Shown here in pieces: positions 1-64,000 of a stretch of DNA of 64,000 nt. A program made the translations under genes and the position numbers. Source of the DNA: Boothiomyces macroporosus (taxonomy: Eukaryota > Chytridiomycota > Chytridiomycetes > Rhizophydiales > Terramycetaceae); assembly GCA_027604185.1 (NCBI GenBank), contig JADGKB010000007.1:1-64000 (forward strand), in the 5' to 3' direction. The first letter of the stretch is position 1. Each line of letters opens with the position of its first letter. The notes below the pieces were generated by a model. The model made no database searches. It saw nothing but the letters and a program-made list of their open reading frames with translations, and was not told where the DNA came from.

Positions 1-79
1 TGACGTTTTCAATAGTGTCTGAAGATTCTACTTCGAGAGTGATGGTTTTGCCAGTAAGAGTTTTTACAAAGATCTGCAT
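1..79 (-). CDS. Ubiquitin, N-terminal part, cut by window edge
   Basis: The minus strand from position 79 reads MQIFVKTLTGKTITLEVESS and six more residues before the edge. This is the canonical ubiquitin N-terminus (Lys6, Lys11 visible). Ubiquitin is the modifier attached to proteins for proteasomal degradation, trafficking and signalling. Only 26 residues are in the window, so I cannot tell polyubiquitin from a ubiquitin-ribosomal protein fusion (eL40 or eS31 type). The ATG is unambiguous. Its promoter must lie in the 680-bp gap to the right, shared with the divergent aminotransferase gene. Confidence 0.95.
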   Translation of the reverse strand, partial: MQIFVKTLTGKTITLEVESSDTIENV

Positions 80-761
80 TCTTGTTTAACTTTTTCGTGG
101 AGGCGTTTTGACTTTATACTTTAGGGCTAGGGCTACGTCCTATGACTCGACCCCCCTCTTTTGTGATAAGGAAAGCTAATTTTTCCACAGCATTCCTAAT
201 GGAATTTCCGAGTTAATTCCAACCTGAAGAGTATGGAATACGTGATTGTCGTTCACTACCTCTGGTATCCTCAAAATCTCCATTCCTTTGTCAGGTACAT
301 CCTATTGTACTATTGTCCGCGTCATCTGATTGTTACGCCGAGCATAATTTATGATTACAATGATTGAGTATAGCCGTCAATGAATCATTCATTGAACCCA
401 ACCAATGCTACAATACATTTGCAACTTTATTCTGGAATAATTTAATAATGTTGGTTGAAAGTAAGCCCGAGTGATCCTCTTAATAATCAATCGTGAAATA
501 CTCATACTATCGCGAGTATGCGAACTCCCACGCCTTCAAGTAGACACCAGAACGCGATAATCAGCTTACGAGTGAGCAGTTATTAAGACTCAAGGCTTGA
601 GTTAAAACCCAAAGGGAAATTCAATTATGCTGGGAATTATTGCAGCCCAGTATTTATACCAGTGTTTCCTATTATTGCCAGCATTGCTAAATTATCTCCT
701 GCTACATATACCTTTTGGTCTTGGCTTGATTTTAAATTTTGTCTAAACTCTAAAGGAGTTG
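80..761. other. Intergenic, shared divergent promoter region
   Basis: 682 bp between the divergent ubiquitin and aminotransferase genes. I found no convincing reading frame or RNA gene. An 18-bp imperfect palindrome lies near 511-528 (arms CATACT/AGTATG around ATCGCG). It could be a protein-binding site, but one occurrence proves nothing. Confidence 0.6.
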
Positions 762-1995
762 ATGATTAGAAGACAAATTTCTCATCTGTTTAAACTCAGA
801 CTTTTTTCAACAAAACCAATGGCAGACCACAAATTATGTATGATTCCAGGACCAGTCGAATTCGATCCGCTTGTCCTAAAAGCAATGTCAACTCCGGCAA
901 CTTCACATGTTGACCCTTCATTTATAACTTCATTCGGAAATGCAATTAGGCTTGCCAAGCAAGTTTGGCTTGCACCTTCTGGCCAACCATTTATTCTATC
1001 AGGATCAGGAACATTGACTTGGGATATGACTGCAGCAAACTTGGTCGAACCTGGGGAAAATGTTTTGGTTGTAAACACTGGTATTTTCGGTGATTGGTTT
1101 GCAGAATGTTTATCTGTGTATGGAGGTAAAGTTGACCAAGTTAGGGCGGCATTTGGTGATGTATTTTGATTTTAATTTAGATTCCAACTCTCGCTCAAAT
1201 CGAAACTGCATTGAAATCAAAGTCATACAAATTGATTACTGTGACTCATGTTGACACTTCATCTGGTGTTTTGAACGACATCAAAGCAGTTGCTGAATTG
1301 GTTCACCGTGTTTCCCCTAATACCTTAATTGCCCTTGATGGAGTTTGCTCTGTTGCAGCTGAAGAAATCCGTATGGATGAGTGGGGACTTGATGTGGTAA
1401 TGACCGCTTCTCAAAAAGCAATTGGTGTTCCTCCAGGTTTAGCTTTAATGGTTGTAAGTCAACGCGCTCTTCAAGTAGCTGCAAACAGAAAAGCTCCTCC
1501 AACTACCTACTTTGCCTCTTTCAAAAAATGGCTTCCTATTATGCAAAAATACGAAGCTGGTCAGCCATCTTACTTTGCTACTCCTCCAGTCCAATTGATC
1601 CTTGCTTTGGAAGTTTCCTTGAACCAATTCATGAAAGAAGGCATGGAAAAGAGATTCGCTAAGCATGTCGAAGCGAGCAAAAAGTTTAAACAAGCTTGTG
1701 CTCGATTTGGTCTTAAGATTGTACCTTTGTTTAATTTTAGGTTCCTGTAAATGACAAAGTTGCTGCTAATACCTTGACTGCGATTTACTACCCAGAAGGC
1801 GTACAAGGAGGTGAAATTCTTAAATCCCTTTCTCAAGCTGGAGTAGTTGTTGCTGGTGGTCTCCATCCTGAACACAACACAAAGTACTTTAGAGTAGGAC
1901 ACATGAATGTTTCAGCCGTTGAACCAGAGCTCGGCCACATTGATAAGGTCATTTCTGCTCTAGAAAATAGTTTGAAGAGTCTCGGAAAATTGTAA
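762..1995 (+). CDS. AGXT: Alanine-glyoxylate / serine-pyruvate aminotransferase
   Basis: PLP-dependent class V aminotransferase that converts glyoxylate plus alanine to glycine plus pyruvate; 397 aa after removing two 20-nt introns (1161-1180, 1721-1740, both phase 0). Without splicing the frame breaks at each; after splicing the family sequence is continuous. Visible features: the N-terminal MIPGPVEFDP-type motif, PLP-contacting Asp near residue 186 (ALDGVCS) and the Schiff-base Lys near 212 (TASQKAIG). Translation from 762 adds a basic, Arg-rich 19-residue leader that looks like a mitochondrial presequence; a second ATG at 819 gives MADHK without it. The C-terminus is GKL, a weak peroxisomal PTS1-like tripeptide. 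The gene ends 14 bp from the convergent gene at 2010. Family assignment is firm; the targeting is inference. Confidence 0.93.
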
Positions 1996-2009
1996 TAAAT
2001 CCATTACAA

Positions 2010-2684
2010 TTATAAATCTTTAATCAAGTCTTTGTAAAAATAATACAGCATATCCTTCCTTGCCAGATCGATATACCCTTGCAGTTCCTTTGAAGTATCT
2101 ATAACTGATGGCAATTCTTCCTTGGTCTCGAATTCTCTAACTTTATCTTGAAACTCTTCAGTCCAATCTTTTGAGTAATCTACCCAAAACAACTCCAATC
2201 CACTCTTTACCAAATACATTAAAGATCCAGTAACATTCTTTTCAACAATAATATCAAACGGTTTGAAAGTCTCCATCATAGGATACCCATTCACCAATTT
2301 GCTTCCCGACACAGTAATATTAGAAATTTGACTAGATTCAATCGAGCAATTTAAATTTTCAAATAGCGGGTTTTCAAGTAGCTTTGAGTATTGTTCTTGA
2401 TCAAGTTTCTTTATGTTAATCATCATCCGCTCGAGAATTATGTATAGTACTTGGTCATCTCTTTGCAGACTCGTGATGAATCGAATTGGGCTGTGTTGAA
2501 TTATTTTGAACCAGTATTCCTTGTTTGGTAGGTAGAGTACTGTGCTGTTTTGGAGAGAAAATTCACAATCGAGTATAGTGATTTTCTTTTGGGATTCGTC
2601 GATTGATAAAATTGTTGGTTTGTTTATCCATTCATTGGAATCAAGGAACTTTACTTTGTTGACTTGGAAATTGTGGATTGACAT
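2010..2684 (-). CDS. Conserved-looking hypothetical protein, 224 aa
   Basis: Single-exon reading frame of 224 residues with normal amino-acid composition. It has a beta-rich first half, a mixed second half and an acidic, helical C-terminus ending LARKDMLYYFYKDLIKDL. No signal peptide, membrane segment or motif is recognised. It converges with the aminotransferase (14 bp apart) and is followed upstream by TSG101 on the same str and. Reality is supported by its length, its fit in a tightly packed row of genes and the lack of a better frame on either strand. I do not recognise the family. Confidence 0.7.
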   Translation of the reverse strand: MSIHNFQVNKVKFLDSNEWINKPTILSIDESQKKITILDCEFSLQNSTVLYLPNKEYWFKIIQHSPIRFITSLQRDDQVLYIILERMMINIKKLDQEQYSKLLENPLFENLNCSIESSQISNITVSGSKLVNGYPMMETFKPFDIIVEKNVTGSLMYLVKSGLELFWVDYSKDWTEEFQDKVREFETKEELPSVIDTSKELQGYIDLARKDMLYYFYKDLIKDL

Positions 2685-2746
2685 AGTTTTACTCTTAATA
2701 CGGTTTTATTTATACTAATTTAAGCTTTCTTGGATAAGGTTAAGGT

Positions 2747-4055
2747 TTAGCTAGTTATTATCGCTTTAATTTTTTGAAGTATAATTTTGTTCATGAATAC
2801 AGTTCGACTCAGTTCTCTAATGTTCTATGTTAATAAAGAATACTTTCAAACTGGTGTTGGAAAACTTTTTAGACAGGTAATAGATTGTATCTTCAATGGC
2901 AAAGTTTTCAACAGTCAAATCCACATACTGCTGGTGAAGAATCGTTGGGTATTTGAACTGCTGATCGTCAACATTCGGAATGGTTTTCAAGTAATTAATA
3001 TTGTTGACGAGTTCTTGTTTTTTAAACAGTAAAATGTCAGTATTGGATTTCAGTCCATTCTCAATTTGTTGTAGCCTTACAATTGTCTCATCCAGAAATT
3101 TTTGGTTTCCCAACAGTTGATTACTAAGAGATTTTAGTCTATCCGTTTCTCTAGGTGCATTCAGCTTGAATATTTCGATCCTTTCTCTTAGTTTTTGCTT
3201 CAAAACTTGTCTCTGTTGATGGAGCTTTTCAATAGCAGGGTCAATTTTAGGTTTCACTGGTTCAGGCAGCTTGCTTAGTCGCGGAGATTGGTATTGTTGA
3301 TTATTCACTGACTTGTATTGGCCAGATTGACCACTTGGCGACTGATAAGGAAAAGAAGTTGGTGGAGATTGAGAAAAAGATCCACTTCTTCCAAATTGAA
3401 CAGGGTATTGATTTGGAGAAGGTTGAGGAAGCTGTTGATTATTTCTAGGTGGAGATTGCTGCATCGGAAAGTTGGTTCTAGGCGGGGATTGATATTGGGT
3501 GGGAGGTGATGGTGCTGGCTTTTGAGAGTAATCAGTCCCTTGCGTTTGAACATCCTACAATAAAAGCAAACATACTGATTTAGTCTTTGGGGGGAGAGTA
3601 GGTTTGGCAACAACCGGAGGATCCAGTGAGAATTCCTTTTGTAATATCCCGCAAATTACCGGAAGAGTCTAGGATTAGGCGGCCTTACTTGTTGGTGACT
3701 AAAACTAAGAGTTACTAATCCTGTCTCGTTCACAATTTTTCCAGGTTTAATGTACATTTGCGGTGTAGGAGTTACAAAAATAATGGGATTCTGTTGGGGG
3801 TAACTTGAAGGAAGCCAGATGGATATTGGGATATTGTATCTGCTGGTCTGAAATTGAATTCCGATCACTCCAAATATATTGATAAGCAGTTCTTTCTGAT
3901 CTGTGTTAGCAAAGAATACAATAATCGGTTTTGGGGGATAACCCTCTGTGTTGAAGCAAAAGCGCTTCTAGATCTGTAGAAACTCGCTCCTGGAATTGGT
4001 ATCTACTGCTGACTGATAAAATCCATTGCTTTGTTTGTGGGTGCAGCGCAGCCAT
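2747..4055 (-). CDS. VPS23: ESCRT-I subunit TSG101 / Vps23
   Basis: Multivesicular-body sorting factor that recognises ubiquitinated cargo. Five exons, 409 aa; introns (minus strand) at 3901-3919 (19 nt), 3669-3688 (20), 3555-3575 (21) and 2825-2843 (19). Domain order: UEV domain (about residues 1-130, with RYNIPISIWLPSSYP matching the diagnostic NIPI-LWLL-YP stretch), a Pro/Gln/Ser-rich linker (about 150-240), a coiled coil (about 250-340), and a C-terminal steadiness box ending LKNIRELSRTVFMNKIILQK. That box appears only after removing the last 19-nt intron, a strong check on the splice model. The loop before QKELLINIFG in the UEV is a few residues shorter than usual. The start ATG at 4055 is 136 bp from the divergent gene at 4192. 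Confidence 0.92.
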
Positions 4056-4191
4056 TTTTCGAGATTAATTTTTGGGAAAAACTTGCGAGCTTAAATCTTG
4101 GGAAATAAGAAAGGTATTTGATTGGCCTGTTTCAACATCACATAGACCCAGATCTGCCAACTGTCAGGTGTTCAAAAAAGTTTTTCATTCC

Positions 4192-4779
4192 ATGAATATT
4201 AGACTTTTTACAATTTTGACAGTGATCTACACTGCTGCTGTAGAACCGATTATAACTACTGGTAGTAACAAGGTAGGTGTCACAGGGAGTGGTAGTGGCA
4301 GTTTACCAGGCTCAAATTCTAATCCTGGTTCAACTCAAGGGAGTTCAGGGTCAAATCAACCAAATATAGGGCCATCAGGTAATGGAAACACTATAAATAA
4401 CATTAATACCATTATACCGCCAGTTCCATCAGGCGTACAACAGATAACTGGCCCAACTCCTCCACCCAGCGTAACTGCAGGGTTAGATCCGTCATTTTCA
4501 ACTGGACCTCAACCAACGAACGCTCCCCAAATTCCAAATCAGCAACCTCAACAAAATCAAAATCCTTCAAATCAGCAACCAAATCAACAACCAAATCAAC
4601 AACCAACCCAGCAAAATAACCAAAATCAGCCAAATTCACCAGCGCCATTAAATTCTCAAAATCCAGTGAACAATACAACACAAACGCCATATAACGCAAC
4701 CTTCAATTTCCCTCATAGCTCAGGCGTAGACTCTGTCCTTCCTTTCTCTGTTTACCTGATTTTAATGTTGCACATTTAA
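4192..4779 (+). CDS. Secreted, probably GPI-anchored Asn/Gln/Ser-rich surface protein
   Basis: 195 aa. The frame is open upstream, but the first ATG giving a signal peptide is at 4192 (MNIRLFTILTVIYTAAVEP). The mature part is low complexity: Gly/Ser-rich, then Pro/Thr-rich, then NQQPNQQPNQQP-type repeats. The last residues form a small-residue site (SSGVDS) followed by a hydrophobic tail (VLPFSVYLILMLHI), the layout of a GPI-attachment signal. There are several possible N-glycosylation sites. The likely role is as a cell-wall or cell-surface coat protein; no enzyme motif is seen. It could instead be a single-pass membrane protein. Confidence 0.7.
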   Translation: MNIRLFTILTVIYTAAVEPIITTGSNKVGVTGSGSGSLPGSNSNPGSTQGSSGSNQPNIGPSGNGNTINNINTIIPPVPSGVQQITGPTPPPSVTAGLDPSFSTGPQPTNAPQIPNQQPQQNQNPSNQQPNQQPNQQPTQQNNQNQPNSPAPLNSQNPVNNTTQTPYNATFNFPHSSGVDSVLPFSVYLILMLHI

Positions 4780-4846
4780 CGAATTTATAAATACTCCACT
4801 TGACAAAGATTACTTTTCAAATGTTTAAATAGCTAATAACAATTTA

Positions 4847-7800
4847 TTATTTTCCTTCTGCAACATATGTACCATCCCAATCTACAAGCGGTGGTTGTTC
4901 AATGTAATGTTTACATCTAGAGAGCAGCACTTTAGACGGGCCATCGTCTGTTAGCTGTATTGCGGATTCAAATAGTTCCTGTGCTTGAATAAACATTCTA
5001 CGTTTGTAGAACGCCAGTCCTCCTTGGAATAACCTTATAGTTTCCGTCAGTTCTGGGCTGAGTATATCTCCCTTTCTTCCCAATAATTCATACATTTTGA
5101 CAGACATTTTCTTTCCTGTTACAACTACCGATTCAATTTCTCTGGTTATAAATGAATCCCCAGTTTCGTCTAATGTGAATTGGGTTATCAGAATGGTAAT
5201 ACCATAGTACTTTGTGAGACCTTCAGTTCTAGAAGCGAGGTTTACTGCATCACCTATACAACTAAATTCCATACGTTTCAAGGAACCGATATTTCCAGAT
5301 AACACCTAGTATTATTTCTATTTACCATTCCAGTATTTACACCAATGCCCATCTTGATTGTTTTCTTTCCTTGCGCCTCGCGGTCTCTATTTGTAATTAC
5401 CAATGCATCTCTCATCTTCAGTGCAGTATTGCAGGCATGAATTGCGTCTTCATCCTTTGCAAACGGCACTCCAAATACAGCCATGACTGCGTCACCTTTA
5501 ATCAGCCAATTTCTTACCAATAAACTTATCCAGTATACCTTGTTCCTCCGTAATTGCATTAACAGCATCTGTGAAGTGGTGGTTTAATAGTTCTACTACT
5601 TCTGGAGGATCCATGCCTTCGGAAAGTGTGGTGAATGATCGGATATCGCTGAAAAGAATAGACACCTTCTTTCTCTTGCCACCCAACTGGCCAGTACCTT
5701 CCTCCATAACCTGCTTAGCAAGTGCAGGTGACATGTATCTACCAAGAGTCATAACAGCTCTTTTTTCTGAAGAAATGTCATCAAGAACCACTACCACACC
5801 GTGACTACCAATAAGCGGCATAACCTGGTAATTGACAATTACACTGGAATTCACACCTTTGATCTCAAAGTCGGTAACGTATATGCTTTCCCAATTTTTA
5901 TACACTTGCCGGATATCTTTGAGTAAGTCTTTGTTTTGCTCTTCGCCAATCCATTTTTCTACCGAATTTTCCTTCATAAACTGCTCATCGACTCCTAAGG
6001 CATTCATTAACCATGGTCTATTTATAGTGTTCTAATTTAATCGCCTACTTACCAGCTTCATTGATTCAGATAATGTCATGACACAGGAAGTGATGGAACT
6101 CAATATACTTTGCAGATATATCCTCATGTCTTCCGTCTTTTTAAACAATTGGGATTTTTCAATAGCAACGGCAGCTGAAGGTTAATGACAGTTACCTTGG
6201 GAAGAAAAAGAACTTAGTATCATCTCATCCTCGGCAGAATATACTCCACTTCGCTTATTGATCATTTGGGTAACACCGATACACTCACTGTGAATATTCT
6301 TGATTGGCATGCATAAAATTGTTCGTGTAATGTAACCAGTCTGTTTGTCAACTTCAGGATTGAATCTGGAATCTTTGTATGCATCTTGAATATTAATTGG
6401 TACTTTGTTAGCGAATATTTACCTCCGCTGGTGAATGCAGCACCAGCAATACCTGCGTTCGATGGGATTCGAATTTCTTGAACGGAATCTCTTCCCTGAA
6501 TGATGGCTCGCAACTGTTTTCTTTCCGGGTCATGAAGGAACAATGTACACCTATCTGAACTTAGCAATTCTTTTGCAGAATCCATAATCACTTTTATAAG
6601 TTTGTCTAAATCCAAAATAGAAGCCAGTGATCGTGTAGTTTCCAATAGCACTGTAACTTTCTTTTGTGTTGTGTGCATTGATTCATATATTTTGGCATTG
6701 CCCATCATTGCACCAGCGGTATTGCTAAGCGATTTGAACAAATATTCGTCTTCCTTTTCAAACTTCTTTGGTGTGAAATCTGGACCTGGTCCCATTTTAT
6801 TTACTCCAACAAATACTCCAGTAATGTTGTCTCCGGATGATATTGGAACACAGATTAAGCTGTGAGGATCCCCGTCAAGATCTGGACAATCTACTTCTGG
6901 GCTGAATTGTGGGTACGAGGCTGGATTCCTTACATTAATCATACACCTATTTGCTATACTATATCCAACAAGTCCTTGGTTCATTGGGAATCTAGGCACT
7001 TGTTGCGTATCGGAAAAGCTTCCATAAGGCATTATCTCTTTTGTTTCGTCATCGACACGGTACAAAATAATTTGTTCGACATGCAGCATTGACGTTGCTT
7101 CTTGTAGTGCTTTTTCAACATCACTGTATATGTTTGCATCCAACGAAATTCCGCTATTGATATGCAGTAATCTGTCTACTTTTTCAAAAAAGCTCAGCAA
7201 ATATTGAAAGTTTTCCTTTCTCTCCATAGTCGACATGCCGTCCAACTTTTCCAAATAATCCGGTGCGTAATATTTACTGAGGAATCCTGTAGTCAAACTG
7301 GTATGTGTTAGAGGAAGAGTGTGAAGCGCATTATCAAGTTCGCTATCTGATTTTGTGAGATCTTCTCTTGAAGGTTCTTCGATAACTATTTGTGCTGCCA
7401 TTTCTGATGTCTGAGATTGCTTTCTACTCAGCGCAGTGGTAATGTGATGTATCGATGCTTTTCGACCGCTTGGAGTTTGGTATTTTGTATTTAAAAGCGC
7501 TGATTTAGTAATATAGTACCCTTGGAAGCTGTCTCTGATGCTTTGAGTAACACTGAAAGCCCGCCCAGAGCCAAAAATTCATCATTTGCTGGGGCTAGAG
7601 TTAAAAGATATGATTACGATATTTTGATAGTACAGAATTTAGCAGTACGCAAGCAGCACCTTGTATTTCTGCTAAATTGGCGGTTCTTGGAAGTAATTCC
7701 ATTAATACGGAAAGCAAGCCTGCTTCATATAAAACCGCAGGCATGGGAGGTTCTAAAATAAGAAAATTCTTACCAGTTTCCATCATTGATAATCGATTTA

Positions 7801-8815
7801 GCTCAGATAGCGCCTCTGACAATTTGTACATTGTGGCATCAATATCTGTCAAGATTGCCAATTGCTTTTCTACCGCCTCCAAATCTGGTTCTGGAAACCA
7901 CGAGTCAACAATTACCACTCCTGTGGCATTACTATCTCTATTGGTGCTTGGCGCTGGCAATGATGCTCTCCGAACATCAAAAACAAAAGAATTCTCTTCA
8001 TTTTTCAAGCTTTTCGGTATATTTATGTCATTGAGCATATCCGTGATGGTAATTGATGATTTAATTGTGGCCTGCTTTACTTGTTCTTGACGCAGTTTAG
8101 TGTAAAACCCTGAGGTGTGTGCTCCAGTTGGCAGTCCAGAAGAGTGTGTGCTATACATATTCGCACTTGCAGGTCGTGCCTTTGGTTTAAAATGATCAGT
8201 GCTATTAAAATTGCTGGTTGGCGTATTGTATGTTGCTGTTGTATCTAATATGATTGATGTGCTAGGTGCCTTGTCATCTTTTTTTGAAAATGATTGATGC
8301 TTCTGTTCATTTTTCTCTCTAGATGATATATTTGCTTTATAGCGATTGATTGCTGCCCCAGAAGGTCTTGGCATCGCATCCTTTGTCTTATCTTCAATAA
8401 TTTTGATAGAAGATCTAGGACGAGAGCTGTCAGGATTTTCGTGTATACTTCCACTACTTCTCCGTCTGGTTGCAGAGGGGGATTCTCCTAATGTGACAAC
8501 ATGTAATCCCGACATGCTTTGCTTTCTGATTGATTGACGGCTTATGACTTGTTGCTGCTTTTGAAAAAATCGATTGTCAATATTTTCCATTACGTCAGTT
8601 GTCATTGTTGAATTTGGTCGCCTCCACTGTCTCAAATTACTACTAGACATTAGAGCATAGCTAAATACCCGATATTGAGAGTATTTGTGTATATTTTGCA
8701 AGATGGTTAGTACCTCATATTGGTAAATTGACTGTATTCCAATACTCACTCTCAAAAACGCGGCTATACCGTTTTCACACTTACAAATCAACAGCATTAG
8801 ATGATATGCACTCAT
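4847..8815 (-). CDS. Large ARM-GAF-GAF-PAS-class III nucleotide cyclase
   Basis: Signalling enzyme expected to make cAMP (or cGMP), 1,273 aa if started at 8815. Eight exons; introns at 7595-7617, 7500-7519, 6403-6422, 6175-6195, 6032-6052, 5496-5517 and 5306-5325 (20-23 nt). Layout: a Ser-rich disordered N-terminus (to about 340), an armadillo-like stretch (about 345-430), GAF1 (about 550-700), GAF2 (about 715-865), a PAS-like domain (about 905-990) and the cyclase domain (about 1010-1190). Metal-binding Asp residues are seen in [10 protein letters not shown] and [10 protein letters not shown], and the Asn/Arg pair in GDAVNLASR. The Lys of DKFIGD favours ATP. The architecture resembles bacterial GAF-coupled cyclases more than yeast Cyr1. 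Another possible start, MSSSNLRQW, is at 8650. Product specificity is inferred. Confidence 0.88.
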
Positions 8816-9013
8816 ACTTTTACTGAATAAGTTATATTGAGCTAAACAGCCTTTCCACTTTGGTAGTCAAAGAGAATGCACACCCAGCATAAGCCTTAAT
8901 AATTGACACTACTCCCGCAATACCGAAAATATTATTATAATATATAGATTCACTGTAGAGATCGATTGTTGTGGTCTACTACAAAAATGACGTTTTGACA
9001 TTTGACATTTTCA

Positions 9014-11561
9014 ATGGCAGACAAAAAACCACCAAATCCAAAAAGAGCGACATTTAATAAGTATTACAAGTCTGAAGTAATATCACCCTACATTCAAAAA
9101 AGCAATATCTCAAAGTCCAGTTTCAATCTATCAGAAGTTAATCATGGGCCTAGCGACTCCAAAGTTACATCAGAGGCAAACCAAAACAAGAATGTCAGTA
9201 TGGAAATAAGAAGGAGTAGCATAAAACTTCAAGAGCCGACCGGTAAGGGATTCCAAATCAATTGGAAAATAAACTCTAGTACACCAAATCTCAAGGATCA
9301 ATCCTACGAGGTCGACCTCCCGATATTCAGGTATTTGTTGTTCAAACATAGTGAAATAAAAGCAATTTTGAAATCCGGGAATCTAAAGCAGCTTAAATTT
9401 GACTTGTCGTCGTTGAAGCATAAAGTTACAACTGAAGTGAACAACAGCCCAAGTGTCTTTGTATTCTATCGCTTCCTCACAAGTTATTGCTTTAAATTAA
9501 TCATGTTTCTCAAATCCGTAATTTTTAAATTGAATCTAGTGCGAAATTGATATCAAGCGATTTCTAGTTGATTTAAAATTCATTGCACCCCACGAATCAA
9601 TGGACAACTTTTCAAAACTGCTCAAGATCTGGGGAGGGCTGCAGGATGTGTATATGGTACGCTGAGCCTCATATTAGGACTTTATGATAAAGAAAGATGA
9701 ATACACTCAGAAAATCGCTAATCAGTTTGCTGAAATAGAAGAAGAAAACAATCTGTTCAAAGATTTCGTAGAGCAAAGGTCAAAATACGCTCCAAACCGG
9801 TTAATTGAAATTCAAGTTAACCAGATTGTCAAAAAAGTGGACCTGAAAGTAGAGCCAGTTGAAAAAAAGACAATAGAAGCAATGCCAAACGAAACTCCAA
9901 GACAGTCAATAGTAGAGAGCGAGCAAATGAGAACATCGTTGACTATAAAAAAGCAATTTCAGGACAAGAACATTCAGACGGAACAGATAGAGATGACTGA
10001 AATAACAAAGGATTTTATGGATAAAGCAACTGGTCCTGATAGAGAGATCCCAGTATATAGACCATTTGGCATCCAAGTGGATCTCCGGCACCCAATCGAA
10101 GATGCACACGATCAACTTAAATTCGACTACCAACAACTAAAAGAAGAGGTTTTATGCATCTAAAATAGAACAGAATGCTAAAAGAAGACGCAGAAAATAA
10201 AATCAAAGAGCTGCGTGATGAATATGGACTGAAAATATCCAATGCTGCAAAGGATGCCAATGTAGCTTCATTTTAACCAAAGGGTGAAATAATCCGATTG
10301 AAAAAGATTGTAGACTACCTTCAAAGTGAGAACGATCGCTTAGAAAAGGAATTAAACGACAGCAATTCAAGCAGAGCCCTAAAAGAACTTGAATTGGCAG
10401 CAGTTCGTGAAAAACTGACACAAGCTAGTCAACAATGTAACCCTTCCTTATTCTAGTGGCAATTCTAACTGAAGCGGACAAAGACAGAAAGCGCGTAGAA
10501 GCTGAATTAAATGATAAAATCAATTCTCAAAAAGCTGAATTGTTTGCCAAAGAAAGAAAAGAAGCAGAGCTATCAAGAAAATTAGAACAGCTTGAACAAA
10601 AGAATAGTGAGTTGACGAATTTATCTCAAACTCAATCAGCGCAATTAAAACAAACTCTTTCTCAGCTAAACGATTCTAAAGTTTACAATGAAGTTTTGGC
10701 AGGGAAAAACAAACGGTTAGAGGAAGAGCTGTCTTTGGAAAAGGAAGCAAAACAAAACTTGGAGGACGAGTACGATAAGCTGCTTGTAAATTTGTATTTA
10801 CTTTAGGATGAAGAAAAAGAAGCAAGAGAACAAGCTAGGCTTTTGCAGGAGGCAAATGACGAACTGGAAAGAAAGATTGCAATACTAATGCAATTCCCCG
10901 ACCTGTCACTCGGGAATGACTTTAATTTAAACGGTAAATTATTACTAATCAGATCCCCCATTATCGAAATCATTCATGGACACATTATATAATATGATTG
11001 AGCATAATAATCTAAGAATATCATTATTAGAACAGAGAAATAGACGCTACAGAGAAATATTAGTAAAACAAGGTAAGATTCGTTAATATAGCAATAACGG
11101 ATGGATACAAAGATTATACAAAGTACAAACCGTTAGCATCGTCAACGTTGGTGTTTAATATTGCTGCTATAGAACGATCAAGGCCGACTACTGCAGATTC
11201 GTCAAAAACACAAATTCAAGAGACTTATATTATAGGCTCTACCAGCAAATCCAGGCCAGTAAGTGCCTCAAGCGTAAGACTGCTTCGACCAGGAAGTGCT
11301 GCTTCGGAAAAGAGCTTCAAATATGGCGCACTGAAAGATGGACAAATCGATATTAGAGAAATCGATCCTACAACTACCTTCCCACCACCACTAACAAAGT
11401 TCCCTTTCCTGAATAACAGATTGGATCCGCTGTCAGCTTACGACGGGGTGGTTTTAGAAGAGTTTGAAGAGAGTGTTCCCAAACCAGTGCCAAGACGGCC
11501 AATATCGGCAATCAACAGACCTCCCTCAGGCGCACTGTACAGATGGAATCGAAATGAATAA
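9014..11561 (+). CDS. Coiled-coil protein with RPxSA-type repeats, possibly flagellar
   Basis: 794 aa from nine exons; introns at 9518-9539, 9657-9677, 10149-10168, 10262-10282, 10437-10456, 10786-10806, 10934-10952 and 11073-11091 (19-22 nt). The N-terminus is basic and disordered (MADKKPPNPKR). A central helical region holds long heptad-like Glu/Lys/Gln stretches (about residues 220-620). The C-terminus has short motifs of the form RPTTADS, SRPVSASS, RPGSAAS and RPISAIN. Such Arg-Pro-x-Ser-Ala motifs are common in ciliary and flagellar proteins of zoosporic organisms (general knowledge, not proof), and this window carries DRC2. I cannot name the family. The start at 9014 is the first ATG. 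The summed exons are in frame throughout. Confidence 0.72.
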
Positions 11562-11628
11562 AGTTAATCAATTTAAACTTTTTCTTTACTGAATTTTGAA
11601 ATTTCAATTTTTTTCAATCTAATCAAAA

Positions 11629-12025
11629 ATGGTAATTGCAAACTTAAATGCAGGGAGGAGGAGCAAAATTTCCAGCACCTAAATGGGTTTGGACGCCATA
11701 CGGTAATTTGGGATAATGATAGGTGGTTGGTGGCCAACTCCAAAATATTCCTTTACAAATTCATTAATTACTACTGGAATTATTCTTGGACTTGCTTCGA
11801 TTACATTTTCTATTTCAGCATCAAATGAAGTACTGATTCATTAATGTAGCGCCGTCATCGATATCCAAAAGGCTGGATTCCGTCAATGCTCTGGTCAAAG
11901 GAGTTCCACGTACATTTGTATTGACATAGGATCCAGAATTAGTGGCCCAATGGAAGGAGCAGTTACAGATTGAAGGAAGGGAGTGGATTGAACCAATTCC
12001 AGCATGGTGGCCTTTCAAGAAATAA
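11629..12025 (+). CDS. Small complex I accessory subunit-like membrane protein
   Basis: 104 aa spread over five exons, too fragmented to appear as one open frame. Introns: 11632-11653 (directly after the ATG), 11703-11722, 11830-11849 and 11910-11929 (22, 20, 20, 20 nt). The spliced protein begins MGGGAKFPAPKWVWTPYGGW. It has one membrane span (TTGIILGLASITFSI), then RRHRYPKGWIPSMLWSKEF and an acidic, Trp-rich tail ending PAWWPFKK. The PKWVWxPxGGWW plus RYPxxWIPS pattern is that of a small NADH:ubiquinone oxidoreductase accessory subunit found in fungi and plants. I recognise the pattern from memory and am only moderately sure of the exact subunit. It should sit in the inner mitochondrial membrane. 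Confidence 0.72.
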
Positions 12026-12101
12026 TAAAGTGGATTCAAAATTGATTGGATAAACCTTAACCTTAATTTGAGTATTTAAAGGATGGCAGAAAAAATCTTG
12101 C

Positions 12102-14114
12102 ATGCAATTTCAAAGTGAATACTACAGGTTGCTCGATCTGCTACAAATTGAATTGACAAACGAGATTATTGCTGAAGTTGTGACTTTGTATGACAAGCTG
12201 ATTGACTCAACTACACCAAAAACTATATTTGTGGTAACCAACAAGCTTCTATCGAACACTAAATTTAGCTCTACCTGCCCAATTACTCTATTAATTGCTC
12301 GTCACTTGCCAAGGCTGTTGGATAGCGCAACAAAGGCAATGGAAAATGAAACTGGGTTGTCGATTTACCATTACTTTCTGTCAAACCTTTTCAGGTTTAA
12401 AGGCATTGATTACTACTTGTCTGACTTTTTAGAGAAAAGTGCGAATGATAGCGACAAGATTACTATTGGACTAGAGTACATCAAAGGTTGCTTTGGATTG
12501 AATGTAAATTTGGAGTATATCAATGATGTTGTTGCCCATCGACTGCAGGATTTGGATTGCCATTCCTTACACCAAATCGTTACCATCTATGCCATCTTGC
12601 ATCAACGCCAAGACCAAGTAATGATGACACCAAGTTTATTAAAGGCTATAGTTGATGTATGGTATGTCAAGTATATTTTAAAGTCTGAAAAATTCACAAT
12701 CCCGGAAGACTGGTGGGTGATCTTTCCGTTCTTGTACGCACAATCCAACCAATCACTGTATATCTCACAGTTCACTTCTTTATTAACCCTAAAATACTTT
12801 TATCAGCTGCTGGAAAATGAATGTAATTCAATGGTACTGGATACTAGTCCAACTGCTCTTCACCTTACATCTAACGAATTTGCATTTTTTCAATTTGCAG
12901 AAATGGACTGGCTGTCGATATATAAAAACAGTGGTATGTATCAAACAGAAACTATTGTCATATTCTGTGGGGTATCAAAGATTTATTTGAAACAACATAG
13001 TACAGCAAAAGATATAGTTTTGTGCAGATTAGCTCAGTTGGTACCTGATATATATGCCTCTCCAAACATTTGGAAACCTTGTCTAGCGATAATCAATCAA
13101 ACATTAAGTTTGACAGGAAACGCCGTTTTTGCTGTAGACTATACTGCATTGGGATTTGATTGCTTACATAGAATCCAGAGTTTAATTAGTGTACTTGAAT
13201 CTAATCAAATATTAACCGCAGATATTGAACTTTCAATCGCTTTTGTTATTCAATTCTGTTGCATGGCTTCCATATTGTCTTGCAAATACCAATCTTTGGT
13301 ACTAGAGCAGTTGATTTGCATTCCTCTGTTTATTGAAACCCTAACTGAATTGGGACAGATTACGCTGCCAAACATTTCTCATCTAGAGAGGAGCCATCAA
13401 ATCTTTATGGAAGAACAGCTTATTGCTCTGCAAGCTGCAGCAATATATCTAAAGGTGATATTAGTAAGATCTCATCACTTTTCGAAAACTAACAATACCA
13501 TTTTAGATAAATTTATTCCGCTGAATGTGCATGCCCAACCAAAAGTTATTCAAACAAAGTTTTGCAAGGAGAGACAGTACTTGGCTGTGCAAAGGGATGC
13601 AAAGGTTAAGGACAGCTCAGGAGCAGCATTTGACCAAGATTATGATTTTCGGACCTATTCAGACCTGTGCCTGTTGTATGTTTTGTGCTTGGAAGTAAAA
13701 GTTACTCTAAACTTGCGAAAGATTATGTTAAAAGACTATTTGTCAGTTTCCAATCTATGGGACGAATTGTTTACCATGTTAACTCTACCAATTATTAGGC
13801 AGTCAAAAATCCCAATGGGTAAACATTTGCTATGCGTAATTCTTGAACTGGTACATGCGTTCTTGGAATTCTGCGGGGATACTGATCTGCTGCACTTTTT
13901 GATTGACCCGCCGTTTGTTGAAAGGACTTTTAAAAGTTTAGGGCATTTCTGGCATGGAAATTACTTGAGTAAAGTTATAAAAAAGGTGCACCGCTGTTAA
14001 ATATAGATGAAAGAGTTTGATGTCCACTGGGCTCGCAAATTTCCTTGTACATCTACTGAGGATGAATGTGAAACTAACGAGTCAGTGATCCAAGAATGGT
14101 TGTCCTCCCGATAA
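12102..14114 (+). CDS. Unknown all-helical protein, about 663 aa
   Basis: Two exons joined across a 21-nt intron (13986-14006). The second exon adds a 35-residue tail, beginning MKEFDVHWARKFPC and ending in a TAA. The protein is long, helical and Leu-rich with no signal peptide, suggesting an alpha-solenoid (HEAT/ARM-like) scaffold, but no family motif is recognised. Start choice: ATG at 12102. An upstream ATG at 12083 (MAEKILHAISK) is in another frame and ends at 12118, overlapping the chosen start; it may be a uORF. Neighbours give no functional hint. Confidence 0.75.
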
Positions 14115-14683
14115 TAAAGAACAGTCCTACATTGTACTGTTTATATTGGGAATTTCTTAATCCTGAAGAATGTTGGGTACAAGGGCAGTGTTAAGTTGAT
14201 GAATAAGGAAACACCGTGAGGAGCACATTGTGCGGTGATTTTGATTAAGACAATCATCAGCAACTTTGATATGATATAAGGATAGATGATGCGGTATTGT
14301 TACTAAATATGCAAACCCTCAATCCGTATAAAATTGTTTCATTTATCTTCCTAACGCAGGACGTTTCGATGATTCTAATTCTGCGGTATGTTATTCAATT
14401 GGAGATGAAACCATGACCACAGAATGGCGCAGCTTGTGTTGACATTCGAAAGTAGCAAGAATCTCTGTTCAAAGCATTCATGCCTTCACTCGCGCTTTTT
14501 TATCAAGCTGGAGTTGCCTATCCATGTTATGAAAGTCATTGGGACTGATAAAGTAATAGAGTGCCATCTTGATGCCATCTAATCAATATTGCTTGTTACC
14601 AAAATAGATACAACTGCGTGACTAACCACATGGTATCCCACCATGTCAAAATATATAAAAGATATTCATAGACTATATCGTCG
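14115..14683. other. Intergenic, upstream of aspartic protease
   Basis: About 570 bp with no supported gene or RNA. It ends with a TATA element just before the protease start. Confidence 0.55.
14652..14660 (+). promoter_or_regulatory. TATA box of aspartic protease gene
   Basis: TATATAAAA begins 32 bp before the ATG at 14684. If it acts as a normal TATA box, transcription would start within a few bases of the ATG. Confidence 0.5.
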
Positions 14684-15933
14684 ATGACATTGATACTGCT
14701 CTTTCTCTCATTTACAGTTAGCTCTCCAGTGCAACTTCCAATTACTGTTCCAATTTCAAAGCCAAAGATGGGTACCCTTACTCACACTTCTTCTATTAGA
14801 GCAGCACAACATAGATTTCTTAGAAACCCAGCTACCTCAGTGCCTTTGGAAAATAGATTTGATACGTTCTTTCAGGCAAACGTTACCATTGGTACAAACC
14901 AGACATTCAAGATTGATTTAGACACTGGCTCTAGTGACTTTTGGGTTAGGTATATACTTGATAACTGAAGGGGTCCAAACTGCAAGAGTGATGATTGGTC
15001 ATGCATTGGGAAAAAGGTTTCTCTCCCTGACAGTTCATTGAAGCCGCTTGGTAAGCAGTTTTCCACTGTCTACGGATCTGGGTCAGTTACTGCTGACATT
15101 TACAGTGCCAATGTAAATATTGGTGGTGCAGTTGCTAAGGATTTGCCATTTGGTAATCAACACTAACACAGGCGTTTCTACTAAAGAAGCAAGCTTTATG
15201 GGAATCACTGGCTTGCTTGGTCTGGGCTTCAATTCGATATCAGATATTTCCAATTCTACAGGATTGTCAGCATCCTACTTTGACGCTCTCGGCTACACTG
15301 GCGAAAATAACAAGTTTTCATTCTATCTTAGTTTGTATGGTGATAATGACAACGGAGAAGTAACTTTGGGTGGAGTCGATCCAACAAAATTTACTGGTGC
15401 AATTAACTATGTACCACTCTCTGGTGAAACGTGGTGGAAATTTGACTTTGGTCAAGTAACTTACTCTGTTGGGTCTATTTCTGGACCTGCGTCATCAAAG
15501 AAATATTCTACAGATGCTATTAGTGATACGTAAGTCTTTTTGATGATAGTGGAACTACTCTAATAATTCTGGGAGAAGACGTTGCTAATGCCATCAATAA
15601 GGAAGTTGGTGCTAGCAATTACGATTCTGATTCGGGTACCTATTCTATTGATTGCTCTATTCAAAACACTGGGCCACCATTGACCTTCAACTTTCCAGGA
15701 TTTGCAATTTCAATCCCAGCAAAATTCTATGTGATTTCAGATTACGATAGCAACTGCATTTCAGGTATTTTCCATCTAATTTAGCGATTACTCAAGGTGC
15801 AGGGCCAAGGGTGCCAAACGTGCTGTAATATTATTCTAACTATAGCGGAGATCCATGGACAAGAGCGTACTATACCGTTTATGATCGGGAGAATTTGAGG
15901 GTAGGATTTGCTAAAGCAGTTCACCCACAGTGA
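14684..15933 (+). CDS. Secreted pepsin-type aspartic protease (intron-rich paralogue)
   Basis: A1-family peptidase, 382 aa after removal of five introns (14950-14970, 15153-15171, 15530-15549, 15765-15784, 15825-15845; 19-21 nt). It has a signal peptide (MTLILLFLSFTVSSPV), a short basic propeptide and a bilobal catalytic domain. The two catalytic Asp residues are in DTGSS (about 80) and DTGTT (about 268). The terminal YYTVYDRENLRVGFAKA stretch is typical of the family. It is closely related to the intronless protease at 59591, which confirms each splice join. There is no C-terminal anchor, so it is probably released. The likely role is extracellular or vacuolar protein digestion. Confidence 0.92.
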
Positions 15934-16090
15934 GATGAAGGACTCAGTTTCTGAAATAAAAACAACATAATTAACCAGATAACGCCATTTATCCAATTAG
16001 CGGATAAACCCTTTGATCAAAATGAAGGATCATTCGGTGCTTTTAAATGATCTGGATGTCATTTAACAATAATCAAACTCGTGGCTTGGA

Positions 16091-16099
16091 TATATATAT
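16091..16099 (+). promoter_or_regulatory. TATA-like element of FPP synthase gene
   Basis: An alternating TATATATAT run starts 35 bp upstream of the ATG at 16126. Position and composition fit a TATA element; function is inferred. Confidence 0.4.
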
Positions 16100-16125
16100 G
16101 AGAAAAAACAGAAGGAAAGTGAAAA

Positions 16126-17342
16126 ATGTTGTCCTCAACCGAAATGTCAAAAAATGAATTGAAGAGATCCAAATCCCCTTCCAAGGACTCTAACAAGAAG
16201 CAAAAAACTGGATCAGAAAAGGAGCAATTTATTGCTTCGTTTGAGGAAATCAAGAAAGTTTTGGAGCAGGATCTTGACGACTGTAGATTACCTGCCAATG
16301 GCAAAGAATGGTTCAAGAAAATGTTTGATGAAACCGTTCAAGGTGGTAAAATGAACAGAGGATTGACTGTCGCTTCTGCCCTGCAGTCGTTGTTGAAGAG
16401 ATCTCTTACTGACAAGGAATTATACGAAGCCCATGTGTTGGGATGGTGTATTGAAATGGTTATTATTATTAATTCTAGCTGCAAGCATTCTTTTTGATTG
16501 CAGATGACATTATGGATTCCTCAATTACAAGGAGGGGACAGCCTTGCTGGTACAGAAGGGTATTCTTAATTAATCCAGGAAAATGTCGGTATGGTTGCCA
16601 TCAATGACAGCTTTATCGTTGAATCTGCAATTTACAAATTGCTAAAGAGATACTTTAAGTCCCATCCAGCTTATGTAGAGTTTTTGGAATTATTCCACGA
16701 AACCACATTCCAAACAGAGTTGGGCCAGTTAATGGACTTGATCACCGCTCCAGAAGGAGATGTAGATCTATCTAGATTTTCTATCGAAAAGCACGCTTAT
16801 ATTGTAGAGTACAAAACTGCGTACTATTCATTTTACCTTCCAATCGCACTTGCAATGAGATATGCAGGAGTGACTGATGAGACTGCTTATAACCAAGCTA
16901 AAAAAGTATTATTGGCTCTCGGAGAGTATTTCCAAGTCCAAGTAAGATTAGCTAATTTTAGGACGACTATTTGGACTGCTATGGATTGCCAGAAGTAATT
17001 GGCAAAATTGGTACCGATATTGAAGACAACAAGTGTGGTTGGTTGATTGTTCAAGCCCTATCTTTGGCCAATGAAGAGCAACGCGAAATCCTTGACGTAA
17101 CTACAAACTAACCAAGAAAAACTATGGACAAAAAGATCCTGCTAAAGTAGCTCTTGTAAAACAAGTCTACAAAGATTTGGATATCGAAGGGGTTTATAAC
17201 AAGTATGAAGAAGAAAGTTATGAAAGAATATCCGCCTTGATCAAGGAAATAGACGATTCCCTCATTCCCCAAGACATGTTTACAAAGTTCATGAACAGGT
17301 AATTTATTAATTTATTCAAGAATTTACAAGAGAACCGTTTAA
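16126..17342 (+). CDS. ERG20: Farnesyl diphosphate synthase
   Basis: Isoprenoid-pathway prenyltransferase that condenses IPP with DMAPP and then GPP to give FPP, the precursor of sterols, ubiquinone side chains and prenyl groups. 371 aa; introns at 16459-16478, 16560-16578, 16942-16961, 17097-17116 and 17299-17320 (19-22 nt). The first Asp-rich motif DDIMD (about 119-123) is preceded by two Phe at positions -4 and -5, the signature of a C15-specific enzyme. The second Asp-rich motif DDYLD is at about 260-264. The N-terminus (about 40 aa) is Lys/Ser-rich and longer than in yeast. The end IYKRTV is close to the usual basic C-terminus. It converges with the EDR1 gene, 25 bp away. Confidence 0.94.
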
Positions 17343-17367
17343 CTGAAAGGAGCTGTTTAATAAAATA

Positions 17368-18618
17368 CTACAAGATGCCATTTTGTTTCATTGTCATTCC
17401 ACCATGTCCAAAGGATGTATCTTGTTGGATTTTGTAGGCTTTCATTCTTATACTACCTTGTTTTGTCCATGTAAAGTGTGGAGATGTAGGATCAATAATG
17501 TACGATTCAGATTTTCTTGTCTTAATGTCATTCAAAGTTATGAGATTCCATTGATGCCGTCCCCCGGTAGAATAGCCTGTTACTAGCGCACATTCCAGTC
17601 CAACTGCATCACATAGGATCTTGAACAGGAGAGCCTTGTGACGACAAAGTCCTATTTTTACACTGCACAACAGCATGAAATTATGTCCTTGACTATGTTA
17701 GCAATGATTACGCTTTCATTTGTCGATACAAGCTTTCGTCGGCTTGGGAACTTGTAGCACCACCCGGTAATCCATAATCACCAAGGGCAAGCCGTACCAC
17801 TTTAAGCAAATACTCTACTAATCCAGCACCTTCATACCTGCGGTTAAATAAAAGTACCATTTGGCCTCAACAGTCACAGCTTCAATTATTTTGCAAAGTT
17901 TTTTATCATGGAAAGTATTGACAACAATAGTTTCACATTCAGCATCAGTAACTTGGCTTCCGCACATATGAATAATTTTCCATGAGATTGCTAATGTTTT
18001 TCTATTCTTGTATCTCCAAGGTATGATGAACTTTGGGTTTGTCAATAATACTTTTGCAGGTATGCATCCATCCATTCCTGCGTACAAGAGCGATATTGTA
18101 GGGTCATATTCACTTCCGCGAAAGATCCACTTGTCCGCATCACACAAGTAGCAGCAGTTGAGAATATTTTTTGAATCTGTTGAGCATCCATGAACTTTTT
18201 TGTTTGTGATAGAGTTGTAATAGCAAATTTCCCTGAATGACTGATCATCCTTTACTTCAATTTTCTGCCATCCTTGAGCAGGAATAGCAAAGAAATTCAT
18301 TCTGGATCGATCATTACTCATACAAATCCGTTTAACTTCGGTATTTTTGAATTCAGATTGTTGGGGAGGTGCAACTTTACATTTTTGGCCAGATCGATCT
18401 TCCCCGTCTTCATTAATTGGTTCAACTTCTAGCGGCGGAGTAGGGAGAGGTTTTGATTTGCGTCTTGAGGTAGTTGGAGTGTTGATTTGAATATTGTCAA
18501 ACAGAGTGGTAATTGATCCTCGTCGTTTGTTTGTTTTTGGAGACTTTGGCTCGTTCTCTTTATCTTTCATTTTATGATTGTCATCTAGTGACTTTTCATC
18601 GTTTGGGTTTGGAGACAT
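17368..18618 (-). CDS. EDR1/CTR1-type transglutaminase-like domain protein
   Basis: 403 aa; introns at 17818-17837 (20 nt) and 17693-17711 (19 nt). The N-terminal third is disordered and rich in Lys, Ser and Pro. A middle region of about 150 residues is Cys/Trp-rich and unrecognised. The C-terminus carries the EDR1 fold: VGLCRHKALLFK-like sequence with the candidate catalytic Cys (IGLCRHKALLF), the His in GRHQWN and the Asp in IIDPTSP. In plants this domain precedes the CTR1/EDR1 kinases; in animals it lies at the end of ARMC3. Here there is neither a kinase nor armadillo repeats. Function is unknown; the Cys-His-Asp triad is what I can see. Confidence 0.78.
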
Positions 18619-18973
18619 CTATGAGGTCAAGAACGAAATGGAAAATTAGCTTGGCTTTAAATGTCAAGGTGTTCATCTCGTGTGTCATCGGTACGTGATT
18701 TAGATTAATTAAGATCATGGACTGATTACACGATAGTTGGCTACTGTTGATTAAAAACGAACCTTATGAATAGCTGATATCGTCAAACTGATGGTTTACC
18801 AATGAGCTTGCTAGCAATAACCGACCATCTTTGAAGTGATCATGCTCAACCAAACTTGTAACACTGCTCGAATTACTCGAGTGCTTTAATGATTCATTAA
18901 ATATATTGCTGAGCTTTAAATGTTTGCTGGCATCGTAAAGGTTATCATGTACACAATGAAATAAAAGTGAAAT
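18619..18973. other. Intergenic
   Basis: 355 bp between two minus-strand genes. It is AT-rich with nothing recognisable; it should contain the 5' region of the EDR1 gene and the 3' end of the membrane-protein gene at 18974. Confidence 0.55.
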
Positions 18974-20143
18974 TTATTCCAAATACTTTGATAAACTCTC
19001 CTCAGATTCAACGCTTATGTGATTAGCCTTGAACAGATTATCGGATACACTGGAAGGATTTGGGGTGCTGGACCTAGACCATCTGAAGGACAAATTTGAT
19101 AATCGTGTGGTTAGTATCGCCAATAGCGATCTATTAATTAGCTTATGTTCTGGCCCACTCTTTGCTTTTGGAGTGGTAATGCCTTGCTCCATATTGTCTG
19201 TAGGCGAGCTGTCGTACTCTTTTGTAGTGTCACCAATTGAATCTTCATTCTGATGGGTATTGTGCAATGGACTAAAGACAACAGGGGATAATTGGTCAGT
19301 AGGTGTAGCTTCTGTCGTTGAAGGACTAACAGGAAAGGCTGGTGTTGGAGCATTCAGATCTTGCTGCGAATGTCTGTCTTTTTGGCTTGCTTCATTTGAC
19401 AAAGTTAGTGAACTGGAGGTGCTATCTGGAGGCATTTTGGGTGATGGCCTTTTCAAATTTGGCCAGAATACCCAAAGCAAGGCCAGTGAAGACACTATTA
19501 ACACACCGGTAACCACTGTTATTAGCGGCATGAGAATCGAACCAGCATTGGAATCAACTGTATTTTGGTCGGGAGAGCTGGTGGTAGTTATTGTTGGAAT
19601 AGAGGTTGCACTTGTGGGTAAGATCGAGGAAGATAAAGCTGTGGATTCAACTTTAGCAATTGTTTGGACATTTGGGATCACTATAGCAAGTGTAGTGATT
19701 TCTACTGGAGCAGCAAAGGTGGTTGCAGTAGTTGTGGTAGTTGTAACTGCTTTAACGGCTGTATTTATAGCATTTATGACGGTGACAACTGGAATTTTGT
19801 CATCCACTTTGTCTTTAGCATCAGATAGAATAACAGAGGAACTGACAGAAACTCCACCCGTATTTACGTTTACAAAAGTACCGCCATCGCCTGTAACAAC
19901 AGTTGAACTCGTTGTATCACCATTATTGTTTATGGTTACAGATGAACTAGTCTCTGCTTTGCGATCAGTACCTGAACTGGTCTCTGCTTTACCATTGTCG
20001 CCTCCTTCAGAATCGTGACTTTCATGAAGGTGGTGCGATCTGCCAATCAACTTTAAATGACCAGGCTTTGTTCGAATAACGAGCGAGTATACCAAATTTA
20101 GGCCAAGTAATATAAAAAGGTTCATTGAAATGCTTGCAACCAT
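18974..20143 (-). CDS. Mucin-like type I membrane protein with conserved tail motif
   Basis: 389 aa, single exon. An N-terminal hydrophobic segment (MNLFILLGLNLVYSLV) acts as signal peptide. A Ser/Thr-rich ectodomain of about 190 residues includes runs of Thr. One membrane span follows (LMPLITVVTGVLIVSSLALL) and then a cytoplasmic tail of about 160 residues rich in Ser/Pro. The tail contains RLSNLSFRWSRSS and ends HISVESEESLSKYLE. The last motif recurs in the gene at 21769 (STVSVDSEESLSNYL), so the two are paralogues. The likely role is as an O-glycosylated surface sensor or adhesin signalling through its tail (inferred from architecture, as in fungal wall-stress sensors). No enzyme domain. 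Another Met, at residue 7, could be the start. Confidence 0.78.
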   Translation of the reverse strand: MVASISMNLFILLGLNLVYSLVIRTKPGHLKLIGRSHHLHESHDSEGGDNGKAETSSGTDRKAETSSSVTINNNGDTTSSTVVTGDGGTFVNVNTGGVSVSSSVILSDAKDKVDDKIPVVTVINAINTAVKAVTTTTTTATTFAAPVEITTLAIVIPNVQTIAKVESTALSSSILPTSATSIPTITTTSSPDQNTVDSNAGSILMPLITVVTGVLIVSSLALLWVFWPNLKRPSPKMPPDSTSSSLTLSNEASQKDRHSQQDLNAPTPAFPVSPSTTEATPTDQLSPVVFSPLHNTHQNEDSIGDTTKEYDSSPTDNMEQGITTPKAKSGPEHKLINRSLLAILTTRLSNLSFRWSRSSTPNPSSVSDNLFKANHISVESEESLSKYLE

Positions 20144-20646
20144 AGCTGTCTAAATACAGCTGGGCTAAATTGAGGCACACTTGGATTGGCATGTTCAAAA
20201 TGTGCAGTGGTGCCAACAATATTTTCAGGGACATTTCAAAGTGCCCTTGAAGCTTCACTCTCACTCGCCAGTGAAATTGTTGTAGCACCATATTAGCAGT
20301 TTGCTTTCGTATTCTCTCATCGTTCAACTGCAGCTGTCAAAAATTTCCAACTATGATGTAGGTATTTTACAGAATGATGATGAGGGAGCCAACCCAATGA
20401 GGCCAAAACCAAACACAACATTTAAAAACTTTTTACATTTATTTATCTGTAATTGTTGAAGCTTGTATAAAGAATCTGAATGAAAGAATGTATTTTGTTA
20501 TTCACAAAGACCATTTTGGTAAAATAATCAACGGAATAATCTTCAATACCGTGTTCCGTCATAAGTATTCTTCAAGCTGCTCTAAAGGTTTTGGCAATTG
20601 TTTTTAACCATTGGATGGCCACTTTTAGACAACAAAGATGAAATTT
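20144..20646. other. Intergenic, upstream of mucin-like gene
   Basis: About 500 bp between minus-strand membrane-protein genes. No supported frame or RNA gene. Confidence 0.55.
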
Positions 20647-21457
20647 TTACAAGTTGAATGGCCATGCATTCAGGGACGAGTCTATCTTGACGTTTAAAGA
20701 ACCCTGACAATTTAAAGCTTGTTCCCAGATAGAGTCAGCGCTTATAGATACAGACCTTACTATTTTAATTTCAGGTAGGCAAATGGCAGTTTCAGGAATG
20801 GTGGGTTGGGGTTCGACAAAGGACATTTCGTCACAAAGCGTATTATTATCGTCGTCGATATCAGATTTCCCAAAGTCGTTCTGTATTTCTCTAAATGTTC
20901 TAATTGCCATACATAAACTGCATAAAGCCATTCCAACAATGATCAATGATAGTAGAATTAAAAAGGTGGTAGAATTAAACACTGGTGCGCCATTATCATT
21001 TCTTGCATTCTGCAAGTCTGGTGTAGATTTCAAAGGAGCTCCCATAAGTTGAGGGTTGTTTGTTATAGCTCCTTGCAGATTTGTGTCGATTGAAGTTGGA
21101 TCTGTTGTCTAGTGTTAGCTGGTATATTACAAAAGTACTGGTGGGTTGAACAATCGATGGAGGTAGATTTTGCACAGTTGACGGTAATATAGATTGCCCA
21201 TTGGGTAGACGTTGGTCTGTATTCGCACTTGACTCACCAATCTTGTCAAATATCGCATTTGCATCCACCAGTGATGTTGGAAGAGGAGTGTTAGCTCTTG
21301 GGCTATTCTCGTTATTTACAACATTTCTATCGATTGATGCGGTAGCAAAATCAGAATTGATTCCTCTTTTAGACTGGTTGCCCATCCCTTCAGAACTATC
21401 TCTAATAAGCATGCTAGAAGAACCCAATAGCAGGAACAGTAGATTAAGTAGTTGCAT
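20647..21457 (-). CDS. Type I membrane protein of the mucin-like array
   Basis: 262 aa, two exons joined across a 22-nt intron (21109-21130). Signal peptide MQLLNLLFLLLGSSS; an Asn/Ser/Pro-rich ectodomain of about 145 residues; one membrane span (FLILLSLIIVGMALCSLCMAI); and a cytoplasmic tail of about 85 residues with acidic patches. It has the same topology, strand and position as its two neighbours but lacks their shared C-terminal motif, and its ectodomain is less Thr-rich. Function is unknown; the context suggests a surface receptor or coat protein. Confidence 0.7.
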
Positions 21458-21768
21458 CTGATGAAAATGGGAATTTCAGCTGCTATTATATAGATGGGCT
21501 ACCTGTTGCCACTGTGTGTTTTTATGCGGCACAAAGGGAAGCCTCTATCAAAAATACCACTCCACGTAACTATAAACAAACTCCAATACAGAGAGACTAA
21601 CCAAGTAATATCTACTTGGTATTCATGCAAAGGGATATAGAGTGTAGTTGCAAGGACAGAAAGAACTTTCTAAAAAATGGTGGCACACCAAGGATGCTAG
21701 TTGGCTTGGCACAATACCACTCAAAGACCAAAATTGAAACATGTGAAAAATAAACCAGATATATGTAT
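21458..21768. other. Intergenic with 5' region of the 20647-21457 gene
   Basis: 311 bp with no gene; holds the TATA-like element at 21485-21492 and the 3' end of the next gene. Confidence 0.5.
21485..21492 (-). promoter_or_regulatory. TATA-like element of the 20647-21457 gene
   Basis: Minus strand reads TATATAAT, 28-35 bp before the ATG at 21457. This matches the spacing at other secretory-protein genes in the window. Confidence 0.45.
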
Positions 21769-23196
21769 TTACAAATAATTAGATAGACTCTCTTCAGAGT
21801 CTACACTCACAGTTGATTCTCGATTTCCATTAGTATTGCCTTCAGAAATTGTTCCTGAAGTATACTTTGAATTCCTAAATGAAAACCTCGAGAATCTTGA
21901 ATTGAACATTGAGATCCTGTATGGCTTTGCACTAGATTCAAGGCTAGGAGTTTCTTGCCCTGAATAATCTTCTGGGATCACACTATCAACCATAAATTTA
22001 GATTTTCTGCCCATGCTAGATTGAACAGACTGTCTTTGTCCAAGGGATGTCCGTAGGCTGCGAAGTTTAGGATCCCTTTCTTGTGTAGAACTTCTGGTAA
22101 AGGTTAATTTCGAATCTCTTCCAGAGTATGGTAACGTAGAAGTCCTGCTGGAAGGTGTAATAAGGTAAGACATTCTTGGTGCTGGCAAGTCTGGTTCAGC
22201 AGCAGTCAAGGCAGTTGCTGGAAATGCAGGGAATGACTCATCCATATCTTGTTCAGAGTATCGATTAATTTCTTCCCTTCTTTCAAATGGGACTTTATCA
22301 GAAGGATCGCTTATAATATCAATTGGCTCTTCCATACTCTGAATTGTCAAGTCCTTTTCAGAAGAAGTTGGATCCTGTGGATAGTACTTTTGCAAAAAGT
22401 TTAGGTGGCCATATTTCTTCAAATGTACCCCAAGGAATAGCGCTATGCACGAGGCAAATACTCCCCCAATTATGAATGCAACAATAGTTACAGGCTTTGG
22501 AAGGCCACTTGAAGTCTTGGAAGTACTGGATGTAGATGACTGTGGTACTGTAGTCGGCTGTACGTATGCTGTAGTGGTGGTGGTGTAATTCGCTTGGACT
22601 ACGGATACTATGCTAGCTTGTGCTGCATCGGTCGCGGTAGATGCATCAGGCAAGTTGTTTGCTTTCTATGGTCAAAACAGAATTACAATTATAACTTGTG
22701 CAGGACTATTTTGTTGTGCGGGTATATTTTGATCTGTATTGATCATGCTTATGATAGTTGAAGTCGCTTGAGCGGAAATGGTAGTAGTAGTGGTTGTAGA
22801 AGTTGTCCGTATTTTCAAAGTTGTTGTAACAGGCGGAATAGGTACAGTTTTGGGAGATGGAGGGATAACCTGTGCTATTGTCGCAACTGGTGCTGGCTGG
22901 TTGTTATTATTCTGATTCTCGTCTCCGGAATCGTCACTACTTGATGGAGGGGGATTAGTGGATGTATCAGCGCTATTGCTTCCTTCATCCGTACTTGGTG
23001 CAGAGTTATTTGATCCTGATTGTGAATTGTCGCTTCCGTCAGAAGAATCATCCTCTCCTTGTCCAAAAATTTGCTGAATTCTATCATGAATTCGCCCCCT
23101 GATTCCAAAAAGCCTTTTATTCAAGGCTTTGCCATTCGTTTCCTGGCGAATGGTCGTCGCCAGAAGTATATTAATTAGTAATGGTATTAGAAGCAT
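21769..23196 (-). CDS. Mucin-like type I membrane protein with conserved tail motif
   Basis: 468 aa, two exons joined across a 21-nt intron (22666-22686). Signal peptide MLLIPLLINILLATT. The ectodomain has an acidic Ser/Asp/Asn-rich part and then a Thr-rich mucin-like part (about 60-260). Membrane span VTIVAFIIGGVFASCIALFL. The cytoplasmic tail (about 180 residues) contains several Arg/Ser clusters (RTSLGQRQSVQSS), RFSRFSFRNSK and the final STVSVDSEESLSNYL. Tail and topology match the gene at 18974. Ser-rich basic patches could be phosphorylation sites. The proposed role is as a surface sensor or adhesin; it is not demonstrated by any enzyme or binding domain. Confidence 0.78.
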
Positions 23197-23914
23197 CAGA
23201 AGAAAAGTAATTCAGTTCAGGTGCTATATACTCTTGGGCTACGATCTTGATGTGGCGATTGCGCCCAGTTCTCGTCATTTGGTTCTTGGCCATTGAGTAT
23301 CAGTTTCATCCATAGATTCTAGTGACACAAACTTTCCAACTGCTTCTTTGATTATTATACAGAGAGTGCTTGGTAAGAATACCAGCCAGTACTGCATTAC
23401 ATTAGCGTTGTCTCAAAGGCATAAGTTTTGATGGCTCTTTGAAAATTTGAGCCTAGCGCTTTCAAGGTGAAACTCAGAACTAACCCCTCTCCAACCATGA
23501 ATCTCCGAATTCTATTAATGCTGTAATTAATGACGACAGGCACAATCTAGTATACCTGTCATGACGAATTGTAATCCCCCACCACTGCCATTGAATGATT
23601 AAACATCAGTAAGAGATTATGCATTACACCGTGACCTACTGGCGGTTCAATTGGCAACCATCCAATGTGGTGAATTTATGCTTCTTTATCTATTTACAGG
23701 CGCAAGTAGAAAATGAATTCAACTTGTATTCTACTGACCGCCTTGAGACTCGGGAAATTGTCGGAGAATTTACCAAGGCCATCCAATGAATTCCTTCTAC
23801 ACTGTGATCAGTGGAAATGACCAGATCATTCTATTGATCATCGTGCATTGACGATTAGAACTGGGTGGCTTTGGTGTAACTGTTTCGCTTTTCACAAAAA
23901 AAATTATAAAGAGG
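23197..23914. other. Intergenic, divergent promoter region
   Basis: 718 bp between a minus-strand membrane-protein gene and the plus-strand WD40 gene. Apart from the TATA-like element at 23223 I see nothing I can support. Confidence 0.55.
23223..23230 (-). promoter_or_regulatory. TATA-like element of the 21769-23196 gene
   Basis: Minus strand reads TATATAGC, 27-34 bp before the ATG at 23196. Confidence 0.45.
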
Positions 23915-26339
23915 ATGAATGACGCTGATTCAATCAGTGGTTCTTCAACGATAGAACAAAAGATTAAATTCAAAGCTGCAGCCAAAAAATTTAAAAATTA
24001 CACCACAAAGGAAGAATCTCCGCTTTATTGCGTAGCTGCCACTGGCTCTCACATTTACGCTGGGGACAGTGTAGGAGTAATTTATGAATGGAATATCTCT
24101 GAGGATGCCCCTTCTAGATTGCTAGTTGGCCACTCGAAAAAAGTTACGAATATTGTTGTAGGAAAGACGACTTTATTTTCTACAAGCGAAGATGCATCGG
24201 TCAAAATATGGGATTTAACCACAGGTACCTGTGCTAGAACTATTATGGGGCATTCCGGATCTGTTCTTTCAATTTGTCTAAATTACCAAGGAAAATTGTT
24301 CACTGGCGGTCAAGATAAAACCATCAATGAGTGGGATCCTCGAACTGGTAGACGCAAGTGGATTATGACCGGCAGTAAAGGAAGTATTCTTTGTCTAGCA
24401 TCATCTATTACTTGCCCTGATAGACTATTTTCAGGTGGTAATGACAATATTGTTAGATCATGGGATACTTCAAGCGGCAGATGTATTCAAACATTCGAGG
24501 GTCATGAAGGAGCCGTTTTAAGCATTGCAATTAACGATGGATTTCTTTATTCAGCTGGAAGAGATGGCGTAATTCATATGTGGCACTCGAGCGATGGTTC
24601 TTTGCTGCAATCATTCGCTCCCGATGATTTCTCTGCAATCACTTCAATTATCTTCATTGACAAAGTCTTGTATAGTGCCAATGAAAGCATGGTTATTACT
24701 CAATGGGACACCCAAGAGCAAATTGCCCTAGCAACTTACAAGGGACACACTGGGCCAGTTCTTGCATTATCAGCATTAGAAAATGGAACTTCTCAATTGA
24801 TCAGTTGCAGCACTGACAGTTCTGTGAAAGTCTGGAAAACTGATGGTCAAAATATCGCGCAATCTTTCCCTCGACCGACATGTAATACGATCTTTAACGT
24901 TAGCAAACGCATTTTATGCACGGCCAGCCTCAGTCAGTGGATCGCAATTTAAACGTAATTCGTCCCAATCAATAGTAAGCGATGCTGAATCACACCATTC
25001 CCTTCAAGAACAACTACAGAAGGCTCAGGAGATTATTAATAAGCAAGAGAGAAACAAGCTCCGGTTAAAAGGTGAGCTTTCTGGAACAAAATCTGAATTG
25101 AATCTTTTAAAAAATGAATTGGCAGAAGTAAAACGACAGCTAGCCTTAAAAAACTCTCTTAGCGAGGAATTGGAGGCTGCAAAGGAAATGCTCATAAATT
25201 ACAACAACGAACTTCAAAACGCCCAAGAAGCATACCATAGTAGCTTGCACTATATGTTTAGAAATTGTGATACTCAACTGAAGCGCTCTGCATTTGAAAT
25301 TTCATCTGTTTACAAGTTGATAAATGGTGAATATGGTGCGATGGTGGGGAAATCTAGAAAGGAACAGAAAATTATACCTGATAGAGTTTGGGAATTTGAT
25401 TCCGACTGGGATTCTGATTGCGATATTCCTGAAGACAAGTGCTGGTGGAGGAAAGCTAGCAAATCAGGAAAGAAATTAAAAAACATTTCCAGCGCTTACT
25501 TTATACCAACTATAGAAACAGAAAAAACTGAAGAACAGGTTATACCAGATCTCTCGCCAGTCGAACCACAGCCAGTGTTGAAGCAATTTAAACTTTCCGC
25601 CAAAAAGTCACTATCAAATCTTTTCATGGGAAGACTATTTGGAGCTGAAGAAACAAAAAAGGAAGTCCAACAACCCCAGCTACCCACCCCTGCAATGGCT
25701 GAACCACAATTTATTAGTCAGGAAATTGACGAAATATCACCAGTTGCCGACCTGAAGATCAAGTATAAAAAACATGATTCTGATGCGCAAAAGAAGAGAC
25801 ATTCAACAATGGCAATCCTAGTCTCAACAACTGAAAGTAAACCTATTCGTATCAATAGGAATAGCATGATTGTTGGCCACGCTTCACCAAATTTTGGAGG
25901 CTGGCTAAATCCTATTGGAAAATCCCAATCCCCTGTGCCTGAAGAATTATCTCCAATGGCCGGATCTCCTGCTTATTCAACTTCAGATTCATTGGGTAGA
26001 AGTAAGCGGCATTCAGTAAAGGTGAACACTGCTGAAGTTTACCGCTTTGAAAATGCTGAAGCTCTGGATTTTAGAAATACTCCGCAATCACCGCAATCTC
26101 AGTTCTCAACCTCACCAACTTCCCCAATTTCTATTGATGATGTGGATGAGGAAGACTTTGGTGGACAAACTATAGCCAGACTTGGCCGAGTTTCGAATGC
26201 CAATCGCAATGGCAAGATTAGACCAATATCTGTTCACGCCAAACCAACAATAGTTACTCCACCTGTTTCTGATTCTGATGAAAAGCCAAGTGCTAAACCA
26301 GAGAGAGCTTCTTGGCTTTCTTGGATGTCATCCAAGTGA
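23915..26339 (+). CDS. WD40-repeat protein with C-terminal coiled coil
   Basis: 800 aa; two exons with a 22-nt intron at 24882-24903. Without splicing the WD40 part ends early and the second half lacks a start. About seven WD40 repeats fill residues 25-320 (for example GHSKKVTNI...VKIWDLTTG, GHEGAVLSI...HMWHSSDG, GHTGPVLAL...VKVWKTDG). They are followed by a coiled coil (about 345-420) and a long Ser/Pro-rich disordered tail. The combination suggests a scaffold, but I do not recognise a specific family. It is not an obvious F-box protein: no F-box is visible before the repeats. Confidence 0.8.
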
Positions 26340-26394
26340 ATTTTTGTAATTTTCCTTAATAAATCTATTTGAATTTAAATTCAATAAATTACAT

Positions 26395-29300
26395 TTATTT
26401 ACTTGACCCAGACGCATCACTTTCAGTAATCACAGATGTAAATATTTCATCAAGAGTAGTTTGACTAACTCCCCAACTTTCGATTCCTGCGTCTGTCGCA
26501 TGTAAAACGAGTAGATCAAACACGTTGGCAAGTTGAATAGCGTCTGGTTTGAACCCATACTTTCTACTTTGTTCAAAGTTGTGGATACATCTTGATCCTT
26601 CTGGCAAAATTGACATGACAAAATCATGAGCTTTGTCCATTTTGTGCGATGTGATTGATAGTTTGTATCCATATCCATAATTCTCCTTTAGTGCCGCTGG
26701 GGTACCTAGACACTTTAAATGCCCCTTTGCCATGATGCCAACTTTTTGACAGCAAACTTCTGCTTCTTCCATAGAATGAGTTGTCTTGATTAAAATAATA
26801 TTACTAATAAGATTGCACGGTTTCCTCTGGCAATTGCAATAGTATCCCATACTGATCTTCGAACATCGGGATCCAAACCAGTGGTTGGCTCGTCCAAGAA
26901 AACCACCTTTGGATCAGAAACAAGGGAAATTGCAATACTGACTCGTCTTTTCTCTCCTCCTGATAAGCCTTTTACAAGTCTCTTGGCCAAGTGCAAAAGC
27001 TCAACCAACTCGAGTGCAGCACGAACAGCTGAGGTTTCCAACTCTGGGCTGATTCCCTTGAGCCTTGCATAAAAGAAAAGATGATCTTCAATAGACAAAT
27101 CATTCCATAAAATGTCAAACTTGGTTAGGATGATTCTACCTGGGGACAGACACCAATTGATCGGAAAGCCAATTGTGGGTTCTCGTATATATCAAACCCT
27201 GCAATTGTGGCTTCACCTCCGGTTGGAGGATATATACCTGTAAGCACAGAGATGAGAGTAGTCTTTCCAGCACCGTTTGGTCCCAAAAGCCCAAAGACTT
27301 CTCCATTTTCAACATAAAAAGAAATATCCTTTACCGCTTCTTTCTTTTGAAAGCTATTGTCGTAGGTTTTCTTCATTCCAAGCATCACCAAAGGCGTGTC
27401 AGAAGGATATTTTCTCTCTTTGATTGCATTTCTTTCAGCTTTTACGTAGTCATCTTCGTCTGCCGTAACTTCCTCAGAAGGGTCATATTTCTTGAAAACC
27501 TACATTAATCTAGTGCTACCTTTTCCTCGACAACCTTTTCTGATTGCAGAAGATCCTTCATGTCAGTGATTGGATAATACCACGGTCTGCATCTTCCAAA
27601 ATTATCAGGAACGACTTGAGTTAAATATATCGAAAGAAGTATTACTACAATAATTTCCACTGACATTAAAATGAGCCCTAAAAAGACTTGGTCTCCTGGA
27701 ACCACCATATTAAGTGTGTAAGGCAAAAGAACGTTTGAAGTTGCATGTCTATTCAGCAGCCCAAGAACTCTGTAAAATGCGAATGGAGGCCAAATCATAA
27801 CAACAGTCGGGAATGTGGCAGGGTCGGGGAATACCTGATCAAGAATGTACGATGTGACTACACCACAAATAACAATCAAGAAGACACCGACATTAGCAAC
27901 CGAGGATGATTTGAATAAAGCATTGAAGAAAAATGCCATACTCACTTGTACCAAGCCCCACAGCAAAATAGCAATCAATAATACTGATGTCGCAGTTTGA
28001 GTAAAGAATTCTAATCCTGTGAGATACCCTGTCGCAAAGAAGACCACCATTGAAACAATATAGCTAATATAGAATGTGATGAAGGAACTGATATAGTAAC
28101 CAGTGACATCTCCTAAACCATTCTAGAATTAGAATTAAATACCATCCGAAGCATCGCTAGAATTCTTGCTTCCTTGTCCTTGACCAAAGTTAGAGTAAAA
28201 ATCGGAAGCAAGAATGATATTCCCAATGGATACAATATTCGTCCAATAACAGATCCGAATGGGAAGAATATTTGTCCAGATTCCAAGTAAGGGAACGCCC
28301 TTGTTCCTTGAGTGATCACAGTTTGACTCAATTTGCTGTCGCTCATCCTTAGTATACCATTTGAGAGCTGAGATTGCTGTAACAGTTTTCTCAAACCGGC
28401 TGTTGGGAATCCTTGAATATTTGAAAGAACAGTGTTTTCTCCAATTTGTAATGTGTAGGAATAGTTTTTCTTTGAGTGGTCGATCTGGTCAAAATATATT
28501 CCTGCATACGGAGTGTCATCCAAAGCGGTGTGCAAGGAATATAGCGTTTCAGCAGCAGCAATGTCTTGGGATATAGCTTCAATTGCAGCGCTTACTGGGG
28601 GGGCCTTTGCCAGTTTTGAAATAGACGATTGGATAGCAGTGTAGTAGTAATTGGTCATAGATTGTATATCCGTAAAGTTTTGCAAAAAGAATGGAACTTG
28701 TTGATATCCAGATAATTGAGGTGGGAATGAATTCGTCAAAACATACCATCTTGGCTCAATAGTATCTAATATTCCATTCGAGCTTTGCCCACTTTTGAAA
28801 TAGGGAATTCCAGATGGAATTGCAGAAGCATTGGATAACGCTGGTTGTTTAGGTACATTTCCAATTAGTGATGGATTCACAGACAAAGTGCCGACAATAG
28901 CCCAAGGTCGCATTTGATAAGAAACAAACGTTCTTGCAAGACTAAAATTATAGTGCAGCTACCTTAATGCCTGCTTTGCATAGGGATCTACCAAATTAGT
29001 CCCTCCATCAGTCGGTGCCAGTACATCCAGCCAGCCAGATAAAATCTCGGACGTATATGCACTAATTTAACGAAAACTTACGAATCTTTTGTGGAATAGG
29101 TGTGAAGTGGAGTGGGTGGGATTTCATACACACTATTATTGGAGAGAATGTAGTCTTCGCCAAACCATTGCACACCTAGGGTTAAAGATTAATTACAAGG
29201 TAAACTTCCAGCTACAGTTAACGATGTCAGTTCTGAAAGTGGATCTTTACCAGTAATATCCACCAATGACAATCGACTGAGGTAATTCACAGCCCTGACA

Positions 29301-30062
29301 GGCAGAGTTGCAAAAGGAATATCACTTGCATTGAATCTGGTGATTCCAACTCCTGAAATATTGTAAATTGGCCAATTCTGTTGGTTCGTCGAGTCTGCGT
29401 TTGTGCAATATTGGATTTCAAAGTTAATATAATCTTACGATAAGTTGGAGAACCGTCGGAATACTGAGCAATAATAATCTTCAAAAGAAAGGCGAATATG
29501 ATCATGATAAAAGGACAAAGGGTGATACAGCAAATGTTCTCAAACCATTGGCGCTTCTGATAGCTTATTGCCCGTCTGCTAAAGGCCCTATGATTAATAT
29601 GAATTACCTAAATTGATAAGGCTTCCTCAGCTCGATATTCTTTACTTGTCCGGTTTTCTTTGATTTGTATTTGATTGAATCCATAGGTCCCAATGTCCCA
29701 GGAGTGCCGGGTTTTGCAGTGGGTGTTAATACAGTGTTGACTACAGTAATAGGGAATGCTTCAAATCCAGGAGTCTCTGGCCGTTTTGGTCGATCTTTGG
29801 AAGGATAGGATAATGTTTCGTAAACGTATGGGGCAGAATTTGGGTTTGTTCCTCTGCTGAGCGACGACTCTCCCTTTTCCAAATCAGCGGTCGTTCTCAG
29901 CTTTCTTGTTGGCATAGAGTTGGTTCTGTATAATGCTTCACCATCAATCTTCAACTTGGGGTATGTCTTTACAATATCTGACTGAGAATCCCTCTTTCCG
30001 AAATCGAATGATTCTTCCACTGGCGTAATATTCTCCTCGGAAGGAGGATTATTATCTTCCAT
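26395..30062 (-). CDS. Half-size ABCA-type ABC transporter
   Basis: 1,161 aa in ten exons; introns at 29588-29607, 29434-29453, 29176-29196, 29062-29081, 28942-28962, 28123-28142, 27500-27519, 27120-27139 and 26785-26804 (20-21 nt). A disordered N-terminus (about 150 aa) precedes TM1 ([14 protein letters not shown]) and a large extracytoplasmic loop. Further TM helices run from about residue 570 to 780. A single ATP-binding domain follows, with Walker [10 protein letters not shown] (about 880), signature [10 protein letters not shown] (about 978), Walker [14 protein letters not shown] (about 1000) and switch His in TTHSMEEAE. Half-size ABCA proteins are thought to act as dimers moving lipids. 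The 29434-29453 intron has a weak donor and branch site. It converges with the WD40 gene 55 bp away. Confidence 0.9.
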
Positions 30063-30788
30063 TTAGTAAGGGCTCTAACGAGCTCACATATATTTATACA
30101 GCCACATTGACAATCAAAACATTAAATTAAAATGTTTACCATTATTAAAAAAGCAGATACAAGAAAACCTGGATAAATTCGAAGCGCAGCTTAATGCGTA
30201 ATAATAACTGCCTTTGAAAAGAACTGGCGATTCAATCTCTTGGGCTGTTCACCAACTTGGCCAATGCACCATCATAGGATGTAATTGTAGAGTAACAAGT
30301 CGGCTAGCCCGTCTTGTAAAGTAAATTCAGCACTGATCTACGATCGACATGTTTGTTTTGGCACTTTGAGAGAGAAATTCGAATCACTGATCATGCACTT
30401 GTAAACACGCATTCATTAAAAGATATCATGCAAGAGAATCTCCCCTAGAACTCTGAGAAGCCAATTTCTCATTTTGCATGGATTCATTCGAGATATGAAA
30501 AGTTATCTAGTGTGATTTGCCATGACCTGCTTTATACGTGCGGTGAGTAACAGATGAAGTCACTTGCTTTGATTTACCAACTTGGCGATTCAACTAGGAG
30601 CTTCCCAAAGCATACCCCAAGAATAGAAATCTTTTATCGACGTTCTTTCATTCTATTTAGTTCTGGATCATGTTGTTCTCCAACTCAATGTTTCACTTTG
30701 CATGTGAAACCACCAAATAGCCAAAAAGAGACGGCCCTTTGGCCGCTACCATTGACCTTTAAAAGTTTGACCGCATAGAAAAATTGCA
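30063..30788. other. Intergenic, divergent promoter region
   Basis: 726 bp between the ABC transporter and the putative peptidase. It includes TTTAAAAG near 30758-30765, about 30 bp before the peptidase ATG. No supported gene; an isolated ATTCGAATC near 30376 resembles a tRNA B box but no tRNA fold surrounds it. Confidence 0.5.
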
Positions 30789-32081
30789 ATGCTTTCATTA
30801 ATATTCACAGCTCTGGTAGCTTCTACTCCAACTGGGCCCTCTATAACCAGAATTGACAAATCTGGCGCATATAGCAATGATGTCACATACACTACTTTCT
30901 ATGACCGTAGAATAACACAAAAGGTGGAGAAGGACTCGCAACCATCATTCCAGTTTCGATTCTCTTGCGACGGTGTAGATGCTACAAAGTGCCAATATGT
31001 CCAAAACTCATTTATCAGTGCAGGCAATAGAATAGCACAGCAGCTGAAACTAAAGTCAAATATTTTAGTTCAGGTTCAGTTCCATTCGTTTTGCCAAGCT
31101 ATGAACCAAGGATCCAATTGTGATGAAGTCAACAATATTATTGGTAGGGCTACCCCTGCTGCTTATTTCCCCGGTAGAACCTCTGGATCTGACTGGTATT
31201 ACTACCCACAAGCCCTTGTTAAACAGATGAATCTCAATCAAAACCTAAACTTTGCTGCTGTTGATATCTTTGCTGAATTCAATTCTGATTTTGATTTCTA
31301 CTTTAAAGATCAAGGTATTCCTATCAAAACGAACCAATCTGATTTTGAATTTGTAATCTGTCACGAAATGACGCATGGATTAGGGTTTGAATCTAATCTT
31401 GCTCAATACTCATCCTATTATGATGGAAATGGATTTCATGTGACTTCAAATAATGACTATATCGCTCCGCTTCCTTTTGCTCAAGGAAACTCACTCTCTT
31501 CCGCCACCGCATCTTCGTTGGCTCCTCTATCTATTTGGGACTCTTTTGTACAGTCTGCCAATGCATCGTTTGCTGACTTGGGAAGAAAGATTACCAGTTT
31601 CAAGCAGAATAATGTCCCACTCAGCCAATTTATTACCAACTTTGAAACTAGCGGTGACCCATACAATGCTGCTCATCAAATTATGCAGGTTATATCCAGC
31701 GGACCAAACGAAATATTTTTCCAAACCTCCAACAACCAGTCAGTTCAACTATTTTCAATGTCTGGATACAGACCAGGCTCCACTCTTGTCCATGTGAATG
31801 AAAGTATGAGCAGCACTGCAGACTTTTTGATGATTCCAGTGATGCGGCCACTATTGGGTCAGGCGTTGGATAGTATTATAGCGAAAGCCAATTCAAAAGG
31901 GATCTACGGCCCTGGCATCCTAGGAGTCATGTCTACCATCGGCTATCCTACTACTGATTCCCCTCAAGTTGGGAACTTGGAGATTGCGACTAATTTTGGA
32001 GGATATGCGAGCTCAAGTCTGCCAAAGTCAGTTTCCTTGAACTTGCTCCTAGCAGTTGCGCTTTGTCTAATAAACCAATAA
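30789..32081 (+). CDS. Putative secreted, GPI-anchored zinc metallopeptidase
   Basis: 430 aa, no intron. Signal peptide MLSLIFTALVASTP. An N-terminal domain of about 170 residues contains paired Cys. The zincin motif HEMTHGLGF is at about 192-200 (HExxHxxGF, two zinc His plus catalytic Glu), followed by ES. The C-terminus has a small-residue site (YASSSLPKS) and a hydrophobic tail (LNLLLAVALCLINQ), typical of GPI attachment. A Met-containing turn is plausible near VMSTIGYP. The HExxHxxGF core places it among metzincin-like or related zincins, but I do not recognise the family. It may digest host or environmental protein at the cell surface (inference). Confidence 0.75.
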   Translation: MLSLIFTALVASTPTGPSITRIDKSGAYSNDVTYTTFYDRRITQKVEKDSQPSFQFRFSCDGVDATKCQYVQNSFISAGNRIAQQLKLKSNILVQVQFHSFCQAMNQGSNCDEVNNIIGRATPAAYFPGRTSGSDWYYYPQALVKQMNLNQNLNFAAVDIFAEFNSDFDFYFKDQGIPIKTNQSDFEFVICHEMTHGLGFESNLAQYSSYYDGNGFHVTSNNDYIAPLPFAQGNSLSSATASSLAPLSIWDSFVQSANASFADLGRKITSFKQNNVPLSQFITNFETSGDPYNAAHQIMQVISSGPNEIFFQTSNNQSVQLFSMSGYRPGSTLVHVNESMSSTADFLMIPVMRPLLGQALDSIIAKANSKGIYGPGILGVMSTIGYPTTDSPQVGNLEIATNFGGYASSSLPKSVSLNLLLAVALCLINQ

Positions 32082-32174
32082 TTGTCAGCCCAACTTCCAT
32101 TGAGCAGCCTTATCACCTTTTAAATTAGCAGACCACGTCTTTTTGTAAAAAATTTCCATTTTCGAAATCTGGAA

Positions 32175-34815
32175 ATGTTTTGGAAGTTTGGATTTCACAA
32201 TGCCTCAGCGATTGAAGGGATAATAGAAAAAGAAGGAGCGACACTCGACGATGTGATGCGCGAAGACGAGCTGTTACAGGAAGTGAAGGCACAGAACGCC
32301 AAACTGCTAGAATTGTACTTGTCGCTAACGTAGTCTGAGCCGGCCGCTCAATATCAAAACTTTATTGGAATATGTTACTCAGAACGACAGTTTGGACGAA
32401 CAGAAAAAATTCAAGTACTTCACCGTTGATGTAGGTATCCGTTTGTTGCGAGTGAAATTTTCGGTTGCGAAATAATGACGATAATAGATGCGCTATTCCA
32501 AAACCAGGACGTATTAACAGATTTCTGGAAATTCCTTGAAAAAGAGGATAATTTAAACTCTTTAAATGCGACCTACTTTGCAAAAATCAACACCGTACTC
32601 TTGACAAAAAAGACGGCAGCAATGGTGGGATTTTTAAAGGAGAGTCCAACCGCTTACAAGAGTCTAGTGAAGCATTTAAATTGTAATCCGATTGCCGATT
32701 TGATTCTGAATATTATTAAAGTTGAAGATTTGCCTGAGGGACAAGGAGTGTTGAAGGTGGAAAATATTAATAATAGTGGCTAAGGGATCAAGGACTGATT
32801 ATGAACTTGGTTTCATTGTTAGATCCAAAATTAGATGCAGAGGTAATTGACGAGTCATTGTAGTGCCATACCATTGCTTCTCAAACTTTGATTGATATTA
32901 TTACACTCACATATCAACCTGCCAATGCTTTTGATCCAACCGCTCCTCCAGAAGTAGCAAGACCCAGCGGCGGAAACAATAATCTATTGATAATGGAAAT
33001 GAAAACGTAAATATTTCTAAACCATAGTGAGAAAATCCTTACTCAATTAATTGACTTCATGCTCGACAGAACAAGCGAGAACTGCACTACGAGCTTGATT
33101 AACGGAATCAGCGTTATTATGGAACTCATTCGACGCTATTGCAGGTTGGTCAGATTTTACCTTTAGTGAAATAGAATCAGCCGAAGTGCAACACCATGAA
33201 TTCAATGTTCGCAACCAAAATGGAAATCCAAATACACCATACCCTGGACTTGACAAAATCATTGCACTTTCAATCGATTTGAATGATTTATTTTATGTAT
33301 TTTGTGGCAATCTTTCCAAATTTGCGTATGCATTGGATAATCCGTTGAGTGTGGTATTCAAACTTAATTGCTAGGGTCAACCAGTAGATACTACTGTTGG
33401 GAAACAGATTCCGTTAGGTTCAGAGAGATTAAAGATTTGTGAATTGTTTGCAGAGTTTATCCACTTGCAGTACCTATTTGCTTCAAGTCCATTGTTTGAT
33501 ATGATGGTCTGCCCTACTGACGATGAATCAGCTGCACCTGAAGTGACCGTTGTTGATGGTCTTATTATGTTGACTGAATCCTTTATCAGGGAAAAAATAA
33601 TGGAAAGATGCATTGTAATTCCTCCTAACTGTAGGGTTTATTCTTTGCGTTTCCATGGAATAATTTTATCCATTCGGTAGTCTATGATATGATTGCCAAA
33701 ATTTTCAATACGTATTCATTCACTGCAAACCTTGCGGGGCAATATGGCTATCAAAAAACCCCAAGTGAAGCAGCATTAAATGAAATGAATGACGAGCCTT
33801 CATTTGCTCAATTAAAAATGAAGGTAGTAAGGCAGACTGTCAAGAAACTTATTGTGTCCATTTTCCAAAGCGGCACGCTTATTCAACAAATCACTAACGC
33901 CCAACGTCTGAATGACTATCATGTGTACAAATCTACTAATTTAGGGAACAACCAAAAGGTTTTAGATTAGGATATATGGGCCATTTAACCTACATTTCCG
34001 AAGAAACTTGTAAACTGTTTGAAAAGTGCGCAGAAGAACTAGACGATGAATTGCATAGTAATTTTTGTTAATTTCAGATTATATTCACTCTGAAGAATGG
34101 CATGAATATGTAAACCATACATTTAGACAAACTCAAGAAGCTGATCGTCAAACATTAGGAGGTACGAAACCCGAGCAGGTTGGCGGAGTATCTGCATTTG
34201 GCGGAGCTGGTTCAGCAGTAGATGATGATTTCAAATCTAAACCTGTCGTGTTGGTAAAAAGTAGTGTTCATGATATCGATGACGACAATGCAGAAAAAAA
34301 TCTAAATTCTGAATCAGTTGATGCATATCACGATCAATTCACCAGATACCTTTGCCAGCAAATGGTCAAGGATTTGCCAGACAGATTTATGGGGGCAGAC
34401 AGTTCTGATGATGAAGAAGAAAAAAAGTGGATAGGGTAATTTTTTGTTAATTATTCAGTGATGTTGAAGATAAAGAAGTTGAGTTTGATATCAACGAAGC
34501 GATTTCTCAAGATGCATTATACGCAGTGCGCAATTTCCACAGGGATGGAGATGATGAGACTATGAGTGACGATTTGGAATCGGTACAACAAGAAATGGAA
34601 GATTTCCCAACTAGTGCCGTTCCAGATGTAAGTGCTTGCTAATATAGTCCCAAAATGATCCTGCGCGTAACCTTCCAAAGTTAGTAGAAGGTATTGAAAC
34701 CCTATCCCCAACTTCAACTGCAGGCAAACCGTCTTCATGGGAAGCTGACTTTTCAAACATGAAAGTTTCATCTGATACACCTATTCCATCAAATCCGCTA
34801 ACTGATATAAAGTAA
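32175..34815 (+). CDS. SIT4/PP6-phosphatase-associated (SAPS) protein
   Basis: Regulatory subunit of the Sit4/PP6 phosphatase, 797 aa in 13 exons. Introns: 32321-32339, 32415-32434, 32757-32776, 32843-32863, 33007-33027, 33145-33166, 33354-33374, 33615-33634, 33925-33944, 34058-34077, 34436-34458, 34628-34647 (19-23 nt). The SAPS signatures become continuous only after splicing: the N-terminal MFWKFGFHNASAIEGIIEK with DELLQEVKAQNAKL, KYPFVASEIFGCEI, LRDQGLIMNLVSLLDPK, GLFFAFPWNNFIHSVVYDM and RLGYMGHLTYISEE. The rest is an acidic, disordered C-terminus. The first intron uses a GTCGCT donor, unlike the GTA of nearly all others; the join gives a plausible LYF-RPLNIK sequence. Confidence 0.92.
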
Positions 34816-35009
34816 TATTCTGGAATTTTGAAAGCAAAAATATAGTTTAGTTTTACAATTTCGTATGGCTTTACCTTGGAACGCATAGATAATTGGTTCA
34901 TAAGTGCGGCTTGAATTAGCCTAATTCCAGTGCGGACTTTCCTTTTGCGGGCGAACAGCTCATTTTTCGTCACACACAAGTCAGGCGAAACATTTTCAAC
35001 AAAAAAAAC

Positions 35010-36155
35010 ATGGTCGCAACTACAATTTTACTTCCAGTTATCGATTTACAACCTTACATTAATGTCCCAAACTCTGAAGCCGCACAGAAGGAATGCAAAA
35101 AAGTAAAGGATATTTTACCGTAGTTGGCCGAAGCAATTACCACTTACTCTGCATTCGCCATTAGAGACCCAAGAGTAACCGAACAAGAAAACTCTGAATT
35201 TCTCGATTTGATGGAAGATTACTTTAACCAATCGCATGAACAAAAGTTGAAGGATGCCAGGCCAGAATTGCACTACCAAGTTGGATCCACTCCTGAATGC
35301 ACTGAATTACCTAGATGCGGAAGAGACGAATCTTGCACCGATAGAGTAGAAAAGGTAATTACTAGGTAATGCAGATGAAACCGGAAGACAAACCATTCGA
35401 GTTCAACAAGCCAGATCCAAAGTGGAGATTTGTATATTCTATTTGACCGTAGTTCTGGAGAATGGGAAATCCTCCTACCGAAACCAAATTTAAGCAGCTC
35501 AATGCTAGCCCAGTAATCCCAGAAGGTATTTTCTTTCTAAAAAATAGCATTCCCAGAATGGGAAAAGAAGATGAACCATTGGGGAAATAGGCTTTTGAAC
35601 GCCGTCACTATCGTTAGTGAGATGCTTGCTATTGGCTTAGGATTACCTGTCGATACTTTTACCAAATTATCTGAAGGTGGCCCTCATCTTTTGGCTCCTA
35701 CTGGATCAGATTTGGAAAAATATGGTCAATTGAACACAGTTTTGGCTGGATTCCACACCGACTTGAACTTTTTAACCATCCACGGTAAATCTAGATTTGC
35801 AGGGCTGCACATCTGGACCAAATCTGGCGATAAACTATTGGCCAAGATTCCAGACGGCTGCTTGCTTGTACAGGCAGCTAAACAAATTGAATTCTTGACT
35901 GGAGGACAGATTTTGGCAGGTTTCCATGAAGTTGTGGTTGTTGAAGACACTTTGAAGGCGATTGAAAGACAAAAAGCTGCTGGCCGTCCTCTATGGAGAA
36001 TCTCATCTACTCTCTTTTTCCACTTGGCTTCAGATAACATTCTTGAACCTTTGGACCAATTCAAGACCAAGGAAAACGTAGAGCTCTATCCAAGACAGTA
36101 CGTTGGGGAACAAGTTCAAAGAGAGCTTGGATTTTTAGAATTGGCCAGCAACTAA
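35010..36155 (+). CDS. 2OG-Fe(II) dioxygenase, isopenicillin N synthase-like family
   Basis: 353 aa; introns at 35103-35123, 35355-35374, 35432-35452 and 35526-35547 (20-22 nt). Iron ligands of the double-stranded beta-helix core are visible: HTD (HTDLNFLTIHG) and the distal His in AGFHEVVV. The Arg-x-Ser that binds 2-oxoglutarate is in RPLWRISSTLFFH. The N-terminal part resembles DIOX-N domains (LPVIDLQPY). Family members oxidise small molecules or make and break rings; the substrate cannot be told. No metabolic cluster surrounds it. The start is the first ATG and is in frame with all later exons. Confidence 0.85.
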
Positions 36156-36229
36156 TAAATTCTGGTGTCTATAACTCGCATTTTAGAATCTACGACTCGC
36201 ATTTTTTTTTATTTTTTTTGAACTCGAAA

Positions 36230-38201
36230 ATGGAAAACCCAATAGACGAAAGCTTTATGAATCAGGTGCTGAATCAACCTCAGCGATTCTTGAAAGCTTC
36301 GCAAGACCCAGAACTTGCGAATTCGTATTTAGAAGCAGTGCAATATCTATACAAGAAAGGTATATCATTACTCACCAAGCAAAATCTTTTGATACACAGA
36401 ACCTCAGCTTTCTGCCTGAAATAACAACTGAAGGCTTCGATTCAAATCAAATTTGGGAACAGTTGAAGCTTTTCAATGAACCTGCCTTGGAATATTTTGA
36501 TGAAATTTTTCAAGGTGATGAAATCGAAGAGGAATTCGAAGGGGAATCTGATGATGAGAGTGAAAATGAGTATGATGCGATGCTAGAAGAGGCGGATGCT
36601 CAGCAGTTCGACGAGAGTGCGGAATCGGACGATGAAAAATTTGATAATGGACCAGAGTTGGAAGAATATGAAGATGAAATGGACCAAGATGAAGAACTTG
36701 AAGAATATGAAGAGCCATTAGAAGATGAAGATAACGAGAAACCAAAGCCAAAACGTAAACGGTCTGAAGTTGATGATGATTTCTTTTCTTTGGAAGAAAT
36801 GGAAAGATTCGCCGACCTCAGTGAAGCTAGAGACAACAAACTGGCTGCATTGTACGAGAAAAAGTTGAAAGGTGAAGATATCGAGGAGGAATTGGATGAT
36901 GATGATGAAATGTTTACCGTTGGAAAAGGTAGCTTTGAAATTAATATTAGATATGGCGAATGGAGTCTTTGATTACGACGAAGATGATGACGACGATAAT
37001 GCTAATGGTTGTTTTAGTTTAATCCCTAGATATCAAGTATTCCGACTTTTTTGAGGCTCCTGAAAAGTCAAAATCTACCAGAAAAAGTTGGAGAGATGAT
37101 ATGGAGCCGCTTGATGAAGAAAAAGAAGACGACGACCTGATGGAAAACAAAGATGACGGGGCTGAAATTGATCAAATTAAGGATTTGGACGAGTTGGAAG
37201 GGGATATAAAAGAAAAGTCCTTGTTTGATGACGAAGAGGAAGAAGATACAGATGCTCCCTTGCTTTCAACATTTGAAAAAGAACAGTTAGAAAGACAAAA
37301 AGAAATTGAAATGTTTGAAGCTGAAAACATGGCTGTCAAGGACTGGACACTTCGAGGTGAAGTATCTTCCAAGTCTAGACCAGTGAATTCATTATTGGAA
37401 GAGGATTTGGATGTTGATATTGCTGTTAAACCTGTACCTGTTATTACTGAAGAAACTACAAAGACTTTGGCAGACATGATCCTTCAAAGGATCAAAGATC
37501 AAGCTTTTGATGATGTGGTGAGAAAAGCACCTCCAAAAGACTCTGTTTACGATCCAAACAGGAGATGGGAATTGGATGACCAAAAGAACCAGAAATCATT
37601 GGCTGAAATCTATGAAGAAGAATATCAAAGACAGACATCAAAAACTGAAATCAAATCTGCCAGAGATTTAGAGGTTGAAAAACATCACCAGGAAATCAAT
37701 GAGCTATTTAATAATTTATCTCAGCAACTTGATGCTTTATCAAACTGGCATTATACTCCAAAAGCTGCAGAACTGGAATTGGTTGTTGTTCCTAACGCAT
37801 CTGTTCCTGCAATATCAATGGAAGAGATTATTCCAGCCAGCGTCTCAACCGCTAAACTTGCAGTTCCTCAAGAAGTGTACGATGGAAAGGTTGCTAAATC
37901 TCAAGCAGAACTTGATGCTGCAGACAAAAAGAAACTTCGTGTCAGGGCTAAACGCAAGATTGCCAACGAAAAGAGAGAACGGGAAAGAGCAAAGAAACTG
38001 GTTAAAACTTCAGAAGACTTGCAATCCAACATCACAAAGGCTAATGCAATGAAACAACTCATGAAGCAAGATAACGTTACACTGGTTGTGGATCCACGAA
38101 ACAAGAAGCAATTCTCCAAAGGAAATGCTAATGTCATTGACAAGGGAGGGAAGATCACCAAGGAAAAGGTTTCCCAAAGGCCAGAAATGTTGAAATTATA
38201 A
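36230..38201 (+). CDS. MPP10: U3 snoRNP protein MPP10
   Basis: Component of the small-subunit processome that processes 18S pre-rRNA in the nucleolus. 635 aa; introns at 36360-36379, 36929-36950 and 37008-37029 (20, 22, 22 nt). It has very acidic central tracts (about 95-220 and 290-370), the family motif DIKYSDFFEAPEK at a splice join, then LERQKEIEMFEAENMAVKDW and a Lys-rich C-terminus. Length and order of motifs fit the family. The antisense strand of the acidic tract is open over long stretches, but it is only a composition shadow. Confidence 0.9.
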
Positions 38202-38257
38202 AATCAATTTTAATTTAAAAAAAGTTTTTAATTTTCAATTTGTAATTAGAATCTCAA

Positions 38258-38708
38258 ATGTCAACCAGACCAGTAGGTGGGGTGGATTACTTTCCCTCAC
38301 TCCCTGAGAACGAAAAGAAGATTCATGCGGATAGAAGAGCGTTTGCAGGTACAGATATAATAACCAGACTTGCTGATGTTTGAGGCGAGATTACAGGGAA
38401 ATATGCAAAGAGTGGAAAGGAAACGAACGATAAGCCAGAGTACAAGTGAATTAAATGTAGTGTTTCTAGCGGGATGGTTAATAGCGCTGATTTATTTCTC
38501 TTACAGCGTTTGGAGTAGTTCAGCAAAGGAAGGAAATTCCCTTCACATGTTTGGATTGTTAGTGTCGATTTCAATAGGGATGACATTACTGGCAACAGGT
38601 ACCTTTCAACACAATCTATGGAGCTCGCATAGGTATTTCGATATTAACGAGATTTATTCACAGATGCAACACCACTCTGAAACCATTCAACCTGGCATTA
38701 GATACTAA
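38258..38708 (+). CDS. Small two-TM protein, possibly Spo7/NEP1-R1-like
   Basis: 143 aa, two exons with a 19-nt intron at 38349-38367. A short hydrophilic N-terminus includes DLLMFEARLQGNMQRVERKR. Two hydrophobic helices follow (VVFLAGWLIALIYFSYSVW and LHMFGLLVSISIGMTLLATG), then a cytoplasmic-looking tail. A DLxxFExRL-type segment followed by two close membrane helices resembles the regulatory subunit of the Nem1/CNEP1 lipin phosphatase, but the match is loose. A generic small membrane protein is equally possible. The coding evidence (in-frame splice, two clear helices) is better than the family evidence. Confidence 0.65.
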
Positions 38709-39400
38709 ATCAACAGAATTATTCTTTTCGGAAAAGATACCCAAGAGCTTTCGAGACGCATTCAAGGAGTATAGAGATGAATATAGAACAAGAGGGACTA
38801 ACAATCACCAATACAGGCACTTGAATTGATCATATATATCTACCGCTAGCGCTTTGATTAATAATAAATATCTAATGCAAACACTTGAATTAATCTGGTA
38901 CGACATTGGATTCAATCACGCTCTGGTTTCAAAGTAACCGAATCTTGTGCGTTCATTCATAAAACGAAATGTTGCCACCGACTCGCAGTAGTGATATTCA
39001 AGTTGAGCCGAGAGGAGTGTAATCTCTAAAGTATTGGACTGGATGACAAAACACAATCTTGACAAGCAATATATCGGCAACAAAGGGATAGATACTCCCT
39101 TGTAAAGTATTAATAGCGGTTATAGGAAAGTATTTTCCACCACTGGTTTCCCAGTCAGAAATCCATTTGTGCTATTTTTGGATTTGGTCAGGAGCCCATA
39201 GATGTAATCATATTACTATATCGAAGGGATACTGATGTAACTGTAAATGAAATAGCATGTACAGTGCATGGGCGATATCCAAAGCTAGCTGGCAGCTTGG
39301 TGGATTCCATGAGTGTTTGGCGTGTGCCAAACAGTCACACTGCTTACCTGAAAAGTACAGCGTGCACCATTAAAAGCCCCAAACCGTTTTACTTTTGTCA
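38709..39400. other. Intergenic, upstream of 7TM gene
   Basis: About 690 bp with no supported gene. ATTAAAAG at 39369-39376, about 32 bp before the ATG at 39401, could serve as a TATA element. Confidence 0.5.
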
Positions 39401-40305
39401 ATGAGCAGCAAGTATATCATAGACAAAGGCATTTCAATTGATGGGACTGGCCATCCCAACTTGGACATTCATTCATCTCTGGGAATATTTACTTTGGTAG
39501 TAATGGGTACCTACATGGTTTTAACTACAATGATGATCAGTTTAGCTTGGTTTGGATGGATAGGTATTACAAGCAGAAAGACCAGCTCTTATTTGATCGC
39601 AATACTGATCCTATTCTTTATTTGGCAGATCATGAATGCATTGCTAAACTCAAACTTTTGCACACCATTCATATATTGGTTCACCAATATCCTAGGTTCT
39701 GTTATTCTCTTGGCCATGCTTCTCGGGCAGATGGAAATCCTCAAGGCATTTTCACCAATGTCGAGAATCATAAAGAAGCCATTGATTGACAAGATGATGG
39801 TTGGATCACTAGTAATCTACATAACACTATTGGGTCCATATTGGGGATTAGCGACTAGTTTAGGAAAGCCACCACCCAGTACTGTCCTAAAGCTTGCTAC
39901 ACCAGGGTTGCAACTTTTTGGCCTACTATCGGTTGCCTTTGAAACATTTAATGCCACGTATGTTACATCCAAGCTTCTGGAACATCAGAGACTGAATTGT
40001 CAAATTAACAGGCAAAGTATTCATGCACAGGCTACGCGAAATTTGTTGACGTTGGTGATTGCTGATATTTGTTTTATTTGGTTGGGAGTAATCCTATTTG
40101 CTATATCTCCTTCAATTGGCGGAAGCACAGAAGTCAGTGTTAGTACAATTAGTGCAACCATTGGAATTGGACACTGCTTGGCAGGTAAATCAAACCTAAC
40201 AAAGTCGCACTAAATTTCAAACTTATAAGACTGTTAAATCTTAAGGCATCTAGTAAAGATTCCAAAACTTCCAGCCGGCCAATAGGAACCTCTGTTTCTG
40301 CCTAA
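39401..40305 (+). CDS. Seven-transmembrane receptor-like protein
   Basis: 294 aa, one 20-nt intron (40185-40204). Seven hydrophobic segments are visible at about residues 27-53, 62-84, 88-118, 130-150, 165-192, 210-235 and 245-275. The N-terminus is short with no signal peptide, and the C-terminal tail is Ser-rich (ASSKDSKTSSRP). No DRY, NPxxY or retinal-lysine motif is recognised. Its stop lies 29 bp before the next ATG, so it may be co-regulated with the following opsin-like gene. A G-protein-coupled role is inferred only from topology. Confidence 0.7.
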
Positions 40306-40334
40306 TATATTTTTCATTTTGTTTTAAACAATGT

Positions 40335-41430
40335 ATGAATACACCTAGACATTGTCCTCACGGATTTTCCATAATTATGTTGGACAAGTCAGGGATCCTA
40401 AGATCACACTGTAATATTTGCGAGTGTACGGAATATGTCCCAAAATCGAAATATAAATGTGCATGTAATTGTATCAATGACAGTCACAAACTAGCAGATG
40501 ATATTCCCGGAGTATTTCACAAACAGATTGTTGTACAGAGCAAGCAAGATTTCGACCTTGATTTCCAATGGTTAAATATCGGAGGGGTTGTGTCTGTGAC
40601 TTGGCTAAAATGTCAAAAGCAGGTAGCAATGGGGATCTTGGGAGGACTAGCACTCGCTGCGTCATCCATACTAACGCCATCAAAATTACTACTCCGTTTC
40701 CCAAAGCTATTTCCGTTATATTTCAGTAATCACATTTAACCTAGATACAGCTATTGTTTTTGCCATTACAGCTTTGATTGCCTACAAGACATTTCAAATT
40801 TCCTTGGCGAAATCCAAGAGGGTTGTATCAGCAATACTCCTAACTCTTAATATGTTCATGGTTGGAATTTACGCTATTCTAGCGTTTGGAATTACTCCGC
40901 GGATTCCAGGGTTTAGCGGATTGTGTTACATTGAACCAGCCAGGTACTTGGCCTGGTTTGTGGTTTTGCCCGTTTACACTTGTCTGATTGGAGATGTAAC
41001 TACCAATGAATCAAAGATGAATATGTACGTAGGACTAATTTAGAAATACAAAGATAATTTACGGACAATACATGTCAATGTTTCTCGCACAGGTATTGAC
41101 TGCGTACTATGACTTTTTATTACTCGGAGAATTTATCTTGTGTGGTTGTTACCTGTATAGGACTCACCTGCTATTCAAAGATGCACGTAATTCGAAATTG
41201 GCAATGATGGACAAACCCTCTTTAATATTTGCTGAATTATTTATATTCACCAGTCAGCTGATTGGTAATACTTTTTAATTCTAGTTCAGTATGCGTGGTT
41301 GATGAAAACCGGATTGTTCTTGTCCAGTGCAAACGCAGAGTGCTTGATGTCCGCTGCCGACGCAATTGCGATCGGAGGTCTTACGTTGACAGTATCATTT
41401 AGTAAGATGAAGGAGTTGAAAGAGCTCTGA
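40335..41430 (+). CDS. Cys/His-rich domain fused to lysine-less microbial-opsin-like 7TM domain
   Basis: 345 aa; introns at 40726-40744, 41025-41043 and 41265-41284 (19, 19, 20 nt). Residues 1-55 have a C/H pattern (CPHGF; HCNICEC; CACNCINDSH) that suggests a metal-binding module. The rest is multi-spanning. One helix contains PARYLAWFVVLP (196-206), matching the ARYxxWxxxxP pattern and spacing of helix C in microbial rhodopsins. The last helix has AADAIAIGGL: the Asp aligns with D212 of bacteriorhodopsin, but Ile327 replaces the retinal Lys. Both proton-carrier Asp of helix C are also absent. If homologous, it is a non-photoactive opsin-related protein. The family call rests on short motifs and needs a profile search. 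Confidence 0.6.
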
Positions 41431-41468
41431 ATAAAAATTCGATATGAACACATTTATTAATCTACATT

Positions 41469-42155
41469 CTAGTTTTTCAAGGGTAGCAGGTTGCTCAATA
41501 TTTCGTCAATGTCTTTGCAGTTGAGGGGAGTGTCGCTGGGATCATGCTGACTGTTGTACTTTTTGATTGTGATACAAGCTTCGCGGTCGTTCCACCAGCA
41601 CTCGGAATTCCAACCGCGAGTTGATAAAACAAACTCCTCTGCAAATTCTTTCCCAATCGATAAACACCCCGCCAGTATACAGTCAATATAGCTTTGAGGT
41701 ATAGGGCAGTTTGGTGTTGGTATATGTTCAATTTGGTGGCATTGTTGAGATGTAGTAGAGTAATTTTTAAAATTACTGTTGTGGGTTTCGTATACCCAGA
41801 TAAGAGCATCTTTAGGTATTTCGGTATCGATGAGGGGCATCACATCAGAAATATTAATTAGGCACCGAGCATAATTAGCTTCTCTTTGATCCAAGATTTT
41901 TAGGTCGTTTTCAGGATCCGCGATTGGTATAAGAACTCCGTTTACAGTATGATTTTGCTTTCTAGTAACCAGCACAGCAGTATAATTTTTTCTAGGGCAC
42001 CTATATCCCCAACGCCTTTCAAACCCATTTACTTTGACTGGTATAACACTTGTATTTCTCTGTAATGATCGTTTCCTGCTGGCGGTGTTGATTAATGACC
42101 CATAGCCAAAGATATATTGCTTAATGTTCATATTTCCAAACTCACTGTTCGACAT
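41469..42155 (-). CDS. Gamma-glutamylcyclotransferase-like protein (copy 1)
   Basis: 228 aa if begun at the ATG at 42155 (MSNSEFGNMNIKQ). The frame stays open to an ATG at 42323, but those extra residues are absent in the paralogue. FGYGSLINTASRKRS gives the substrate-binding YGSL loop; the acidic residue in LDQREANYAR is the likely catalytic Glu of this fold. Enzymes of this kind release 5-oxoproline from gamma-glutamyl peptides (glutathione turnover), but specificity is unknown. It differs from the copy at 43101 by an insertion of about 17 residues (NSNFKNYSTTSQQC) and a Trp/Cys-rich end. Confidence 0.78.
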   Translation of the reverse strand: MSNSEFGNMNIKQYIFGYGSLINTASRKRSLQRNTSVIPVKVNGFERRWGYRCPRKNYTAVLVTRKQNHTVNGVLIPIADPENDLKILDQREANYARCLINISDVMPLIDTEIPKDALIWVYETHNSNFKNYSTTSQQCHQIEHIPTPNCPIPQSYIDCILAGCLSIGKEFAEEFVLSTRGWNSECWWNDREACITIKKYNSQHDPSDTPLNCKDIDEILSNLLPLKN

Positions 42156-43100
42156 GCTTATTTTTATAGCTAAAATGGACCAATTGAAATAAAACACAAT
42201 AACAGCGCAAAATGGCGACATAAGGGGTCCCGAGCACGCCATTGCCAAGCCTAAAAAGACAACCTCCCTTTCCATGGTGATTATGACGAAATGATCACTA
42301 AATTGTCTTTTAGTGTGTTTCATGTTTATTGGTGACTAATCCATCACTTTTCAATTTATTCTTTGAATTGTTTGGCAATTAGTTTTCTGTAACCAATTCC
42401 CTTTTTGGTTAAGAGTGCATCAAAAGAAGGTGATTATAACAGCTCTGAAATCGATACCTTAATGGGGACATTGTTCTGTAATTATCAGATTTTTCGAATA
42501 TAACATTAGTTGTGAGCAGTCGTTCGCTATTCACATAGAATTCGATATTAGTTTAGTGAAATAGGAGATATTTTATGAGAAGGACCTTTACTTCAGAAAT
42601 GTCAAAGGTAGTGGACTGTAACATCCACCCCATTACCTTTATAAACGCGTTTCTGGACAGATTTCAGTCAGATGCATGACCACAGTACATAATTATTCAG
42701 TAACTTTAAAGTTGCTTGGTAACTATTGCTCTTGCTAAATGGCACGCTTTTCCTGTTATCTGGTTAGTGATAGTCTGTTATCATGGTTCCATATTCAATA
42801 AATTGAATATGCACCAATTGAACACTCATATCACGTAAAATAATTAACTTTTGCAAATATTAAAGCAATATTCCAACATTTAGTATAAATATGACGAATT
42901 GTACATTTCTGTAATTTCTGAAAAAATAACCACAGCGGATAAAAGACAAGAACAAGTAGATAACTAAATCGCGTACAAAATAGCAAGTTTTATTATCAAT
43001 ATCCATTATAATACGATCGTTCTAATTTTTATCTTTATTTTTGTTTGTAGTGTGATATCCACGGTGCCAATTTAAAAGGTGGCTGCATTTCCATTTTGGC
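42156..43100. other. Long intergenic region between divergent GGCT-like paralogues
   Basis: 945 bp, the longest gap in the window. No supported gene or RNA. Strongly AT-rich; probably contains both promoters. A possible N-terminal extension of copy 1 would occupy up to 42323. Confidence 0.5.
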
Positions 43101-43688
43101 ATGCAATTCCTGTTTGGCTATGGCTCACTAATTAACAACGAATCAAGAAAGAAATCAATCAAATCAAACACACATATACCCGTACGCATCAATGGATTAC
43201 AACGATCTTGGGGATACCCATGCCCCAAAAATAATTACACTGCAGTCCAAGTTTCCAGAAACGATCAAGCGAGCACGAATGGCGTTTTGATACCACTTCA
43301 AAACCCTGAACAAGATTTAATAGTTCTAGATGAACGCGAATTAGATTATAACCGAACGAGGATAGACCTAAATAACGTTGTTCATTATTTTAATAATGAA
43401 ATATTGCAGCTGCCAAGTGATACAATCGTATGGGTCTATGAAGCAAAGAATGTAAAGAATAACGCGCAGTTACCTATACCACAGAGTTACATTGATTGCT
43501 GTTTGACAGGCTGTTTATCTATTAGCATTGATTTTGCTAAAGAATTCATTACTACTACAGTAGGATGGTCAATGTACCCACTGGTTTTTGACAGGTTCAA
43601 TGAAAACAAGAAAATCAAGCAGGTGGTGGTTGAAGTAAACCTGTTTGTTTTGGTTGATCAGCTTTTAATTGAACACCTGGTAGTTTAG
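43101..43688 (+). CDS. Gamma-glutamylcyclotransferase-like protein (copy 2)
   Basis: 195 aa, single exon. It starts MQFLFGYGSLINNESRKKS and has the catalytic-type Glu in LDERELDYNR. It aligns with copy 1 through PIPQSYIDC...GCLSI..DFAKEF and xxGW, then diverges: the end is VVVEVNLFVLVDQLL instead of the Trp/Cys-rich tail of copy 1. The fold signature supports a cyclotransferase acting on gamma-glutamyl compounds; the substrate is not predictable. Head-to-head with copy 1, indicating an inverted duplication. Confidence 0.78.
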   Translation: MQFLFGYGSLINNESRKKSIKSNTHIPVRINGLQRSWGYPCPKNNYTAVQVSRNDQASTNGVLIPLQNPEQDLIVLDERELDYNRTRIDLNNVVHYFNNEILQLPSDTIVWVYEAKNVKNNAQLPIPQSYIDCCLTGCLSISIDFAKEFITTTVGWSMYPLVFDRFNENKKIKQVVVEVNLFVLVDQLLIEHLVV

Positions 43689-43840
43689 GTTTAATTTTAA
43701 CTTGATAAACTGACATTTGCATTTCCCAATTGAACTCTAATACTGTCCAATCAATTAACTCTTGGATGGATTTGATCTAAAAATTAAATGCTAATTTTAA
43801 GCTTGAAAAAGTTTGCAAATTGATCTTGTAAAAACAAAAA

Positions 43841-44089
43841 ATGGGAGTAACTAAAGAGTCACTTGAAACAGCATTAAAAGAGAAACTAGGAGCAACTCAT
43901 GTAGAAGCAGTAGACATGTCAGACGGCTGTGGACAAAACTTTGAAGTAATTGTAGTGTCCCCACAGTTTGAAGGTAAATCAGTACTACAAAAACATCGAA
44001 TGGTGAACGATGCAGTTAAGGATCAAGTCAGCCAGCTACATGCATTCTCTCAAGTAATTATTACTAACGTAGAAAACATTTACTCCTGA
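43841..44089 (+). CDS. BOLA2: BolA-family protein (BOLA2/Fra2 type)
   Basis: 82 aa, single exon, whole BolA fold. Key residues: the Cys in DGCGQNFEV, FEGKSVLQKHRMVN with the helix-turn His, and the invariant C-terminal His in LHAFSQ. Cytosolic BolA proteins pair with monothiol glutaredoxins around a [2Fe-2S] cluster in iron sensing. No mitochondrial leader is visible, which favours the BOLA2/Fra2 type over BOLA1/3. Confidence 0.9.
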   Translation: MGVTKESLETALKEKLGATHVEAVDMSDGCGQNFEVIVVSPQFEGKSVLQKHRMVNDAVKDQVSQLHAFSQVIITNVENIYS

Positions 44090-44114
44090 AAAGTGGAATG
44101 AAGTTAATAAATAA

Positions 44115-44258
44115 TCACTTTTTTATTCTAAAGTCTGGCTTCATTAATTTGTCTGTTATTAATCCGCCTACAAACATTCCGCAGATGGTAGCAGTGAATG
44201 CATAGAACCTATTCATTCTTTTTTTGATAAAGAAAATTTCACAAAATAGAGGCTCCAT
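44115..44258 (-). CDS. Tiny single-TM protein (33-47 aa)
   Basis: The minus strand carries an ORF of 47 codons from 44258, or 33 codons from the ATG at 44216 (MNRFYAFTATICGMFVGGLI then a Lys-rich end). One hydrophobic helix with flanking basic residues resembles small inner-mitochondrial-membrane subunits. It converges with BolA at 25 bp, the same spacing seen between other gene pairs here. There is no family match; it could be chance. Confidence 0.4.
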   Translation of the reverse strand: MEPLFCEIFFIKKRMNRFYAFTATICGMFVGGLITDKLMKPDFRIKK

Positions 44259-44357
44259 ATCGAACAGGTTAATCTTTATTCTAATATCATGTTAGTTTCT
44301 GCATGAATCACATGATACTATATTTTCCATTCCACACTGTATTTTTCCTAATCTCTA

Positions 44358-44909
44358 ATGAACAAACTGAGTAAACTTTCTCCTCAGCAACTAAAGCTAA
44401 TTCAGTCCATGCTCCGAGTAGACCACGCAGGTGAAATAGGAGCAAACTGGATTTACAAGGGACAGTACAATTACATCAAAGATAAAGAATCAAGAGATAA
44501 AATCAAAGAAATGTGGAACCAAGAAAAACACCATTTAAAAGTATTTGATGAAATATTGGCAAGCACAAAGACCAGACCTTCTTTACTGCGACCATTCTGG
44601 GAATTGGCTGGGTATACCCTTGGTTCAGTTACCGCAATAATGGGAAAAGAAGCTGCAATGGCATGCACTGAAGCAGTTGAAACGGTTATTGGACAGCATT
44701 ATAATGACCAGATTAGAAAACTGTATGCGATTGATGATAAAGAAATTCAGAAGCTGCTGGTTGTATTAAAAGAATTCAGAGATGACGAATTGGAGCATTT
44801 GGATACTGCTGTTCAAATGGACAGCAAGAAAGCCCCTTTTTATGATTTATTGAACTCGGTAATTCAAGTGGGTTGCAAGACTGCAATCAAAATAGCGGAA
44901 AAAATATAA
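44358..44909 (+). CDS. COQ7: 5-demethoxyubiquinone hydroxylase COQ7
   Basis: 183 aa, single exon. Di-iron carboxylate enzyme that hydroxylates demethoxyubiquinone in ubiquinone synthesis on the inner mitochondrial membrane. The protein starts close to the conserved core (MLRVDHAGEIGANWIYKGQ). Iron ligands are visible in HAGE, the EKHH motif, EAVETVIGQHY and DDELEH. The N-terminus is short and lacks an evident presequence; an unseen upstream exon could supply one. Confidence 0.93.
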   Translation: MNKLSKLSPQQLKLIQSMLRVDHAGEIGANWIYKGQYNYIKDKESRDKIKEMWNQEKHHLKVFDEILASTKTRPSLLRPFWELAGYTLGSVTAIMGKEAAMACTEAVETVIGQHYNDQIRKLYAIDDKEIQKLLVVLKEFRDDELEHLDTAVQMDSKKAPFYDLLNSVIQVGCKTAIKIAEKI

Positions 44910-45096
44910 TTACTCTTTAACTTTTCTTGGCTGTATATCGTAGGTTAGTGTCGATGAAATTGTGTTCAAACTGAAAGAGAGATACGTTCAAGAAAGACAG
45001 TTCGTTAGGGTTACATCCAATCAATAAAACAGAATAACTCGGGTCAAGTTAAATTTAACCATAGAGCAAATTAATATCCATAAACCAATATTACAT

Positions 45097-45333
45097 TTAT
45101 TCCTTATTCTTGTAAAACTCTTTGATCAATTCCGTCTTTTCCTTCACTTCAGCAAAAGTCTGAGGTATTTTAAACAATGTCTTTCGTTCATTTTCAATAT
45201 CCTTTTTAACCAAGTCCAGGGAAGATGGTAACTTTGACAAGATATCTGGTTCGTTGAATAGAAAGAGTGTAGCGATTGGAAACATGATGTATATGCCAAA
45301 CTTTGTTACCTCGACTGGGATTTTGAGTCTCAT
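45097..45333 (-). CDS. PET100: Cytochrome c oxidase assembly factor PET100-like
   Basis: 78 aa from the ATG at 45333 (MRLKIPVEVTKFGIYIMFPI); the frame extends to 45360 with a less likely start. A short N-terminus with a membrane helix (FGIYIMFPIATLFLF) is followed by NEPDI and a charged helical C-terminus, matching PET100: K-x-E-x-x-K/R-x-x-x-Y-x-x-FP. PET100 holds oxidase subunits during complex IV assembly in the inner membrane. Single exon. Confidence 0.75.
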   Translation of the reverse strand: MRLKIPVEVTKFGIYIMFPIATLFLFNEPDILSKLPSSLDLVKKDIENERKTLFKIPQTFAEVKEKTELIKEFYKNKE

Positions 45334-45542
45334 TTTTTGCAAGAAAAAAACTGGTATCAAAATGAATCATTCTGTTATTTTAGTATATTTATTCTATTAT
45401 TCACAGACTTGTGTAATCGCAGACAAATTTGGATTGTTTAAGACAGAAACTGTTGGGGTGAACTCTGTTTTTACAAAATGATAATAGTTTAAAAAGTTTA
45501 ATTACACTATGAAAAAAGTTTAATTATTATGTGATAAGAAAG

Positions 45543-45550
45543 TATAAATA
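45543..45550 (+). promoter_or_regulatory. TATA box of DOHH gene
   Basis: TATAAATA begins 48 bp before the ATG at 45591 in the divergent region between the PET100-like gene and DOHH. Confidence 0.5.
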
Positions 45551-45590
45551 GGTAGTGGCCTGAACATTTTTTTTCTTGGAGTAATTAAAA

Positions 45591-46487
45591 ATGACGCTAA
45601 CTTCAAACTTGCCTCCTGTTGAATTTACAAATGAGCAATACACTAAATTTGAAAATATATTACTGGATGAAAACGAACAGCTAGCAAAGAGATTCAGAGC
45701 ACTGTTCTCTCTCAAAGCAACCAAAAGCAACAGGGCAGTGGAGATTATTTCAAAGTGTTTCAAAGACTCTTCTTGCTTACTAAAGCATGAATTGGCCTAT
45801 GTGCTTGGACAAATGAAAAACAAATCAGCTATCCCTGTTCTATTTAATGTTCTTGGTAATTTGGAGGAAAATGCAATGGTTAGACATGAAGCTGGGGAAG
45901 CCATCGGCGCTATTGGAGATATTTCCACTCTACCAGAGTTGGAAAAATATCAGGATGATATGTTTCAAGTAGTTCGAGAAACTGTTGAATTAGCAATCAA
46001 CAATATTCAATGTGATTTATCCAATTATCAAAATGAATATCCCACAACTGACCCTGCACCAGCATTGGAAAGTAATGACATCAAGGAATTGGAATCTATC
46101 CTGCATGATACTTCCTTACCTTTATTCTATAGATACAGGGCAATGTTTTCGCTCAGGAACATGAATACTCCAGAAGCAGTTGCAATTTTGGCAAAAGGGT
46201 TCTACGATAATTCAGCATTATTCCGCCATGAAATCGCTTATATATTTGGTCAAATGTGTCATTTAGACTCTGTTGAACCATTGAAACAGGTATTGGAAAA
46301 TACCAGTGAATTGTCAATGGTAAGACACGAAGCTGCTGAAGCGCTTGGTAGTATTGCTACCCAAGAGTGCTTTGATTGCTTGCAAAAGTACAAAGAGGAC
46401 AGAGATAGGACTGTTAGGGAAAGTTGCATTGTTGGGTTGGATATGTATGAATACGAAAATAGCGGGCAGTTTAACTTTATTCAATAA
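45591..46487 (+). CDS. DOHH: Deoxyhypusine hydroxylase
   Basis: 298 aa, single exon. HEAT-repeat di-iron monooxygenase that completes hypusine on eIF5A. All four His-Glu metal motifs are present in two symmetric halves: LKHELAYVLGQM and RHEAGEAIGAIG, then FRHEIAYIFGQM and RHEAAEALGSI. Length matches the family. A TATA box lies upstream. Nothing odd. Confidence 0.96.
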   Translation: MTLTSNLPPVEFTNEQYTKFENILLDENEQLAKRFRALFSLKATKSNRAVEIISKCFKDSSCLLKHELAYVLGQMKNKSAIPVLFNVLGNLEENAMVRHEAGEAIGAIGDISTLPELEKYQDDMFQVVRETVELAINNIQCDLSNYQNEYPTTDPAPALESNDIKELESILHDTSLPLFYRYRAMFSLRNMNTPEAVAILAKGFYDNSALFRHEIAYIFGQMCHLDSVEPLKQVLENTSELSMVRHEAAEALGSIATQECFDCLQKYKEDRDRTVRESCIVGLDMYEYENSGQFNFIQ

Positions 46488-46655
46488 AACCCTTTTAAAA
46501 GAGTAGTATTTAGTTTTACTTGGACTAATTCCTCTCCTCGTTTATTCAACCAAATAATCCAAGTTGATTAAGTTGCTTACTCTCAAAGTCCAAGGCTGTC
46601 CAGTCCTGAAGCCTAGTTCAACTACAGATCAATTTCTTTTTCACAAATCTAAAAA

Positions 46656-49600
46656 ATGGATTCTCCAGACAGAGAATTAGAAGAAGGCGAAGCTAATTCC
46701 GACAATGAAATGCAAGAAGAAGGAGAAGCAGATTCAGAAAACGTAGTTTGTACTAACGAAAGCAATACTCTGATGAAGAGATTAAACGATCTTCACGAAA
46801 AGCTATAGAATATAGCGACGATGAAGATGAAGATGACGATGAAGAAATGAATGAAGAAGATTTGAAATTCATTGCTGATGATGATGAAGAGGAAGATAGT
46901 CAGGATGAAGATGCTCTCGAAAGACGAAAGCGAAAACGAAGAGAAAAAAAAGAAAGAAAGAGAAAGCGTATTGGTATTTTTGATTAATATAGAAGAAGAG
47001 GATGAAGAGCAATTGTCAGAAGACGAATTGGAATTGATTAATGAAAATATTTCAGGAAAATCTGGGAGACAAAAGTTGCGTAAAAAGGCTGAAGATCGTG
47101 ATGATGTTGCCAAGCTGTTTGATGAAGATGAGGAGCAGCCAAAGCAGCAAGAGTATGACTCTGATGGTCTTGATGATTTTATTGAGGATGACGGGAGCGA
47201 TGAAGAGTTTGGTAAGAGAGATAAAGTCAGAGAGCGAAAGATGCACAAACAGTTGTACAACCTTGGGCAGGAAGCTGGGATTAGTAACTCTGCTTTGGAA
47301 GAGATTGAAGACTTGTTTGGTGATGGAAGTGACTATGCTTATGCTCTTAATCTCGTACTCGATATTCATGTTAGGAAACTAGTCAGCTAAATATCGATGA
47401 TGACTATGAAAATGATACTGAAATACCAGTGAAACAAAAGGAGGTAACAATCAGAGACGTTTATGAACCGACTGAAATTGCTGAAAAGATGTTGACTGAA
47501 AAGGATGAATTGATCCGAGTTAGAGATATACCTGAGAGATTCCAAGTAACTCATCTTAATATAGAATGAAGACGGTAGCTATGTTCCTGATGATGCCGAA
47601 ATTGCCAGAGAAGCGGGGCAAATCTCAAAGATCTTGGCAAGGGAGAGAAAGAATGTGGATGAAAAAACACTAAATACATCAGTAACTCAAGTTTTGAGAT
47701 TCTTGAGAAGAAACAAGTTTGATGTTCCCTTCATTTACACCCACAGAAAGGATTACTTTAATGGAGTGCTGGAATTGGCAGATATTTGGAAAATTGTTGA
47801 TTTGGATGAAAAGTTTATCCAAGTTGAAAAGAGGAAAACCCTACTATTACAACAAATTGCACAGATCGCCACACTTGATCCAGCTATTACAAATGACGAG
47901 CAAATTGCTTCATTAGTGGAAAAGATTGTTACTATGGATGATGTGAACGACACTTTTGCTCATATTCAACTGCTCTATTCTGCTCAACTGAATGAGATTC
48001 AAAAAGAAAAAAAGAAAAGATTTAAGGCTGCAGCATGGAAACAGCTCTATGATGATTCTGTAAAATATAAAATCAACGAGTTTACCAAGCTGTTTAACAT
48101 CAACAAGGCAGATTTTGTTACTTCTGTGGCAACCCAATCTGGAATACATTTCCCTGAAGATCATCCTGAGCCTCCATTGGAAGCTGCAGCAAAATTCATC
48201 TCGCCAAGATTCCCTAGTGCTGAATCTGTTTTGGAAGCGGCAAAACACATGCTTGCTCAGGAAATTGCAACTCACCCACAACTCCGTGCTGTCATTAGAA
48301 TCATCTATTCTACTGATGCGGTTGTAACTGTTCATCCAACTGATAAAGGCTTCAAAGAAATTGAATCCACTAGTCCTTACTATGTACTTTATACTGACTG
48401 TAGCCTTTTAAATATCTCAAAGAGAAACCGGTGCCCAAATTTGTAGACGGGCAGTTTCTCCAGATTCTTAAAGCTGAACAGGATGGTCTACTTACACTCT
48501 CTATTCAAGTTGACGAAGAAGACAGTCTGGTAGCTGATATAGTCAGATTTATTTGCAACGACTATTCAAACGATTTGGCAATACTATGGAATAAGGAGCG
48601 ACAGGCAATCGCTGAATATGCCGCAAAAGAGATTTTATTCCCGCAGACTGTAAAATGGTTGAAAGAAAAAATGGGGAACCAGGCGTGTGATTATATTGCA
48701 ATGAAAACACAGCTTTCCTTGGAAAGAGTAATACACTGCTAATTTAGCATATTGGTGTTGCGCCTTACCGCACTAGACCAGAAGATGAAGAAGCACCAGT
48801 AACGATGGCCATATCTTGGGGAGACGGTGGAAAGTCACCAACTTTTGCTGTAGTGTTGAATGAAACCGGAGAGCTTCGTGAATTCAAGAAATTTGATAAA
48901 CTTGCCGATCGAGATCGACATGCAGATATCAAAGCTCTCGTAGATTTTATTGAAATGTACAACCCTGCAGTTATAGCAATATCTGGATTCAAGCCTAATA
49001 CCAAGATCCATTTACTGCCTATTATCCAAAACGAAGTACTGACTAATCTCCCCAGCCAAAAGTATTTGCCCAGAGTAATGATTGTTGAAGACGAATGTGC
49101 TCGTATTTACATGAATAGTAAGACCAGCGTGCGTGAATTCCCAGATGAAGACTACCCGCACTTGGTGCGATACTGTGTATCTTTGGCAAGATATGTGCAA
49201 GACCCGATAAACGAATACGCTGCGCTTTACAACTCTGATCAAGATATCCGAAACATTCGTCTTGATCCTCTTCAACACTTGTTGCCAGATGAAATCCACA
49301 TGAAGGCTATTGAAAGAGCGTTTATAAATGTAGTTAATGACTGCGGTGTGGATATTAACCTTGCTGCAAACTATCCACACTTGGCTCATACGCTTCAATT
49401 TGTTAGCGGTTTAGGTCCTCGCAAAGCACAGGCAATGATTTCGAAAATAGTGCGATCTGGTGGTATATTGGAATCTAGGGGAGATTTAATTCAACTTGGA
49501 ATTTGTGCAAAGGTGATTTTCGACAATTGTTCTTCGTTTATTCGTATTCGCCAATATCATTTACGCGCTGGAAGTTTTGATATTTTGGATGATACCAGAA

Positions 49601-51087
49601 TTCACCCCAAGGATTACAAGTTGGCACGAAAAATGGCTGCGGATGCTTTGGATTTGGATGACTCTGTTTTAGACGACGATCACAATCCATCCCAGCACGT
49701 GCAAGAGTTGATTGAAGGAGACTCTGATCGTCTCAATCTATTGTTGTTGGACGATTATGCTGACGAACTGGAGAGAAGAAACCACGAGCCAAAACGTGTG
49801 TGTCTGAACTTGATCAAGGATGAATTAATGTATCCCTACAAAGATCATCGCAGGCCATTTGTTGGAGCCAGTGATGAAGCAATCTTTAATATGCTTACTG
49901 GTGAATCTGACGCCACGCTATACGAAGGAGCAGTTGTATCTGCTGTCGTTACTAGAGTTCAACCTCGGTTCATCAATGTACAATTAGGGTCGGGAATTGA
50001 AGGCACAGTACATATGTCAAACGTGGACGTTCCGTATGGAGGAGATGTTGATTTAACGAGGATGTTCCATGTCAATCAAGCACTGATGTGCAGCGTCAAG
50101 AATATCAATCTGGAAAGATTAGGTGTGGATTTATCCATCAGAGCTGCTGATCTGGACGCAAATTCAAACAAGTCTAGAGTGAGAGTAGATCAATATTTTG
50201 ATTTTGTTGCTCAGGAAAAACAAATTATCAAGGAAAAGCAGAATGCAAAAAAGATTGTGAGAGAAAAGCAAGTGCGCTTTGTTCAGCATCCATTCTGGCA
50301 GGCAACTGATTACAAAGGGGCACAAGCATACTTGGCAAATCGACCAAGAGGAGATTTGGTTGTACGTCCATCTGGAAAAGGAAATAACCATATTTCGATC
50401 ACTTGGAAAGTCGATGAAGGTGTGTACCAACACATTGGTAACTTATTTTTTATCCAGATATACTTGAGTCTCAAAAGGAAAACGAATGGAGTCTTGGAAA
50501 GAGATTAACAATTGACGATATGCAGTTCTTTGAAATTGATCAAATTATTGCAGAATATATTGAACCAATGACTAGAAAAATCTCCATGCTGATTGACCAT
50601 CCAAAATACCAAAACAAAAGTCTCTCGGAAATGTGTAAGTTCTCTTCTTAATCAAGATACATTCCTGACTGAGCAAGTTCACCAACTAAAGCGATCTGCA
50701 TATGGATTCATCATTTCTCCAGACAAACCAGGCTCTTTTTTGTTGGTGTTCCGTCATCCATCTAATAGTCCAAGACAAGACGTTATTACAGTCCGCCCTG
50801 GCTATTATGAATTCCGAAACAAAAAGTTTACAGACGTTGAGCAACTGTTGATGTACTTTAAGCAATCTGAGGCAGCTAAAGCCACACAAGCAAGTGCACA
50901 GCAACCTAGAGGCCATTCGGATAGAAGGTCTGATCCAAGAAACGATCCTCGCCAGCAACAAAGAAGACCTGAACGTTCAGACAGAGACAGATCAGATAAT
51001 CGACGGCCTCCAGACCGATCTAGGGACAATCGCGGACCACCTAGGTCTGGATACCAGCAAAATGGATACAGCGGTCGCAACTATTAA
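46656..51087 (+). CDS. SPT6: Transcription elongation factor / histone chaperone SPT6
   Basis: 1,423 aa in nine exons; introns at 46743-46762, 46974-46992, 47355-47374, 47546-47564, 48384-48403, 48728-48747, 50438-50457 and 50635-50656 (19-22 nt). Domain order: a highly acidic N-terminus (about 1-250), helix-turn-helix/core region, YqgF-like domain (IGVAPYRTRPEDEE onward), helix-hairpin-helix with FVSGLGPRKAQAMI, S1 domain (VVSAVVTRVQPRFINVQLGSGIEG) and tandem SH2 region (HPFWQATDYKGAQAYL; RSAYGFIISPDKPGSFLL), ending in an Arg/Asp/Gln-rich tail. It reads the phosphorylated Pol II linker and chaperones histones. Intron 2 has two in-frame donors (46968 or 46974). It converges with PEX2 21 bp away. 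Confidence 0.96.
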
Positions 51088-51108
51088 TAAATATTCACAC
51101 ATTTATTT

Positions 51109-52036
51109 TTATTCTTGTACATATGGTTCAATATCCGTAATCGTTACATTGCACCTTGGACAAGCAAATGAAGGGTCTGCAACCATGTTTGATTTTACAC
51201 AATAGTAGCAATACAAATGACTACAGTTGGTTTTATACGGCATTATTACTATTGGATTTGACTTTTTGTTTTGGTAGCAAATCATGCCTAATATTAGTAA
51301 TGATTACATTGGTTTTCAGGCAAATCAACCTTTTCTTTAAAGAGCCTTCCAACAAGCTTCTTTTTAATACTTGAAAAGTTGAGTAATGGTATAACTGAAA
51401 CAAAGAATTCTGTAAACGCTTGCCTACAGTTAGTCTGAGCTTACCAAACCAGCTGCCGGTTCATGTACTCGAACGAAATCATCCTCGACATTTCTGTTTT
51501 CTCATAGATCAATCTCATCCCAAGTAATCGATCAGTAAGAGAGCGGAATTCTCCATTATACAGAAATACAAGGAAATTTATCAATCTGAACGTTTTCAAA
51601 GTCTGTTCAAGCCGCTGTATAAACTTCCACAGTCTATACTTCCACGAAGATTGATTCAATTCACTCCACTGCTTACTGGTCATATATTTACCAAGCCTGC
51701 TCCATCCCCACTTTGTAATAATCCTGCAAAGTAAAAATCCTACTTTTTGTTTTATGGTAATAGGTCTGAATCCTCCATCCACTTTGTGTTTATAAATCAA
51801 ATTCTGTAGATACAAACCATAGCTTTTTCCGGTTGTCAAGACAGAGCCGTATACAATCAAGTCCAGTATGAGGTTTATTTCTGGCTCAAATTTGGACTTT
51901 AACGGTGTCTAGGGTTACAGCAAAGTACTTTGAAGAATGAAAACATGTCTGAAATGTATTCTCTGAATAAAAAGTCCAATTCAGCGTCCAATTCCAGAGC
52001 ATCCAACTGCGAAGACCGTAAAATTCTCTGATTCAT
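51109..52036 (-). CDS. PEX2: Peroxisome biogenesis RING E3 ligase PEX2
   Basis: 288 aa in four exons; introns at 51909-51928, 51424-51444 and 51288-51307 (20, 21, 20 nt). PEX2 works with PEX10 and PEX12 to ubiquitinate the import receptor PEX5 in the peroxisomal membrane. N-terminal motif SQLDALELDAEL; membrane region with YGSVLTTGKSYGLYLQNL and LINFLVFLYNGEFRSLTDRL; ISFEYMNRQLVW; and a C-terminal RING with Cys/His ligands in QCMICY, NCSHLYCYYC and CPRCN. The RING appears only after splicing. The start ATG at 52036 gives the family N-terminus. Confidence 0.93.
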
Positions 52037-52250
52037 TTCCAGATTGAGAAAACAAAAGTTTGGAAAGATTATCTCCGTAGGATGGGTAGAAAGTGAAGTT
52101 GAATTTTAAAGCGACACTGGTATAGTGTAAACCGCTGAAATATCAGTGGGCAATTTCATACTGTTTAGTGTAAACCAACCATAGCTTATTTTGCAAAACG
52201 AAATTTCATCTCCCAAGCAAAGTCATTGATTTGGCATTAATACAAAATTT

Positions 52251-53813
52251 ATGTACGTCATCTTTATCGCCGCCATGTTATGTATCTTTTTACAGGCGAT
52301 AGTAGCTCAAAATACAATCGTAGAGTCTCAATGGCTTCATTCAGACAGCTGCAAAGGACCTCCAGACTCCGTATTTATATTTGATGTGTTTGATTTGAAT
52401 GAATATCAACCACAAATGAATGAAACCTGGTCGTCCTTTTACAATTTTACAGTTTCCAATGGGAACACTGTTGGATTCTGTGGCAATTTTCCCTCATACA
52501 ATCCAAATAATTGCTGTTATCAATCGCTGGATACGTCTATTTCTGGATCGCAAGGGTATCAGAGTGGTTCCCCATTTGTACTGGATAGCAATAGCTCTAC
52601 AATTACGGCATTCTCGCAGCAAGCAAATGGATGTAGCTATTGCAAATTGGATGCGTTTCAACACGGTTCTCTGCATGGCTATATTGAAATTTTTTACTAT
52701 GCGAGCAATGCGTGTATTGACGGTTATTTCATATGCTCAGCACAAAAGCAATTTTATGTCTACTCTGACTACGGATGCATTGGTACGCCAAGGATATACA
52801 GTATTGATACGAAACAAGAGTTTTATGATCCGACTTTGGGTAATTTTTCTGCAGAATTTGTAACTATAAAAGATGGCACTGGTACTTTCCAGTGGACGGC
52901 GATGATTCCTTGGACATTGTTGGTCCCAAACACATCATCAGTATGGGACGTTCTGCAGCACGTCATGTTCACCTTGACACTACTCGGATTTACTTTTGTT
53001 TTAATCTACTCTGTTAAAAAGTATTTCCAAAAACGGAGCATCAACTTTCAAATCATTATCGCTTGTCAAGTAATTTGGCTAACTTATACAATTTGCTTCA
53101 TGTATTTTCAATACACGAGCTTCTATTCTTCAGACACATTTTTGGAAGTACTGGAGCTAACATATACTTTACAAAACATTGCTACTTTGGCTTCCCTATT
53201 TCAGACGGCCTACTGTTTTTATAGAGTTCAGATCAAGAAAATCACAAAGAAAGTCATGGCAATCTATGCGTTCATTGTGTTTGTGATTCATATTGCGTTG
53301 GCAGGTAGTCATTATTTCATGGTTTGCACTTATGGAAGCGGAGGCCCATTGTGTATCTCCGTGGAAGCATTGAATTTATGGACTCCTATTTCGTTTTACT
53401 GGTACATTTTTGTCCTTATCTGGGGCACTTTGCCACCCTTGTACTTGACGTTTGTGGTTACAATGAATCAAGATGGCATTTACAAACGCATCAAGGCAAT
53501 GTATACAACCGATCTTGTTTATACTTCTTACTGGATCATCCACATTGGAGTTATCCTATTGTACTATTGTTTTGTTTATCTACAATTCGGTTCACCAACA
53601 TTCAGCAATGACCGTGCCTACAATGCTAATTTGGCAATACTGAATTTTCTCTTTAGCGGTCATGCCATTATGAGTATCATGGTAATGAACAGATTCAAGA
53701 TTTATAACGGGCTATTAAAGAAAAATTGTAAGCAGCCAGATGAAGGGACGGAATTGAAAAAATCTCCAGTGGAAAAATCGACTGTCATATCATCAGCTCC
53801 CACTACGTTTTAA
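52251..53813 (+). CDS. 7TM receptor-like protein with Cys-rich ectodomain
   Basis: 520 aa, no intron. Signal peptide MYVIFIAAMLCIFLQAIVA; an ectodomain of about 215 residues with about a dozen Cys and several N-glycosylation sites; then seven hydrophobic helices (from about residue 230 to 485) and a short basic, Ser-rich tail. The layout resembles receptors with an extracellular ligand-binding domain, as in zoosporic fungi, but I recognise no known GPCR class motif. The ligand is unknown. Confidence 0.75.
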   Translation: MYVIFIAAMLCIFLQAIVAQNTIVESQWLHSDSCKGPPDSVFIFDVFDLNEYQPQMNETWSSFYNFTVSNGNTVGFCGNFPSYNPNNCCYQSLDTSISGSQGYQSGSPFVLDSNSSTITAFSQQANGCSYCKLDAFQHGSLHGYIEIFYYASNACIDGYFICSAQKQFYVYSDYGCIGTPRIYSIDTKQEFYDPTLGNFSAEFVTIKDGTGTFQWTAMIPWTLLVPNTSSVWDVLQHVMFTLTLLGFTFVLIYSVKKYFQKRSINFQIIIACQVIWLTYTICFMYFQYTSFYSSDTFLEVLELTYTLQNIATLASLFQTAYCFYRVQIKKITKKVMAIYAFIVFVIHIALAGSHYFMVCTYGSGGPLCISVEALNLWTPISFYWYIFVLIWGTLPPLYLTFVVTMNQDGIYKRIKAMYTTDLVYTSYWIIHIGVILLYYCFVYLQFGSPTFSNDRAYNANLAILNFLFSGHAIMSIMVMNRFKIYNGLLKKNCKQPDEGTELKKSPVEKSTVISSAPTTF

Positions 53814-53996
53814 TACAATTATTTGCTTTGTCGTGATTCTAAATCGAGTTTATTAAAGATTGTGGTTAGCACTCTTTCCTCTTCACTCTTATCGGACTAC
53901 TCGTTTTGATCCTTTTGGACCATATCTTCTAGATATTCAGGGATATCTGACAGAAATTGTCCATGATTTTTTTTGTCAAATCCTCGTTTGAGTGGA

Positions 53997-56900
53997 ATGT
54001 CATCACAGGAACTGTGCAATATACTACAGCAAGCGACGTCGCTTGACACTGTGAAACGAACAGAAGCTTTGAAAATACTTGAAAATTGGGAAATCGCTCC
54101 AATGTACCATGCGACGCTTCAGCAAATTTATTTGGATGTGAATTTGGATATAAAAATCAGATCTTTGGCTGTTATATCGTTGAAAAATGGAATCGACAAG
54201 TATTGGAGAAAGTCAGCTAAAGGAGCAATTCAACCGCAGGAAAAACAGCTGATTAAGCAGAATCAACTTCAATTTCTTGGGGAAACGAATCGCCAATTAG
54301 CCACACAACATGCAGTTATTATTGCCAAAATTGCAAGACACGATTTCCCCAATGAGTGGTAAATTTTGAATAACGCAGGCCGGATTTATTGGATATATTG
54401 ATGCCAGTTGTAGAGCAAAGTTTCAATTCAAACTCCAGTATGAGATTCAACTCCCTATACACCCTTCATCTAGTGATGAAATCCCTGACATCTAAAGCTT
54501 TGCCATCTGCTAAGCGCATAACGCAAATGATAACACCAAATGTTTTTCGATTTACCCTGACTGTATTTCACACTCAACTTGCAAAGTTTTTCGCTCTTGT
54601 TGAACAGAATTCTACTGATGTTAACGAGATTAATGACGCACTTGTATTGTCAAAAGTTGCTCTAAAATGCTTACGCAGACTTACCATTAATGGATACCAG
54701 AAATTTAGCGAGGCTACTGAAGTAACGGTAAGTACTTGATAATCTAGGAATTATTTGCTTCTTTGAATGGGTACCTTCCAAAACTACAGACTATATGTAA
54801 GCTTTGTTAAATGTAGATGCGCAACTTTCATCCACTGCAAGTGCAAAACCTATCTCAAATACTCTGAATGGGATTTTGATGTTATTTGGAAAACTATTTC
54901 TAAATGCATCGACAGACAGAGTTGTGGATTTCATGCTTGTGCCTTCCACGATTGAAACTGTTCGAATTTACTGGGCTTTTGTCGAGTCTGAAACTTTGGG
55001 AGGTAATCAATTGTAACCAAGATGATCCACTATATGAGAATATCAAAATTCAAGCACTAAAAATATTAAAAAACATTGTCAAGCACCCTGCGTACCATGT
55101 AGTTTCAGAAAAGCATGCAGATCCTAGAATTCCTGAAGTTCTAAACATATTACATGGTATTCTTACACAAGAATTTATTTTGGCTTGTGCGAAAACGTTA
55201 CTATCTCGTTATATCTGTTTGTCAAAGTCTGACTTGGAACTATGGGAAGACGATCCAGAATCGTTCAATCAGGAAGAAGAATCTGATCATTGGGAATTCA
55301 ACATTAGGGTATTTAAATTGTAATTTAGGGATGCGCAGAGAAACTCTATATGGTTTTGAACTCTAAATACCGAGAGTTACTATCGCCATTCTTGGTAAAT
55401 ACTTTGAATAGCTTAGGTGGTACGTTTTCTTTAATTTAGATCCGAATGCTTCAAATTTATTATTTTTGGAAGGTTTGTATTGCGTATTTGGCTCCTGTGC
55501 CTTTGAACTATATGATTACTTTGATTTTGACCAGTGGTTCGAAACAAAGTTGATTTTTCAAGTTCAAAACAAATTACCAGAGTTCAAAGTATTGCGTAGA
55601 AGGATAGCAGATTTAATGGGACACTGGGTAGGAGTAAAGAGCGCAAAAGAGAAACGAGCAGTATTATATGAAGCTATTATTTCGTTGCTGCAGCCTGGAG
55701 AAGACACTGTGGTCAGATTAAGGGCTACCTCTAATCTGCTCAAGCTAATTGATGACTTTGATTTTGACCCAGCGCAATTTTTGCCTTATCTTCAGCCAGT
55801 GATTGAAAATTTCAAAGATTTGCTGGATGCTGTCGACGAATTTGACTCTAAAATTACTATTATCAATTGTCTTATTGCAATAACTGAACGATTAGAAGGA
55901 CAGGTTGGTTTTGCTAACTTTAGGCTGTTGTAGCAATGGCGCCACTGTTTTCTGTTATTCATAACTTGTGGTTACGATCTGAGGGACAGAATATGTTTAG
56001 AACATCCATCGTCAAAATTCTAACTAAATTTGTTAAAACTTTAAGAGGGGAATCATACCAAATGTACGAAATGGTTGCTCCAATTTTGCAGGAAAGTCTA
56101 GACACTTCAAATCCCGGACATGTATACTTGTTTGAAGAAGGTTTGGAGCTATGGCTGGCAACTATGCAGAACTGCCCTCGTGCTCATCAAGGGTTACTCA
56201 ATTTGGTACCAATCGCAATAAGTTTGTTGGATCTAGGAACCGAAACACTAAAGAAAATTATCCATATTCTGGAGGCGTATATTGTAGTTTGCCCGCAGGA
56301 AATATTCCAGTCTTATATCACTCCAATCACAACAACTGTCAGTGGAATGCTGGAAAATGTTTCTGCACCTGCGGTCGGCACACTTTTAAAAATGATTGAC
56401 CTCATCATTCAATCGGCCAACAACACCAACTGCATACCAGCGCTGTTTAATGTCATTTATTCATCTGGATTTTTCAACAAACTAGTTTCAGTGATATTAA
56501 TTGGGGAAGACCTCAGTGTAGTCATTATCGCTTACATGATGGTGTTGGCTCGAATGGTTTTATATGATCCTAATAGTGTTCTTCATGCATTCGAAGCTGG
56601 AGGTCAAGATATTATAGATAGATTGCTTTTAGCAATGATTGACAAAGTACTTTTAGGTTAACTTTAGTTTGATGCTTTGAGTCATATTAGACAATCCAAA
56701 CTCTTTGCATTGAGTTTTGCTTCGTTGATTTCTACCGGGCATCCAAAAGTTGTCTCAAAACTAGGAGAATTCTTTGCGATTTTCACTTCTGTTGCTGTTC
56801 AGTTAAAGGATTTAGATCGCACAGAGTACGATTAATCTAATTTAGGGCTCAACTCTTTTCATTTGAAGTAAGAAACGAAGATGACGATGAATTCAGTTTG

Positions 56901-57083
56901 GACTTTGAACGTCGCAAATATTTAAACTCGTTAGACCCGCTTTATATGGAAGGCTCTCTCGTTCCCTTCATCAAGACAAAGCTTGCAGAGTTTGAACAAA
57001 AAGTAGGAACCGCATACTTGAATGAATTGACAAGAACGATTGATCAGGATATTATGCTTCAAATCAATAGAATGTTTCAATAA
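53997..57083 (+). CDS. KAP120: Importin-11 / Kap120-type karyopherin beta
   Basis: Nuclear transport receptor, 968 aa in ten exons; introns at 54359-54378, 54728-54747, 54797-54816, 55003-55021, 55309-55328, 55420-55439, 55904-55923, 56647-56667 and 56826-56845 (19-21 nt). The N-terminal importin-N region contains RSLAVISLKNGIDKYWRK and ATQHAVIIAKIARHDFPNEWP, diagnostic of the IPO11/Kap120 branch. Later: a conserved RRRIADLMGHWVGV segment and the C-terminal family stretch with DPLYMEGSL. The frame is open to 53973, but the first ATG is 53997. HEAT repeats make up the whole protein. It converges with NDUFS4, 24 bp away. Confidence 0.92.
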
Positions 57084-57107
57084 AATTAACAGCTAATATA
57101 AGACCAT

Positions 57108-57604
57108 TTATTTGGTATGATGCCAGGTGAGTTTCTTTGGATTGTACTACATTAATAATGCTTACCTTGAAGTTGTTGGAATAACTTCTCACTTTGAATT
57201 TGGCAACCTTTGGTTCCTGAACTACATATTTATACCCTTGCTTTTGAGCAAACAAAATTGCATCCTCCTTGGTGTTAAATTTAATTCTAAGAGCCTGAAC
57301 GGTATCAGCACTATTGTAAATTCACAAGAAACCTTGAGGACCAACCCATCAGTTCGTTTTCCCATCTTTGCTGGACATCGAAATCAATCTTCCAGTAATC
57401 GGTTTCTGCGGTTCCTGATTGCATGTTGGTTTTAGCTGGTCTGTATATTCTAACAGTTCTGGTTGTAACATCAAGAGGAACTCCGGAAACAATATCCGCC
57501 TCATATACAGCTGCTTTCGAATCAGCTGGAATTGTGACTTTATTTTCAGTGGTGAATAATCGGGTGAATACTGGTCGTTTTGCAAATGCTCTGGCGATGG
57601 ACAT
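57108..57604 (-). CDS. NDUFS4: Complex I subunit NDUFS4 (18/21 kDa)
   Basis: 151 aa in three exons; introns at 57311-57332 (22 nt) and 57147-57165 (19 nt). A mitochondrial presequence (MSIARAFAKRPVFTRLF) precedes the ETC_C1_NDUFA4-type domain: [57 protein letters not shown] and the family end with FKVRSYSNNFKYNPKK. It supports assembly of the NADH-oxidising arm. Its presence means the organism respires with complex I. Confidence 0.95.
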
Positions 57605-57654
57605 TAGAAATTGAAAAATTGAAAGCCACTCAAAAAAAATCGCGCTAATTTACA

Positions 57655-59187
57655 ATGGCAAAGAAAGGCAAGAAGGAAAAGGGAAATAAAAGCGAATTTG
57701 GAATTTATAAGAATGAAGAAGAGAGGAGAAAGGCGATGGAAGAAATGAAGCAAAAAGCAAACGTAGGACAATATTTGACAGGTAGGAAAAGCGAATTGCT
57801 GAGGAAAAGATTTACAGATTAAACTCGCTAAAGATCCAAAACAGATGGAAAGAGATTATGAAGCAAGGTAAGCTAAGGATAATTTGAGCCAAGTCTATTG
57901 AGCTGAAGAACCAGATCGAGATATTGAGACAAATTCAATCGCGCAGACTAGACAAGAAGCAAACCGAAATTGACAATTTAAAAGCGTCAATGGTTCAATC
58001 GGAAGAGCAATTTACAAACGCGTTGCAATCTCATTTGATTAATATCGATACTTTGATAGACTTGCAAAACTCGCGATTGGAAACGTTAATAACACAATTT
58101 GACGATGATTTGAATGCCTTGGAAACTGAATTTAACACTGAGCGGTAACTGGACTGTAATTTAGAACTATGTTGCAAATTCAGCACGCAAAAGAACGAGG
58201 AGATACTCTTGGAATTATGATGAGGGCAGAGCACGAGTTTATCGAAAACGAAGCTGATGCCAAGCATGAATATTCCAGTGTGCGAGATGATGTAAAGAAC
58301 AAAGTACGGTATTTTTGATGGTAGAATCTGGAAGAGAAGCATGCGCTGAGAATTCAATTAGAAGGGACCGTTGAAGATCTATGGAGGCAGTTCCAATCCG
58401 CTTTAAATCAGTACAATACCTCTACAGATGAAAGGAAAAAACAATTCGAAGAGCTGAAACAAAAGGACCAGAAGAATGCAAAAGAAATCGAGCAACAAAT
58501 GAAAAAGCTGGTGAAATTGCAGGTAAGATGGATTAATCCAGGAAAATATTGCTCACTTGAAGACTAAAATGAGTAATACTGCCAAGGATTATGAAGAGAG
58601 AAACAAAGCTTTGAAAGAAGAAAAGGATGCGATTCAAGTTCAGTTTCAAGCCTTAAAAAAACGAATGAATACTTTTAGAGAAGAAGAAAGACATCGCCTA
58701 ACTGAACTTACCTTGCTATCCAATAGTGTCATCAAAGCACTAAGAGTTAAAGTGGAAAAGGCAGAGCAAATCATTAAACTGGCTGAAATGAATAGAAAGC
58801 TAGAGACTGAACAAGAAAAGATTTGTCCATTCTATGAGGAATCTCCATTCGAATCAGTAAGACTAATTAACACAGGTGCCAGAAGTTGAAATCGATATTG
58901 AACTTCCAAAAGAATTCCATGGAATGCATCAGTTCAACAAGCGCTTCAACAAAGTATTTTTGGACAAGTTGGCCCTCGAGAAACAATATGCTTCCTTGTC
59001 AGAAGAAAACTCTAGACTTCGAGCAATATTAAAGCAATATTTGGACGGAATTACCTTGTCAGAGTCTGTTATCAATGAACTGAATCCTTTGATTGTTGTG
59101 AACGGAAAGACGAATGCACCATTAAGGCAAAGGGGGCCAGTGCATGTTACTTATGTTGAGGCTGCCCAATGTGTTGCTTCGAAATAA
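57655..59187 (+). CDS. DRC2: Dynein regulatory complex subunit 2 (CCDC65)
   Basis: 469 aa coiled-coil protein of the axonemal nexin-dynein regulatory complex, which regulates flagellar beating. Seven exons; introns at 57763-57785, 57868-57888, 58145-58164, 58304-58324, 58523-58541 and 58857-58875 (19-23 nt). Diagnostic stretches: [39 protein letters not shown] (nearly identical to animal and algal DRC2) and [14 protein letters not shown]. The first intron has two possible AG acceptors; only the distal one keeps the frame. This gene is the clearest sign that the organism builds a motile flagellum. Confidence 0.94.
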
Positions 59188-59207
59188 AGCTCTGTATATT
59201 ATCGGTC

Positions 59208-59357
59208 ATGTCAATTTTTCCACGCACTTTAGCTCTTCACGTTGTTCGCGGCCTCATGGTCTTTACTGCTTTCAGTGTTGGACACGCTGGCACCGACTTT
59301 TTTACTCGGTTCCTTCATTTAATGGTAAATCATCAGAGTATTATTGATTCGCAATAA
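59208..59357 (+). CDS. Small hydrophobic protein, 49 aa
   Basis: An ORF of 49 codons starts 20 bp after the DRC2 stop (MSIFPRTLALHVVRGLMVFT and so on). The N-terminus is basic, followed by a hydrophobic helix, and the end is Asn/His/Ser-rich. It could be a small mitochondrial membrane subunit. No family match; coding status is uncertain. Confidence 0.35.
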   Translation: MSIFPRTLALHVVRGLMVFTAFSVGHAGTDFFTRFLHLMVNHQSIIDSQ

Positions 59358-59557
59358 ACAGTGACAAAGTTCTAAAAGAAACATTTCAATTATTCCGAAA
59401 TTGTCCGATTGCAGTTTCTGAAAGCCGATTTAGTAGATAAATTTCTGGTAGGAAATATTTTTCAATTTTAGGCACCCTATTTCCAAATCCAAACAACACC
59501 ATGCGGAAGAAACCCTTTTGGTAGTGGGCTCAAGCACCGCCCAAGTAACCTGAAAAC

Positions 59558-59565
59558 TATAAATA
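59558..59565 (+). promoter_or_regulatory. TATA box of aspartic protease gene
   Basis: TATAAATA starts 33 bp before the ATG at 59591, the same spacing as at the other protease gene. Confidence 0.55.
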
Positions 59566-59590
59566 CTATTAGAATCGGATCTAAAGTATA

Positions 59591-60766
59591 ATGCTAGCGT
59601 CCCTTGTATTTGCCATTGCAGTTGCTGCTTCACCTGTCCATAAACCGATCAGTGCCAAGATTCACAAAGTCCCATCTACTCATGTTGAAAAACTCAATTC
59701 TGCTCAATTTGCTTTGAATAGATTTTCTTCAAGTTCTGGCAACTCTGAAGACTTGACCAATATCAACAATCTTTTCTACAAAGCCGATATTGTTGTTGGG
59801 ACTAACCAAAAGTTGACCATCGATTTGGATACTGGCAGTTCAGATCTCTGGGTTAGAGGGTCCCAGTGTACTGACAACGGAGATGGCTCATGCCAAGGAA
59901 GCTCAGTTGATACAACTGATAGCAACTTGGTTGACCAAGGTCAAACATATTCCGTAAAGTATGGTTCTGGTGGTGTTAGTGGTGAAATCTATACTGCCGA
60001 TGTTTCAGTAGCTGGTGCAAAAGTCCAAAGCCTTCCAATTGGTGTTGGAACCAACCTTCAAGGGTTTGCTAACCAAGCTGACGGTCTCCTTGGTCTTGGA
60101 TTTGATTCAATCTCCCAAATTTCTCAAGCACTTGGTAAATCTGCTAATTTCTTTGATGGTCTTGGTTTCACAGGAGCAAACAATGTATTCTCATTTTATC
60201 TCTCTGATGCCAAAGATGGTGACAATGGGGAAGTTACTTTTGGTGGAATTGACTCGTCAAAGTTCACAGGGAACATCAACTATGTTCCGTTAAACTCTCA
60301 AACTTTCTGGCAATTTGATGCCACCAACCTTAGCTTCAATGTTGCTGGTCAAACTGGAGCTGTTGGTGATTCAAACTATTCCACTGATGCAATTTCTGAT
60401 ACTGGCACCTCTCTCATTATCCTTGGTCAAACTGCTGCAGATGGAATCAACCAAGCAATTGGTGCTACCTATGATTCCAACCAAGGAGCATATGCCATTG
60501 ACTGCGGTGTAGCTAAAACTGGATCCCCAATTGATTTTGTTTTTGGCGATCAGCAATTCACTCTATCCATTCCGCCACAATATTACGTTCTTGACGCTGG
60601 AAATGGTCAATGTATTTCTGGTATCTTGGCTGGAGCTGGCAATGGAACTCCAAATATTTTTGGTGACATTTTGTCAAGGGCTTACTACACCGTTTATGAC
60701 AAGGGCAACACCCAGGTTGGATTCGCCCTTGCTAAACAGCCTAAAAGAGTTCTTTTCATAGAATAA
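59591..60766 (+). CDS. Secreted pepsin-type aspartic protease (intronless paralogue)
   Basis: 391 aa, single exon. Signal peptide MLASLVFAIAVAASPV; a short basic propeptide; and an A1-family bilobal catalytic domain with Asp residues in DTGSS (about 80) and DTGTS (about 270). The end is YYTVYDKGNTQVGFALAK. It is closely related to the five-intron gene at 14684 and fully lacks those introns. Secreted or vacuolar protein digestion is likely. There is no anchor at the C-terminus. Confidence 0.94.
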   Translation: MLASLVFAIAVAASPVHKPISAKIHKVPSTHVEKLNSAQFALNRFSSSSGNSEDLTNINNLFYKADIVVGTNQKLTIDLDTGSSDLWVRGSQCTDNGDGSCQGSSVDTTDSNLVDQGQTYSVKYGSGGVSGEIYTADVSVAGAKVQSLPIGVGTNLQGFANQADGLLGLGFDSISQISQALGKSANFFDGLGFTGANNVFSFYLSDAKDGDNGEVTFGGIDSSKFTGNINYVPLNSQTFWQFDATNLSFNVAGQTGAVGDSNYSTDAISDTGTSLIILGQTAADGINQAIGATYDSNQGAYAIDCGVAKTGSPIDFVFGDQQFTLSIPPQYYVLDAGNGQCISGILAGAGNGTPNIFGDILSRAYYTVYDKGNTQVGFALAKQPKRVLFIE

Positions 60767-60845
60767 ATAGTATCGCTTTCGCCTTTATTTTGTGTAACTC
60801 GCATGTGAGTCACAGCATCAAAAAATCTTTTTTTTAACTTTCAAC

Positions 60846-62014
60846 ATGGAAACCCAACCATTATTAGCTCCAGTTTATGTTGTCAGGAAGCGATCAAACA
60901 AGTTTTATTACCTTCTCGCTATAGTCGCTACACTGCTAATCAGCTCGTTGGTTCTGTTCACACACATTTCGATTGACACCAATCTCCCAACAGTTGCCGA
61001 ATTCAGTAAAGCACTCGTTACGGAGCAAGATAGCTACAAAGCTATGGTGGTTGATTACGATGGGAACGGTTTGTATGTCGAATCAGAGATTTCTTTTGCC
61101 GATATCAAAGAAACCCAAATACACTACGACATCAGATCCAATGACCCTAAATGCATGGATCACTTGTTCCTGAAGGAAACGATTGCAAACAGGACTTTTA
61201 CATTATATCTTGAAACCAACTATGAACACTACAATCCTCCAAGGGTTCAAGTGTACATCACTATCCACTTACCTTCCTACATCAAGCTTGACGATTTCAA
61301 TGGTAAAGGAGGGCTTAAATGGAATGGCCCTACTTTTCCGGTTCATCACTTTGAAGCAAAGTCGTACTCGGGTTCTATAAAGATTGACGTAATACTAAAC
61401 TAACCTAGCAACTAGTATCTAGTGAATTGACTGCTCATGCAAGCTCTGGCTCAGTCAAACTTACCAAAGTATCTGTGGATGGTCAAGTTAACCTAAAGAC
61501 TTCGTCAGGTTCAATAACTGCACGAGAAGTTGGTGCGACCAATCTAATTATGCATGCTAGCTCAGGCTCTATTCATGGGACTGTCTTGGAATTGAAAGAT
61601 TCTGCAGAGGTCAAAGCTTCATCTGGTTCTGTTGAGTTTGAAGGAAACCTGACAAACCATGAAATGGATAATGTGGTTAAAATTATTACTTCGTCTGGAA
61701 ATATCAGAGCAACCGTAAACAACTACAAGACCATTGAATGTCAAGCATCATCTGGCTCAATTGAATTGGAAGGGACCCCGTTGAAAGAAGAAACTTTATC
61801 CACCCTAAAAACTTCATCTGGAAGTATTCGAGGCACATTCTTTGGATTTGAAGGCGATTTTGATTCTACAACTTCTTCTGGCTCATTGAGAATCAATGGT
61901 AATGTTGATTATGATGTGACCAAAAGTCACCATAAAGCAGGTAGAGTTGGTAGTGGCAGCAGCAGCATCAAAACTTCATCCGGGTCTGGATCAACCTCTC
62001 TTTATTTTAAATAA
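60846..62014 (+). CDS. Type II membrane protein with DUF4097-like beta-solenoid (copy 1)
   Basis: 382 aa; two exons with a 20-nt intron at 61389-61408. A short cytosolic N-terminus (METQPLLAPVYVVRKR), a membrane anchor (FYYLLAIVATLLISSLVLF), a globular region of about 130 residues, then repeats every 20 or so residues with the core ASSGSV/TSSGSI. They predict a right-handed beta-solenoid facing outside the cell (or the organelle lumen). This resembles bacterial DUF4097-type 'putative adhesin' proteins, which also occur in zoosporic fungi. The C-terminus ends STSLYFK. The gene is followed by a diverged tandem copy. Confidence 0.75.
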
Positions 62015-62052
62015 GTGTTTTTTATCCTTTTTTGAATTGTCTTTTTTCCCAA

Positions 62053-63492
62053 ATGGAATCCCAACCGTTACTTGTACATGCCCGCATTGTTCAAAAGTCG
62101 AAAAATAAGCTTTATTGCTGCTGCGCAATAATCGCGGCGGTCCTAATTAGCGCCTTTGCAGTGTATGTCAGCACTCTGACTTTGTCCTCGGAGCCATTGG
62201 AGCAGGTTGCAGTATTTGACAAAGTGCTCCATTCACAACCAGATTCGTATTCAAGAATGGAGATTCATTACAAAGGAAGTGGATTGCATATCGAATCGCA
62301 AGTATCTTTTGAGGAAACTCAAGAACCGAGAATCGGTTATGTGGTAAAATCAAACGACCCCAACTGTTTGCAACACTTGCTGTTTGACCACGAAATATCT
62401 GCCGACAAACTTGAAATTTCAATCACGTCCGATTACAATGGGTTCCATTATCCAACTATACATGTTGATTTGACAATTACTATGCCGAAAGCCAGCACGC
62501 TATCTCAGTTTCAAAGTGAAGGAGGACTGGTTTGGAAAGGTCAAGGAATAAAGTCACCCGTCAAGCACTTTTCATCAAAATCCAACTTTGGGTCATTGAA
62601 GATTAGTGATTTAGATACTGCAAACCTCGAATTGTCCGCCAGTGCTGGGTCTATATCTCTTTCAGATATAACATCTCAAAGTAATATTGATTTGAAATCA
62701 TCTTTTGGTTCTGTTTCATTGGAAAATGTTGCTACCGACTCCCTATCGTGCAAAGTAGATTCTGGTGGTATAAGAACTGACAATGTTACTATCAACGAAA
62801 AAGCTCAATTAGAAACATCATTTGGATCAATTAAAGGAACTGTAAATCCATGTTAATGTAGCAAATTGATGCTGGTACCTTGCATGTGAGTACAAATTCT
62901 GGGGGGATTGAATTCAACAAAGTAAATGTAAAGCTTGACTCGTCTTTCAAGTCTTCCTTTGGCTCAATTACGCTGCATGTACGATTAATGATTAAATTAG
63001 GAAATGAAATCAAATTCGTTGATTGCAAGCGCTTCCTCAGGAACAGTACATGCTTTGAAAGTAGAACTAACAGACGCAGTTGAAATTTCATCATCTTTCG
63101 GATCAGTTCAAGTCGATCTTTGTTATCCAGATTATGGCATAGCTTCCACAAAACTTGAAGCAAACTCTGGCTCAATCAATGGCAAAATATCCAACTACAA
63201 GAAGTTGGACGCTCATTCCAATTTTGGATCAATTAAGCTGGATCTGTCCCCAAGGAAAGACGAGAATTCTTCTACAAAACTGTTTGCAGATTCTGGAAGC
63301 ATAAAAACCACAGTTTACGAATATCAAGGTCAGTTTGATGCAACAACTTCCTCTGGCTCATTAACTATTTCTGGTGATGTAGAGTTTATCGTTGACAAGT
63401 CGCATCAAAAGAGTGGAATAGTCAGAGAAGGAACAATAGGCACTCTCTACTCTCACTCTACATTTGGCTCAACTACATTGAATTTTAAATAA
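62053..63492 (+). CDS. Type II membrane protein with DUF4097-like beta-solenoid (copy 2)
   Basis: 465 aa; three exons with introns at 62842-62861 (20 nt) and 62979-63000 (22 nt). The start MESQPLLVHARIVQKSKNK mirrors copy 1 (METQPLLAP). Anchor LYCCCAIIAAVLISAFAVYV. The solenoid repeats use SSFGSV/SNFGSI cores more than SSGS, so the Phe/Ser choice differs between copies. It is about 85 residues longer than copy 1 owing to extra repeats. Both end GSTxLxFK. Tandem duplication is clear from order, topology and ends. Role unknown; surface adhesion or wall contact are guesses. Confidence 0.75.
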
Positions 63493-63521
63493 AAAAGATG
63501 AATTTATTAACAAGAAAATAG

Positions 63522-64000
63522 TTACTTGAATAACCCAACGTAAACTTTGAACTCATAAGACCCAATTCCAACTTCTTCAATGTCGTTTTTAATGCTCGTT
63601 CCAAACCTACTATTAGTTACATTTACAGTTCTAGCAATACACAACTAAGAGCAACTTCGTAATCGTAAGGAATCATAACATTGGTTTGGTTCAATCTGGG
63701 TTAATAACAGATACCTAAAAGTATTGACGATATTAATTACTTGTTGATCAATTTTAGAATCAACTTGGAGAGCCATCGAGCATTTGGTAATTCTAAATCA
63801 AAAAGATCATTACTGATGGAGAATTTTTTGACAAAAGATTGACTTGCGTTGTTGATCATCATAATCATCTGAAATCTTTGGGGCTTTTTGATTCAAAATG
63901 TATTCCTTTGTATTAAACGTGATTATTTCATTCAAGAAATTCACAATCTTGCCAAACTTTGAGAGAATTGGCATTGCCGTGTTTTTCTCTGGTTCCAGCC
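63522..64000 (-). CDS. Unrecognised protein, C-terminal part, runs off the right edge
   Basis: The minus strand from the edge reads an open frame joined by introns at 63793-63813 (21 nt), 63696-63714 (19) and 63607-63626 (20), ending at the stop 63522-63524. The visible part has about 138 residues, including KFGKIVNFLNEIITFNT and the C-terminal EVGIGSYEFKVYVGLF. The three in-frame 19-21 nt introns match the rest of the window, which supports a real gene. I do not recognise the family. It converges with the solenoid gene, 29 bp away. Confidence 0.65.

Follow-up and report, generated by a model that had tools for sequence, protein, structure and literature searches.

Tiny, uniform introns had previously been described in relic nuclei, parasites with reduced genomes or cells, and ciliates. 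Published accounts give intron lengths of 18-21 bp for chlorarachniophyte nucleomorphs (PMC10245619), 16-17 bp for mikrocytids, with 224 introns in M. mackini (PMC10245619), and 15-16 bp for the heterotrich ciliate Stentor, in which several splicing proteins are reported not to have been found (PMC10245619, PMC9505925). Recursive splicing at ratchet points in Drosophila and human is described for long introns (PMC8605326, PMC6110457, PMC6110456), and in a fungal stwintron a splice element of one intron is interrupted by a second, internal intron (PMC8469720).

In the genome described here, U2-type introns are, with high probability as read from sequence, fixed at 19-23 nt, close to the lower limit of intron size, and longer intervening sequences are, as far as verified, head-to-tail chains of such modules, presumably excised singly. 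The first-pass annotation of the window (the whole 64-kb stretch of DNA analysed) had proposed uniform spliceosomal introns of about 20 nt throughout a genome of the fungus lineage, and the proposal is supported by a length spike, the final gene-finder calls, motif geometry, SPT6 homologs, Pfam matches, and an intronless paralog. The lineage can be narrowed to a chytrid beside Boothiomyces sp. JEL0838, to which two proteins are 98% identical, and Terramyces. On the suggestion that such a genome was undescribed, a literature search found no report of chytrid introns of about 20 nt or of head-to-tail intron arrays; the amendment is that sister genomes are public and their annotation partly removes such introns.

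The length spectrum was analysed in 264 kb from 21 contigs, namely the window and 200 kb from 20 other contigs (L004-L023). Without a gene model, GTA..TAG spacings of 19, 20, 21, and 22 nt occur 144, 162, 143, and 118 times in this set, against a background at 40-120 nt with a mean of 92 (sd 12); the maximum among the other printed lengths (8-59 nt) is 129, at 13 nt. GT and AG ends were imposed by the gene finder, whereas this spike was not. With GT/AG only and a flat prior over 10-300 nt, 42 of 173 calls measure 19-23 nt and the remainder are thinly scattered; with donor and acceptor matrices, trained initially on 18-23 nt calls and then on all strong-signal calls, and a flat prior over 12-300 nt, the figure is 236 of 441. 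The sequence analysed also served as training material for the gene models and the motif matrices. An earlier two-strand gene finder was dropped: since nothing in it required a minus-strand gene to end at its start codon, it produced too many long introns on that strand (of 47 non-array calls, 43 exceeded 25 nt).

The final gene finder is a one-strand-at-a-time model with array support. Its length prior spreads 90% of the weight evenly over 15-25 nt and 10% evenly over 26-300 nt, and gene models scoring <8 or overlapping a better model by >30% are excluded from its counts. Across the 264 kb the finder makes 395 intron calls, comprising 355 singles of <=25 nt, 7 arrays, and 33 non-modular calls of 26-300 nt. 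Lengths of 19-23 nt account for 318 of the 395, with a mode of 20; the singles divide into 76 of 19 nt, 138 of 20, 65 of 21, 31 of 22, 8 of 23, and 37 of other sizes. Together with the genome-wide motif described below, these calls place introns across the genome in a tight span of no more than about 25 nt, a feature of tiny-intron genomes. Within the window the final model finds 103 introns of 19-23 nt (46 of 20 nt, 23 of 21, 19 of 19, 12 of 22, and 3 of 23), close to the 108 previously claimed (52, 22, 18, 13, and 3 at 20, 21, 19, 22, and 23 nt), as well as four calls of 18 nt, one of 24, three of 15, and seven longer ones. The 15- and 18-nt calls are distrusted: their lengths divide by three, and inspection by eye reveals no clear branch motif.

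Longer calls raise the possibility, which we regard as doubtful, of a mixed population in which tiny introns dominate over a minority of ordinary longer introns that the model cannot separate from gene fusions. Such a minority could lie among the 33 non-modular calls, and a 44-nt candidate (29395-29438) sits in the window's ABC-like gene. Yet the non-modular calls have no obvious length peak, and those whose flanks allow a judgement are coding or join two adjacent genes; the flanks dismiss only some of the 33, so rare true longer introns may exist. Of the window's other long calls, those of 119 and 203 nt are fusions and that of 85 nt is coding sequence, judged by family resemblance at the flanks; those of 38, 68, and 48 nt lie either in a weak gene model or where a model ends. 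The first-pass statement that no intron is longer meets no verified counterexample in the window, but it fails for the genome, where multi-unit arrays span 38-179 nt.

The introns have GT-AG ends, a GTAAT-like donor, and a YTRAY branch motif whose A lies mostly at nucleotide 14-15, with the acceptor ending 5-6 nt beyond it. A strict form of this motif has 6,735 matches in the whole genome, compared with 1,294 in the reversed sequence, in agreement with the genome-wide claim, and these counts suggest a total of some 18,000-20,000 introns. The genome holds U6 ACAGAGA, U2 GTAGTA, and U1 ATACTTACCTG (the U1 match, at 68.8 bits, is slightly below the cut-off of 69.5), and a U2AF65-like gene is present. 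By sequence the three RNAs look canonical; together with the GT-AG ends and branch motif, they are what is expected for introns of the U2 type. It is highly improbable that the segments are instead short coding inserts, assembly errors, or DNA that is removed in the manner of ciliate internal eliminated sequences. Among 340 singles of 18-24 nt, 38 are multiples of three and open and could be read through, but retention would disrupt the frame in the other 302: the length is not a multiple of three in 253, and 49 of the 87 that are contain an in-frame stop. Further arguments against it are the GT/AG ends, the constant position of the branch motif, the spliceosomal RNA and U2AF65-like genes, and the continuity of homologs and of an intronless paralog. 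Ciliate internal eliminated sequences are TA-bounded and removed from DNA; the segments here are bounded by GT and AG.

Exact removal had been said to restore protein families, and wherever this was tested, with Pfam domains, SPT6 homologs, and the paralog, it does so. Four window proteins with 14 introns have Pfam matches, and 13 of these introns fall within an aligned stretch. A class-V aminotransferase (840..1995, plus strand; introns 1161-1180 and 1721-1740, both 20 nt, from gene finder and Pfam) matches Aminotran_5 (1.6e-20, residues 54-329) across both junctions. The aspartic protease (14684..15933, plus; introns 14950-14970, 15153-15171, 15530-15549, 15765-15784, and 15825-15845, 19-21 nt) was identified by gene finder, Pfam, and paralog and matches Asp (1.6e-62, residues 64-378) across all five junctions; an 18-nt call within it (15314-15331, plus) is doubtful. 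Its intronless paralog (59591..60766, plus) is continuous at all five intron sites and serves as a natural control. The polyprenyl (farnesyl-type) synthase (16126..17342, plus; gene finder and Pfam; introns 16459-16478, 16560-16578, 16942-16961, 17097-17116, and 17299-17320) matches polyprenyl_synt (2.5e-80, residues 61-324) across four of five junctions, and NDUFS4 (57108..57604, minus; Pfam; introns 57311-57332, 22 nt, and 57147-57165, 19 nt) matches NDUS4 (5.1e-38, residues 50-143) across both.

The SPT6 gene (46656..51087, plus), supported by homologs, has introns of 19-22 nt at 46743-46762, 46974-46992, 47355-47374, 47546-47564, 48384-48403, 48728-48747, 50438-50457, and 50635-50656. The best of its 99 homologs listed is from Terramyces (93% identity over the searched region), and an aphelid or rozellid origin was rejected on this match. 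At five conserved-core junctions of the eight, no deletion-type gap appears in 11 of the 12 homologs compared from the 99 found; one junction does vary, with a deletion in homolog P0002 and five additional residues in P0008. The annotated Terramyces protein (P0001) is continuous at such junctions, and since some public sister-genome proteins are, existing annotation evidently removes these introns in part.

The remaining window introns come from the gene finder. Probable counterparts of genes named in the first-pass annotation are TSG101 (2747..4055, minus; introns 3901-3919, 19 nt, 3669-3688, 20 nt, 3555-3575, 21 nt, and 2825-2843, 19 nt; a 24-nt call at 3636-3659, minus, is doubtful), SAPS (32175..34811, plus; 19-23 nt at 32315-32333, 32415-32434, 32757-32776, 32843-32863, 33007-33027, 33145-33166, 33354-33374, 33615-33634, 33925-33944, 34058-34077, 34436-34458, and 34628-34647; an 18-nt call at 34667-34684, plus, is doubtful), and importin-11 (53997..57083, plus; 19-21 nt at 54359-54378, 54728-54747, 54797-54816, 55003-55021, 55309-55328, 55420-55439, 55904-55923, 56647-56667, and 56826-56845; a 15-nt call at 55157-55171, plus, is doubtful). 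The 119-nt call (34812-34930) falsely fuses the probable SAPS gene with the next (34931..36155, plus; introns 35103-35123, 35355-35374, 35432-35452, and 35526-35547), as judged from gene-family resemblance. What we take to be a gene with GAF/cyclase-like sequence (4847..8605, minus) has introns of 20-23 nt at 7753-7773, 7595-7617, 7500-7519, 6403-6422, 6175-6195, 6032-6052, 5496-5517, and 5306-5325, and a presumed ABC-transporter-like gene (26395..30062, minus) has introns of 20-21 nt at 29588-29607, 29176-29196, 29062-29081, 28942-28962, 28123-28142, 27500-27519, 27120-27139, and 26785-26804. Two genes look coiled-coil-like by eye, one (9014..11561, plus) with nine introns of 19-22 nt (9331-9351, 9518-9539, 9657-9677, 10149-10168, 10262-10282, 10437-10456, 10786-10806, 10934-10952, and 11073-11091) and the other (57655..59187, plus) with introns of 19-23 nt (57763-57785, 57868-57888, 58145-58164, 58304-58324, 58523-58541, and 58857-58875).

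Further introns lie within 17368..24903 (minus: 17838-17857, 17693-17711, 21109-21130, 20682-20702, and 22666-22686; plus: 24882-24903), in a gene at 36230..38201 (plus: 36360-36379, 36929-36950, and 37008-37029), in small genes within 40185..44072 (plus, 19-20 nt: 40185-40204, 40465-40483, 40726-40744, 41025-41043, 41265-41284, and 44054-44072), and within 61389..63813 (plus: 61389-61408, 62842-62861, and 62979-63000; minus: 63793-63813, 63696-63714, and 63607-63626). A small gene at 11629..12025 (plus), with introns of 22, 20, 20, and 20 nt, appeared in earlier gene-finder runs only and is outside the count of 103.

Outside the window, whole introns abut head to tail (AG|GT), the exons between them having zero length. 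These arrays, of 2-9 units, are the new observation here. Removal of nine units (179 nt; C1:351.6k) restores MGM101, with a Pfam Mgm101p match (7.7e-18) across the junction, and removal of seven (149 nt; C8:113.7k), each 20-23 nt with GT and AG, restores a DCAF5-like protein. MGM101 was aligned to 8 of the 120 homologs listed (2,476 found); for the DCAF5-like protein, 6 of 13 were aligned. In the orthologs from Boothiomyces sp. JEL0838 (P0100, P0113), the protein runs on uninterrupted where the seven- and nine-unit arrays lie. At the MGM101 junction, the public protein of Boothiomyces JEL0866 has 12 extra residues and that of Terramyces lacks 31, differences that we read as annotation errors. 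Other array junctions fall inside V-ATPase_G, MATH_2, UQ_con, HOOK_N, and WD40 Pfam matches. The METTL-like and MCM7-like matches stop short of the junction, and the COQ1-like and ING-like arrays are weaker because the former fragment has no Pfam match and the latter one below the cut-off (0.0038). Four candidate two-unit arrays were rejected from family motifs: in L043 the first 'unit' encodes the residues VTDFNE in a U2AF35-like protein, in L014 the second encodes YESLNQ, and in L021 and L022:3560 a 24-nt and a 13-nt 'unit', respectively, are coding.

A strict pair pattern occurs 17 times at spacing 0 and once at spacing 6, with none for either in the reversed sequence. Chains scoring at least 4 number four in the unselected 264 kb against none in both controls, although one (L014) is refuted by its flanks; at the lowest score (at least 0) there are four in the 264 kb against six reversed and 0.9 in Markov-3 sequence. 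The three-junction pattern gives 25 matches against 10 in the control, while the pair pattern without the branch motif shows no excess over the reversed control (120 vs 185) and is no evidence by itself. Loci L034-L044 were chosen by eye from pair-pattern lists, favouring complete units, so their branch-motif share is biased.

The tiny introns could be real and each array nonetheless be spliced out as a single piece, the first donor being used with the last branch point and acceptor. The inner units would then be left over from tandem duplication or from separate intron gains at the same site. One-step removal yields the identical protein, and some units look duplicated: the C8 plus-strand array holds two identical units, MGM101 has a run of near-identical 20-mers (adjacent similarity 0.90-1.00), and two adjacent ING pairs score 0.86 and 0.83 against a random-pair mean of 0.575. 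NTRAY is also absent from 5 of 9 MGM101 and 4 of 7 DCAF5 units. However, similarity among the units of the seven-unit array (0.48-0.60) does not exceed that of random introns, and yet all keep their size, GT, and AG; no non-modular long intron was verified. Moreover, of 35 units located with no branch motif required, 27 carry NTRAY, against 169 of 1,643 background segments (~10%); this share uses all 25 three-junction matches and is unbiased, with several units from the same arrays. Since most units carry the branch motif, we read the arrays as removed stepwise at a fixed size and consider one-step removal unlikely.

As far as verified, longer intervening sequences exist only as head-to-tail chains of complete modules. 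On balance we favour a model in which the spliceosome is locked to 19-23 nt and can splice longer introns hardly or not at all, so that longer sequences would survive only as exact consecutive units removed one by one. With high probability, the U2-type introns of this nuclear genome have collapsed to a fixed module, with ordinary U1, U2, and U6 recognition sequences retained; introns would be recognised by intron definition in minimal geometry, and each array unit would presumably be excised separately, the splicing machine acting as a ruler. If so, intron arrays would be a separate gene architecture that grows by tandem duplication of one module or repeated insertion. The pattern suggests a splicing machine that works at one size and clears anything longer in successive pieces.

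With tiny introns in such estimated numbers, this fungal nuclear genome provides a study system related to well-known fungi, in which the minimum and maximum working distances of the spliceosome become testable. Its sisters Boothiomyces and Terramyces have been sequenced, and Batrachochytrium is among its more distant relatives; the arrays would be a natural experiment on the splicing ruler, readable in sequence. There is also a practical side, as public sister-species proteins differ exactly at the MGM101 array junction.

Tiny introns in other lineages, and public sister genomes whose annotation removes them in part, were already known. The chlorarachniophyte nucleomorph resembles the chytrid in intron size class, narrow range, and intron richness, but it is a relic nucleus of <1 Mb, against a fungal assembly of 15.2 Mb, and we know of no intron arrays in it. 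Mikrocytid introns are likewise uniform and minimal with a conserved motif, but they are shorter and not numerous, and their host is a reduced parasite whose spliceosome has shrunk. Stentor shares uniform tiny introns in a free-living organism and differs in being a ciliate with shorter introns. Introners are many similar copies across a genome; the comparison made here, between random pairs of single introns, gives a mean similarity of 0.575. Stwintrons, like the arrays, are compound intervening sequences needing more than one splicing reaction, but the array units abut un-nested, each with its own ends. Ratchet-point splicing shares with the arrays an acceptor and donor juxtaposed inside one intervening sequence and a zero-length exon; the donor is regenerated after each step, as it would be in stepwise array removal. 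It is described for long introns, whereas the chytrid steps would be about 20 nt in arrays of 38-179 nt; array removal would then be recursive splicing in miniature, with up to nine units seen.

We analyzed intron lengths and gene models in 264 kb of the 15.2 Mb assembly, namely the window and twenty 10-kb stretches from 20 other contigs. On both strands of this sample, GTA-to-TAG distances of 19, 20, 21 and 22 nt occur 144, 162, 143 and 118 times, respectively, versus a mean of 92 (sd 12); among lengths of 8-59 nt, the largest count outside 19-22 nt is 129, at 13 nt. A gene finder using codon statistics and GT/AG alone, with a flat length prior, placed 42 of 173 introns at 19-23 nt and scattered the others. 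With donor and acceptor matrices (trained initially on 18-23 nt calls and afterwards on all strong calls), this class comprised 236/441 introns under a prior flat over 12-300 nt and 299/435 under one flat over 12-60 nt, with 2% left to longer introns. The final finder, which read a single strand per pass, permitted abutting introns and had a prior flat over 15-25 nt (90% weight) and 26-300 nt (10%), made 395 calls: 355 single introns of at most 25 nt, including 318 of 19-23 nt, seven array calls, and 33 calls of 26-300 nt that are non-modular, i.e., not divisible into complete tiny introns. The first-pass annotation had listed 108 introns of 19-23 nt in the window, and the finder comes close to that list with 103 (46 of 20 nt, 23 of 21, 19 of 19, 12 of 22 and 3 of 23). 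The proposal in that annotation of a fungus-lineage genome with uniform tiny spliceosomal introns is supported beyond the window, with 318 of the 395 calls at 19-23 nt and a motif enriched genome-wide: GTAAN{6,9}YTAAYN{1,3}AG has 6,735 matches in 15.2 Mb versus 1,294 for the reversed pattern. Because this strict motif fits 85 of the 318 introns of 19-23 nt, scaling its matches suggests a predicted total of about 20,000 introns; extrapolating from intron density in the 264 kb sample points to about 18,000.

Inspection of the flanks of the 33 non-modular calls explained some of them. In the window, an 85-nt call was rejected as the coding C-terminus of a gene that we take to be COQ7-like, and calls of 203 nt and 119 nt were rejected as fusing neighboring genes. 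Further rejected calls, in stretches L005 and L008 (102 nt in the latter), cover coding sequence of presumed kinases; this and other domain or family names not tied to a Pfam match are our assumption.

Intron removal is exact, as far as the predicted proteins imply. The SPT6 gene (46656-51087) has eight introns, five of whose junctions lie within the scored conserved core (residues 240-1350). Up to five positions from these junctions, 11 of the 12 aligned homologs (of 99 found) show no deleted residues, versus a deleted share of 0 to 0.029 elsewhere; insertions do not enter this measure. The exception is Globomyces JEL0801 (P0002), with a deletion at one core junction; five additional residues are present there in homolog P0008, and a few shortly past another junction in two mucoromycete homologs. 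Pfam domains cross 13 of 14 junctions in four other window proteins. An aspartic protease gene with five introns (14684-15933) has an intronless paralog (59591-60766; 185 identities in 392 columns) that is continuous at all five intron sites; the pair represents intron loss or gain inside one gene family. Among the 340 single introns of 18-24 nt, retention would cause a frameshift in 253 cases; of the remaining 87, 49 contain an in-frame stop.

The consensus of the 20-nt introns is GTAATTnnnnnYTAAYnTAG. The branch motif YTRAY is found in 216 of the 340 single introns, mostly with the branch A at position 14 (n = 107) or 15 (n = 83) and 5 nt (n = 110) or 6 nt (n = 80) from the intron end; both distances increase with intron length. 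Donor position +5 is T in 148/340 and G in 64/340, so that T is favored over G despite a canonical U1 5' end. U6 carries ACAGAGA, U2 carries GTAGTA, and U1 starts with ATACTTACCTG (68.8 bits versus a cut-off of 69.5). The recognition RNAs thus look ordinary, and what is minimal is the substrate. A U2AF65-like gene falls short of its cut-off (230.7 versus 310.3 bits); its internal stops could be introns.

Outside the window, complete introns (units) also abut head to tail as AG|GT. In a DCAF5-like gene (L026, contig C8:112.9-115.9k, minus strand), a 149-nt array consists of seven units (22, 23, 20, 21, 21, 22 and 20 nt). Joining the flanks yields ELVFKGT^GHLSNIFSIEF, as in Boothiomyces sp. JEL0838, Terramyces and the distant homologs P0104 and P0105, and the WD40 match begins four residues upstream of the junction; at this site 13 additional residues are present in Boothiomyces JEL0866, and part of the region is missing from Globomyces. 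Besides this array, L026 holds two of three units each, and all three lie in two adjacent divergent genes, a local stacking hot spot. The MGM101 array (L044 402-580 and L045, contig C1:351.6-351.8k) has nine units in 179 nt, and its removal yields FGPGGWAL^VPRGPHT, with the Mgm101p match (7.7e-18) running across the junction. Six of eight aligned orthologs are continuous there (JEL0838, Globomyces, Gorgonomyces, Polyrhizophydium, Batrachochytrium and Spizellomyces); JEL0866 has 12 extra residues exactly at the array point and Terramyces lacks 31 residues around it, and we infer that in both cases annotation failed over an array occupying this position. This array is a 20-nt minisatellite (GTAAGTGTAATTTGAGATAG and variants) in which every repeat is intron-like, and intron number could vary among individuals via repeat copy number. 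Elsewhere, array junctions fall within a Pfam match to MATH_2 (an array of four units) and to V-ATPase_G, UQ_con and HOOK_N (two units each). An array in an ING-like gene has five units and a weak family match (0.0038, under cut-off). For a methyltransferase array of three units the Pfam match stops short of the junction, the restored motif being presumably METTL2-type. In an MCM7-like gene MCM_N starts two residues past the array, and a Pfam search of a COQ1-like array fragment gave no match.

Array counts were compared with those in controls. Genome-wide, abutting pairs whose second unit carries a branch motif number 17 versus 0 reversed, and 1 versus 0 with a 6-nt exon between units. At the lowest threshold in 264 kb, three pairs have spacing 0, versus 0.20 on average (at most 2) for spacings of 1-60; higher thresholds give 1 and 0. 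Chains scoring at least 4 number four in the unselected 264 kb, versus 0 reversed and 0.0 on average over ten Markov-3 simulations, although L014, one of these chains, was rejected from its flanking sequence; at a score of at least 0 there are 4, versus 6 reversed and 0.9 simulated. Also counting against arrays, the loose pair pattern falls below its control (120 versus 185), and the three-junction pattern gives 25 versus 10. In the 25 three-junction matches, which require no branch motif, NTRAY is in place in 27 of 35 distinct units versus 169 of 1,643 background segments, a contrast whose nominal probability is too small given shared arrays and duplication. Scaling by the share of singles fitting the pair pattern suggests, roughly, 150-230 candidate abutting pairs genome-wide. 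Identical matched stretches occur at two sites each (G000:C2:305861 and C2:348457; C20:43117 and C20:88184; C1:393103 and C173:12185), a possible sign that the assembly contains segmental duplications or haplotype copies.

Geometry, uniformity and arrays are established at the level of sequence; splicing would proceed by intron definition at one fixed size, with arrays removed unit by unit and every AG|GT regenerating a donor. Removal in one step would allow inner units to decay, but unrelated inner units (similarity 0.48-0.60 versus 0.575 for random pairs) retain GT and AG ends, their length and, in many cases, a branch motif, which favors separate removal. Against it, the inner order may be young in those arrays that are simple tandem repeats, and 5/9 MGM101 and 4/7 DCAF5 units lack NTRAY in the allowed range. 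Duplication and independent arrival of units both seem present.

SPT6 is 93% identical to that of Terramyces sp. JEL0728, and the DCAF5-like protein and MGM101 are each 98% identical in alignments to those of JEL0838; judged by sequence, the source is a chytrid adjoining JEL0838, in an order that we take to be Rhizophydiales. Some public JEL0838 proteins are continuous at junctions found here, so annotation pipelines partly remove such introns. Its DCAF5 protein (P0100) has seven extra residues (HQKLKIG) at a junction other than the array. Residues gained or lost at junctions of tiny introns or arrays in the public proteins P0100, P0101 and P0114 (both Boothiomyces JEL0866), P0115 (Terramyces JEL0728) and P0002 probably reflect annotation errors.

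A literature search, covering few subscription journals or bioRxiv preprints, found no report of tiny introns in chytrids or of abutting tiny-intron arrays; the arrays are therefore potentially a new architecture. The size class is a variant of known tiny-intron genomes, which include nucleomorphs (18-21 bp), mikrocytids (16-17 bp) and heterotrichs (15-16 bp) (PMC10245619). The introns here are far shorter than the 63 bp mean of Cryptococcus, termed relatively short in a survey of 644 fungal genomes (PMC8476143).
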